DNA of 64,000 nt from Membranipora membranacea (Eukaryota > Bryozoa > Gymnolaemata > Cheilostomatida > Membraniporidae). This document shows positions 1 to 64,000 of this stretch, piece after piece (within the stretch, counting starts at the first letter, position 1; every line of letters begins with the position of its first letter). The notes under the pieces were generated by a model that ran no database searches, was not told the origin of the DNA, and saw nothing but the letters and a program-made list of their open reading frames with translations. Made by a program: the position numbers and the translations under genes. Location: positions 29,016,001 to 29,080,000 of the forward strand of contig OU612068.1 in the NCBI GenBank assembly GCA_914767715.1, in the 5' to 3' direction.

Positions 1-601
1 CTTCGGGTCAGCTCATGTAGTCCATCATCAATCATAGACAGGTCACACTTCGTGGGTGGGATCGTAAACTGTTCTGCGTTAGCTTCTTGTGGTACTGTAA
101 CAATGTGAAAAACAGGCTGGTCAGTCAGCTACAGAATTTTTGCTATGATACTACTGGGGTGGGGGGAGGATAAAAGGAGGGGGGTCGTCAAGAAGAAGGG
201 GATTGCATCAGGATTTTATGCGATCACAGGTCTTTTTATAGCATGTTGTGTTTATAATCAGCTTAATAGGCACATTCTCATCAGATTTCAAGACAATGGG
301 TTTTTCTCTAGTCTCAACACCGGCGTACTTACCACATATAAGATTACATCTACTGGCGAACTAACGTTGATGGTTCAATTTTGTAGCTAATATCATCAAC
401 CCCGGAAACATTTGAGCATTTCCTTCACACCTACACTGGTGTACATAGTACTTACAACATGTAAGATAACTCCTACCCTTGTGTACATATTACTTACCAT
501 GTATAACTTTTAGAAAACCTCAATAAATAAATAAATGAGACAACTCCTAAACTAGTATACGTAGTACCCACCATATAGACTAGACTAAACCGATGCACTC
601 A
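1..601. other. Edge sequence with no supported gene
   Basis: No exon with credible splice sites or protein similarity was seen here. It may be 3' flanking or untranslated sequence of the minus-strand transmembrane exon that ends at 602. A short open frame at 145-390 (+) has no recognisable domain and I leave it out. Confidence 0.4.
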
Positions 602-1777
602 TTACTTACCACATATAAGATAACACATCTTCTCTCTATCAAAGCAGAATGAGGAGGATCTGCTCTGGTTTATCTCACTCCTCTGTTTGTTTTTATTCTT
701 GCAGCATTTTCTGATTCGCCCAACTAGGAAGAAAACGCCGACAATACCCAGTAAGGCCAATACACTGAGCCAGAAGGGTTCAGCTATGAGACCAGATAGC
801 ACAGCGTGATTGTCTGATCCGAGTCTCTCATCAGCGTCAGCGCTCTCACTGTCAGCACTGTATGCTACTCTCTGTGAGTCTGTGTAGGGGCTTCTCGCTG
901 TACATCTCTCTCCTAGTACACATAATAACTCTTTTTTTTTTATAAAATGCTATATTCTTCTTCACTATTATATCAAATTAAGCATGTTCAACCGTGGTAT
1001 ATAGATACATCCGCTTCAGAGTGTCATGCATTTTTATTTATGAATCAAAGTTATACTATGAGTTTTCGTTTTCGTTTCTGATTTTTTCTTCACCTACGTA
1101 ACATAGTACAAATACTACATCATAGCTAATTGTGTGAGGGATGATCTGTCTTTTCACCAAGAACAAAAATTAAGTTGTGGAAACTAATCAGTTTAATATC
1201 AGTAGTGTGGAACCCACCTTGGAAAAAATCCTCACAGATACACCCAATTTCTTTAGCTGAAGGACTGAAACTGCAAAGTCCTCTGTTATTACACACAACA
1301 CGTGAACACCATGCTTTATCTAAATCACAAGTATAGCCAGTGTAGTTTTCTGTGCACACACAGTGCGCTGGAACGGATGCTTGCCTGGCTACAAATGTTC
1401 CATTGTTCCTACAGACGAGCTCATAGTCTGACGACAGTTGTCCTCCAGTTCTACTACTTGTCATGATGATGAGAGAGAGAGAGAGAGTCTACTTTGATTA
1501 TCTATGAGATACTGACGTATAATGGAGGCTTGTTTGTCTGTCTATATGGGTGCCGATGTAGAATCTCTCCATCAGGCTAACGTCACATCGAACCAATTAT
1601 GAGCAAATAAACACATCATCATTATTATCACATTGTTACTGTCATCGGGTTTTGTGACATACATATTTATATTTATATCTCTCCTACATACATACATTAT
1701 TATATACCAATGAATGTCACAATTTCAGTACCGGGTAAACAGAAATACATACCTGACCAATAACTGTCAAACCCGGC
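602..1777 (-). CDS. EGF-like plus transmembrane 3' exons; 5' part unresolved
   Basis: Three minus-strand exons join in consistent phase: 1753-1777 (25 bp, acceptor atatcag, donor gtatgt), 1218-1427 and 602-912 (stop at 602-604). The middle exon codes for two cysteine-rich EGF-like modules (CVCTENYTGYTC, then a second six-cysteine module). The last cysteine of the second module is supplied by the next exon (CICEDFFQG joined to ERC). A Ser/Asp-rich linker follows, then one hydrophobic transmembrane segment (WLSVLALLGIVGVFFLVG), then a short basic tail (RIRKCCKNKNK). This is the C-terminus of a type I membrane protein. No 5' exon is identified. It lies directly downstream of the sulfatase on the same strand, so these could be alternative 3' exons of that gene or the end of a separate gene. 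The 25-bp exon is the least certain. Confidence 0.5.
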
Positions 1778-1808
1778 CTGATATGTGAAATAAAAAATTA
1801 TAACTAAT

Positions 1809-4800
1809 TTATTGCTTTGACGTAGACATCGACTTAGTGCTCAAAACTGGTAGATCATCACTTAGGGAGGGCCCCATGAAGGGCCTCCATACTCCTCCAT
1901 GAAGTGCAGGATTACAGTTTTTGAGATATTCCCAGCCTAATACAGAGTCAGCAATATTATCATGGTGATATCTCAACCTTTCCAGGAGCATAGAAGTTAT
2001 ATCAGGACGATAGTTAGCCATGTTGTATCGTTCTTCAGGATCGAGTACTATGTTATACACCTGAAGATTCTCTGTAGAAACTCGTCTCATTGTTCTCTGC
2101 TTGTCCCCTGTGGAAAAAAGTGGAGAAAAGTGTGAAATATGCTGACTGATGAATAATTCGCAAATAGCCGCAAGGTACATTGGATGGAAGTTGAAGTTTG
2201 TTTATTTTCTAATTCTAATATCTATCCTGTAAAAGGTTGATAGCATCGAATGTACGTCACATCAGTGGAAAAATAAAATAAGAAGGCGTCTGAGCTGCAT
2301 GCATTAAATAAAAAATCGCATATAAAATTCAAAGGAGGTGTTTTGTCTCTTGGTGGTTCTACACTTTGATGGCTGGTATTTATCTATCTTTGCTCTACGA
2401 TCAGATTTTCAGTTTGTATTTATTTTAATACAAGAGTTCAGGGGATATACACAGAGTAATTAGACATCGCCTTACATGTCTCCAGATCTGAAACTGGATT
2501 GGTGTGATGAAAGTTACCAGGTTGTCTACCAGTTAATATCTTCCATCTGCCCACTGTGAGAGCTGCAGTTATTCCTTTGTCTAAGAGAATGAGGTTAGAC
2601 CCTTTCTCTAAACATCCTCCTTTCGATACTGTCGAATTACTTGAAGCACAGAGTAACTCCTTCTTGCTCGTAGGACCTTTTCGTTTAATGTTGTGTAATA
2701 TTTCCTTTCAAAATATAATTTCTAATTAGAACAAGGATCAACAGTAGAACAACTCAAATCATTAAAATAGCTTGAAAACTATATTGCATGGGCACAATCA
2801 TAAACAAAGTTTGGTCCAGTTGCCTGCAATCGGAGTTGCTCCCGATCCACTGATCACCAGTTATGGAGCAACTGGAATGCAGGCATTTGGATTATACTTG
2901 ATCTAGCACAGTCATAACGAACAAAGACTCAAGTCTAAGTGCCCAGACTCCAGCCTCCAGACTTACAGTGCGCTCTGATTTAGCGGCTGATGATATTGTT
3001 GACCACTGATTGAAGCCGTCTGTATCCAGACTGCTGTTGTTCTCCAATCCGGCTAAATGCAGTAATGTGGGCATCCAGTCAGTTATATGCATCAGATCAG
3101 CCACAGATCGCTTGGGTTTTGAGATTATCGGACTGGCAACGAAAGCAACTGCTCTGATACCTTCAACACGAAAATACTCGTTAGAATAACAATAATTAAT
3201 GTCTATTGAGGATGTACAAGCAAATATATAGGAATGATCCGTCAGTAAATAGTGCAGAGGATCCAATAGTCAGCAGGGCTACCAGTACTCAGCAGAGCGC
3301 CATTAATCAGCATGTAACGACAATCTCGAATATTATCTTTTATTTTCTCACCTCCTTCATAAAATGACCCTTTCCTGCCTTTGAGAGGGAAGTTATTGCC
3401 TCCTGACCCATCGTCTCCTCCGTTATCAGAGCTGAATATAATCACTGAGTTATCATAAGCACCAGAAGCCTTCAGAGAATCTATTATTTTACCTATTCCA
3501 GTATCAATCGCTGTAAAGAATGAGAAACAGTCACTATATCAATACAAAAAAAAGTAGCGTTGATTCATCAAGCTAAAAGTTTGTGGAAACTTTCAGACTG
3601 ATTTTAAGCTCTGATTTTAGAAATGACAGTTAATTTAATGTACCGATAGTAGCTTTATATGACATACCAGTCACCATGGCAGCATAGTTTTTTCTTGTGG
3701 TTGATTTGATATGTTTGTATTGATGGAGATATTGCTCAGGCACCTACAATATTTTTGTAGATGGGTGTTGGATTGTTCAGCGCAAGTATCTGATTAGTCT
3801 CAGTTTTTTCTTAGCTCTTAGCCTACTTTCATACATTCACACATATTGACAGAAATTTGTCATCACCAGTACACACACACGTCATATTTCCGCTAGGATG
3901 TTATTTCATCATCATTGTAACATGGGATGAACTCACGACAATAATCAGTATCCTGGCAATGTGTCAGCATGGCAAAAGCAATTTTTTTTAACTCAAATCA
4001 ATATCTCAGCAGGTCAAGTCTCTGTTGGCGTGAGAGTTTTGAAATCAGAAACTGTTAGCTATGTGTCAAGGAGAAGCTAAGCTAAACAGCCTGGCTTTAA
4101 ACGAGTAACTGTGGATTACCAAGATTTGTCAGTACAATCCTGAGACCACTTTTCCCTATTGGTGTTTAAATCTTTGATGATGACTGATCTTCTCGGGATC
4201 TTTGAGTAATTTTATATTGGAATGATAAAATAGATGAAATAATATATGTGTCTACCTGCAACGGATTGTGTGGCGCTTGGTAGGATACGAATAGAAACAA
4301 AGGATCTGTTGTGCCTTTTCTCATACTCTCAGATTTATTACTCCTCACTCCATATTTCTCCTCTATAATCTGGACAGCCCTATCAGTGATTATGTGTGTG
4401 GAGTATTCTCCCCATGATTGATTATAAGGAGTCGTGTTGTCATAATAGTCTAAATAATCAATACTGCCTAGATTCCTGGAAAAATAAGGTGTCAAAGTAA
4501 AAAGGAGGTGACTAGAGATAGGTAACAATACAATTCAGTTTATTCTGGAGGGTCTTTCAAGTGGGAACAGCCAAAATCGCAATATTATCGCTCACTCACT
4601 GAGTGAGCGATACCTGCTAGGGGTCTCGCTTTCAGATCGCTCAGTCACTTGATTGAACTATATACATTCTGAGTGAGCGATTTGGGAGCGATTTTCTCTA
4701 ATTGAAACACCAAGTGAGTGATAATTTTGAGCGATGTGATAGTGATGTGATAGTGATAACTTGCTTTAGTAAAGGATCACTCTTTCTAATTGAAAGACTC

Positions 4801-6860
4801 CCCAGAATCACTTACACTCCAATAATATAATATGCAATCTGATTTAACTTTATTATTACCAGCCTTGTCACCAGATTAAATTATTACCACCAACTATCAT
4901 CAGTATGGGAGCCAATGTGAGAGTCCATTGTGGCAACTCCTTGATTGTGGTAACGGACATGAGTAGAGTACTAAGGAAACAATGGAACAATGGAACAGAG
5001 TGAATTTGATGGATTAATGGTGGGATTTTCTTCTGTAAATACTAAATTGACTATCAATATTAAAATAATCAATATGAATAAAAGCTATCGTAACTACGAT
5101 ACTAGTGTAGGCTTAATTTTAGCATTGAGGAAGTAATATCTTATCCCCATAAATCAATCAATAATGATTAATGTCGTCTTCTTCCTCTAAATGAATCTCT
5201 AATGATGTGTGAGATCAGTTCTTGTTCAGTACAACATACTCTGCACCTATCCAGCAACACACGTGAACCTAGAGTAGGTATATATAATGTAGAAACAAAC
5301 AGAAATGGGCGAAACTTACCTTGTATGTTTGTAGTGATCACCATGTCCCAGTAAGAAACCCCTGAAGGTGTCAAAACCCCTGTTAGTGGGCAGGTGAGAC
5401 TCCGTGTGAAACCCAGCATGCCATTTACCTGTAGCAACACACTGATTTATGAGTTAGACTACTAGCCAACCATATTTATTTTAATTAATTTTAGTTCAAT
5501 TATCTCTCATTTTATGAGACACAGCTCTATGAAACCAAACAGATGAGACAGCATGACATTAATTAATGTACAGATTTGACAAATTAGTTGTAATGTGGTA
5601 TTTGGTAGGGGTTAATATCCCTACCGTAGGAGGGAGGGGCAGTAAGATTAGATCTGAGGTCGGACTATCAGTCAGACATAAAGCTCATATACAGGACCAG
5701 GTTTCATACAAAATCGTGTAGCATAAATCTTTTACTTACCGACGAGATTTGTTGAATAGTTTAGCTCTTTAAGTTTATCAGCTATGGTTGGAAAGTTTGT
5801 AGGAACTCCACTCTCTCGACAGGCTATAAAGTTTCCTCTATTAGTACCCATATGTATGGAATATCTACCTGTCAACAGTCACCCCATAACACATGAGCCC
5901 TCCACATTCACAGCATTCCCGGTATTATATTTATAACAAATATTATATTATAACTGCAGATAATTGTTTACGGTACTTGATGACACTTCTCTTCAATGAC
6001 AAGGCAATGGGGAGGGGGTATGGGTTTAAAGGAAACTCATGAAACTATCTAGTCTGAGACCCACAGACTTTTGCCCCCCTGGCCGACGGTCCCCCCCCCC
6101 CCCCCGCCGAAACTATCAAGTATTTGGACAACTGCCTAGTGCTGCGATTTGGTGTATTGTTTTCACAGTCTGGCTCAGCAGGATATTGATCAGTTGTAAA
6201 GAATAAATGTATAAATATTCATATGATTATGGTGTAAGCAATGGTCCACAATGGCTTTTTTTTTCAGAGATAAGTAAGTGGTTGTGGGTATTGTGTTATT
6301 AGACTACGGTACATAGGCTTACTTTATTACTCCACTAATTACATAGCCAGTCCTATTTATAGTTAGATGTTGACAGTATTTTCCTGTTTCTCCTGTGCTC
6401 TTTAGATTCAGGGCGGGGCATTTTATTTGAGCAAATTGTGGTTCATGTGGGTGTATGTTATGTATAACCAGGGAGGCTTCATTATAAGTAGCAAACTATT
6501 GTAATTAATTTACTCTTCATGATGAACCATTTTATCTCTATAGTTTCCAAATATGCTAGACGGCAATTATAATTGTTCGGATAATAAACTATAAAGATGT
6601 TGTCCTAACCAGAATGACACTAGATGTTGAAACCACCAACCTGTTAGAAATTGAGCTCTGGTTGGGCCACAAACCGGTGCTGTGTAATAATTCTCAAGCT
6701 TGACTCCATTGGCAGCTAAATTATCTAGAATTGGTGTCTGTATTTCACTCCCATGATATCCAATATCATTCCATCCTAGATCATCCACCATTATAAATAC
6801 AATATTAGGTCGCTGCTGTTGCTGACCCTGCTCGGAGTTTAGAGCTACACTGCTCAGCTG
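1809..6860 (-). CDS. Arylsulfatase B type sulfatase (9 exons, signal-peptide exon not found)
   Basis: Hydrolyses sulfate esters, probably of sulfated glycans, in the lysosome or outside the cell. Exons (-): 6641-6860, 5740-5868, 5320-5428, 4256-4475, 3668-3743, 3352-3510, 2967-3160, 2476-2704 and 1809-2107 (stop 1809-1811). All joins keep frame and give about 544 residues. Numbering from the first exon, metal-binding MVDD is near residue 23 and the formylglycine motif CGPTR is at 63-67 (P-V-C-G-P-T-R-x2-F-L-T-G fits the sulfatase signature). GKWHAG follows near 117. [39 protein letters not shown] and [13 protein letters not shown] follow in the order seen in ARSB. The C-terminal [10 protein letters not shown] motif and the [10 protein letters not shown] ending also match that family. 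The first coding exon with the secretion signal is missing and should lie upstream of 6860. Family membership is firm; substrate is not known. Confidence 0.93.
4543..4807. mobile_element. MITE copy 1 (about 265 bp), in a sulfatase intron
   Basis: The terminal inverted repeats begin TTCTGGAGGGTCTTTCAA and end TTGAAAGACTCCCCAGAA. The interior is rich in GAGTGAGCGAT motifs. A second copy of the same length class lies at 22526-22778 and shares the termini and most of the interior, including TGATAATTTTGAGCGATGTG. It has no coding capacity and sits in the intron between the 5320-5428 and 4256-4475 exons of the sulfatase gene. No clear target duplication is visible. Confidence 0.8.
6050..6108 (+). 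mobile_element. C-rich 59-bp mini-element with 9-bp duplication
   Basis: The element begins TAGTCTGAGACCCACAGACT and ends in a C-run followed by GCC. It is flanked on both sides by an exact GAAACTATC (6041-6049 and 6109-6117). A similar element is at 48626-48688 and a reverse-oriented relative at about 14221-14276. This copy lies in a sulfatase intron. Confidence 0.75.
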
Positions 6861-7024
6861 CTGTAATGAAATATACGTACTTTATACGCTCTAAAATATG
6901 AACAAGGCTATCTGCCCTCACAACATACAAAGTATTCATTACTCAGTATTTACCTCATTTTTATGAATTGATGCGTTTATTGGCCATATTATAAAAATGG
7001 CTTTGAAATATGTGTTTGAAACAG

Positions 7025-7193
7025 GTAGCAATTGTTGTTTATCACCCTAAGACAGGCTTAACTCAGGAGATGAGGTGCTTTGATCACTTACCAGTAGGAG
7101 AAGAGATGATAGTAAGGTGTAGCACATTCTCATCATTGGAGGAAGCTCAATATGGTGAGACCGAGATCAGACTAGCGGTCTATATGATACCTG
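7025..7193 (+). CDS. Orphan internal exon, unknown protein
   Basis: The 169-bp open stretch has a good acceptor (tttgaaacag) and a good donor (CTG|gtaagt). It begins VAIVVYHPKTG and contains CFDHLPVGEEM and ETEIRLAVYMIPG. I do not recognise the family. No adjoining exon could be linked with confidence on either side. It lies just upstream of the divergent sulfatase gene, so it may be an exon of a + strand gene broken by the foldback element downstream. It could also be a chance open frame. Confidence 0.35.
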
Positions 7194-7427
7194 GTAAGTG
7201 TTAAAGGTTCATGTAATATATAAAGAACCAGTTTGAAAGCTCAATCCTAAAATCATTGGTCCGTTTGTTACCAAGTTGTATCTGCTTCGATATTAAGATT
7301 GTATCATGACAACCATTTTGCAGAGGGTGGGGTTGTTGATTTAGGTGCAGTGAAGCAGAAAATGACAGCGACGACCCGCACTGTTGACAACTTTACTGCA
7401 CCAAGGATCCTAAATGTAAGGGATAGG

Positions 7428-7454
7428 CATAGACTTATGTATATTAAGTCTATG
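7428..7454. mobile_element. 27-bp palindrome with 8-bp target duplication
   Basis: CATAGACTTA and TAAGTCTATG pair around a 7-base centre. Perfect GGGATAGG flanks lie at 7420-7427 and 7455-7462. It shares terminal sequence with the palindrome at 18287-18310. Confidence 0.75.
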
Positions 7455-7769
7455 GGGATAGGTCATAACTCATAGGCCGTCACCATGAACATATCAAACA
7501 GTTTTGGTAGCTGAAAAATAGCTAGGGTGGATCTGTAGACCAAAATTCTACAGCTTGTAGAATATAAATCCACTGACCCTCAATGTATGTACAACAATGA
7601 TGATTAGCTATCTTTGACATGTCATTATTATGATCAGGAAATGGTTGCACAATGTTTTATTTATAACTTCAATAGTGATTAATAAGGTGAATAATTACCA
7701 AGAAGGTGTGTAAAGAATGTTGGCAGAAACTCTACTCCATTTGAAAGTAAAATGCTTCATAGCGAATCC

Positions 7770-8090
7770 GCCCCATTTTCCCAATGTCATTTTCCCACCG
7801 AGCCATTATCCCACCTGGTTGATTTCCCGCAGTGCCATTTTCCCACCTGGATGTTTTCCCACCAATCTAGTTTCCCACCTGGACGTTTTCCCACCAATCC
7901 ATTTTCCACCTAGATATTTTCTCAACAAGCCATTTCCCACCGGACCGTTTTCCCACCAAACAAGTTTCCCAACAGGACAATTTCCCACCAAACAAGTTTC
8001 CCAACAGGACAATTTCCCACCAAACAATTTTCCCAACAGGACAATTTACCACAGTGCTGTTTTCCCACCACAAAAATTTTTCTAAGGCTA
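7770..8090 (+). repeat. Left arm tandem repeat (TTTTCCCACC units)
   Basis: About 20 degenerate 15-17 bp units alternate tails of the type CCTGGACG, CCAATC and AACAGGACAA after TTTCCCACC. The apparent open frames on both strands here are repeat artefacts. Confidence 0.85.
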
Positions 8091-10020
8091 AGCCGTTCAC
8101 ATTGCACAAATACGTTTTCAATGTTCACATCCAGCCAACGCAGGAGAAAGTAGCTTTGGAAATGGAGATGTGACTTTATCAGTAGCAGGTTGCTTTTGAT
8201 ATGAGTTTTTTATTGCACAAGTTAGTCCAAGTGGTTGATTTCATCAAAATTGCCTCCTTGTTATAAACTACTTTTTGCGACAAAACAAATCAATGGTGCC
8301 TATGCCAATTCTCAAAAGAGCCCTTTGAGCCATTTGAGCCATTTAATCATCGCCCGAGCTGAAGAGATTATCATATTAACGGTTGTTGGCCATATCAATC
8401 TACAAAATTAAGCTTTCATCATATGTTTTCCGCCACATCGCTTTTGGTAAAGATTGTTTTACTGGTCTACAAGCTCAATCAACCACCAAACAATGTAAAA
8501 AAAATTCTCACTCTATGTATATTCACACACATGATCCTTTCCGAGATGAAAATGAATATTATTCAAGTTACAACAATTATTTGCTTTGATCAGGGACCCT
8601 TCCTGCTTTTACGAGGGAGGGCATCCCACCCTCCCTGCTTTTACCATAGCAACAGTTTGAAACATTAGAATTGTTTCCACTTGTAAAAAGAAGGGACAAC
8701 TTACTACCTGCAATACTAAATGCAATCGGTGATCACCAATAAGCGTGAAAAATTTAACATATTTGATTGCATTGAAGAATCTATGCTGAAAAATAAGGTT
8801 GGCCATTTAAAGCTGACAAGGCATAGTTGATACTAGGTTAATTATACTTGTAAACCAAAGACTGAGCTTTTGTAAGCATATCTATATGGCATGACAACAT
8901 GCTGTAACGCATACTATTTATTTGTTTCATGTTGAAGGTTTCTACTCAGTGAAATTTCTATTGAACACGGAAATATAATATAAAAATACGACTAACAAAG
9001 TTATGGATTGAGTAAAAACTTGAAAATGTATATCAAACAGTCAACCTGTGCCCCTTCTTTGCAAGTTCAAAGGGATCTAAGGCAAGTATAAATACCAAAA
9101 ATGTGATTATATTCAAAACACTTTAAAGACAATGTTAAGCCTTTCATGTTAACCCTCACCCCAGGACTTGGAGAGGTTTTAGTATTGTATATCGAAGCAG
9201 TCTGAAAACCAAAGCCGTCACCGCGTGACAAGGCTATTGTCGTTCAACTTGAGGTATTTTCTTTTTTATTTTTTTTTTAGGTTGACAAAGTTAAGAAATA
9301 CAAAGCTTAAAAATTAGGTAACTGAAAGAATTCCATTTGCAAAATCTTGTGATTATAGCACTGCTTTTTGCCTCCAGCTATTAAAAAATAGTAAAAGGAA
9401 ACCCCATCTTCAAACGGGGGACAAATTCTCCTGAAACAATTTCAGACCTGAATTACTATTTTATAATTTTTTTCTCTAATTGCATTTTCCACTAAAATAT
9501 TCAACCATAACATATTATAGAGGAAATTATTGACATGTGGTATAATTGACAGTGTCCTTAGGCTATAGGAATCATATTTACACAAGTGAGTTATATTTGT
9601 TGAAATTGTGAACTTAGACCAATATGGAAATAGGACTTCCCCTATCAATAAATATCAATTGAATTTATAGAAATTATGCTGGCTCCTCTATCACATTAGG
9701 AGATAATCAGGCAATCACTGTAACTGAACGTCATGCTGCAGTTGGAAAACATGTGAGTGATGTCAAACCATCCAGTTTTGGTATGGAGACTTAGTCATAA
9801 CAAATTAGAAGCGTCCCAAACTTGCCATGACATACTTAAGGTGAAACATTTTAGAGGGATAATTAATGCATGTTGTCTTCTTTTTGTACGAGAAAAAACA
9901 ATGCTGTGATCTAACAAGAATTGGCAAAAGAAAAATACATATTTGAGATCAAATTCTTGTTAAAAATACAAATCCGCATATCAGGTCATGCGCCCTAGAA
10001 TTTGATCATATCAATGCTTG
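8091..10020. other. Left-arm spacer of the foldback element, no gene seen
   Basis: AT-rich sequence without credible exons. Because the equivalent part of the right half is only about 310 bp, much of this stretch may be a later insertion into the foldback element. No termini were recognised. Confidence 0.4.
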
Positions 10021-10867
10021 TGTGCAGGGGATTGGAATGAACGACCGCTTGAATGAACGCCGACGGGACTGAAATTAGCTGGAATGAACGTAGACTGGTA
10101 TGAAAGTCGAAAATCCTGGAATGAAGGTAGAAAGTGATGGATTGAACGCCGACTACATTAGTATATAGAATCAACGCAAGAGCGACTCCTCAAAATAATT
10201 GTGTAATAAATTAATGATGATCATTCACAAAGGCACTCGCATCTGTTTATGATGATGCTTACTAAATTTCTGATGGCTAGATGGAATCAAGCAGGAATTT
10301 AGTGCAAAAACTGAAATGGTTATGAAATACTGAAAGAGAAACAGTGACCCTTTGTATATTTCATCAGAAAAACAATGGTCAAGCATTAAAGAAATCAGGT
10401 GCAACTAATGAATCGTAGCAGTTTACACCTTGGTCCACCAGTCGTCATTTATCGAAATATTTAACTCGTTTCACCAATGTGGTACAGTAATCACATCCGT
10501 TATGTCTGTGACAAGAACTTAAAGATGTGTTTTTATCTATCACCTATGTACAACTGCAATTCAATCGATGACATCATATCAACTGCTAGTTTTTTAGCCG
10601 ACTGTCAAGTCCCATCGTTGTCATCGATTTTTAATCGAGTTTTTAAAAACCTTTGTCTTAAAGACATAGTTTGAAGCTGCTATTTTGTATCACATTTTAT
10701 TCTCCATATTTTATTCTATCAGGTGAGTGATTTTCAGCTTTCGAATCCAAAAAGTTATGGCCTCTCAAACTTCTAGGGTGATCACCTTCAATTGGCATTG
10801 GGATTCAGCTGGGTCTTTCATACCAGCAGGCAACGTCGCTACCATAGCACCACTAGGTCCAGCTCTG

Positions 10868-10950
10868 TGGCTTGTAGACATTATAGCTCAGCGATAGCGT
10901 CGTTGCCTGTATGGCCATTTGGACCTGGGTTCGAGACCCTCTATTCCCTG
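10868..10950 (+). repeat. tRNA-derived SINE-like sequence in the foldback centre
   Basis: A perfect polymerase III B box, GGTTCGAGACC (near 10927), is preceded at tRNA-like spacing by an A-box-like TAGCTCAGCGATAG (near 10883). It is followed by a short repetitive tail containing ATCATC. It lies between the innermost pair of inverted arms. It does not fold convincingly as a functional tRNA by eye, so a SINE head is likelier than a tRNA gene. Confidence 0.5.
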
Positions 10951-11934
10951 AGCATTGTGATCATCATCCTATCTATTAGTATATCATAATAAGTATGACA
11001 CGTTGTGACGTCCCACACGGTGTGCCAGCTGATTCTCAATGCCAATAGACTGCCGTCACTTTGGAAGTTTGGGAGGCCATAACTTCCTCAATATTTGGAT
11101 TCTCAAGCTGGAAATTGCTCACATGATAGAATAGAATATGTCTTTAAAGTGTACATAACAGACTCTACACCCCTACTCACTTTAGGACGCTACCACAAAG
11201 GTAGAATAGAGCTACGGCGGGGAAGGTGGGAAACTTCCCGCCCTCCCCCACCGAACTTAGCTTGTCAAAACCGGCTACCGTTACCGGTAGGTACTAAACA
11301 TAATAAATAAATATAAATAGTACCTAATGCGCAGCACATGTGGTTTGGCATGGCAATATTGAATTACCGTAGCATAATCAAAAACTATAAATTTAAACCA
11401 AAACCTTGATTGTTCATAAGATGTATGCAGGTTTTTTACAACATAATATTTTCGGGGAGTTGCTCTCCTGTTGACTCTTTATACCAACTAATGCAGTCGG
11501 CGTTCAATCCAGCATTTTTGAAGTTCATTCCAGGATTTTCGACTTTCATACCAGACTACGTTCATTCCAGTTAGTTCAATCCTGTCGACGCTTGTTCCAA
11601 CCGATGTTCATTCAAAGGTGTGCATCTTCTGTTTCCAAACAAGCGCCCCCATAAATCTGACAACAGTTCCTTAGGTGAACACAGCTATGCGTTATTAAGG
11701 AATCGTACAAGAGCAAAGTTGTGATAAATCATGAGAAAACTGTTCAATTCGTTTTCATAACCTCTAACAGCATTTTTAACACCAAATGTCATAGACTTTG
11801 GGATTCTAGAATAAAAAAATAACAACAAAACTTTTATGACGAGACTCTAACACACACACTCAATTTTTTTGCCTGAAGAAGAGCAGAAGGAAAAGAAAAG
11901 AAATGTAAAGACGCACCATGTTCATTTGAAAAAA

Positions 11935-12188
11935 ATAATAGTGGGAAAATGGCAAGTGAGAAAATGTCCGGGTGGAAAAATGGATTGGTGGGAAATCGTC
12001 CAGGTGGAAAAATGGATTGGTGAGAAAGCGTCCAGGTGGGAAAATAGCTTGGTGAGAAAATGTCATGGTGGGAAAACAGATTGGTGGGAATATAGCTTGG
12101 TGGGAATATGGCTTATTGGGATAAAGGGAGGTGGGAAAATGCCTTGGTGGGAAAATGACATTGGGAAAATGTCCGGATACCCTTCATA
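11935..12188 (-). repeat. Right arm tandem repeat (GGTGGGAAAA units)
   Basis: Inverse counterpart of the 7770-8090 array, with units such as GGTGGGAAAATGGATTGG. It ends with the complement of the left terminus. Confidence 0.85.
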
Positions 12189-13181
12189 ACAGTACCTATC
12201 ACTAGTCTCTATTCTTTCCTGTGAGGGAAACCATCAAAAATAGAAATTGTTTGCTTCTTTGGCTATATTAGGTGCCAATTGGAACTTGTTGACTCAATAC
12301 TCATTCTAATCATAATAATAAATCATTTGGCGAAAAGGAAGAAGATGCTTGACGTTGCATTATCTATCTATTAATAGTCAACCAGATAAAATAATACAAA
12401 AAAGGGTTTTTCAGTCTGAGAAATTCTGTTCAGCTGTTCCGTTCCATTTCAGTCCACTAAGCAAATTACAGTTACCATATTTTTCCTACAACCAGGAAGA
12501 AAGAACGCAAAATTTTCTCAATATGTCATCTGATAGGCAAGATAAAAAGTGGGTGAGATAAATGGGGAGATGGGGAAATACTGCCCAATCTATGCAGAAA
12601 ATGATTAATTAAAAGGTAAGGCAAATCTTTAAGTTTGAGCAAGTTTGAATTTCCTATACAGACAGATAAAAACTGCTCAAATCAGTGAATTATCTCATAT
12701 TCATACTACATGTACTCATGTACGGCCCATACTGAGTTGAATCTCGAAGAATTAATTTATCAGCCCCAGTATAGTTAAGGACAGAAGGTGAAATTGTGGT
12801 TATAGAGAAATGTCTATGATGACATCTATTTGTATTATTATATCACTATATTTTGACGAGTTTTTGTTTTGAGTCATTGTGGCTAAGATACCTCGTGGTG
12901 TCTTACGAAAATATCCTTTATATTTTACTTTAGAGTGACCTTGATACTTACGAAATATACATTTATCTATGTCTGGCTCAATATTGTTTTAGACATGGTT
13001 ATAGTGCTGAAAGCAATAGTTACGACACAGCTTGTTGAAAAAAGCTAAGTGTTGAGATGAGCTAGTCAAAACATGAAGTCATTCACATGGAGAGAAGAGA
13101 AAGGAAGTGTTGTTAGATAATGGAACGCAGGTGGATAGAGCACCACAATCACTGAAACAAACTACAATCACAATCATAACC
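12189..13181. other. Spacer, no gene seen
   Basis: AT-rich sequence between the foldback element and the next gene. It presumably includes the promoter of the + strand gene that starts at 13182, but no core promoter motif can be assigned. Confidence 0.4.
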
Positions 13182-15623
13182 ATGGTTTTAGTCTTTCACA
13201 ACAAGAAAATGCTGCAAGCAGCTGGTTACATTATAAAACCACCCAGGGAGACTATGAGAGAATCCAACTATCACAGGTAAGACTAAAACACTCGTTTTTG
13301 GGGCCAGCTTCTAGTAGCATATGTATTTTTTTTCATTTTCAATATAATATGATGTGTGAATAGTTGACTTATCAATCACGCTGACCATAAGAATCACACC
13401 AGTATGTGTACAAATCACCCAACTAGGAATGGGAAAACCAAAAAAGAAGTCGCTAGCTTGTTCCTGCTCTGGCCATTTCTCTCTACTCCCGCTGGAAAGA
13501 CATCCGCATAAAATAAGATTTGTGATTGTAGATATAGGAGCAGTTTTCGGTGTTTTGCAGTAATAAGTGCCTTCATACCACCATTTCTGTTCGGAATTAT
13601 ATCCATCTACTATCAGTGGAGAGCAGACAAGTCCTTACAGTTAGGATGTGAAGAAAAGGCGAATAAGAACAACACCAAGTCCCTCAACTGGGCAACAGTC
13701 GGATACGTATCAGGGCTCATAGCATACTGGGTCGTGTTTGCAGCAGCAATTATTTCAAACACGTTGCCGATCTGGCCTACAAGTGACACACCAGAGCTTT
13801 ATCAGACTCAGAAAGTAAGTGAAGATGATCAGAAAGACACTCATACCGATTCGGGATAGTTTGCATATTGTTTACATAATGGCGAGTCTGACAATTTGAG
13901 GGTTGCACAGAAATCGGATACCGTTATGTAATATTGAATGTTTGTCCAGGATGAGGATGAGTAAAGCGTATCAGGATGGTGCGGGATTAGGGCTTATGCA
14001 CTCCATGTGGCTAGTCACATGTTTAATACTCTGTCAGTCAGGCTGTGGATTGCCGGATTGCTAAGACCGTTCTGATGATGTGATTTCATGACATGTTTAG
14101 TTCATGTATGTAGTAATGGTCTCATCAGCTCAATCGGTTGCTCAATGCAGCTTACATATTATTGTATCCTTTGGAAATATGTAGGGTGTGTAGACCGCAA
14201 ATCTGAATGAGTAACAAAGGCCAGGGGGCCTTCGGACTTGGGGGGCAAGAGTCTGGGGGGGGGGGGGCTCAGGCTAAGAAAGTACCTAGCAGCGATACAT
14301 TAGAGTACATTTTATTGGGAGATTTTATTGGTCTAGTCTACAGGGTATTCTATCATAACAAAGCGACAAATCAGATTCACATTTTAATTTTTGCTTTAGT
14401 TTTCAAGTCAACTTCCCTCTGCTGAGCCTACAACACAATCATGGAAATTAGAACAAGAAACTAGATATGCAAAAATACAGAGAGAGAACATGAAGAGATG
14501 TATAGTGGTGAGTGAATAATCAAAACAGTATACCATCAGTGAGATATACCGGTGCAAAAGGCTATGGCAAACTGACAGTTGATATGTTTGAGAGGTTTGT
14601 GGTATTCAATTACTTGTGTATCATACATATCAACCAAAGGGGTGGCTGATAATCAGAGAGGTAGTTCACAAAATACAACTCGCAGCCGGTTCAAACCCAG
14701 AGCTTCCAAGAAAGACATAATACATAATACATGATGGTTGGCAACAAGAAGTAAAGAGATGAGAGAAATCTGATGTTTAAATCATGTATTTATCTGTCAG
14801 CATTTCTCAGCAGCTACTCAAAGAGGGAGTTGTCTAACTATGTGTTCTGATAAGACGACTGGGGCTAATTAGCATTAAAGCTGGTCCACATTGTCCCAGG
14901 CAGTAAAGATGTGTCTGAGTTACGACGGGAAAGTTTGATGCTTTTTGACAATTTTTTTCATTCTTACACAGGCCAAGACGAATTTTCGCAAACTTCGAGA
15001 TCCAGTAATCATCGATAAGCTAAATCTTCTGAGCGAGTCAAGGAATATCACAACGGATAAGTGTACATTTAATATAACATTGAGGGGTGAGAAGGAGACG
15101 ATTGTGGCTGTACCTCTGTGTGATACTCTGTGGAATATGGAGAGATGGAGTAACAGAAGTAGAAATACATGTCAGCAACTCGGAGTGACTCTACCTGATA
15201 TCGCCCCTTTCTCAAGGTAAGGATAACTCTAGCTGATATGGCCCCCTTTTCAAGGTAAGGGTCACTATACCTGATATGGCCCCCTGCTCAAAGATTTGGT
15301 ACATGAAGTTTTGTAGTAATGTCTGCCGTCTCCTGTTGCAAAAAAAATTGATGCTGTTCTATGAATATGTAGATCATGAATGTCCAGTCTGATAGCGAGG
15401 TAGGCTGCATCTTACATATATATACTGTACGCGATTAACTCACATATTCTTGTATTATTATAGAGAGTTTGAATCCATCTCCAAATACTGTCCGGAAATT
15501 AGAGAAGTGAGAAGACACATTAAACCTCCGGCGTTCTGTAAGACAAGGTTCTACAACATCATCTCACCCGATAAAAACGGGAACAGTGTATATAATAACA
15601 GTAGTAGTTCATTACTACTATGA
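13182..15623 (+). CDS. Two-TM membrane protein, possibly CD225/dispanin-like (5 exons)
   Basis: Exons (+): 13182-13276, 13532-13814, 14400-14507, 14972-15216 and 15464-15623. All joins keep frame and give 296 residues. The ATG has a good context (accATGG). Hydrophobic segments at about 40-59 (FAVISAFIPPFLFGIISIYY) and 85-107 flank a short loop rich in Ala/Lys/Asn (SLQLGCEEKANKNNTKS). That layout resembles the CD225 domain of IFITM/dispanin proteins, where the loop before the second TM is similar. The rest (about 110-296) is hydrophilic with scattered cysteines and possible N-glycosylation sites (NIT, NRS, NSS), and ends SSSSLLL. A polyadenylation signal AATAAA is at 15713. The exon structure is well supported. 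The family call is tentative and I assign no function. Confidence 0.65.
14221..14276 (-). mobile_element. C-rich mini-element relative (G-rich on + strand)
   Basis: Read on the minus strand it starts TAGCCTGAGCCCCCC and contains AGACTCTTGCCCCCC, matching the elements at 6050 and 48626. Flanking duplications are degraded. It lies in intron 2 of the two-TM protein gene. Confidence 0.55.
14630..14720 (+). repeat. Possible tRNA-derived SINE
   Basis: The B box GGTTCAAACCC (near 14688) has an A-box-like TGGCTGATAATCAGAGAGG about 50 bp upstream. It is followed by the short repeated tail ACATAATACATAATACAT. It lies in an intron of the two-TM gene. Confidence 0.4.
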
Positions 15624-16491
15624 CTGTATATATATTATATATGTATATATTCAAAGAATAGTGCATATCTTGTCTGATTGTATATTTGAATTACATTTTA
15701 TTTTAATAACTAAATAAACTGTTGAAGAGATATAATGCTATGATTAGTCAAGTAACACACAGCGCCATAATATCATATAGCTTAGCTTAGTAAACCCGCA
15801 TCTTCACCAGTCATCTAGTCATCTAGATACATTGTTTATTTTGGTGATTTTGGTATTGACAAGACAAGTTACAAGGATTGTGACAAAAAGGCACTGTTAA
15901 CTAATTTTGGAAAGAAAAAAATATGGTTCATTGTCCTCGACAATGGTGACATAATTGGGTAATTTTGTGAAGCAGCTATTCAAAATATGGCAGACAAATG
16001 ATTGCTCACACTTGTTTCATCCCATCAGTTACATACAATACTAGGTCAAGGTTATAATTATTCATCATAAAATATTCAACAATATTCAACAGTTCTTTCT
16101 GCTTGAATAATATGAACCACAATTTCATGTTCGGTGTTAAAGTGGACAATATCAAACTTTGAACAAAACAATTAATTTGCACAACATGTTTGAATTCTTG
16201 AGTTGAGAGAATGCATAAAATCGTTGGCGTAACTTTCCATCAATAAAATCGCTAAATGTAGCCTATGCATAATGCAAATTTTTTTACAACATTACCAACG
16301 ATGAAAAGATGGCCATACACAGTGAAAGATCTAAAAAAGCTCACCCTCCGCATCCGTTTTTGAGAAGATATACGCTGGCCTAAAACTGAGTATAGTGTCT
16401 TATATAAATATATACATACATTCCATAATTGGCTTATCTTGTCTCTCAGTCTAAAGTATATCAGTATCTTGGTCTACAGTATTTCAGTGTC
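15624..16491. other. Intergenic between convergent genes, nothing else seen
   Basis: Contains the 3' flank of the two-TM gene (AATAAA at 15713-15718) and the 3' flank of NAPE-PLD on the other strand. No further exon or repeat was recognised. Confidence 0.5.
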
Positions 16492-19400
16492 TCAGTCTAC
16501 AGTATTGATAGCCCCGTGTTCCACTGTAATAAATGGTTTATTTGTGCCATCCTGTAGATTTTCTATCAACTCCTTTGGCTCTAAATATGGCTGGAAACAA
16601 AATCGAGGATACATTGTAAATAAACTTTCACCCTCCCTGCTTTCACCAAAGCTTCTTTTACAGAGTAAACCAACAAGAGTCGTGCTCTCTTTTTGACTCA
16701 TGTAAATGATATTGTGTTCATTTTATTTTAGTCATGCTCTTGATTCGTGGATAAGGTGAGTTGATTCCAATCCATTATCATTAAGCAACAGTTTGGACAT
16801 CTACGAAAATTACCTACAAAAGTGGTAAGTATTAGTGGTAGAGGTACATGCTTTTTAGCAAAAATATGATTTGCAACAGCACATTTCATAACATTAAACA
16901 TTAAATTTCGACAAAAAGCTCAACAATGAGTTTATAGAGGAATTCGCTTACATTTGAAGCCATACACTCAACAATTCTTGGCCAGAGCGGTAATATTTTC
17001 TTGACATAGGATGAGCATTGGAACAATCCTTTTGATCAATGATAGAGAATAAATCAGATATCAAAAGTAGATGTCAAATGTAATTGTCACAAAGCCATCA
17101 TTTTAGGTTTCATGATTTTGTTGTAGTGTTCTATGATACATTTGAGTCATCAGGTAGCATACACTTATGTACAGACAGAGACCATTTATATTATCACAGA
17201 GTAAGGATATATCCTTACTCTGTGATATTATCATGTATCATATTGTATCATGTTTTGTGACCTGTGCTTTATGTTATGTTTCATGGTTGACCAGACATAA
17301 CTGGACATAACTAGTTTTTGTTGGCTGATTTTGACTGAGTTAGCTGAAGAGGAGAAGTTAGGCAGGACTTTTAATGTCAAGTTATAATACAATGAGAATA
17401 AAAGATAAGATAAAATACTCCATAAAGTGTTGAGTAATAATAGGAAGCCCGATAAATAACTACACATTTGTGACAGTAATTATAAACCAATTATGAATAC
17501 CTCAGTTGAGCCCATAGGGAATGTCCCCCAGTGTATACCAAAGCTAAGTTTAGATTTGAGATCACTATGTATCCTCAGTGCCTGCTCTGGATCGATGTGC
17601 TGCGGCGCCATGAAGTAACGAGGACAGTATGCTCCTGTAAGGGTATAAATAAACGGCAATATCAAGAGAAAACAATAATTGTGTGATGCTATTTTCAGGA
17701 AGTTTTTGATAATAAAACACAAACAATGATCAAGTAACTATGTAAATATCAGAGTAATGGGGTATAATACCTCAGGTATTACCTCTATTTATAACCCATA
17801 TACTAGTGTTTAACAAAATGTCATACACATTAGGCAAGGTAAGAGCAGATGATGATTAAAAACATTTATTGTAATATTACCAAGTAATCCAATTAATGAG
17901 CTATATAGCTTTGTGTTACAGCTGCCATATTTGATGATTAAAAACTCACAGACAAACCAGCTGCCAAAATGAATATCAGTGTGAATTAGTGTAGTAATGA
18001 TGAAGTAGTATTAGACATCATAGTATCAGTAGCACCATGACACAGGGGAGATATTCAACATACCGATAGCAATGGCAGCCAGATCAAAAGGTCCATAATG
18101 TTCTCCTATAGCCTCAAAAGCATCACAGTAACCCGTATCACCAGAGAACCAGATATTGTGTTTACTTGTCCTCATAATCCAGCTACTCCATAGAGACTGA
18201 ATAAAACAAGATAATGAAGATAAACTCAAGTAATACCATTCAGCTCAGTCAACACCGCCAGTAATAAAACAGCGCTCGGTAATACCCATAGACTTAATAT
18301 TAAGTCTATGGAAATACCACTGCAGTGTTGAGGGTGTATATATATTGTATGATTAATAAATATTAGTACGTCAGATATATTGGGAATGTTCCTCATAAAT
18401 CCTACACAGAGAATAAGGGGATTTCCCACATATGATATCTATGGTGGCAAATAGCTGAACGTTCTAACTGTGACAGTTTTTTTTGTGTGTTTCGGCAACA
18501 GTAGACCAGTCTATCAGTATGAAGGAGATTCTAATCAAAATTTTTTCAAAAGGTTCTTTTGTCACATTGGATATCATCATACTAAACATATCGGGTTACA
18601 CTTATGACACGACGTTCAGGTGCTAAGCAGTGACATTAAGCGTTGGAGGAGGACAGATAATTACTTTATTTCTGTCGCAACCATTCCTCAGGCTCCAATG
18701 TTGAGCTGGTGTACATATGATTTCTAGTGGTTTTCTCTCCTCAGATTTGTCTCCTCCCAGTTTTATATCTTCCCACCATGAGAGCTCTGTCACAGTCTCA
18801 CATCCACATGACGTAAACCAGCTCTTCAATCCTGAAGGGACACACCACCTGTACAAGTGCGTTGATCATTGATTATTATTGAACTGATGAATAAGTGGAT
18901 TGTAAAACAAATAGTTTATAATATTTTCAACAGCATAGCTCATATCCTGTGCCAACAACACAACATTAAACAACTAAATCATCAAAAACTGGATAGCAAT
19001 TACATGGTTTTACGTAGATATGTGAATTAGTCTTGATCCAGTCTTGACTCAAAGCTGTGCAGGTAGTCTATCGAAAAAAAATGACGCAGAGTGAAATACT
19101 AAACTATCGAACAATTGCGTGAGAGTTTATATGTTTTTATAGAAGGTATTTTAGAGTTTCTTTTTTTATCTGTGGGTTTTTATAGGTGGACCTTTTTTCT
19201 TATAGATGAGTGTAATTAATACAGTTGAGTATATTACAATAGTTGAGTACAGTAGGACTTACTGTAGTTTGTTACCGAATCGCTGATTGAGATCACGTAC
19301 TGACTGAAGATCGAGATGATCATAGTGATTATGACTGATGACGACCACATCTATTTCTGGTAGTTCAGATATAGCTAGTGGTGGTTCTCTGTATCTTTTC

Positions 19401-20907
19401 GGACCCATAAAACTGAAAGGTGAACATCGAGCGCTCCAAACTGGGTCTACGATTAAACAGGTTATAATATAGTACATGAAAATGACGTCTAAATCATTCT
19501 AGTCGTATATACAGTTTTCCTTATTGGTTTAACCGTTCGAAACCCCTGCAGGTATATTTGTAGAGAGACAATTTGGGATTACTATATTATGCTCTTGTCT
19601 GAAAGGGAGAAATTTCCTCTAGGCGGCCCACACTTTTTGTAGGGTTTATAGGAGGCCCTATTAAAATGCCATCGTGTATTTAATAACAAAAACCAGTCTG
19701 CCTAATAATTTTAGGTAGGATCTATAGACAAATGACTTGGGATCAATTTGACAATCAAATGATATGAGCAGGATGGATACATGAACATGTTACTATGTAA
19801 ACTGCAGACAGCTGATAGGGCATGGAATATAATTGTAGGCATGAGTAATGGCGGTTTTAACTCCCGTCCCCGCTTGAGTATTGAGATCCAGTCTATGGTA
19901 TAAATGTTTTGAACATGACGGTAGATGAATCCCATTAGCAGCATGAAATCAATTCCATCAATTATAAATGACCAGCTTTGAAATGCTATTTTTTACTAAT
20001 AATGGCCTAGCTAGATCCTACTGAAAGAGGATGTCATGTACACTCACAAAAACAACACACAATATTGTACATAAATATGTGAGAGTATATAAGGATTCGG
20101 CTTACCACTCAGTATATTCCATCCACATGTTTGGTATAACACAGATGCGTGTCCTATCCACACATACTGTAACTTGTCTTTTGATGGGCTGTGTAGTTTG
20201 TGAAAATCTGGTTTATGTACCGGTAATGTCCTGTCTAACTCCTCCTGGAAATAATAGATTTAAGGTTCAAATATGATTTATAACAAACTGATGGTCTCTT
20301 GTATCAACTTTGTTCTATACACATCTAAAGACTCAGACAAGTTGATGGGCAACCTTTTTTATCTAGTGTTGTGTGTGCCTAAAATGTCCAATATAGACTA
20401 AGAATAATATGAGGGTGATGCAGCCCTTCCAGTGTGGTTTGATAATAGCACGGTACTGACCTTATTTGGGATTTTATCAGTTCCACGCCAATTGGTCACC
20501 ATACGCTCACGCATAAATCTGCACATGTTGCCTCTTGTTGGCATACCTTGCCATGAACCGAATGGATTCTCGAAAGTTCCGTTACTTTTGATAACCGGCT
20601 CAATCTTCTTTAAAAGTCTATCACCTGAATCGTCCATTCCTTGATTGGCCATAGCGGTAGGACTTCAATGTTACAGTTGACGGCTGGTTGTCCCAAATTG
20701 ATTTGTGATCACTAAAAATGAAAGAGAGAGACTGACCTGTTCTGGAATGCCGTAAATCATAGGCTCCCTCAAGAATTTGAATAGCGTACTACAAGATGGA
20801 TCTTCCCATGAAGTAAACGGATTCTGAAAAGTCCCATTGCACTTGATGATGGGACCTGTTTTCTCCAAAAGCAAGGAGCGCGGTTCCTCGACGCACTCAC
20901 TGCTCAT
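16492..20907 (-). CDS. NAPEPLD: N-acyl-phosphatidylethanolamine-hydrolysing phospholipase D
   Basis: A zinc metallo-beta-lactamase-fold enzyme that releases N-acylethanolamines such as anandamide from NAPE on membranes. Exons (-): first exon 20737-20907 or 20461-20652, then 20106-20244, 19263-19446, 18665-18848, 18064-18196, 17501-17634 and 16492-16590 (stop 16492-16494). Frame is kept throughout, giving about 347 or 354 residues. The N-terminal NGTFxNPFxSW matches the family's GRFVNPWPTW region. Then come [26 protein letters not shown], the zinc motif [60 protein letters not shown] and [17 protein letters not shown], all in family order. The terminal exon ([13 protein letters not shown], then [10 protein letters not shown]) lies about 0.9 kb from its neighbour. 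Identity is very secure. Confidence 0.95.
17195..17224. mobile_element. 30-bp perfect palindrome with 7-bp flanking repeat
   Basis: CACAGAGTAAGGATA followed by its exact complement, flanked by ATATTAT on both sides. Near-identical palindromes are at 46994-47022 and, decayed, at 30068-30095. It lies in the last NAPE-PLD intron. Confidence 0.75.
18287..18310. mobile_element. 24-bp perfect palindrome
   Basis: CATAGACTTAAT followed by its exact complement. The flanks GTAATACC and GAAATACC match at 7 of 8 positions. It lies in a NAPE-PLD intron and belongs with the 7428-7454 element. Confidence 0.7.
20461..20652 (-). CDS. NAPEPLD: NAPE-PLD alternative first coding exon B
   Basis: 192 bp starting ATGGCCAATCAAGG. 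A second in-frame Met follows four codons later. It contains [13 protein letters not shown] and ends in phase 0 at donor AAG|gtcagt. It is paralogous to exon A and encodes the same segment of the protein. It has no usable in-frame acceptor, which argues for a separate promoter or transcript start. Confidence 0.8.
20737..20907 (-). CDS. NAPEPLD: NAPE-PLD alternative first coding exon A
   Basis: 171 bp starting with ATG at 20905-20907. It contains [13 protein letters not shown] and [10 protein letters not shown] and ends in phase 0 at donor CAG|gtcagt. Like exon B it joins directly to the common exon at 20106-20244. It lies about 85 bp upstream of exon B, consistent with tandem duplication of a first exon. 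Confidence 0.8.
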
Positions 20908-22525
20908 TGTCCCATTGTGATGCAGACACTAATAAGAAATAATTTACATCAATAGTAACTGATCACTCTCATATATGTCTGCTGCTGTATTTATACAATG
21001 TTTACACGGATTTTTGGGCAATAAAGTTATCTAGGCCTATCACAGAAAATGAAGTGGTCAGGAGGCAAACTGTGAGGTACAGGGCTTAGCACAAAACCGA
21101 CTTAACATCTCTCACTTGATCATTGACTTGACATTTACTTGGATTGATCATTTGTACTGACTGCTTTACTGAAATAAAGGACACAGGTATCAGTTTCTGT
21201 TCTTGATCCATCGAGTGCGCGGTCTCTTCGAGATCAGCTTAATGATTATGCTGCATACAGAGGCAGGTCAGACTCATAGGATGGTGGGTAGCGGCATGTT
21301 TGAAATCTTCGCTGGAGGAGAACCCAACAAGGGTGGGACTAATACAGCTGACCCAGGTTTCTAGTTGCATACCCCGGATTTGGGAACACATTTGCAGTCA
21401 GCATGTGTGAGATGAGGACAATTCAAGGAAGGTAAGGAAAAGTGGAGAGTAGATCAGGTGTCAGGCCTCGTGTGTTCATATTGCACTACTGGTACACAAA
21501 AAGTGAGCACCTTTGGATTGAACCCTCCTGACCTGGACCAGATAGTCTCAGCGCTAATAATAGAATACCTGTTAAGAAACAGCTCATACCATAGCTCCTA
21601 CCCTCAAAAATCTATTCTAATGTATTTTCCCCCTGGACCAGACCAGAGCTTTAAGGGCATGTCTAAGCACTCAACATGAGATGCACCAACAAACTCCCCA
21701 CTAAGATTTTTTCCACAAAATTGGCTACTGCTCGTACAAAGCTGGACTTTTTATGTAATGAATCATGACTTGAAACAAATTGCAATGCTACTACATACCA
21801 ACAATGAACCTGAGAAAATCAGGTATGTTCACAACCAAGTAAACAACTATATGCAGGGAAACTGGCAAACGCGGTGACTAAGAGCTGAGACAAAACAGGC
21901 ACTTCTCGTGACACCAATAGTCGAATCTGTGTGTTCGATGACAGCAAGTTTTTGAGATTGAGGAAAACTTATGATCTTGTGATTGAGGAATTTCCCAATA
22001 CTACTAGTCTTAGAACCCCAACAAAATATAAATGTAATCATGGTTTTACATTGTACCACCCGCACTTTCATCCCAAGGTCATTATCATGTCAACCTCAAC
22101 TCAGGGCTAAATACAATTTCCGTTTGAAAGAAAATCTTGAAACCCGATGAAAATTGAGTGTATACACAGCACAGAGTCAGTGTGATGTGTATACAAGTTT
22201 CAGTTCTGTATATACATTTTAATGCTACGCTACTACTGTTAACTGGTACTTGACCTGAAACTGCAGTTATTACATCATTTGGATGAGTGATATTACAAAA
22301 GTAGTTCTGATATTTTATCCCATACATACAATCATTCTCCCTGTTACAGTAACGATACTACAACATTAAAATTGAATATTTTATTATATATATATATATA
22401 TATAGACATTGGATTTGTAAGATAATCCATTCAGTCCTTGGTTTGACATATGGACACTAGTGAGTATATGACTAGGGATTGCCCAACCTGGAATTTGCAA
22501 GTCTGTACTATTCTGCCCATATCCA
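20908..22525. other. Intergenic, no gene seen
   Basis: Upstream region of NAPE-PLD. A short (TA)n run lies at about 22384-22405. No exon with both splice sites and domain similarity was recognised. Confidence 0.45.
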
Positions 22526-22778
22526 GGGGGGGGGGGGGTCTTTCAATTAGAAAAGAAACAGATCACAAATCACAATCTGATCACTCAGTGAGTGAGCAAT
22601 ACATACTAGACTCTTGTTTTCGAATTGCTCAGTCAATGATGGAACTATATCCATGCTGATTTGGGAGCAATTTTGTCTAATGGAAAGAGCACTCGAAAGT
22701 GAGTGATAATTTTGAGCGATGTGATAGTGATTACTTGCATTAGTAAAGCATCGCTCTTACTAATTGAATGACCCCCCA
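22526..22778. mobile_element. MITE copy 2
   Basis: Begins with a G-run then GTCTTTCAATTAG and ends CTAATTGAATGACCCCCC. The interior matches the copy at 4543-4807, including GAGTGATAATTTTGAGCGAT. The G-run may be expanded. It has no coding capacity. Confidence 0.8.
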
Positions 22779-23046
22779 GTATCACTCACTCACAGATAGT
22801 GCTTTGGCTGTTTTTACGTAAAGATCCACTTATTAAGTTATGGGGCCATGTTTCTACATTCATAGCACTAGTTGGATAGTTGCTAGCGTAGATGCATTAC
22901 ATGGCTATCTCCGGGTCCCTTACATGCTTCATTGTTATGATACATTGGATAGAGCGTTTCTTTTCATTCAGCAGAGAAGCACCAGGGTGGGAGGTAGCCT
23001 GTTAGAACTTAATCCGTTCACAACATATTAGATTTACAGAGCCAGT

Positions 23047-26000
23047 ATGAGTAGTGGATCCTCATCTAATACATGGGAGGAGATTCAGTCAGTGAGGAAC
23101 AAATCCTCCAGCCTCAAGGAAAAACTCGCTAAACGTCGAGCTGAGAGACAAAATATTCTCAACACAGCTACTGCTGACAGCTCGGCCAAAACTCCTTCTG
23201 ACCAGAAGTCTGACAAGCAACCAACGGATAGACAGACGACTCAGTCCGCTAAACCTGCTGATACGGTCAGAGTCGCAGCTGCTGAGGTCAGCGAAACACC
23301 AATAAAAAATAAACTCAGTCAAGAGGACCAGGTTTGTAAAACAGCTTCTTTCACTGCGTTTTAATCTCAATAACACTTTGCATAGTTGTGAACATTGATG
23401 AATATTCTGAAGTGTTGTTTTTCAGAGAGGGACAACTCCAAATATATGCCAGCTCATTCAATTTGTTATCCCATACTGTGTACTGAAAACGTTGATATAA
23501 AATAGTCATTTCAATTTGAATAATTTATGATATTTTTGAATTAGCGTCTCAGCTCGCGTCAATATCAGCGGTTCAATATATCATGAGTAGTATAATATCA
23601 CATATAAAAAATCAGTCCAATAACAATGCTTTTCAGCTTTAGGTTGGAGCATCTTACATCTTGAGAGCAGAAGTCTGTAAAGCTGTTCAAACAAGACAGA
23701 ATTGACATACTCTTCTAACCTGGCCATCTTTCTCGTTTACTAGGACAGCATAGAAAGATGTTTATTACTGGAGTTTGATTTACCCGATCATAAATTACCT
23801 CTGGACTCTGTAACATTATCAGAGCATGTACTCAGAGAGACGAAAATATCACACAGTCTGTCTGATATTACTCCAATCATTCTCACATTCGAATCACAGA
23901 ATCTCATTGTGTAAGTTTCTACAATATCCCACTGTCCTTACCATTTTTTTAATATTAAAAATAACAATCCACTTGATTACTGAGACTCATGAATAAAACA
24001 TTAATTTAATTATATTGAGAACAGAATTTCCCTGTGTACTTCTGGTTAAAATGTTTGGATGTCTGGCATGGATAATCCACAATTGAGGATATGACTAGCT
24101 GGGAGGTTTGCTAGTAATAGATTATTTCTTACCCTATTAATATACTCATTATTTGATGCTTGTCTTGTTTATTCAGAACTGATCATAAGAATGATGACAG
24201 TCTCAAAGTCTTATCTATGAACCATGAAAAGGTCAGTAAGATTATATCCTAAACACACAGTATAGATAAGCTATTATAAGGCAGGCTGGTCCACCCAAGT
24301 ATATACCTCTGTATGTACCTCTGTATGTACCTGCTGAGTATATACCTCTGTATATACCTCTGTATGTACCTCTGTATGTACCTCTGTATGTACCTGCCGA
24401 GGGGTTGTTCGAACATATAAACACCTGATACAAAGCTATCCCCCTGCCAAAAAAGCTTGTCTCGACAGGGTAAAGCTGACCCTAGCCTGAGCCCTTCTAA
24501 CTCTTGCCCCCTCTGACCCCCATTTGTTTCTTGCAATTGAACTCACCTGTATCTGCTCTAGGAATATCTCTGGTGTATACATTAACTAAAGCAAACATTC
24601 ATCAAAACAAATAATGATATGATGATTTTTAGATAGAGAAAGTGATAAAAGAAAAAGGTTTCTCTCGCAAGCGTAACTTATCTAAGTCTGAGTCTGAAAG
24701 GTAAGCAGTATACCGGATAGGTGTAAGTCAAGCACACCATGTTTTGTAGTTGTACCTTGTACAACCCTTTAAGTGTAACTTTATAACATGAAAATATGAG
24801 AAGAAATACTGTTATAGTTGCTAGCTGATAGCTGCCTGCGTTTTGGTCCTGTTCTCAGTGACACTGTAATATAATTGTCCCATTGTCATAGGCAAGAGGA
24901 AGATGAGAAGAAACCAAAAACTGAAGATAAACTCAATATTGAGGTAAGTCCTTATGTTATTCACTCTGGCATATTATTATTATTTGCTTATTTATGCTCA
25001 GTTATAGGAATGTTTGATTTTTCTTTAAATTCTTCAAATCATAAGATTCTGAACATTTTTATTGTACTTCTGAAACTCACTCTGGCATATTATGATTATC
25101 AGTTTTTTAATGTACCAAACCTGTAAGAGTGGCCACTTTTATTAAGGTAGCATATCGGTGGTTTGAAATAAAGTTTATATTATTATGTTTGATTTTAATT
25201 TTAAATCCTTCGAACCATAATACTGCTAAACATTTTCACTGCACTTCAAGAGGCCTTGCTGCAAGAAGGTAAATTCTGTTTCGAGCAAAGTGTGTGAGAA
25301 ATGGCAAAAATAACCAAACTACATGCCTATAAAACAATATACAATGTTACATTGTTTTGAAAGCAAAGGAAGCTTATTCTATTTGTAAGTTTTTTAAGCC
25401 AGGCTGGTTCCATCAAATTATAATCCTTATTCCATCAAAGTTCAATTCTGATGTGATAGAGGATTTGGATGTGACCGTCCCGAATAAGATAATATGATAT
25501 ATTGAGTCATATCAGAGTCAAAGTGAGACTTTCTGTTTGTTATGACTGACAGATGCTGTTAGCCAGCGAGACGGCCAAGGAGAGGGAGACCAAAAAAATG
25601 AATGAGGAAATCCAGGATCTACTAAATGCTGCATCAACTAAAGAACAGATGATGTCATCAAAGTTTAAATCTCAGGGAGGTATGTTCATTATATACATCA
25701 TAGCATGTGAATTTATGTATCTCTGATCGGACAAAACTGATTGATGAAACTTGGTGAGCATGCTGTGCCCAAAAAAGCAAATCTGTCAGTGAATTGATAC
25801 GATAAATTACTGCTCAATGTACACAGCTACCTCATTTACTCTGAACATTAAGGGGAGGGCAACTCTCGTGTGGAGGGGCAGAAACCTTTTCAAGAAATGT
25901 CTTCACTTGTTTGTCTTGTGAATTATTTCAAGGCACAATGAAAGAGTTTTGTTCTTATGGTACCAGAGCGGAGTGTCGACAGATACTTAGAACTACATGT

Positions 26001-29000
26001 GATAAAGTACATTTCCGTAAGCTTATACATCAGCACACAGACCAAGCTCTCGGGGATTGCTCATTTCTTAACACATGCTTCCACATGGATACCTGTAAGG
26101 TAAGAAAGGCCAACCTAAAATCATTTCAAACAAAGCTGAGAGTGAAAATTTATTATAAATGTACCTAAACTTTTTTAATAAATTGGATATGGAGATGTCA
26201 CTTACCAGACAATATATATTGGACTATGTTGTTGTTTTTCAGCGGACTCTCCTCATATGTATACGTATATACTTGATCAGATGAGATATTAATTATTTAC
26301 AGTATGTACATTATGAGGTAGATCAGGATGATCTGAACAGGATAAAGAGAGCCACCATGTCTGCTGCTATCAGCTCGCTCAAATCTAAAGAGCAATCAGA
26401 CTTTAAAATGATGCCTTCGCAGGTCAGTATAACTTGAGATTATCTCCTCCCTCTATTTGATGTTCAAATTAGGATATCCGATCTATCCAGCAGGCATCTT
26501 CTATGTGACAAAAAATCGGTGGATGGACGGATGATTATATAGGTCATGAGTAAATTTTTACTATGATATAGATCTTAAAATAAAGAGTTCCGTAAAATGT
26601 TCAATAAAAAATGTAAAATCTGTTAAAAAAAAGAGTTAATTATAGTTAAAAACAATGCTGACTAGAAAATTTTGTTGTTGATGATCTTTATCATCATGGT
26701 ATAAAAACACACTCTTCCAATGTTTGCACATATTTAATACGTTCTAAGGCCACCAGTTATAACATATTTTGTGGGCATATGTTATAAATTCCAGTCTTTC
26801 TCTGCCCTCATAAAACTCTTTATGTTTATTCAAAGAACTAATAGTAATCCTTTCTTCTCTTTTACGATCAGTGGGTTCAGTGTGACTTGAGGAACTTTGA
26901 TATGACAGTATTAGGAAAGTTTGCTGTTATTATGGCTGACCCTCCGTGGGATATTCATATGGAGCTACCTTATGGTACCATGTCTGATGATGAAATGAGA
27001 TCTCTTAATATACCTACACTACAAGATGATGGTTATATATTCTTATGGGTAACAGGACGGTCAGTATTAAAAGTTCCCACAACCTAGCTTTCATAACTCA
27101 TCATGATGGTTAGATGACAAATGCTAACATTGAATAATTTTGATGATGATTTTTTGTCAATGTTGGTAATAAAACTTTGAATAACACTGGATATAGACAA
27201 TAACAATGATATATAAATACCTAATTATTCCAATAAGATGACTAGACCGTTACTATTATGTGGGTTGAGGTGTCGTATAATTGATAAAAAATGATGGTTC
27301 TCATATCATTTTCTATGTTCTTTTCTATAGTGCTATGGAACTCGGTCGAGAATGTTTAGCATTTTGGGGGTAAGTTCTCTAAATGTTTAGCTGTTATGCG
27401 TCAAGTTCCCTCATCAGTATACTGTCTGTTTTCATTTGTCTGAGACTTTTTCTAATATGAATAGCGTTCTTCTGCCGTCAATAAATCATGACATTATCTT
27501 TTATTTGCAGCTATAAGCGTTGCGATGAGCTTATCTGGGTAAAAACTAATCAGCTACAGAAACTGATCAGAACAGGTAGAACAGGACACTGGATTAATCA
27601 TGGTAAAGAGCATTGTCTGGTAAGTGGTCAATCCTGGCTTCTTAGCCCAATCAGTAAAAAATAAATACTGCACTTTGGTTTTAGAACTACAGCATTTTCT
27701 TTTGAGAGTATGGTCTCATACCATTCCCTATCAGCCTGTTTTCTGGAGATCATGATCACATACTACTTCCTTGTTACCATACTTATGCCAATTCATTATG
27801 GAAATACTGGGAAAGAGTCGGTCATGGCATCTTCACGATGAAAAGCAAAGAACGCCAGCTGCATATCGTATGACCAAAGACAAGATGTACACATGTTGGT
27901 AACCTGATTATGAGAAGCGTAGATCACAACATTAATAGCTCAAGTTATATCATAAAATGTATGTGGTGTTACATTATAGAACAATTCACATAACAACACT
28001 TTTGGAGTATATTGTTACAGATGTTGTGCTGATAATCTATTATTATTACAGGTCGGTGTCAAAGGAAATCCACAACATCTAAATAGAGGAATAGACTGTG
28101 ATGTTATAGTGGCAGAGGTATGTGTGCCGCTCCATTCACAGTTGTGTTTATTTTAAACCATCTATAATTGATGAAATCGGAGCACAAGCTTTAGCACAGC
28201 AAATATTTGAGTTAAGATGTCTCAAAAAATTTGAAACTAAGCTCTTATTTCTCTTTGCTGTATTACACTTCTCTATTCTATATGACAAAGGTGTACAAGA
28301 GGGCATTTAAAATATTAAATAGTACAACGGTGAAGAGTAGAGCGCTGCTGCTAATCTGACTAATACTTCTTTGTGACCTAGAAAATATAAATTTATTTAT
28401 AGTAGTTTTGAAAATTGCTCTTCACAACTGTTGTCATTGGGAACAGCATTCTCTCTATGGCTGTTGTTTCACATGTGTAGAACCATATTTTCTATAGGTT
28501 GTATAAGGGATCAGAAGGTGGTCCATTATTACCACAGAAAGTATATCTGTATGGGAGGAGCTGAGTGTAAGTGAGAGCAGTTACCTTTCATACTTTTAGG
28601 TACGAGCTACAAGTCACAAACCAGATGAAGTTTATGGTTTGATAGAGAGACTCTCACCCGGCACTAGGAAAATAGAGCTCTTTGGCAGACCACACAATGT
28701 GCAGCCTAACTGGTATGCCACGCATATATATAATCTTTATTACTGAACCAATGATCATCTTCTAAAAATTAGAGGCGACCTTTAGAGGTTTCATCACAAT
28801 ATAAGTAAGGAAGGCAACCTGGGCATGAAAATAAAAAACAGAAAAAAAATTAATCCTTAGACTTTATAATTTACACATCCGGCATTGCTGTAACAAAAGA
28901 GTAAAGTGTTGCCTCTCAATTCAGTTCGTGAGCTGGTGTTGAGGCGCGTTGTATGTCTACTAGGTCTGCGAGCACTCGGTTGAGGTAGTAAATGATGCAT

Positions 29001-29725
29001 ATACGTATAGGCTGCTTGATTTTTTAATAATAGCATTTATCACTAAGTGGCTATATAAGTCGTAAACAGCGGGAGAGTATTATTGTGAAGTGACCAAGCA
29101 TAAACTTTGTTTTGTTTTAATTCCAAACAAAAAGGGAACCTGGCTCTATACTATGGTTTACAATCGAGCACCAAGCAAACCCTTGTTCTTTTAGCATACT
29201 GTGTATGTGTATTTTAAACCATCTATCATTGCAATAACGATAACATTAGGCTTAGTACATTGAAAAAAGAAGAAGAAAAGAATGATGAGTTGTTGTGTCT
29301 CATAAAAAACTGAAAAAAGCTGTTCTTTCTCTTCTCAGTCCTTCACTTTTCAGCTCTCTAAAAATCACAGGTCTGCGAGAGGATGTTCTAAAAGTATTGA
29401 ATCTTATACGACTAAAACTTGATGAATTTGACTAGTGCGTTATCTCTCCGAATTCCAACTGATAGTTGGCGGGTTGATTTAATCCAATATGCATATCACT
29501 CTATGCAATATCAACAGGGTCTTGTCACACAGTGAATTGATCAGCTCATGACCACCTCATAGCTTGTAGATAAATACACATTGTTTTAAAGATGAGAATC
29601 ATACGATTGAGATGGTTATTTATTTCAGGCTGACTCTGGGTAATCAGTGTGATGGAGTACAGATACACGAAGATGATGTCAAGCGCAGTTTCCAGAAACG
29701 CTACCCAGATGGTAAATGTGTGTGA
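23047..29725 (+). CDS. METTL3: METTL3, catalytic subunit of the m6A mRNA methyltransferase (14 exons)
   Basis: Transfers methyl from SAM to N6 of adenosine in nuclear mRNA, as a heterodimer with METTL14 in known animals. Exons (+): 23047-23331, 23744-23910, 24177-24231, 24633-24700, 24892-24943, 25553-25679, 25933-26099, 26303-26422, 26872-27059, 27331-27369, 27511-27619, 28052-28117, 28600-28712 and 29629-29725. Every junction is GT-AG in frame and gives 550 residues (human 580). The N-terminus carries the TWEEIQ start and a basic coiled stretch. Two CCCH zinc fingers lie at about 255-310 ([30 protein letters not shown]). The methyltransferase domain has the catalytic DPPW at 370-373, then [41 protein letters not shown] and [13 protein letters not shown]. 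All catalytic motifs are intact. AATAAA is at 29828-29833. It converges on hyccin, about 650 bp away. Confidence 0.98.
24293..24398. repeat. 12-bp microsatellite in METTL3 intron
   Basis: Tandem TATGTACCTCTG / TATATACCTCTG units, about eight copies with interruptions. It lies in the intron between the 24177-24231 and 24633-24700 exons. Long open frames on the opposite strand are repeat artefacts. Confidence 0.85.
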
Positions 29726-30067
29726 AGCTGAGGATGAATATAAACTTTTAGATGAGACAGAAACATACAAGCAATAATCCATGTCTAGTTCTATGCATAC
29801 TTCATGTATACATTTTTTTGTAAATACAATAAACTTAAGTTCATACATTTATTTGAGTATCACAACAGAGCTGAGATGTGATAACTGGATAACATACAAA
29901 AATAACTTTGGATGCTTTAAAAATCCAACATTCTTGCCAGTCTAGCTAGCAAATGTTCTGAAAATAACAGCGTTATGTTAGTTAAATTCAAAACATTCAA
30001 GTATATACATTCAAAATATCAATCAAGTGTTGTATATCATTTGACCCAGTGGCAGCATACAGGACAT

Positions 30068-30095
30068 CATAGAGTAAGGAGATCCTCACTCTGTG
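30068..30095. mobile_element. 28-bp decayed palindrome between METTL3 and hyccin
   Basis: CATAGAGTAAGGA pairs imperfectly with TCCTCACTCTGTG. Flanks AGGACAT and GAGACAT match at 5 of 7 positions. It is related to the palindromes at 17195 and 46994. Confidence 0.5.
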
Positions 30096-30374
30096 GAGAC
30101 ATAATACTTGTAGCCTGCTGTTTTATTCATCAGAAGGAAAACAAATTATACTGGTATGTTATTGAGAATCACAGACATGGACACTCTAGTAGTAACTAGT
30201 AATAAATTACATTGGGTACACAGCAGCATTTCGGAATTACAAATCTTGAGCTGAAAATTGGCATGAAATTAATCAGTGAACTGTAGAACACCCACACATT
30301 ACTACAATACTGACACCTGCCATCTTGTCTTCACTAAACTGTCACATCTTAGTCACAGATCTGAGTGACAGTGG

Positions 30375-33300
30375 TCACATCTTAGTGACAGTGGTCACAT
30401 CGTCAGCTGGGGGATCAATTACAATCTCAATTCGATCAAGATCAACTGTGTGATATGAAGGATCTATTTCTAAATCTCCATTCCCCACAGCATCGATGTA
30501 CTCTAGATCTTCCTGACTTGATTCTGTTATCACATGACTCTGAACTCCTTTCCCAACCATCACAGGGACCGTATGAATGTATGGTGCGGCCGCCGCAGGT
30601 AATACTGACATCTCATGACTGTTGGAGAACTTGTCTTTTTCTTTACCTGCTGTAGGAGTCTTGGAGACTTTGGTGGATCCATCAACTTTATCAGTCTTGT
30701 CAGTTTTTGCTGGACTTGGTGTATTATCTCTGGCCTAAAACATAACACATTCACATGTATTATTCCCGCACTAAAATATAACTCGCTAAACACTATACAA
30801 TCTATGTAACGAAATTGCCTGTGTCTTATACCTAAAACTTGTAAGTCACTGCACCACGGAGGCAGGCAAGTCCTTTAAAAAGTGAATACTGGGAATTATC
30901 GCTTAATTAAACATAACATTATTTATCTCGGCCGTATACACTACCTCTCGTTTCTGTGTAATAGATCTCTCTACTCTCTTCAAGGCTGTTTTGATTGGTC
31001 GGAGTATTTTATTTTGTCTATCGCTGCCGGATGCTTGTGAAGCGTTCTTATGATCAGCCTCTCCGTCGCTGGTGTAGTCCTCTCCATCTGCTGGTGTTAT
31101 GTCCTCTGTAAACAAAACCAGATATCCATACACAGTCAGTGGTATGCAATGAATCAAGTATACACAGCACAAACTACGCGCACAGTCAGAGGCTTGCAGA
31201 AAAAACACAAGTACTACAGTTTCGGGTGAAGCTAGCCATAAATATCCGAGAGAACCTACACAACAATCGTTTTGATTTCTGTGTCTTGAAAACCAGAACT
31301 AATCATACCTGGTAGTTTTTGAGCTTTGAAGGAAGCATTAGTGATGGCTTGTTTGTTTAGGCTATCGAGGATATGGGCTGGAGTTATAGATATTGTGACG
31401 CCCATCGGTCCATCATAGGGCTGTCCACTAGGGTTGTGTTCTAATGAGTTCTTGATAGCATTAGTGAGCTGGAAAAGAAGAGAACAGATGATATGTTGCA
31501 GTAAGTTCTAAAAGAAAAAATGCATTGATTGAAAGATTTTATATTTCTTTGGTGTCAATCTCACACAGTAAGCAAGGATTAGTACATATACCGCTGTATG
31601 TGGGTGAACTTGGACCCTACTACAGGTCTTATTCATGTTACAAATTCCAACTTCATCCCTCACCCAGAACAGGATTGACAATATAAATGGGATTTTGTAG
31701 TCTTCAGCAAAATACTAATAGAACAATCTTATTTCGTTATATAGTAATACTGATATAAACACTGACCAGTAATACATTTGAGTAAAGTTCATAGATAGCC
31801 CTCTGGTGCATTGATTCTAAAGCTTCTAATCCAAGCTCTGGCTGACCATTGAACCTATAGATACAAATATACCAATATACATCATGGGATTGAAAGATGT
31901 CTTGTTAGTTTTGGAGCTAACATCACAGTCTGAGCTATTAGACCAATACATTTTTTAGTTATATATTTTCCTTCCATACATAATATGCACTCCCTGAAAT
32001 AGAGACTCCACATTATAGACTGATAGCATGGCTTGCAGACAACAGTCAAACACTAGATATACGATGATATGACAGCAACATCATTTTATAAATACGTTGT
32101 GTATAAGACTGTTTGTTATTTACTTACATTATAAAGTAAACCCCATGTATGAGCTCACACAGTAGCTCAGGACTAACTGGTATCCTCGGCCGAGTCGCCA
32201 GATTAGTATTTGATGACTTAGATTGTGATTGTAGCAGCTTAACAGACAGATTTGTTTTGAACCCCGAGCAGCTCAATCTAAAGAATGGAAAGGAAAGATA
32301 ACAACACATTCTAAAATTTACCAATAATAATGTCATACAATGTCCTGTCATTAATTACTCGCATACTTTGAATATAAAAGGAGAAGAAACAACAAGTAAC
32401 AAGTGATAACTATCGATAAAAGATCTGATGCGGGAGTATGTATATGCCTATATGTGCCTCTTTATGAATGGATGTCATACACGTATATGCATACAGATGT
32501 ATGTGTCCATGAATGACATCATGGCAAGGAGTAGATATAAATAAAACACAAGCTGAATGAATTGATGAGTGACTTATTTAATATTGATATATGACATACT
32601 TGATAGCTAAATAACATAGCTGCTTGTGTGAAGCTCCGGATAACAACCCAACTACTTCATTATAACATCTAAGCAGATGACTCAACACTGGTAACCTGAA
32701 AAATAAAACCAATATGAATGTATACAGAATATAGTATACATATACACAATAAAGCCGTATACAGAAAATATACATACACGCAATGTGAACAGGGCTGCCA
32801 GAACAGTGTTACCCATCTCAAGTCTGGTACCACGGTGCATCATTTTGATGGTACCTTACTAACATATCATATCATATCAGCATGCAAATAACACACTTTT
32901 TATTTCTTGCATTCAGCTTTAGCACAATCAGGGGGTTAAATACATAGGTAGAGATGTTGCGATATCTTGTATTTGATTCTCTAAATTCATGAATTTGCCA
33001 TCACATGTAGGTTACGCACCGTTGATTACTTGTGACAATGATGTGAGTTGGAGTTACACCCTCACAACTATAGAAAAGACAATCCTTTATAATGAATTAT
33101 AATGAGCCCAAACACGTTAACATTGTTGTGCATTATTGAACATGAAATACAACGGTTGTGTATCTCGTATCGTTTCACGTTCCTGGACAGATTTGGCCAC
33201 CTCTCTGATTGATTAGATGTTTATTTGATACGCTCGTTTGACAGGCGGTTTTTATGTATTTTGATGTAAAAGACAGATAAATAGTAGAAAACTATACCTC

Positions 33301-36300
33301 GTTTTCGCGTTGAGCTTCTCGACTTGTGGGAATGGACCGATGGGAATTTTTCTGTCTATTTGTTCATGTCTGGTGAGAGCTGATTCTGTGAGGATCGTAC
33401 TACTCAAATTACTCGGCTACAAATAAATAATAATAACATAATCAGTGTGTCTGAGGCAGCATCAGAGATATCACTCATATCAGTACTTGGTGCTGAACAG
33501 AGAGAATGACAACAAAAAAAAAATCCAATTCTCATATATAAACACACAAGGCTGATGGCCTTACAAGTAACATCTAGTATATAAGACATAATACCTCATG
33601 ATAGACAGAACTTCTACCGAGTGATGGAATGGTGACACAACATAATCCTCCGCTCACAGGCTGCTTGAAGTTCAAATTCTAAAACAACAGAGAAATATCA
33701 AGTGTATGATGTAATAGAAGTCAGGACACAGTATGTATAGTAGACAGTTTTCTCAGCTCGAACTTGACCCTATTCAAGGTGTCGCCCTCTTTCCATTTGG
33801 ATTCTTCTTGACACAAGCAGCATGAAAAAATGGAGCTGAATTAGGCTCATCTTGAAGACCGCTCATCATGGGAAAAAAGCTTACTTTGATTCAGCATCTG
33901 CATCATTGAAGACTCATCGGGACATAGTTTGGGAAACAATACTGGTATTAAGATGCTAATTAATATCAGTTTCTACCTGTTGTGTTGACCAATTTTTCGG
34001 GAAATTTATCATGGGTCATAGTCACAGAAAGTACCCCCTGTTGATTTGAAAAACCTTTAAGTTTTCAGCGATGCAGATGTTGAATCTGAAAGTGCTTGCA
34101 ATACAAATTCTGGCACTATTTTCCTATGCTTCGTGTGCTAAACAGTACCCAAATGGAGAAATTTGAGTTCAGACAACCGTTCATTTATGCATGATTTATG
34201 TATAGCTTCAAGCTTATGGGGTGAATATAATATGTAACGTTTAACACCTAAGAAGCTATTTTTCTGTGTATGTTAGTGCAGACAGATTGAAAGGTATGAG
34301 AAATGTGATTGTCAAGTAGCATTTCCTCAGCGTCCCAGATGTACATTTTTATCAATAATATCATCAGTACAATACATGCAAAGATTATAAATACATTGAT
34401 ACATGCATGACATTTATATATTATGATATGTAACCGGACGGATATATTGTGTATACATGATGGATATATTGTGTATACATGATGGATATATTGTGTATAC
34501 ATGATGGATATATTGTGTATACATGATGGATATATTGTGTATACATGATGGATATATTGTGTATACATGATGGATATATTGTGTATACATGATGGATATA
34601 TTGTGTATACATGATGGATATATTGTGTATACATGATGGATATATTGTGTATACATGATGGATATATTGTGTATACATGATGGATATATTGTGTATACAT
34701 AATGGATATATTGTGTATACATGATGGATATATTGTGTATACATGATGTGTTTATGATAGAGCAACAAAGAGTCAGTGTAACAACTGCTGATATGTATAA
34801 ATAAAACTAACAGCATTATAACACTAACTCCCTGACACCTCAAACATGATAATCTCTTCTCAAACCCTTCTCCCCCACAAGAATATCCACTCTGTGTACA
34901 GCGGCGGACAAAGTTAAGTCTTCTCATGTCAACCTCGTTTAGAGATATGCAATATGATTAAATTTGCAGGGAATAAGTGGATCAATTTTGGCTTTGGTGG
35001 GTTTGAGAATAAGATATCATGCTTGTCAGTGTTAGTTTTTGTTAGCAAAATGTGATAATAAGAAATGGTTAGTGTGAAGACAATTATTGAACCTAAGCTT
35101 AGGGAGGTTAAACTAGTTAATGTTGAAAAGAAAGCAGTGCAGAGAAAAGAAGCTGTTATTCATTTATCAAAAACCAACATATAAACATATGACATCTATA
35201 TTTGCGTATGAGGTCATGAATGTGGTGGTACTCAAGGTTACCCACCATCCATCAGTCATATCATGATGAGCTCAAAGCTGACCTACACTTGGGGCATTCA
35301 ATGCGATAGCCTCAAACAGTTAGTATCGCAACATGAGATGTTATCATTAAATACAAAACCTGTTTCATCCAATCCTTACTAGCCCTTGCACTTCACTGAC
35401 ATCAGTAACTAAATAACCATAAATATCCCCTAAGAAAGAGCAGTAACAAATGCCCCCCTTACATACCCACACACTAAGTAAATAACTCACCAGATTGTAC
35501 AGAGTGAGAAGACATGCCTCCAGACTGTTTAGTGACTGTAAGGGTAAAAGAAGAAAATTGTTGGAAAAAATCAACAACATTAAACATAAACTATCCACCA
35601 GAGCATCAAATCTCTATAGATATGGACAGCTCCAGATTGACAGTAGGTTGGATGTGATACCCCTGCTGAGACGCAAGTATCACATTATTAATAGTTTAAT
35701 TCATTTTTCTTCGGACAAGGCTACGGACAAGGCTACGCAGTACCTACAACCAACAAAGGCATTTTTCAGATAACTTATTAAGGACACAATATTTACTCCA
35801 CATGCCAGCTGTGAATGTTTAAGTATGACCCTGTAAGTGTTCCTCTAGAGCGAAGTGATCGCCCTAAAATCACCTGAGGATAACGGATTAGCTCTCAGCC
35901 ACATGACCCACATATGAGAATCAGCCTTATAATTTAATCCAGATATCGGCATGAGTGAATTAAAATATCTTCACATAAAGCTGAATACTCTCAGAGCAGC
36001 ACTCAGCACTGCAGGGGAATGCATTGTCATGTTGTTTGAAAATAAGTGAAAAATCTGTTTAGTGAGAAATCTCTTTGATCTACATGAAGGCATTTGACCT
36101 CGAGAGAACCTTTTTAGTGCATTCTCGATTCCAAAAATAGTCGTAGGTCTCCTATCGATAGCTTTGCGGAGTTCATGTTATTTGTTGTAAAATGAAATGA
36201 GAAAAACTTTATGCAATCCGGTGCCAGATTCTTGTGACAGATTGAATTGGGCAACAGGCATTGGAGATCCCATAGAATCTATTACTTTGTGTCTAGCAAA

Positions 36301-39300
36301 GCTTGTCCGCTAATCACACTCAAAACCTAACTGCTTTTCATCAGACATAAAAGAATCAAGGGTAGCCTTGACTACGCAACACCAGTCTGAGCAGATCAGA
36401 CTAATAGTGATCAAACTGGTGGTGAACAGACTGGTGGCGGGCGGTATCAGTCAGTCAGATCAGCAGTTAGAGTTTCTGTACTTCGAATAGACTGTATAGG
36501 AGTTAGATGTAGTCAAGCAGTGTCTGATGAAGTTCCTTACCCCGACTCTCAAACTTACTTTAAAGCTGTTACTCGCATTTCTCATAATAAATAATATACC
36601 CTAAACACTAATGTCACAGCAGATCATCACCCATATAAGTGCCTGTCTGAGCCGTACAACATGATAATGTATGTCACTGTACAGTTACATGTAAACTTTA
36701 AATGTCAACGCAAAAGCATGCCGGCAATTTTTAACCTAATGATGCCATGATAAAAGACGGAGATCAATTTCATGAAGGATTTGTGATACAAGAACTAAAC
36801 TACTACATGGAGTTACACTCATGTTACATAATCTGTTTGGATTCATCAACACTATTTTTTAAACCTGTAAGGTTTTCAAAACTGAGCCATCAGATAAAGT
36901 TAATCCTACCTTTTATTCCAAAATCCAAAAATAGTTTCTCTCCTACCAGCTGTAAGCTGTCGGCTGCCAGTGTGAATTTCACATTGCAGTTTACTGACAA
37001 TATTTCCAATAAGAGAATAAAAAACTAACCTAGTGATATGCTGCTGACTCCCACCGAGCAGCGAACAATGATCTCAAAATTTTGAGTGCACTCGATTTTA
37101 TTGGCTAATTAGACCCTGCTGCTATGAACAACAGGTTGCCATTTCCACACAGTCGGAGCATATTGTGACCCTTGAACTATAAACATAATAAGGATCCCTT
37201 GTCAAACAAAAGGCTCTTGTTCCCCCCCCCCCCCCCTGTAACAACACACCCTCTCCTGTACCCAGAATAGTTCCAGACACACCACTCCAGATGATAAAGA
37301 AACATCATTATCAGTGGCTTTCTGACTTTTTCTAACAGAGGTGGAAAGTAACTTCTTCATAATCATTGAACTGTTTGGAACTCAATTCAGAAGTATTGCC
37401 AATATCCATAGGTATAACTTTGACAGTGGTTAAAAATAAAGATTAAATATATCTTGTTTGACCAGCACTACTTTATTAATTACTGAACAATGGAATTGCA
37501 GTGTTTGTAATTAAGCTAACAGAATGCACTGTTCAGTCTCAGCTAGATTTGGGTGTGTAGCTGGGAAGATTTAATCACTAAATACCGTGTAGTGTTTGTT
37601 ATGCAGCTTTATGGGAAATGCTCTAGATCTAAAACGGAATTCTCACAAACAGGGCCATTCATAACTCAAAACACTACATTGAGTCGATATGAGCGTGGGA
37701 AAATATCACCATCAGCTCAGAATTACAGCAGCATTTTTTGAGAAAAATTTATCTCATATTTTCTTCATAGGGTCAAGTTCAGTTTGGCTCTCATTGGGAA
37801 GCTTGTGAATATCAGCTATGCAAACTTTGAATCATTGTAAAAGTGCTTATACTCAAATCATCAAGATTACTACAATTACCACCAGACACCCCGCTATGAA
37901 GCTATGAATGAAACCACTTTCAAAATTTTCATTCTTGAAATTAATACAGCCTTTATCGACAGTGAAACTGGGTATATGAAATAAACAATTCTTAAATTAA
38001 ATGTTTAACCTGGTAAGCAGTAAAGCACATTTGGTACAATTGAATGCATTTTTTGTAATGATAATATTGTCAATAACATTTTAAACCACTGCTGACACAG
38101 CTGGGCTTTGCCAAGCAGAGCCACCAGTAAAAAAATTAAATAGAGAGTTGTGGCATCAACATATCTAGCCAGTAGCTTGGCATGGAGTTATATGAGCTCT
38201 CAAAAAGTAGTGAGTATCTTCTTCCCCAGCTATCCATAGTAAGTGATGACAAATGTTGTTGTTAACCAATCAGGTGCCTTTAGTGGCTCTGCTGGGCAAA
38301 GCCCAGCTGTGTCAGCAGTGGTTTAAGGAGCCCATGAAGTCAAGGTACCTTAACAACAGATTTGTCAGAGGCTCGAGCTGCCAAGAGGACCGAATCACAA
38401 TGAGTACGAGGAACATGAATACTATTATCCGACATACATTATATTAATATTTACCACCTCACAACTGTTTGAAGGGAAAGCCTTACTCTAAAAGTTGTAT
38501 GAAATATTTAAAAACAATAAGCTTTAGATTCGCACTAATAATGAGAGTTCCGTTATATGTTACCTTTGATTTGGAGCTAAGATAACGCCAGATAAGAGGA
38601 GGTATAAACTCTAACACAACCAGACACAGCTGTTTCCTTTTACTTCTGAATAACTCTATAAGCTGCTGACAAACATCATTTACAAACTGTAAAAGAAAAT
38701 ATCCTTGTATTATTATTCTGAGTACGGAGAGTTCCCTACACTTTATACAGTAGATCATGGTAAGTACATAGAGAAGTGTTTCTCCCCTACATACAGTACA
38801 TCATAGTAAGTATATACATACATATCTCCCTACATACAGTAGAGCATAGTAAGCGCATAGAGATGTTCCTTCCCTAACTACAGTAGATCAAAGTAAGTAC
38901 AGATAGATATCCCTTCCCTAACTACAGTAGATCAAAGTAAGTACAGATAGATATCCCTTCCCTAACTACAGTAGATCATAAGTAAGTACAGCGAGATGCC
39001 CCTCTCTTACATACAGAAGATCATAGCAATGGAGAGATGTTTCTCCCTACCTACAGTACATTATGGTAAGTACATAACTATTCAGCAGCTACCTGTGTGG
39101 ACTGATTAGTGTCGAGCTCCTCTAATATAGAGCTAGAGAGATCTGAGAAATCTTTCAGTTTTGAAGCTGGTAAATCTTTTCCAGTGTTCTCACATCCAGC
39201 TTCCTGCAAGACAATGGTGGAAAAGTTTATTTCTAGTCTTTAAAATCAACTGCTATCTTTCTTTTGGTCTTGAAATTTACACAAGATGTTACTCAAAGTA

Positions 39301-39601
39301 TCAGTACTGCTTAGCTACTTCTGGCCCTCCCTGATTAGTAAGGGGGCACAACCACTATGTATTTAGATATGTATGTATGACGAGTCTGAAGCTGGCAAAG
39401 CACCACAGAATTTCAAACAAAGGGCACAGATTCGTTCACTATAAATGGTCAAAGGAAATGTACATCACATGATGACACCTACAACGTCAATCAAATCAGC
39501 ATATTTTATTTATTATGTGTTGAGGAGCTGATGAAATAAGAGGATACCTTGCAGAGCCTGCTCCAGTCACTTAGTAATTTAGAGACACTATCAGCCGCCA
39601 T
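30375..39601 (-). CDS. FAM126: Hyccin / FAM126 family protein (12 exons)
   Basis: In known animals hyccin binds TTC7 and EFR3 and stabilises the PI4KIIIalpha complex that makes PI4P at the plasma membrane. Exons (-): 39548-39601, 39093-39203, 38564-38686, 35491-35535, 33595-33678, 33298-33416, 32600-32695, 32128-32277, 31767-31854, 31309-31468, 30945-31105 and 30375-30734. All joins keep frame, giving 516 residues (human hyccin about 521). The start is MAADSVSKLLSDW. Conserved hyccin landmarks in order are VCQQLIELFRS, VLEFIPPLIWRYL, LEACLLTLYNL, TIPSLGRSSVYHEPS, LTESALTRHEQ, LRCYNEVV, RIPVSPELLCELIHGVYF, FNGQPELGLEAL, AIYELYSNVLLLTNAIKNSL and ISITPAH. The C-terminal third is a Ser/Asp/Lys-rich low-complexity tail, as in the family. 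The third intron (3 kb) holds a MITE; other introns hold a minisatellite and a ~48-bp repeat array. Confidence 0.95.
34438..34747. repeat. 22-bp minisatellite, about 14 near-identical units
   Basis: The unit is GATGGATATATTGTGTATACAT, repeated head to tail with almost no divergence (one unit has AATGG). It lies in the hyccin intron between exons 35491-35535 and 33595-33678. The unit contains partly self-complementary ATGTATACA-like sequence. The long open frames in three phases encode repeats of a TyrIle-rich peptide and are artefacts. Confidence 0.95.
38081..38326. mobile_element. 246-bp MITE with about 47-bp terminal inverted repeats
   Basis: TTAAACCACTGCTGACACAG at the left is matched inversely by CTGTGTCAGCAGTGGTTTAA at the right, and pairing continues through the GCTGGGCTTTGCC and CAGAGCCAC blocks. 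It lies in the 3-kb third intron of hyccin. It has no coding capacity and no clear target duplication. Confidence 0.85.
38765..39075. repeat. Degenerate ~48-bp tandem array in hyccin intron 2
   Basis: Repeated blocks of the type CTACAGTAGATCATAGTAAGTA spaced by AGATAGATATCCCTTCCC, about six units. Two adjacent units near 38880-38975 are almost identical. Similar units recur at 42098-42275, outside the gene. Confidence 0.85.
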
Positions 39602-40168
39602 CTTAACACACATCCATAAGCTCGCTATATGCTGAGAAATCCAGCTGAAACAACAACCTTCAAATTAAATTGTGAGATCGGAGAAAAAACACGTTTTCAT
39701 CAATATTATTGACGTTGAATCGTCACATATATTATATCCTAGAGGACTTATTATTCGCTAGAGGGTTTGGTAGTCAATCAGATGGGGGGGGGGGGGGGTG
39801 TTTAAGATCGCCAGTACCATTTTCAGTAACTCAGTAACTGAGGTGGGAGCCAAATATCTAGTGATGGTAGATAACCCCGATAATCAGAAACTAGAATTCA
39901 GTTATCTGGTAGTTTGTGAGGCTTTTTATAATATGGTGACCCTACAATAATAAATTGCTATCAAGGCATGTTTTGCAAACCATCATTAAAAAGTCAAGAC
40001 ATGCAGTTGTGTAGCTTTTGTAGTTATTAAAAAAATGTCTTGATAGCAGTCTTGGTAGCAGTCTTTTACAGCAGGTTGCTTGCATCAACCCTGGCCTATC
40101 CCGTCAGTCGTTGGACAGATAACAAAGTGTGCCACGACGTTATGCTGAGAGCACATGAATGTCTAGAT

Positions 40169-41057
40169 CATGGGTGGGCAACCTTTTCTTGAAAAAGGCC
40201 ACATTTTACGCCAGATCAACTCAAAAGGCCGCAACATATTTTGCAGGGATAAAATTGGAATTGGAGTAGCAATTCTGGCATTTCCACTTGTGTAAAAACT
40301 AAAACAGATTTATGTCTAAAACTGCAGTATGTTGCAAAAACCATCAACTCAGCTGAAATACTGGTTTATCTAATCTTCTTGAGTTTTGTGATGTCATTTT
40401 ACCTCATGATTTGATTGTGTACATGTCTGTATCCCCATGTTTCATGTGTAAGACAAAGAGGAGGGGTGCTGTAGTGCCCTCTCAGGGTTAAAGTGTAAAT
40501 AAAGTTCATCAGGACTGTTTTGATGGAGAAAGAAGTATTTTCGCGGAGCGAAAAATTTTTTTTTTAAATCTTTTTCGTGTCCTGCCAAAGTTTTCACCTC
40601 ACAGCTCCCGCCCTCTCTCAAAGGAGGGAAATTTTCGCAAATGATTGTGAAATGAAGAATTCAATATGGAAAATTTCAGCCATAATGCAGGAGCGCTTGT
40701 CACAAAGGGAATTTTTGTCCACAGAGACTGTTTTGCAAAAAAAAAATTACTATAATGTTAGAGAAACTTGTTATTTTAACATCCAAAGGTCACTGTATTG
40801 TGTTATTTCGAAAGGACAACAACTTGATAAAGTAGTAAGAGTGGCTGGGAAGCTTAGCTACATGCATAATACAGAATGGCCACTATTTAGAAATATTTTG
40901 AGCTTACAGAGCGCTATGCATACTTGGTTCTCCACATAAAAAAAAGGGAATCAAAATTATTGTATAAAAAGTTTTACAGGCATAAGGCCACAATTAGGCC
41001 GCAAAATATTACCCATTAGGCCGCACTGGCAAAAAGGCCGCAGGTTGCCCACAGCTG
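40169..41057. mobile_element. hAT-like non-autonomous element with perfect 8-bp duplication
   Basis: Begins CATGGGTGGGCAACCTTTTC and ends GGTTGCCCACAGCTG. The subterminal AAAAGGCCGCA motifs are inverted. It is flanked by exact GTCTAGAT at 40161-40168 and 41058-41065. Terminal sequence and 8-bp duplication are those of hAT superfamily elements. The internal + frame at 40577-40939 shows no transposase similarity. Confidence 0.9.
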
Positions 41058-41234
41058 GTCTAGATCCTAGATTTTGATTTGTAGAGATCCCACTGGATTG
41101 CAGGCTTGAAACTGGTGTACATGGCCTAACAAATTATAGTTCAGTTATCTGGTAGTTTGTCAGGCTGTTGACAATGGTGCCCTACGAGCAATTGAATGCT
41201 ATTATAGCATGCCGGCAGACATGTGGTTTAGAGC

Positions 41235-42085
41235 AGCCATGCTCGACCTCGGCCAAATCGGTCATTTTGTTCGGCCAAATGCACCTTTACCACAGAAAAT
41301 TTTTTACATCTTGTTCAAAAATAAAAAGTATGAAGGGAATGCCACAAGGTGTACATGGTCTTCAGTATTCTGTCATATCTGAAAGACAGTTATCACACAT
41401 TGAAAAGTCCAATTAATGCACTCTTGCAGTAAATACGAATTCCTACTTACCTTACCTTACTTATAGTGGTGCGTTCATAGGCCCTACCACTTTTTCAGGA
41501 GGTCAATTTTGAAAAAAAAACACCTAAAATTGCCATTGTGTTATACACAGGGATTGTGAAGCAATACCACTGATGTAGTTTTTTTATAATGGCAAATTTC
41601 TGCTTGTCATGAGGTTTTTAGTTCATCAATACATCTAAGACTGAATAATGTGCGCTATCCTTCCGTGCCATGGCCTGCCTCAAAACGACTCCCTTGTGTA
41701 CTATGCAACCACCGTTTTAAAATTTGACATATCACACTGTTCATCCTCTTACCATAATAAATGTTAACTAATTTTTTTAAATTCTAAGTATTAATCACAG
41801 TAGGGATACAATGATGTCCCTTTCTGTTACACTGAAATCCTAGGGCCAATTTATTTTCAATTTTCGTCTCAAAACGGGCTGAAATGCCTTAAAACTGCCT
41901 CTGATTTTCGAAAATTTCCCCTCCCCCAAGTTTTGGCCTGGTCCTACCAAGTTCAAAACCCATGGATACAGCCCTACTTACTTAGCATGATTATGACTTC
42001 ATTTGCTCCTTCAACTTGGTTCGGCCAAATGGTATGAAGCCAAATAAGAAGTTGCCAAATCCAAAAGAAAGTTGGACATGCATGG
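41235..42085. mobile_element. Second hAT-like non-autonomous element
   Basis: Left end AGCCATGCTCGACCTCGGCC and right end GTTGGACATGCATG are inverted relatives, with TCGGCCAAAT / TTGGCTTCAT blocks beneath. The flanks share TTTAGAGC (41227-41234 and 42086-42093), within a longer shared GGTTTAGAGC. No coding region was recognised. Confidence 0.8.
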
Positions 42086-42097
42086 TTTAGAGCATAA

Positions 42098-42275
42098 TGG
42101 TATTTCTCCCCTACCTATAGTAAATCATAGTTAGTATAGAGATGTTCCGTCCCTACCAACAGTAGATCAAAGTAAGTACTGAGGGATATCCCTCGCCTGA
42201 GTGAAGTTGATCATAGTAAGTATGGAGAGATTTTTCCTCCCTTTTATGCGGTACGTTATAGTGAGTAAAGATAAA
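42098..42275. repeat. Second site of the ~48-bp GTAGATCA-GTAAGTA array
   Basis: Units such as CAACAGTAGATCAAAGTAAG match the array at 38765-39075. The two arrays are about 3 kb apart with host exons and two hAT-like elements between them. Confidence 0.7.
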
Positions 42276-43254
42276 TATCCCATCTATTTATTGTTGCTTT
42301 GACAGTATTTTAATTGACCCTTAAGACTTGAGTGCTGTGCTGGTTGGACAGCATATGCTCTCTAGAAGACAGCAAGCCAGACACCAACCACCTAACCGGG
42401 ACAGCCTGCCAAGGGTCCTCCTGCAGAATAGTTGTGACCGCTCAAGGATATGAGCAGGGAAACATAATTTAATTCGCCTTGTTTTACCAAGGAAAGCTCC
42501 TCTATTTGACATCATCAGCAAAGGGGGACAAAGTGGATGTATACTTATACTTATCCATTCCCTTACTATGGTGTTAAAACAGGTTAAACCTTGCCAAAGA
42601 AGAACACCCCCCCCCCTCTAAGGCCCAAAACAGAGTTTGAGGAAATGCAGTACAGTCCTATGTACTAGCAAAGCTTCAAACAATGACTAGCTGCCTGAAC
42701 ACTATAACAGGCAGTTATTACTGCAAGTCATATCCCTTAGTTTTTTGAGATACCATCTACGCCTGTCTTGTCAGAAACTATTTGGAGTAAACAATAGACT
42801 AGATTTCTTATCTTATCATTCATTATTCAAAAAAGTATTTCATTTTCGCCAACAAGACAACAATAAACAAATAATAATAACATACTTGCCAACCTGTACG
42901 CATAAAGCGTTTATGAACGCTTATTTGACACAAATTGAGTTTCAAACGCAAAACGCTAGCAGTACGCATTTATGGTTTTTCAAACACCTGTTTACCTAAT
43001 CAGGCTATCAAAAACGCATCTTTGCTTCAGCTTACTTGCACAATCATGACATTGTTGATTGATAGTCTAAAACTATGGTGATGTCTTCAGAAAACCATTG
43101 TGTTGATTTGATGTGGACTTTTTACCTGTTCAAGTCTTACATCAGGGAATGGAATTCATTCTCCCTGCTTACATGAGTCAACTTTCATCTTTTCTTCAAT
43201 GAGAGTAACAAGGTTGCCCACCTCCTTGTGGTGAGATAACTCAGATATCCTACC

Positions 43255-43285
43255 CATAGAGTTATCCCCGGGGGATAACTCTATG
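43255..43285. mobile_element. 31-bp palindrome with perfect 8-bp duplication
   Basis: CATAGAGTTATCCCC and GGGGATAACTCTATG pair almost end to end. It is flanked by exact ATCCTACC at 43247-43254 and 43286-43293. Confidence 0.85.
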
Positions 43286-43525
43286 ATCCTACCCCAGTGT
43301 TTATTAGACGAGATTAATTAATAAAACACATTTTACAATCCATATGGATAAGAAGTAGAATTGGATAATAGGTCGGATGCTGTTCGTTTGTAAGAGGGTT
43401 TTCATAAAATGTGATGTAAAGAGTCTAGGGGAGGTCTGGGTGGAGAGCTTTATTTGGACATAAATTGCTGACTGTTTGCGAGCAGATGAGATTGGCTGGG
43501 GAAGAGCTATTTTAGACACTACTAC

Positions 43526-43579
43526 CAATGAACTAAACCTTCATTGTTATTACTAGTTGCTATAACTCTTAGTTCATTG
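43526..43579. mobile_element. 54-bp element with 11-bp inverted ends and 7-bp duplication
   Basis: Begins CAATGAACTAA and ends TTAGTTCATTG, with an unrelated non-palindromic centre. It is flanked by exact CTACTAC at 43519-43525 and 43580-43586. The termini equal those of the full palindrome at 44753-44784. Confidence 0.85.
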
Positions 43580-44220
43580 CTACTACGGCTTAAAATTTTG
43601 CCTTGATGATCATGATGACTATTCATTCAGGTTCAAAATTTAGTGTGTTGTTGTGCAACCCGCATTCAGATACTACTGAGTAGTGGTGACGTTCTGTGCC
43701 TAATAGTCCTTTTCGCATGCAGCGCAAAATTTTTTTCGAGGCAATTTCTGGTCATACAAGGCGCCCCAGGAGTTTTGTAAGCATTTTGCAAATTTTTGTA
43801 AATAAATGTAAGCATTTTGGAAAATTTAGGTTGGCAAGTCTGTAATAATGTTTATATGAACTATTTCAATAGCATTTATTTATTTCAACAATTGAATTTC
43901 AACATACCTTATAGGCTGTAGGACTTGGTTGATACCTATGTTTTGGAGACTTAAATTAGTAATGCTCAGTCTTAGTTATACCCTAGAAAATCAGATTCAG
44001 ATCAAGAAGTAGTGTTGCCAAACTTTGGTATTATCTCCTTGACATTCAAAGGTCCTTGACATTATCAGCATCAATTTTTTTCATTTTATGTACAGAATGA
44101 GAAAAATTGTAGTATCACCGCCCTTGGTATCACACCACAGCACATTACATTATCCGGTATACATACATTATAAGGCTGAAGAATAACCCAATTTCATAAT
44201 TAAAATTGTCTCAGTTCTAC

Positions 44221-44248
44221 CAAGGAGTAACAGCGAAGTTACTCCTTG
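44221..44248. mobile_element. 28-bp palindrome with 7-8 bp duplication
   Basis: CAAGGAGTAAC and GTTACTCCTTG pair around a 6-base centre. It is flanked by exact GTTCTAC (or GTTCTACC if the first C belongs to the target). Confidence 0.85.
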
Positions 44249-44745
44249 GTTCTACCAAAAATGGAACCACATCCATCTGCGTGCAAGTATCAGAATTTTA
44301 CCAATTGGAACTCACACCACACACACACGCACACCCTAGTAGGTAGAGTAGTCAGTAGCATGGGCAGGGAGGCTGTCTGGGACCCCAGACAGCTTGCCCA
44401 GGATACTACACAAACCCTGCACCATTCTCCCTGCCTGCACACTGTCACACTTCTAATATTAGAAGATGGATGATATACAAAACTAGAAAGTGCAGACAAC
44501 TACAAAATTCCTGCTAACTTCATTTAAATCCCTAATATGAATTTTATTATCTTGCATGTATACATTTTGCATGGTTTGAATTGTCATTGCAGTAAGCTTC
44601 AGCTGTGAAACCTGTTATGCAAAAAGTTAGTGGCTCACAAACTTTGAGGCAAAGAGTAAACAGGTTTTTACTATTATGTCGAACTGCATAGGCGTATGCT
44701 GACCGATTACCATAATTGGTCAACATAGCCTATGATGATAGGAGG

Positions 44746-45189
44746 GTAAAAGCAATGAACTAAACCTGGAGGTTTAGTTCATTGGTAAAAGCCACAGACA
44801 GCAGGTCACTGACAGTTGATTTGATGAGTTGCAGCCTTGTGTGTGTGTGGTTTGTGTTTGTTGTGGTGAAGATGGGAAGCTTGCATGAACCAAGTTATCG
44901 CGGCTGTGGAGCTTCTGTACCCACCAATTACGTTGCTCAGATGAGTCACTTCTAGCTCATTGGTCAGAATATTAACTTCTGACCAATGAGAGAGAAGTGA
45001 CTCATCTGAGCAACGTAATTGGCGGGTACAGAAGCTCCACAGCCGCGATAACTTGGTTCATGCAAGCTTCCCATCTTCATCACAACAAACACAAACCACA
45101 CACACACAAGGCTGCAACTCATCAAATCAACTGTCAGTGACCTGCTGTCTGTGGTAAAAGCAAGGAGTACTGTTACTCCTTGGTAAAAG
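44746..45189. mobile_element. Three palindromic elements in tandem separated by four GTAAAAG copies
   Basis: Order: GTAAAAG (44746-44752); 32-bp CAATGAACTAAACC palindrome (44753-44784); GTAAAAG (44785-44791); 362-bp near-perfect palindrome (44792-45153); GTAAAAG (45154-45160); 22-bp CAAGGAGTAC palindrome (45161-45182); GTAAAAG (45183-45189). Each palindrome is thus bounded by identical 7-mers, as expected if one target site and its duplicates were hit three times. Confidence 0.9.
44792..45153. mobile_element. 362-bp near-perfect foldback palindrome
   Basis: CCACAGACAGCAGGTCACTG on the left is matched by CAGTGACCTGCTGTCTGTGG on the right. Pairing continues with few mismatches to a centre near 44972 (TCAGAATATTAACTTCTGA). 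Very low divergence between the arms suggests recent origin or ongoing arm conversion. No coding capacity. Confidence 0.9.
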
Positions 45190-45504
45190 GAATTTGCTAT
45201 GCAGAAACTAATAAATTATGATGAATAAACAATGTGATGAGAATTGAGAAAACTTACAAAACCATAATTAATGATCCAATATTACAATTATTGTCAAAAA
45301 ACTAGTACCGTAAAAAATGAAATGAGAAAAATTAATTGTTCCAATTGCGATTTTAACCTGTACCCTTTTTGTCGTAACCCTCACGGTGCAACGACTTACC
45401 CACACAGCTATTAGGCCAAAATACAAATTTTCAAAAATTAACTGCAGTACTTTCCAGAAACTCTCCACAAGATAATGGCCAGGAGAGGGAAACTTTGTGA
45501 AATT

Positions 45505-47463
45505 AATTGCCATTTAAACAACTTGGTGGATCAATTTTATTCATATATCAAATTATTCAATGATTCTTCAGCTCCGTAATGATGTGCTTCTTTAGAACAT
45601 TGGTCCACTCTTAGTGCATTTTATATCTATCGCAGTAGAGGCCTTCCCGAAAACGCTCACATCAAGCCAGGCTAACGTTTTGTGACGTCAGAGAGCTGTT
45701 TGAGTGATCAGCCTATTGTAAAATCAAAACAAACAGAGCTATCTTGTATTCAATACAGCAGAAAATCCATGGTGCTGATTTTCATTTTCCACTATGAGGC
45801 TATGCACCCACATCTCAATTGCAACCTCATGGAAGGGCACTGGCATCCCCATCCCCAAATTTGAGATATGATGGTCTAAAAAGTCAGCTTATTTGTGTGA
45901 TTTGTGCAAATGTAGTTCAACACAGGGCACCAAACTAAGGCTATATTGTGTAGTAAGGTATTCTATGAGTGGCCCCCATTGAATACAATACTCCACTGAG
46001 ATCCACTGGCTAAGCAAACAAACTTGGAATTTTATATTAAAACAAGCACAGCGGTGTGTGTGTGTGTGTTCGATTGAGAATAAATGACACATACTATAAA
46101 CTGAGGTAAGACGCAGGTCAGATAATAAAATAATCCAGCGATAGCTGAGTCATCGGCTGCACGAAGTTAGTGAAAATAAGGCAAAGGGAAAGGAGATCAA
46201 GAATTTTTAGACTTTAGCATTCCAATATGTTATAGCTTTAGACTTTAGATAAAGCTTTAGACATTAACTGTGTTACTGTTCTCATTTTCTTCAAACTGAC
46301 CAGCTTTTAGTATGCCTTATGTATAATTATGTGAACTTGACTAAAAACTTTCGGTGAGGACCTGCTGTTTGCCATCCATTGTATATTTATAATTGGAGAT
46401 TTTTAATTGATAAAACTTTATCAGCAGACAAAAATTCTATGTGATGATAAAATTCTAAATAATGTGCTGGGTAGATGGCGAGCCGAGGTAAATCCGAAAA
46501 AATACTGTGCTGCGGCTAACTGTGACAAAGATTCTTGATTTTTTTAAAAAAATGGCCAGAACACAAAACATCAACCAAGACACAAATTTTTGCTGGTTAT
46601 GTTAATCAATCATTAATTATCAATTATTGTAATGTCCATTGAAATATTATTGTCATTCCGCTTGAGAAACAAGCCTACCTCTGCATGCATATCCTCCACG
46701 GTCAGTTCTTGTGAAGAAACATATTCCTTCACCATCAGTTGCCTACCCTATTCCCCTAGAATGGCCCCAGAAGCTTCATTTTCTGAATCAACAGATTCGT
46801 CACTTGGATAACATCAGTTATCTGACGAAACTATTGCCATCGAAATATTTTGCCCAAAACTTAAGATTGTAAATTTAATAACGTGTGTTGAATAATGTTA
46901 GACAAATTGATCGTCGCTAATAAACTAACTCTGGCTTTGTGAATTGGGGCTTGTATCATTCTATGGTCATGGATGTTTATACGATGTGCATATCACAGAG
47001 TAAGGATATATCCTTACTCTGTAAGCATATTTTGCAGTCATCGATGAAGTAATTTATTATGAGCCCGCAATAATGTTTGTTTTGACAGCAATGTGATATT
47101 TTATGTGGGGAGAGCCTTGTCAAAGATTATAAAACATTGGCCATGTAGACATAACCGCATCCACTAGGATACTGTGTGTAGTCAACAAAGATGTTGATGC
47201 GTGACCTATTGTTTTTGTTGTTGTTGAGAAATTTCTATCAACACAGCCCTCTAACAGCTCTGTGACGTCAAATATTACACCCTTTCCAGAGTTAATTTTA
47301 TGCGAGCGTTTTTAGGAAGGCCTCTACTGCGATAGATATATAATGCACTTAGAGTGGACCAATTTTTTAAAGAAGCATATCATTACGGAGGTGAAGAATC
47401 AGAGAATAATGTGATGCATAAGTAATATTGAGCCACCTAGTGGTTTAAAGGCAAATGCGTCAA
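45505..47463. mobile_element. About 1.95-kb TIR element with degraded THAP-like start
   Basis: The left sequence (about 45505-45740) and right sequence (about 47260-47463) are inverted relatives over about 200 bp, for example TCTATCGCAGTAGAGGCCTT at the left with its complement at the right. Inside, an ATG at 46475 is followed by codons that, after one frame change, read KYCAAANC. That is the opening typical of THAP zinc fingers found in P-element-like transposases. Stops and frameshifts follow at once, so nothing functional remains. A palindromic insertion lies at 46994-47022. Confidence 0.65.
46994..47022. mobile_element. 29-bp palindrome, CACAGAGTAAGG family
   Basis: CACAGAGTAAGGATATATCC then TTACTCTGT, nearly identical to 17195-17224. 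The flanks share GCATAT. It is inserted in the THAP-relic TIR element. Confidence 0.7.
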
Positions 47464-48288
47464 TCTAGTTAAGTTGAGCTCGTGTGGAATATCCTATCAT
47501 CTGAAGGCATTTTGAGAAGCCAGTTAGCATTATTGGCATATCAGGTTTTAACATTTTGAAATTAATACAACGACAAATTATACAATAAATTTGTCTGTTG
47601 ATGATATAGCGTAAATTGTAGAGCAGCTTTTTACAGCTATAGTTGTAGTGTGTTCGAGGCCCACTTTCAGCAAATGTTTTATTCATCTATTGTTTATAAT
47701 ATAATAATCATATAAACACTTTATTGCTATTTAGTGCCCCTTTTGGGGCCAATGAGAAGACGAATACATTAATTAATTAAGATCAACTCATCTAATTAGC
47801 GCACCCTAAAGGTTTGGGGGCACAGCTCATAACTTTCTCAATTATATGATTCCAAGAAGTTGCTCGCATTGAAATCAGGGAGGGTTGAAATGACAATGAA
47901 TCAAAGCATTCAAAATTACTCATGACATAAGTACATATCAATGATAAGAATGCTTTGAGCAGCGTGGCGCTACAAAGTGTGAGGCCAGGGAGTGAGGAAC
48001 TAGGGAGAATACAGCTGAGGCATATTCAAGGTTTCCGGTTTGTAAAGGGTGAAGATAGACTTTTGTACATTGAAATAAGACAGCCAAAGCTCTGATTTGG
48101 GAAGTAGTTATACCCAAGGGTGTTTGAGTATAACATCAAACAATCTATGTGAAAGAGACACAGACATGATTAATACATGCTGGCACAAGATGCATATGGG
48201 GTTTTCCCAATAACCAGCATGCCTACAAATGGCTATGCAAGTATGTCCCCCAGCTTCAATTAGGATATACTACTAGCATTTAATGATA

Positions 48289-48398
48289 CGGACCCCTGGG
48301 ACTTGCATGCCTTTACTTTGCCAATGTCCAGTATCAACCACCCCAAAAACTGATACTGGAAATTGGCAATGTAAAGGCATGTATGTCCCAGGGGTCCG
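48289..48398. repeat. 110-bp imperfect palindrome
   Basis: CGGACCCCTGGGACTTGCAT at the left and ATGTATGTCCCAGGGGTCCG at the right pair with a few mismatches, as do the inner blocks CTTTACTTTGCCAAT and ATTGGCAATGTAAAG. No target duplication was found. Confidence 0.8.
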
Positions 48399-48625
48399 TG
48401 TGATGGGCTCCTTTGGTTTGCAAGCATGTCGCTTCTATGACTGTTCCTAACCAAAAGTGCAATATTACCATGAGAAATCGCTAGAGAGACCCACATACCA
48501 GTGGACAGTGACCCTAGCATAGCACTAAGAGCTAACTAGCTGATATTTCAGTCTAGCCAATCAGGATTTTTAATCATACTAATGAAATACATGTAGCATG
48601 ACGTAACATTACATAGAGTTATTAT

Positions 48626-48688
48626 TAGCCTGACCCCCCAGACTTTCCCCCCCCCCCGTCCGACGCCCCCCCCCCCCCCCCCCCCCCG
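48626..48688 (+). mobile_element. C-rich 63-bp mini-element with 10-bp duplication
   Basis: Begins TAGCCTGACCCCCCAGACTT and ends in a long C-run. It is flanked by exact GAGTTATTAT at 48616-48625 and 48689-48698. Same family as 6050-6108. Confidence 0.8.
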
Positions 48689-48907
48689 GAGTTATTATAT
48701 GTAACTACTCTATGTTGCATTATGGCATATCCTTATTGCCCCAGACGACACGAGATAGACATCAGAGTTTTTACCTTACTCAATTTCTGTGAAATGACGA
48801 ATCGAGTTCTATTCCTGTCAAATGCTTCAGAGTAGTTGACTACAATCATTTATTTCTTTCCCTTATCGACTTCTGTACACGCAATAATTACTGATAATTG
48901 ATTAGAC

Positions 48908-48926
48908 CAAGGAGTCTTTAACTCCC
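48908..48926. mobile_element. 19-bp remnant, CAAGGAGT family, with 9-bp duplication
   Basis: CAAGGAGTCTTTAACTCCC sits between exact TGATTAGAC copies (48899-48907 and 48927-48935). It is the shortest member of the group. Confidence 0.75.
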
Positions 48927-49102
48927 TGATTAGACATCTTCTCTCAGATTATTTGTTGTGATTGGTAGGGGATGTCTTGTTGAGGCTATCATGGAAGAAA
49001 AATCATGTTGGCAGGTGACGAAATTATCGTTAGGCTGAGACAATTATAATACTTGTTGCTAAGAAAATATATGATGTCATGATTTTTTAGAATTACTCGA
49101 AG

Positions 49103-52100
49103 ATGATGAAATTCTTATCCTCTAGATTCCCCACCATTTATGGTGTATATAATCAGTTTAAAACAGGTCAGTCTACCCTTTAATTCAACCGCGCCTCAAT
49201 GTGACCTTGTACATTTGGTTTTATGCCGCTTAGTGTCAACCTTATTATAGTAAAATTTAATTGATATTTGCCACTCTGGCCATCTGCAATGCAGCGTTTT
49301 TTCAGCGCAATTTATATGTAGCACAAGTCTTTGTTGGTCATCATGATAAATTATTTACCTGGCTATAAAGTACCTCTGTAAAGACTCTAACATTGTACTT
49401 ATAGCGTTACCGTTCACTGCTTTACTCATACAGGTAGTGTACAGTTATACAGAGATGGTAAACTCACATACACACTTAAGCCAACGAAAGGACAAATATA
49501 TAAGCCACAAGAGATTATTACTCATTACGAGGTAAACATGATAATGATCATTTCAGAGATTTTACAAGGCTAGGGAAGGGAATTTTTTGAGCAAATTTTG
49601 TTAGTTTTATGCTCATTGAGCTGCTGCCTTTTCATTGAGTGCAGTATAATGCCATCGTGTATGTTCACATCTCTTTCAAAAATATTCTGCAGCTTAGCAG
49701 CTGATGGAAGCCTCCAGACAATGCATACCCTCACTTTTATGTCCACTATCAGGATCATCAAGACCTAATCGTTCTTATTGTTATAAGCCAACATTATATT
49801 TTACTTTACTCTTACGCAATAATATACTGAACTTCTCTCTTTGTTTTAGTTCCCTGCTGATCTGAAGCGCTGTTTACCAGCGTTTGTCATATTCTGGATT
49901 CCTTTTGTTGGATTCTGGCTATCTCTTCCATTAGCGTGAGTTCTACTAACTCTCTTATAACATAAGTGTGGGGTTTTTTTATATTTTTTGTCATATATAA
50001 CATAAGCTCGAGTTCTACTAACTCAAATATAACAGTATAAAGGATATCTCATTGATATAGGTCTGGATCACATATTTAATTCAAATTATTAGAGTTCAGT
50101 AATATTGATGTTCAACCAACATAGTTCTGGTCAGGCACTATTGCTACAACATCTTATGTTGTTATTAGCAAACATTATGTTACCCTTGAAAGACATACAC
50201 AGATATTCATCATAACCTAGGATTATCTTGTAGGGTCATATTTCCTGACAAAGTACTTAGTAGACAATTCTGGACTGACAAACAAAGAGTAACTTCACTA
50301 GATAAAGCTTTGGCAAAGCGCAGAAAATTATATCCGAATCTCACAAACAGTTTACTACAAGCGTTAGACAACAAGGAGATTGATCCTAAAATTTCACAAA
50401 TAAGTTGTGATATTATACAGCAGGTAAGATTTGGCAGGCAGTGGGAAGTTTTGATGTCATCAGACTATAAGCAAGCAGGGAAAGTAAACAATACAAAGTG
50501 GCATTGGTACTAGAAACTTGGACCATCTAACCGGGAATTCAAGTGGTTTTAAGTCGCTGGAGGCATTCGATTCCATTCCATTTTCATCTAAGTGCTCAGA
50601 CCGTCCTTCTGAGTGAGTGCTTAGACTATTGTCTCAATGAAGGGCTCTCACTATTTTTATCTTGTTTGAAGAGAGTGATAGGAAAGGACTACCACCTTAC
50701 TTTGATAGCCAGTAAATATGGGCCAAATCATCAACACAGTGCCTTAGACAGCCTAATGTAAAATCCCATGCCTGCCATGGAGTATTGTCCAAGTTTCATA
50801 CCTTTGTAGATGTAGCCTTATCACAGTGACCCTATTTTTGGTGAGCATGTTATTGACTAAATTTGATATTATAAGAAGTTGTTGGGACATGAGTATTTAT
50901 CTTCTCACTAACAGTGTGTATATATTATCTTCAGGTCACATCTGGAGAACCGTTAGAATTGGACCATTCAAATTTACTACGTAAAGCTTTCGCCTCCAAG
51001 CCAATGCAGAAACTCAACAGCGATCATTCAGTGAGTTGGCGCGAAGCCCACATGTTAAATTGGATAGTTAGCAATAATTTTGAGTTGTGTGCTCATACAA
51101 AAAGAGCGTACAACTACCATTATTTAATGCCCTGGTTATAAGCATTACCATATAAATAGTGTTTATATGTTTATGGTTATAAGTAAGGCTGCCTTTAATC
51201 TTGATAGGTTTTTTTCATAGATCTACTAATAATTAGTAGGTCTATGGTTTTTAGTAGGTCTATGGTTTTTTTCAACTGTTATTATGACTGTAAATTTTTA
51301 GTGAGATTACTCATGTTTTATGGTTCTAGATGGAGTTACGGATATGTATAGGAAGCTCTAAACTGAAGAAACATGCACTTTATCTCAATAATGTCGACCA
51401 AAGCTTGGCAAGATATCAACCAGAACTCCAGACTAGTCAGATACTGGACATGGTGAGATTAATATGATATAAATGAAGTGTTTAAATATACGTATATTCA
51501 TCTATGTATATATGTTTTGATAAATATCCTTACAAGACAACATTGGTGTGGTCTGCACTGTGCTACAAAATTACTGCCACAATATATTATAAGAGGTTAT
51601 AATTTTATAAACTGTTCATCTCTTATACACATATTTCACGCAGGCAAGTCAAATGATTAGCACAAGAAGTCAGATTATTGATCCTTAATGTCAGCAAACA
51701 GCTTAGAGTTTACAGATCATGTTAGACTGATAGAAAAAAATATGCATTGTGCAATGTCATGATTGTGGACACAATATACCAAGACTACCCATGTAATTTG
51801 AAATTCCAGATAATCCATCAGCGAGGGTTCCATTTAGGAGAAGCAAGTATTGAAGATAAGTTACAATTCATTCATAAATGGCTGTCACTCACGGATGACA
51901 TCAAAGGTTAGTAACAGCCCACTTCCTCTAAGTATGAGGTCACACATAAAAGGTCCTCTTAGAGGGAGGTCACACCCTCATTAATTACCCAATCATTCAT
52001 TATTGTGTCTAGTTAGTGTATAACCTGAGTTGATTGTTACATGGTGAGGCCTGCCCAGATTTGGTGTATTGCTTATCATTATGATCACATGTGAAGAAGT

Positions 52101-52384
52101 TATTCAAAATTGCATGTGAAGTGTCTCTACCAAGAGAAGTTGGCCTCATGTACACAATTTCCAATCGGAGGCTTTCAACACTTATGTGGGAGAAGACAGG
52201 CACCCTATCCAACTATCCTACTCGCTGTTTGTCTTGGAACCAATCAATGTATATTATTGTTACAATGTATTATACTCAGCTATTCATATTTTTAGCTCAG
52301 GAACTTGGATATCTCTTACATCTACCACTGCTCATGACAGACAATCAGAAGCTTTATACTCAACAAAAGAAGGCAGGAAACTAA
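49103..52384 (+). CDS. LETMD1: LETM1 domain-containing protein 1 (8 exons)
   Basis: A LETM1-domain protein of mitochondria in known animals. Exons (+): 49103-49166, 49434-49531, 49850-49935, 50234-50423, 50935-51030, 51330-51452, 51810-51906 and 52296-52384. All joins keep frame and give 280 residues (human LETMD1 about 360). The chosen start gives MMKFLSSRFPTIYGVYNQFK, aligning with the family's HFPRFYVLYTIF block and leaving a short basic N-terminus. A hydrophobic segment is at about 61-82 (LPAFVIFWIPFVGFWLSLPL), then VIFPDKVLSRQFWTDKQR, matching the family's LFPRQLLIRHFWTPKQQ. A helical LETM1 (ribosome-binding-like) domain follows to the end. AATAAA is at 52497. An extra N-terminal exon with a longer targeting peptide cannot be excluded. 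It converges with CSRNP. Confidence 0.9.
51216..51264. mobile_element. CATAGA-family palindrome in a LETMD1 intron
   Basis: CATAGATCTACTAATAATTAGTAGGTCTATG (as 51216-51246) plus a partial repeat ending in GGTCTATG at 51264. It is flanked by GTTTTTTT on both sides (51208-51215 and 51265-51272). The partial repeat looks like a local tandem duplication of one end. T-runs make the duplication less decisive than elsewhere. Confidence 0.6.
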
Positions 52385-53091
52385 GAAGGCAACTCTGCCA
52401 GCTGATCACTCAATACTATCATGTGTCCTATTAAATTTTATGTTCTATATTTTCTAGATAATAAGAGTTTTTTTACATCAGTATTAAATTGAAATCAATA
52501 AATTCTTTTTAATGTCCACATAGTATACTTGACATAAACATTGGTGTTGTAATTTAAAAAGAAAAAGATAATATAAGTTGCTATACAATAGCGCTGTCTG
52601 AGACAAAGCTAAAAAAAATCATGGGTTCTCTACTGGTACAAAAGTTACATTTATATGCAGAGACTTAAACAATGCAAAGAGTTCCTTCAGCAAGCACAAC
52701 ACATCACACAACAAGTAACAGCCTACATATATCAGCCATGTAAATCACACATGTAGGGATGTGGTACATGCAGAAATAAATTAAAAGCACACCATATAAG
52801 ATTGACCCAAGCCTATTGAGACCGGAATTGAAATACATCATCATCATCGTCAAGCATACAAAACAACTGAGACAGCACCAGGACGAGAGTTTGGTAAAGA
52901 GATTGCCACAACTAGAAATTCTGGTTAACTTAATATGACCTAAGATCACTTGCTGACTTGATACGGTTACAGCATATTACAGACTAGTGTAAATGCCTAT
53001 TAGCCCATCGCTAGGCATGCGGTGTTATTATAATCACACCAAATGACTTAAGTTAGACAATATTCCTATATTCTATATCTATATCTGTTCT

Positions 53092-55766
53092 CTATGAAGT
53101 AATTTCTGCTAATGCTGCGGAGGGTGGGGCAGCGACCGGGACAGTTAGACTTGAGGAGGAGGTTTGACAAGGCTCCACTTCTTCACTCTGTGTATGCATT
53201 GCTGTGTTATGACTAGTTGGAAACTGAAAAGAAATATCCGATGAGTTTTTAAGACTAGTAAAGGATAACGAAGACTCAACACAAACACTCTCATTATTCT
53301 CGATGTGGGAAGCAGTAGCAGCCGTGTCATGGACAGACACAATATTGCCTTCAGAAGAGTCATAACTCTCAGGACTAGACACAGAACATTCATTGTCATT
53401 CATAGGTAAAAGGTTATTAGATGTAAGCATAGATTCATGGGAGAGAGATTGCCACTCACAAACAGCATTATCGTTATATTCATCACGCTGCTGTTGCACG
53501 AAGTTTCCATCATTATTTGCATGATTGGCAGCGGCTGCCTGCAGAGAGGAGCCAGGCAGCTGAGATTGAGGGTGATTGTGGATATGAGATAGGGCATACA
53601 TATCAAGAGAATCCATAGTATTAAGTATGGGGTTAAGCAATCCTGAGATAGGCTCAAGGGCTGCGTGAGAGGAGCTGCAACCGCTAGTAACTATATGACT
53701 AGTTAGGTTACTATCACTATGATTGTGCACACTAGAAACTGAGGTGGGAAGTGTAAGGTGGTCACTAGAACTAAAAACAGAGCAAGTACCAAACAAATAA
53801 TCATCAGCTACAGTATCAAGCTTATCAGACAGACTAGGTGAGGAACAACCAACAGATAGTTGTGCATAGTCAGAACATTCACTAGCTGCTGCTGACGCTG
53901 TCTGTGGAGGGGCTGATAGACTGCAGTCTAAGCAGCATCCAGTCTCCGTACTGTTATACTCCTCCTCCTCCTCCACATCACCATCATCACAACTAAGCTC
54001 AGTACTATTCTCACCTTCCACTGCCTCACCACCGTCCTCGTCTGAGAACCGGATGTGCTTCCCTTTCTTCTTGAGTGTAGTGTAGTTTACTTCTTTGTTC
54101 TGTTTCCCACTAACTTTAGTCTCAGTCGGTGGGTTGCTGATCTCCTCCAAATACTCCCTCTCTAGTCTCCCCATAGTATGCTGGTAGTGTCTGCGTACCT
54201 TACCAGGATTGAACTCGATCCTACCGGCCGGGTTACCGCAGCCTTTTCTTGAGCAACCACAAGGGAATGAGAATCTATCCACCTGACACTGGATACCGTT
54301 GGTGGCACAGAGGCAGGTGTCAGGGTCACATACAGTCTTACAATCACAGCCGCATTCCTCTCGGTTCTCACGTAGAGCCTTACATTCCTCACGCTCGGTT
54401 GTATCGACTTTTTTAACACCTGAGAGTTTGAGTAGAGATCTTCTCTGTCTGATTGGAACTGGCTGTAGGAAGAAGCCATCCGTCTCTGTATCATCTTCCT
54501 CACTATCTGTCTCTACTATCTCTTCTTGACTTATATCATTAATAGCATCTATACTAAAACTATTCTCAGCTGATTCCTCTACGTCAGCCTTCTTACGTCT
54601 AACTATCTTCCTCATCTTACGGTAATGACTCAGTGGATATTGTTCTTTATGAGCATGCTTATCACTCATTCCTGAAACGAAAATCAAACATACATCTCTT
54701 TAAAGAAATATACTTTTTTGCTGCAGCCTGAACTTCCAGATTCTATCGGACGGTAGCATCATTTGCTATTGGCCCAATTTCTATAAATGTTATAGCATTG
54801 GACAAACCTAATTTCTGGTTATCGCTTATTGTTGGGATGGTGTCACTGTTATATCTGAGAGGTGGAGACTAAACTTATGGCCTAGCGACAAATAAAAGTT
54901 TTCACTTAAAGGGGACACGCTTTGAAGTGGAACTTACACAAACACACGAACCAGTTAGTAAACATACCAATGAGTGCTGGTACACTTCTTACCTAAAGTT
55001 GTGCCTCCTTGGCTGGGAACACACGCAAATCCCTGAGCTCTTGGAAAATAGAAGACATCTACATTCTCAAAATTTACTGATTTTCTGATTTTTTTCCGCG
55101 ATGGCTGGCCAGACCCACAGTTCACTGAAAATACAAAAGCAATATTTTAATCATGAAATTGGTAAGAATATGAGCTTGCCCTTCCCACTTTCCAATAAAA
55201 CTTCATATCACACAAGGCTATGAATTCACTGAGATGTCTCAGTAAGAATCCACCGTTTTTGATGATTATTCTCCTCCATGCATGACAGAGATAATTTTAG
55301 GATAATTCACTAAGCGTACCAATATCATTGAGCTAGAAGATTGCCAAGTTTTACAAACTCACTAACAAAACAAAGCACAAGAATGTTCCAAGCCCCCACA
55401 TACCACATTTTCCACTTTCAAGGCACACTTTTCTCAATTTCCTCACCTGTGCATTCAACTACTCGATGGGTTTGAACTAGAAACATATGCAAGCTAAGGG
55501 GAGTAAACTTGGAGTATCATGGCCTCTTAGTGGTATCAAGGAGTTAGCTCTGACTCCTTGGTGGTATAATCCAGGAGAATCCTTGAATTTTTCATAAAAC
55601 ATTTTTAATGAGTGAACCTCAAAATCTTCAGATGCATTCAGGGAGGCAACTCACCACTGTTAGCACTTTGATTGCTATCATCTGTAGACTCAGAGCCTTC
55701 TGTATTGTGACCATATGATTCCTCGCTTTCTTCGCGATCTACTGCATCTATCTTTCTCTTAGGCAT
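53092..55766 (-). CDS. CSRNP: Cysteine/serine-rich nuclear protein (CSRNP/AXUD1 family, 3 exons)
   Basis: Nuclear regulators related to Drosophila Axud1. Vertebrate members bind DNA and activate transcription. Exons (-): 55655-55766, 54993-55124 and 53092-54671, in frame, 607 residues. The N-terminus is [19 protein letters not shown]. Exon 2 codes for [17 protein letters not shown] and [10 protein letters not shown], the family's VYYFTRRQGF / VPSQGGSTLG block. Then comes an acidic stretch and [22 protein letters not shown]. The cysteine-rich core is at about 186-226 ([35 protein letters not shown]), followed by [18 protein letters not shown]. The C-terminal 300 residues are Ser/Thr/Asn-rich and acidic, as in the family. 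The single large last exon is typical. Which vertebrate CSRNP is closest cannot be told here. Confidence 0.96.
55537..55560. mobile_element. 24-bp palindrome in CSRNP intron 1 with 7-bp duplication
   Basis: CAAGGAGT and ACTCCTTG ends around a short centre, flanked by exact GTGGTAT (55530-55536 and 55561-55567). CAAGGAGT family. Confidence 0.85.
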
Positions 55767-58700
55767 GTTGTGAGTCTGTTATTATCTAATAGTATACATA
55801 CAGGGTCGCTGACTCGACTGGTTAACACCGCGCTGTATTAAAAAAATAATGCCATAGATAGATGTAATCAAGAAGTTAGTCTCCAACTCCTCTTGACGCT
55901 ATGTATGTAGGCCTATTATGAGACAGCTGCCACATTAATTTTCATCATGCCTAGACATTTGTTGACAAGTCTTATGGTTATATTCTAGACCTATGTAGTC
56001 AGTTAGTCACCACAATATATACTTACTACTACCTACTTTCTAGTTTCTTATAGACAGTAGAGTAGTAGTAGTGCGACTACGAGTAAGAATTTTCAATAAC
56101 TTCTTGACATACATTACAATTACATGGATGTAGCATTACTCTATCATATGAATATAAAGATATATAATGATCACTGATAGCCAGGTCAAAAGCTATCCAA
56201 ATTTTCTGTTGTGACTAACAAGGTAGCATTTGATAGTGGCTCCACCTTGCTTCATTTACCAGCTGTCTGACTGACATGACCCTGTCGTGTCTGTTGTCGT
56301 CGAAATTCAATAATAATAATATAATAAATTTGATCACTCACCAGTGGCACAGACAGTCTCTTTCAGATTTATTGAACAATCACACATATAGCCAGACTTT
56401 CTTACTGGAACTCTAAAATGAGCTAATGTAACACAATGTAGATTTCTCACAGCTTGGCCTGGGAAAGAGAGCAGTACAAACCAACAGCTGACTGGCAATT
56501 TTCCTTCTTCTTCAGCTTGTATGACCTGATGTGAAAGTGAGGCTTGGTTTGTTTTATCTGCCCAAACAATCATTGTTTTGCAAAAATTGAGGACTGCAGG
56601 TAAATCTATTTGGGCTTACTATGACCAATCAATTTACATATATGTCCTTGAGATTTAAATGGTAATTGCGGGAACAGTTTTGAAAATTTCCACATGTTTT
56701 GGAATAGAGAGTTATCCTAATTATAATGAGAATCCAGACTAAATCCTAGTTTTAAAAGAGTTAAAAGACTCACTTCAAAAGTCTCAATATGGACCCCACT
56801 TGACAGATACTGGAAACTGCAGTACATCAAAATAGGGCTCAAATGTGGATCTGGAATGCATTATTCATTTTCACGATTCATGCATCATTATTATGACTCG
56901 ACTGCCTGTATTTGAGGGAAGAGCTTGTTAGCCACATAGCGGGGTAGGTGGGGGCGCAGATTGCTAGTAGAGGCGTGGCTTGCTGCTCTTGTTTTATGGG
57001 TGCAGGTCTATGTTCCGTTCGGATCTATGTTCCGTATGGGTCTATGTTCCGCTGATTTTTGGGTCTTTAGTCCGCTGCTCCTGCCTATACTCAATGCCCA
57101 TATTATGTTTCGCCCCAACTGATACTTGATAACTCCAAAAAAAGGCAACTCCCTATAATAAAAAAGAGAATACAGGGAGATGGGAATCATAGCAAAACCC
57201 AACTGTTATCAATGAACCAATGGGTTAGTAATACACTTGAGCTCAACCATTTAAGTTAGGTTTGGCAATATGCCTTATCTTCTCATGGGATTAATAACCG
57301 ATGGAATTTGCATTACAAAAGTTTATGCTGTTCTGAGTGGGCATTAAAAACAGGCGCTGGCAACAGGTGTTGTAAGACGTGTGGCCTGTGCTGTATGGGA
57401 CACGTCTTACAGCACTCAAGGCCTATACAGTTTTGTTGTGTTCCATACAGCACCTGCCACAGGTCTTATAACACCCATTGCACCTAAGGAAGTTGTATGA
57501 GTGTTTAATGGAACTGAGTACTTAAAATGCATTTAGTACGCAACACTGCCTGCACCATCAAACTCTCTAATATGATATTTTTTATAAGATTGGGGACACA
57601 GTTGAAACTAACAGTTGGACAGCATATCGAACGGCAAAGTTACTGTTGAAATACAGATCTGATAATTTCACGCTGGTTATCGTTATGCCGGCTGTTGCTG
57701 CCGAGTGGTGAAGCCTTTTTAGAAAAATCCTGACAAACAAACGTTGCTCAAAATCCTCGCTCCTTTAGTCTTTCAAATTGGACAAATTCATTTCCAAATT
57801 GTCCATTCAGAATATGGTTCCATCATGCAAAAAGCAATATGACTTGCAATTTGAGATGTTACGGGCGGAATAATCAGATAGCGATTTTAATGCTTTTTAA
57901 TCAAACACCAGTTGTCTCCTCTCTCTCCATGGATAGACAACTAGCTGATAAGTATAATAATAAAAATTCATTATTAAAAACACTTGTCAAAATTTTTGAT
58001 TACTAGACATTGAACATTGAACATTATCAATATAAATCGTTTTCATTGATACTTATCACTGAGTTAAATGAAAAATCTAGCTTAGAATTATTATGAATAG
58101 CTTGTCAACTTTAGTGACTTAAGCAGTGAAATGCCTCTTTTTGCAGGCGAAAAGATGGTACACAATTATTATATTGTTAAGCAGTGAAACAGGAAAAGTT
58201 CCATCTAACATTTGATGTGTTTTAATGTGACTGCAATTATAATAGTATAATCAATGAGTTTTCAAACACTAAATCAACAGTTTGTGTCATCATAGTCTCT
58301 GAGAGAAAAGTTTCAGAGATAGGCACACTCTCTAATGTAGCTCAGCCACTCTAAAAATCACCTGCAAAAAATTGTCTCGCTTCTATTCCTAAGTACATAA
58401 AAATTGTCATGAGACTGTTTGGAAATAAGGTAACCGGTTCAAACATATTCTGAACTGGGTAAAAACTGATCCAATATAATTGAACAGTGAAAACATATTT
58501 AATCGATAAAATCAATCTACATAGGATGTTTTTATTTTACCTTCATTAAATAAGAGGTCCTTTTTCCCATGTTTTGAATTCAGAGTTTTGGCCCCTTATC
58601 AGTTAGGAGCGGAATGATTCAAGGACCATACAGGTTCCTCTGTTATAGATTTGTATGTCATATATATATATATATATACACATGATATATATACACATAG

Positions 58701-60780
58701 TATTTATATGAAACTTAACTCTACAACAATGAACTAATTGGGTTTCCCTAGATCATGTTTATGAATGAATGTGATAGGTTACCAAAAGATGAGATGTAGG
58801 AATTATGTTATTAAGTTTTTGAGATATAAATTAAATATTGAGGAGGGGCACCTTGTTTATATCAGTCAACATGGTAATGAATATGCGGACTGTTTTCAGA
58901 TTTGCCATGTTATCACTGTTAACAATATACTGTTACCCCTACAGATGTCACAGCTATTGGGGGTAGTTACATGTTGAGTTGGTGAACTGAAAAATCTAGA
59001 ACCTGACAAGACCAAACTCATGAGTACTAGTGCTGCGGATCTGTATTTTTTATATCATAACAGCATCATCCCCGTTTACTGTTGGGATTGTCCAAACAGA
59101 GTGATCATAAATTTACGACAGGCGAGTTCTATGCTAAAAGTATGCATGTAATTGCAGTAATTATTGACAGGGCACAATTAAATTAAGACAATCTGCTTGA
59201 AAGAGACAGCTGACAGCGCAACCTTGATGGTGAGCTTTCTGGTCAAGGAACCTGATATGAGCGCTCCTACATTTCTTTTCTTGTTTGAATATGAACTTGC
59301 TTGACATGTAGGAAACATTGTTGCTGCCGATTTTTGCTCTGATCTGTTTCATTTTATTGTTTAATTTTAAATATACGGAGGCATGTATATTGAAAATTAG
59401 ATCATTTTTGGAAGCAGAAACTCTATTTATGATGATCTCTGCAGTCAATAGATTCAGCAACACTAGCTGAAAAAATTGCCAAGTTGAAGATGTATCATTT
59501 ACCAATCGTCATTTGATTATAGAACCATGGTATAACTTATCATATCAATTTGAATCACAAGGTACTGGTGTGAGTGTATTTGTAGATTTCAAGATCAAAG
59601 AAACTAATAAAAATCAAACGCGATACTAGAACAACGCTAAAATTGCAAGAATCAAATCTACTCATTGGATCGAATGAAACCATGAACAGGTCTTCAAGAA
59701 GCTCAAGCCGGAGTAGTGTATCTGGTTGCTCATTTTAATACATGAAGATTTTTTGCAAGGGTCATTTCAGGTAGACAGTATCACCTACTTAACTCGACAA
59801 CTCTGCTGTTTGCTGCGTCGCAAATGATGCTGGTGGTGGCGTCAAAACCATTTTGATAGCACAGTGGAGTGCATTGAATTCAATTCAATTTCTCTCATTT
59901 TTTTTTAGACCACATAACGCTATACTTTGGCACCCTGCAGCGAATATAACATAATACCCTGATGTAGTATATTTTTTGATGTTGTAGAGGTGCCTCAAAA
60001 CCGGGGCAAATCCATTGGAGAAGGCCATCATTAACATACATAATATGAAAAACAATTCAAGTTCCCAGGTTTCAGATATCAATTGTCATTTAATGAGGTT
60101 GTATTTTACGACATGGTGAGATGTGTTGGAATCGAAAGATCAGTAGTTCTCTTATAATATTTCAATAAGCAAAAATCAATGCCCATAATGCGGCAGACGA
60201 AATACATGTAATGTCTGATTGCCAAAACTATGTTTATAAAAGCAATTTCACATGATACTTTTTTATGTATACCCGAACATAATTTAGGTTCTTACTCCTT
60301 AAATGGCTGCAAGTGCGAGTTTGTGGCATCACATTACAACTATTCAATTTTGTTTGATAATGTTTGTAAGGAATTTGATGATGTGATGCCTCAAACTTGC
60401 ATATACAGCTATCTGAGCACTTTTAACGCATCAGAATGTCCCTTGAAGTACAAATTGGAGTTGTCTGCTACGGGTTGTTGAGCAGACAATCTGAAAGAAG
60501 CTTGGCTTTAGCTGCACAGCATATTCCCGAGATCAATTGCTGCGGGACTCAGGCCAAAAGCAAGAGCTAAAATTGACAAAAATTTGTCGTTGGGTGATAG
60601 CTCGGCCACCAGACTACCTGTTGAGCAGCTCTGCAGGTTTAGCAGTACCCTGGTGTCCAGCATGTGCATGTGCAATATAGGCACTACGCAAACTAGCAGG
60701 TACATCAAGTCTATCATTAAACATGAGACAACCTTTGTACCCGGGCAATTTATGACTGCTTGTTTCTTCGCCAACCTTCG
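55767..60780. other. Long gene-poor stretch
   Basis: Upstream of CSRNP. It holds a triplicated GGTCTATGTTCCG-type motif at 57006-57052 and a TA/TACA microsatellite near 58660-58700. A minus-strand open frame at 56334-56573 ends at a good donor (ACTG|gtgagt) but has no recognised domain and no partner exon. A + frame at 60230-60481 is likewise unassigned. Confidence 0.4.
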
Positions 60781-61260
60781 ACCAAATACTTCTTGAATTT
60801 AACTGCGACTTCGTCAGTCACGGTGGCTTCAAACGCCTCTATTTCATGTATATCAGGGACTAAGTCCTCACAAATACTGTCAATATAGTACTCAACAGCC
60901 TCGTTGGGTCGGCTCAAACTATCGGCAACAAACATCTTAACACCAAAATCTTTATATCCATACCTCATTATCCTCATTTTGAACCTTTGCACCCTCGGTG
61001 GTAGATCACTCAGATCTTTACCACCTAGAATATTTGTACCAAGGGTTTATGGACCGTTTCAACTTCAAACTTTCGACCTATCATATAGTAGTCAAACTGC
61101 CCACATGATGACAAGAGTTTCCTTCTCTACCATCGAAGAGCGCATCTAAGTGTCAGTCATCTTACGCGAGGCATATTCCAATGGTTGCCAGATATCTTTA
61201 CCAGATTCCTGGAGCAAAACAGCACCAAACGCGCTGGATATTGATAACAATCGCAACTTG
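60780..61260 (-). pseudogene. Ty3/gypsy-type retrotransposon RT/RNase H fragment, broken
   Basis: Read on the minus strand, pieces in order resemble the RT to RNase H junction of Ty3/gypsy polyproteins. They are a GAVLLQ block near 61225, an EYASRKMTDT block near 61170, a KETLVIMWA block near 61115, a DLPPRVQRF block near 61005 and a VADSLSRP ending near 60915. In-frame stops and frameshifts separate the pieces, so it is not functional. No long terminal repeats, gag or integrase were recognised. Confidence 0.8.
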
Positions 61261-61339
61261 CATATTATTAGGAAGTTGCTTAGTCCTTGGTTTAAAAAAG
61301 ACAAAATCTTGGTTATCCATCACTCATTACATTGTATTG

Positions 61340-62600
61340 AAGCTGTTATACTTTATCAAAATACACCATTAATAAAATAATCGTATAAAATGAATTTTAA
61401 GCTTTATTCTCAGGGAGAGGAATAAATAATTACCGGAAAATACATTTGAGGTTTGGCTGAGATCTATGGGAGCACAGAGGATAGAGTTCCATTTTCCCCT
61501 ATGGGGATTATATAAAAATTATGGAAATGGACCAAAATATAAATCCTCGTTCTTAAATCATTATAAATGGCTACAACGCCCATAAATCTTTTTAAAATCA
61601 CAACACTGATGCTTCAGTAGGTGTGGTTATTTGTTTGCTTGTAGCTGGTGAATGGTACTGAGTTTCTTTAAGATGCTCTGTCTTTCTATGGCAGTCTAAA
61701 AAAGAAATAAAGATTACAATATCCAGAAGGCTAGCTGCAACATTGATTGGCATCGCAAAGCAGTCAGAAAAATAACTATTAGTATTAGGTTATTATGGGA
61801 TTATCATGTAAAAGGTGCTATGCAATAACTAGCCACTAAAGATGCATGTAGTTTTAGCTACCGAGTGGGTACTAGTGTCAAATTAGGTCATTAGGTCATT
61901 TTGTGTATAGGTTTGTCATAATTATCTATATGGGTATTTCTATCCCTTGTCCGATATGAGGGAGGGTAGTGGTGTGAGACTGCACATTTCAGAAAGGTAA
62001 TTGACACCCTAACTCGAAGACTGTTAGACAATTTTTTCTTTCATGTGTGTTTGTTGCTAGAGATAAAATTGATAACATATATAGATAAAGTTCAATTGAG
62101 TATGACTCAGAGAAAGGCAAAAAAAGATTAAATCAAAAAATGTAGATAATTGCAATAGAATTATGTCAAAAGCAAAGGGACAGTCTTATAGCCTGCGCTA
62201 GAGCGTAGACAGCCCAATTGTAAAGCTTGAAGGTCAAATACGAGACACACGTATAGGACAAGTGCCCCTTCCAGCTGCAGTCATCACTGCCCCCCAGACA
62301 GGGAGCCAGGCGCGCGGGCACACAAGTCTGAGACCCCATCTCCACCCCCTTTAGGTGCTTGTTGTACAGTGACAAGCGAGTGCACAACAAGGACCTCTCA
62401 TCCCGATCGGTTGGCTTTTTTTAGTAGTTGAGCATGTTTTAAAGTACAAAATTCAAATGCTATTTGAATTTTCCTTATGTTTTAAAAATGATGTGACATT
62501 TTCTCTGGGTTTTTTGTTCAGAATAACATGTACATACTTTGAAGAATGGAAACTGAAATGGAATGGAGATCTGTGTCGTGGCATGGCCCCAGATTTCAGG
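61340..62600. other. Spacer, no gene seen
   Basis: AT-rich sequence between two retroelement fragments. No exon, RNA gene or repeat was recognised with confidence. Confidence 0.4.
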
Positions 62601-62603
62601 TTT

Positions 62604-63000
62604 TTAAATTAAATGTGGGTAAAAACAATGGTAATACAGGTCAACCATTGTTTTACTATCTAAATAAGGGAGAGCTGCCCTAATCAATGTTAAAATTAGG
62701 TTGAATTTTCGGCAGTGGTCCACGAGGTGATTCATATCAGTTATATTAGAGTCAAGAATAATGCCTAAAAAATTGTGTTTTACAGCTGAGATCAATTTTA
62801 TATTCCGCCAAAACAATTTGCTTTTTTGGCGATTTAAAAATAATTTGGAAGGTTTTTGAATAATTTAGAGTGAGCCTGTTGGCCATGCACCAAGTTTCAA
62901 CTTTTGAAATTTCTTGTCTTAATAGGTTTATTACTAATAGACAGCCTCTTTGATGTCGGTAGACTAAGAATGTTCCACACAGTATAGTTGTAGAGTTGTC
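62604..63000 (-). pseudogene. Non-LTR retrotransposon reverse transcriptase fragment, broken
   Basis: On the minus strand, a WCMANRLTLNYSKTFQIIF block (about 62900-62840) and a FLGIILDSNI block (about 62770) with a downstream ALPYLDSKTMVDLYYHCFYP block (about 62650) match the conserved C-terminal half of LINE reverse transcriptases (Jockey/CR1/RTE type). The two halves are in different frames, so it is a relic. It is truncated at both ends. Confidence 0.75.
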
Positions 63001-63009
63001 GTTAGAGAA

Positions 63010-64000
63010 GTGGCGACTTTTGAGTCAGTTCAGTTGGTGTTGGTTTATGTTGCTCGGCGTGTTATGGGATATGAGCAGGGAGATCTCTCATAACAAGAGG
63101 GGAAATTGAACCCAGGACCTCTTGCTATCAAAACTTATGACAACTGACAACAAATTTAGGTATTGTGATTGTAAAAATACTTTCTTTCTGGGGAAAAAAA
63201 TTTGCTGATTGCTATAAATAGAAATATAAACACTTCCACAGAGAGAAGCTATTTTTTGGTTACAGTACTTATGGAATGAAAATGAAAGTAACACCTTTGT
63301 ACATACCCATATCTCAATACGCGGTAGGCATGATGGACACTAGCTCCAAGCGGCTCAACACCTCAGCTGATAGTTCACATCCCCTTACATATCACTTCTA
63401 TTTACCAACCAGCATTGTAGGTCACTCTGAAATAGTGTGAAGATTAACAGATGGACACTTTCTCATCTTAGCACTGGTATCCTGACATTAGGGATAGGGT
63501 GATGGGTTGATGCAGACCTCCCAATCAGGACATATTATGTTTTTCGGTACCAAATTACCTTGATTGAAACTTGGAACCAAAATAGTTTATCCGCAAGGGT
63601 AGTTGATATGATGTACATTCAATGTCAATATTTTTACTGCCCAACTGCGAATTACCATATTATGCATTATGTCTTTCAGCTTTGTTTTTTTTCAATCCTC
63701 ATATTGTACCTTCTGGGCTCACTTATGGGGCAAAGGCAAGTGGTATTTTTCACGTTCATGATAACTTAACAAACCTGATGTAGATTGGTGGAAATCATCT
63801 CAAGTCGCAGCCAAATGCACAACTAATTTTCTCCGCATAGGATCTGATAAAAATAAAGCGAAATAATTATGTACTTTATGTATATACCTACATGTCCTGG
63901 TGTGCTATGGCAAGTGACCAATTCTTAGCTGGAACAGGTAGGGGGCAGGATAAAATATGAAAACTAGCAAAAAAGTCAAGAACAAGGCCAACAGTTATTT
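63010..64000. other. Window end, no gene seen
   Basis: No credible exon was recognised. A minus-strand B-box-like GGTTCAATTTCCC occurs near 63100 but has no matching A box, so no tRNA or SINE is called. Confidence 0.4.

Follow-up and report, generated by a model that had tools for sequence, protein, structure and literature searches.

Short CA...TG palindromes in a bryozoan genome as probable excision footprints of P-superfamily transposons

Short palindromes lying between direct repeats recur along a 64,000-nucleotide stretch of the Membranipora membranacea genome (the window, on contig OU612068.1), and they raise the question of whether they are mobile elements in their own right or what larger elements left behind on departure. 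The window holds 14 such palindromes with CA...TG ends: the 13 of an earlier note, each found where the note had placed it, and one more at 43143. As that note had proposed, the flanking repeats have the look of duplications made at the target site by a DNA transposase, and the ends, CA...TG, resemble those of transposons. The loci, all unstranded and called scars in keeping with the reading preferred below, are as follows.

7428..7454: scar, CATAGA type, 27 bp, 8-bp duplication GGGATAGG; can be divided into 10 nt and 17 nt of end sequence
17195..17224: scar, CACAGAG type, 30-bp perfect palindrome, 7-bp duplication ATATTAT
18287..18310: scar, CATAGA type, 24-bp perfect palindrome, 8-bp duplication GTAATACC/GAAATACC (7/8 matching)
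30068..30095: degenerate scar, CACAGAG type, 28 bp, AGGACAT/GAGACAT (5/7); resembles 17195 and 46994
43143..43167: scar, CAGGGA type, 25 bp, 7-bp duplication CTTACAT; absent from the earlier list
43255..43285: scar, CATAGA type, 31 bp, 8-bp duplication ATCCTACC
43526..43579: scar, CAATGAACTAA type, 54 bp (15 nt + 28 nt of filler + 11 nt), 7-bp duplication CTACTAC
44221..44248: scar, CAAGGAGT type, 28 bp, 7-bp duplication GTTCTAC
44753..44784: scar, CAATGAACTAA type, 32 bp, 7-bp duplication GTAAAAG; can be divided into 15 nt and 17 nt
45161..45182: scar, CAAGGAGT type, 22 bp, 7-bp duplication GTAAAAG
46994..47023: scar, CACAGAG type, 30 bp, centre as at 17195, last base mutated, TGCATAT/AGCATAT (6/7)
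48908..48928: scar, CAAGGAGT type, 21 bp, 7-bp duplication ATTAGAC, one end base mutated
51216..51264: scar, CATAGA type, 49 bp (31-bp palindrome, 18-bp tandem duplication), 8-bp duplication GTTTTTTT
55537..55560: scar, CAAGGAGT type, 24 bp, 7-bp duplication GTGGTAT

The loci are uniform in build. Twelve of the 14 palindromes measure 21-32 bp; the two oversize ones reach 54 bp with filler (43526) and 49 bp as a 31-bp palindrome with an 18-bp tandem duplication (51216), and the median of the 13 noted loci is 28 bp. CA starts 27 of the 28 ends, the single exception being mutated, and both CA...TG ends are kept at 12 of the 13 noted loci, the final base having mutated (to TA) at 46994. Both target duplications are retained around the inverted end remnants throughout. 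The perfect 7- to 9-bp repeats described earlier hold in part: 11 of 14 are exact, at 7 or 8 bp, and those at 18287, 46994 and 30068 are degenerate. The reported 9-bp case, TGATTAGAC at 48908, is really the 7-bp ATTAGAC beside a mutated end (ACTCCCTG). Duplication length tracks end type, with 8 bp at the four CATAGA loci and 7 bp at the ten loci of all other types.

Such a set is far from chance expectation. An exact scan (arm 8, span 16-120, exact 6-10 bp duplication) gave 8 loci in the window against 3 in total in 30 order-2 Markov windows. A scan that ignored which bases form the ends (arms of 6, a span of at most 60 and an exact 7-8 bp duplication, with low complexity removed), which contributed the fourteenth locus (43143-43167, CTTACAT), gave 10 matches, all CA-ended, against 15 in total and none CA-ended in 100 simulated windows. 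Looser settings were noisier. With one, the window gave 19 rows (11 CA-ended) and each of three simulated windows gave 6; with another, the window gave 10 rows (8 CA-ended) and 20 simulated windows together gave 37 (3 CA-ended). The loci at 30068 and 46994 passed no duplication scan and were assigned by likeness to the CACAGAG type; 46994 was missed because its end is mutated.

That these are true minimal mobile elements, or hairpin oligomers captured and moved by an integrase or transposase, as suggested earlier, would account for each locus having its own ends and duplication and for the same 30-bp sequence standing at two different sites, 17195 and 46994. That identical pair is the one exception to the earlier statement that centres change within each end type, which otherwise stood. 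Copies of a minimal element should have one interior, yet the centres differ as repair junctions do, which leaves this reading unsupported; moreover, the fly P element requires about 138 and 216 bp of its ends in order to move (cited in PMC1562414). We therefore consider it very improbable. Within an end type, the arms have sequence in common and vary in where they stop, and the palindrome is made of end sequence common to loci whose flanks differ.

This last feature also bears on the hAT-like origin that had been put forward. The CA-type ends would suit hAT elements or their footprints, as would the four loci whose duplications are 8 bp and the hobo target GTNCGNAC, which likewise starts with GT and ends with AC; hobo, a hAT element, makes 8-bp duplications, earlier given as NTNNNNAN (both in PMC3276498). 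The footprints of hAT elements such as Ac/Ds are also short palindromes at the excision site, but these consist of flanking DNA and are centred on the base adjoining the element (PMC5873905), whereas the palindromes here are repeated end sequence between whole duplications. In addition, 10 of 14 duplications are 7 bp long, and the A at position 7 of the NTNNNNAN core occurs in none of the four 8-bp ones. A hAT origin is thus extremely improbable.

We propose instead, with a probability of roughly 0.8, that several families of P-superfamily (THAP9-like) cut-and-paste transposons left these palindromes as footprints of their excision. On insertion, an element would duplicate 7 or 8 bp of its target. 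Its transposase would later excise it with a long stagger, cutting one strand at the element end and the other about 17 nt inside, and the donor break would be left with about 17 nt of terminal repeat as a single-stranded tail on each side. Joining of the tails by trimming, microhomology or filler synthesis would yield a short sequence between two intact duplications, palindromic because the element ends are inverted repeats, with at most 17 nt from each end standing between the duplications. Twelve of the 14 loci (21-32 bp) lie within the 34 bp that two 17-nt tails allow free of filler, and the common arm sequence is compatible with arms that end at most 17 nt inside a terminal repeat. The filler at 43526 contains TCATTG and TTGCTA, each present at the right junction too. 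We infer a transposase, a 17-nt cut in this species and parent elements behind the structure, duplications, sizes, end types and target motif seen at the loci.

The closest precedent is the Drosophila P footprints of Chan et al. 2010 (PMC2895639). The cut made by P transposase lies 17 nt within either end of the element. At fly junctions, each duplication is followed inwards by at most 17 nt of the adjoining end, and microhomology or filler lies where the two ends meet (PMC2895639). In Rad51-deficient flies, the commonest scar retaining both ends is a 30-bp perfect palindrome with intact 8-bp duplications, recovered 14 times (PMC2895639); of the 63 fly isolates that we entered, 39 retain at least 7 nt of both ends, with a median of 30 bp. 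Whole duplications and templated filler or microhomology at the centre are common to both sets. The fly footprints, however, were induced, in Rad51-deficient animals and from one element, whereas the loci here are natural, have several end types and mostly 7-bp duplications, and belong to another phylum. The Rad51-deficient source weighs against a P origin because repair differs in wild-type flies, where gap repair is favoured initially and, with a 14-kb element, most recovered products reflect incomplete repair synthesis.

Duplication lengths and target preference point the same way. P makes 8-bp and 1360 7-bp duplications (PMC3276498), and those of Galileo, which targets GTANTAC, are 7 bp, rarely 8; the 8 bp of the CATAGA type and the 7 bp of the rest thus match P and 1360/Galileo, respectively. 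The nine distinct 7-bp duplications agree with GTANTAC at 30 of 54 positions (14.6 expected; reached in 0 of 200,000 draws), and GTANTAC ranks first of 64 palindromic consensuses. Against the P reading, ATANTAT fits almost equally well, the 1360 target GTTNAAC ranks only seventh of the 64, and the loci show no clear sign of the wider flank motif of Galileo. Galileo and 1360 are moreover known as resident elements, not scars, and are likened to these loci by duplications and target, not end sequences. The Drosophila P end, CATGATG, has the same CA start, and zebrafish Pdre2/THAP9 has the CATA start (CATACC) and 8-bp duplications of the CATAGA type, but its repeats are 13 bp and its interior differs. 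Two observations count further against the P reading: zebrafish THAP9 causes larger flanking deletions at excision in fly cells, and the CAAGGAGT scars at 48908 and 55537 have only about 8 nt in common with the other two of their type.

A different superfamily, known or not, whose transposase also cuts far inside the element could have left scars by the same route. To our knowledge, the cut chemistry of many superfamilies with 7- to 9-bp duplications is unstudied, which favours such a source. Mutator-like Muta1, for example, duplicates 8-9 bp, and on occasion as much as 13 bp of its end stays behind; about 90% of its excisions are nevertheless precise when duplications are present, and duplications are 7 bp at 10 of the 14 loci here. 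None of the 31 frames scanned in the window has a transposase domain, which lends this source some room and counts against the P reading. The target motif and the mixture of 7- and 8-bp duplications point to P, 1360 and Galileo, and we judge an origin in another superfamily distinctly unlikely.

Two longer elements with similar ends are, or may be, resident in the window.

44793..45153: resident fold-back element of 361 bp, ends CACAGACAGC, 8-bp duplication GTAAAAGC
48612..48714: possible resident element of 103 bp in which CATAGAG ends enclose long C runs

The fold-back's arms are 178 nt and 98% identical, and its right duplication copy has one base in common with the scar at 45161. The flanks of the shorter element, TAACATTA/TTGCATTA (6/8), were compared by eye, and no duplication scan returned it. 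These two could be taken to show that ordinary MITEs lost their interiors by random deletion, with no transposase cutting. A range of sizes would then be expected, yet a strict scan to 8 kb (at most one mismatch in 12 end bases and one in the duplication) gave only seven scars of at most 54 bp, the fold-back and one shifted reading inside it; we give random deletion practically no weight. For larger elements with CA...TG ends, scanning to 8 kb left only the fold-back as convincing among many rows at chance level, and a 6-kb scan gave mostly background and a tandem array at 34.4 kb. No full-length parent was found in the window, which counts against the P reading.

Self-comparison of 300-bp flanks of the 13 noted loci gave no empty-site copy, matches being confined to palindromes, fold-back arms and one overlap. 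The exact pattern CACAGAGTAAGGA...TCCTTACTCTGTG had no match in prokaryotic and viral contig collections, nor had CAATGAACTAAA...TTTAGTTCATTG in the viral one; these zeros say little because the collections are of prokaryotes and viruses. A fly P-transposase query returned 119 homologues, and a 16-sequence profile, for which only 7,990 candidates were scored, returned 66; none in either set is named as bryozoan, a point against the P reading, and most are without an organism name. In the titles and opening lines of abstracts of the matches listed from the open-access literature, natural P-type scars are not reported for a bryozoan. The kind of scar is a known one, found here in what is probably a new host and at unusual density. 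We regard as unlikely the wider proposition that one or several transposase lineages outside the described P elements also cut about 15-17 nt inside, with activity in this animal so high that scars outnumber residents, the same 7-bp site was entered three times and a natural, genome-wide archive of break repair was left behind.

If the P-superfamily origin is confirmed, sequences open to being mistaken for tiny MITEs, by readers or in repeat annotation, would become readable, each scar recording an insertion, an excision, a departed family and the mode by which the break was joined. Counting scars by their ends would allow P-type activity to be ranked even if no parents survive, and scar centres would reveal the use of microhomology and filler in wild germlines. 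The 17-nt stagger described for Drosophila P would thereby also apply in another phylum and in families whose duplications are 7 bp long.

The short palindromes with CA...TG ends and flanking target duplications are real. All 13 that an earlier note had listed, as hAT-like elements or captured hairpins, were found in the window. An exact scan returned 8 loci there versus 3 matches in 30 order-2 Markov windows, and a scan blind to end sequence returned 10 loci, every one starting with CA and ending with TG, versus a total of 15 loci in 100 simulated windows, none of them CA-ended. The end-blind scan also yielded a 14th locus, 43143-43167 (loci are named by start position). Two looser scans were less clean than these: one gave 19 rows, 11 of them CA-ended, versus 6 rows in each of three simulated windows, and the other gave 10 rows (8 CA-ended), with 20 simulated windows together giving 37 (3 CA-ended). 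Loci 30068 and 46994, picked up by none of the exact, end-blind or looser scans, are included on their likeness to 17195. Duplication length tracks the end type, i.e., the terminal sequence class:

CATAGA type: 7428, 18287, 43255 and 51216; 8-bp duplication
CACAGAG type: 17195, 30068 and 46994; 7-bp duplication
CAAGGAGT type: 44221, 45161, 48908 and 55537; 7-bp duplication
CAATGAACTAA type: 43526 and 44753; 7-bp duplication
CAGGGA type: 43143; 7-bp duplication

The duplications are exact in 11 of the 14 loci, and the 9-bp repeat previously assigned to 48908 is really 7 bp plus two bases from a mutated end. The scars measure 21, 22, 24, 24, 25, 27, 28, 28, 30, 30, 31, 32, 49 and 54 bp; the 49-bp scar comprises 31 bp plus an 18-bp tandem duplication, and the two ends of the 54-bp scar are separated by 28 nt that contain TCATTG and TTGCTA, both present again at the right junction.

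The best explanation for the loci is that they are P-type excision footprints. P transposase makes a staggered cut, with one strand cleaved at the end of the element and the other 17 nt into it (PMC7776569); excision leaves the donor site with two 17-nt tails that bear the terminal repeat. Repair junctions of such donor sites in Rad51-deficient flies, sequenced by Chan et al., consist of the duplication, left-end sequence of at most 17 nt, a microhomology or filler, right-end sequence of at most 17 nt, and the duplication again (PMC2895639), the same anatomy as the window scars. The commonest fly product with both ends kept is a 30-bp perfect palindrome (14 isolates; PMC2895639). Of the 63 fly isolates compared, the 39 in which at least 7 nt remained of each end had a median length of 30 bp, and the window scars are perhaps slightly shorter (median, 28 bp for the original 13 loci; Mann-Whitney p = 0.07). 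Homologous gap repair is favored at first in wild-type flies (PMC2895639), so simple scars are only one outcome.

Within one type, arms run into the same sequence but end at different points. CAAGGAGTAACAG is both the left arm of 44221 and the right arm of 45161, CAATGAACTAAACCT is common to 43526 and both arms of 44753, and CATAGACTTAATAT occurs both at 18287 and in the right arm of 7428. Locus 7428 may be read as 10 + 17 nt and 44753 as 15 + 17 nt, arms that would reach 17 nt and never exceed it. Scars 48908 and 55537, with only about 8 nt in common with the other two CAAGGAGT scars, fit this pattern less well than the rest. Scars 17195 and 46994 are a pair with one centre, plausibly a repeated junction because their arms terminate in ATAT, which can self-pair. 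Scar 46994 sits inside an element of about 1.9 kb (45507-47454) whose terminal inverted repeats are about 159 bp long and share 86% identity. A 103-bp stretch at 48612-48714, with CATAGAG ends around long C runs and flanks matching at 6/8 positions, may represent a resident element related to the CATAGA scars.

Target duplications in Drosophila are 8 bp long for hobo (hAT) and P and 7 bp for 1360 (PMC3276498); Galileo, also of the P superfamily, duplicates 7 bp, rarely 8, with consensus GTANTAC (PMC4168063). This consensus matched the nine distinct 7-bp duplications at 30/54 positions (14.6 expected; reached in 0 of 200,000 random draws), in a test that was not fully blind, as a GT..TAC tendency and its likeness to the Galileo consensus had been noticed beforehand. 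GTANTAC ranked first among 64 palindromic consensuses, with ATANTAT a close second and 1360's GTTNAAC seventh. All nine duplications have A at position 6, and seven of them have T at position 2; Galileo's wider flank motif was not evident at the scar sites whose flanks were compared. A hAT origin was not supported: the target core fails, with A at position 7 in none of the four 8-bp sites, and Ac/Ds footprint palindromes are centred on the base adjoining the element (PMC5873905). A Mutator-like source is disfavored by Muta1, whose excisions are precise about 90% of the time when duplications are present, with up to 13 bp left behind only on occasion (PMC5225508).

GTAAAAG occurs four times in 44746-45189, its copies separated by a CAATGAACTAA scar, a resident 361-bp fold-back (44793-45153) and a CAAGGAGT scar. 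The fold-back duplication is 8 bp, GTAAAAGC, and because the CAAGGAGT end starts with the final C of its right copy, the fold-back probably entered at the edge of the CAAGGAGT element or of its scar. Three entries into one 7-mer are in keeping with high target fidelity; of 1,226 natural fly P insertions, 178 coincide exactly with the positions of artificial ones (PMC3276498). The 43-49 kb interval contains eight of the 14 scars, six of which lie with the fold-back within about 2 kb (cluster region 43143-49000); the simulated chance of at least eight in any 6 kb is 0.00075, for a size picked after seeing the data. Elsewhere, 7774-12171 is fold-back-like, with about 4.4 kb between oppositely oriented arrays of a TTTCCCACC-type 16-bp repeat and the first 16 bases matching; no clear duplication was found there. 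A 44-bp tandem repeat forms two clusters, 38730-39079 and 42100-42274, about 3 kb apart.

The sole long non-repetitive open reading frame (53092-54687, minus strand) matches the cysteine/serine-rich nuclear protein (CSRNP) family; its five best protein matches have 99, 71, 66, 49 and 52% identity, and the best named one is from the cheilostome bryozoan Watersipora subatra (51%). Pfam matches above the cut-off suggest hyccin and sulfatase exons, and a LETM1-like match lies below it. Judged by sequence, the window is animal DNA, with a bryozoan as its likely source. A 22-bp-unit tandem array at 34371-34810 leaves two minus-strand frames open. The Pfam scan found no transposase domain in the CSRNP frame and 30 other stop-free frames (of 69 with at least 85 aa), and two protein searches yielded 119 and 66 P-type proteins, respectively, with no named bryozoan among their sources.

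We found no description of comparable density and diversity of such scars in the open-access papers searched. One scar per 4.6 kb, a density from this window, which may be a hot spot, extrapolates to roughly 50,000-200,000 scars per genome across bryozoan genomes of 235-956 Mb (PMC13326412). Read as P-type footprints, the scars are of a known kind, probably in a new host.
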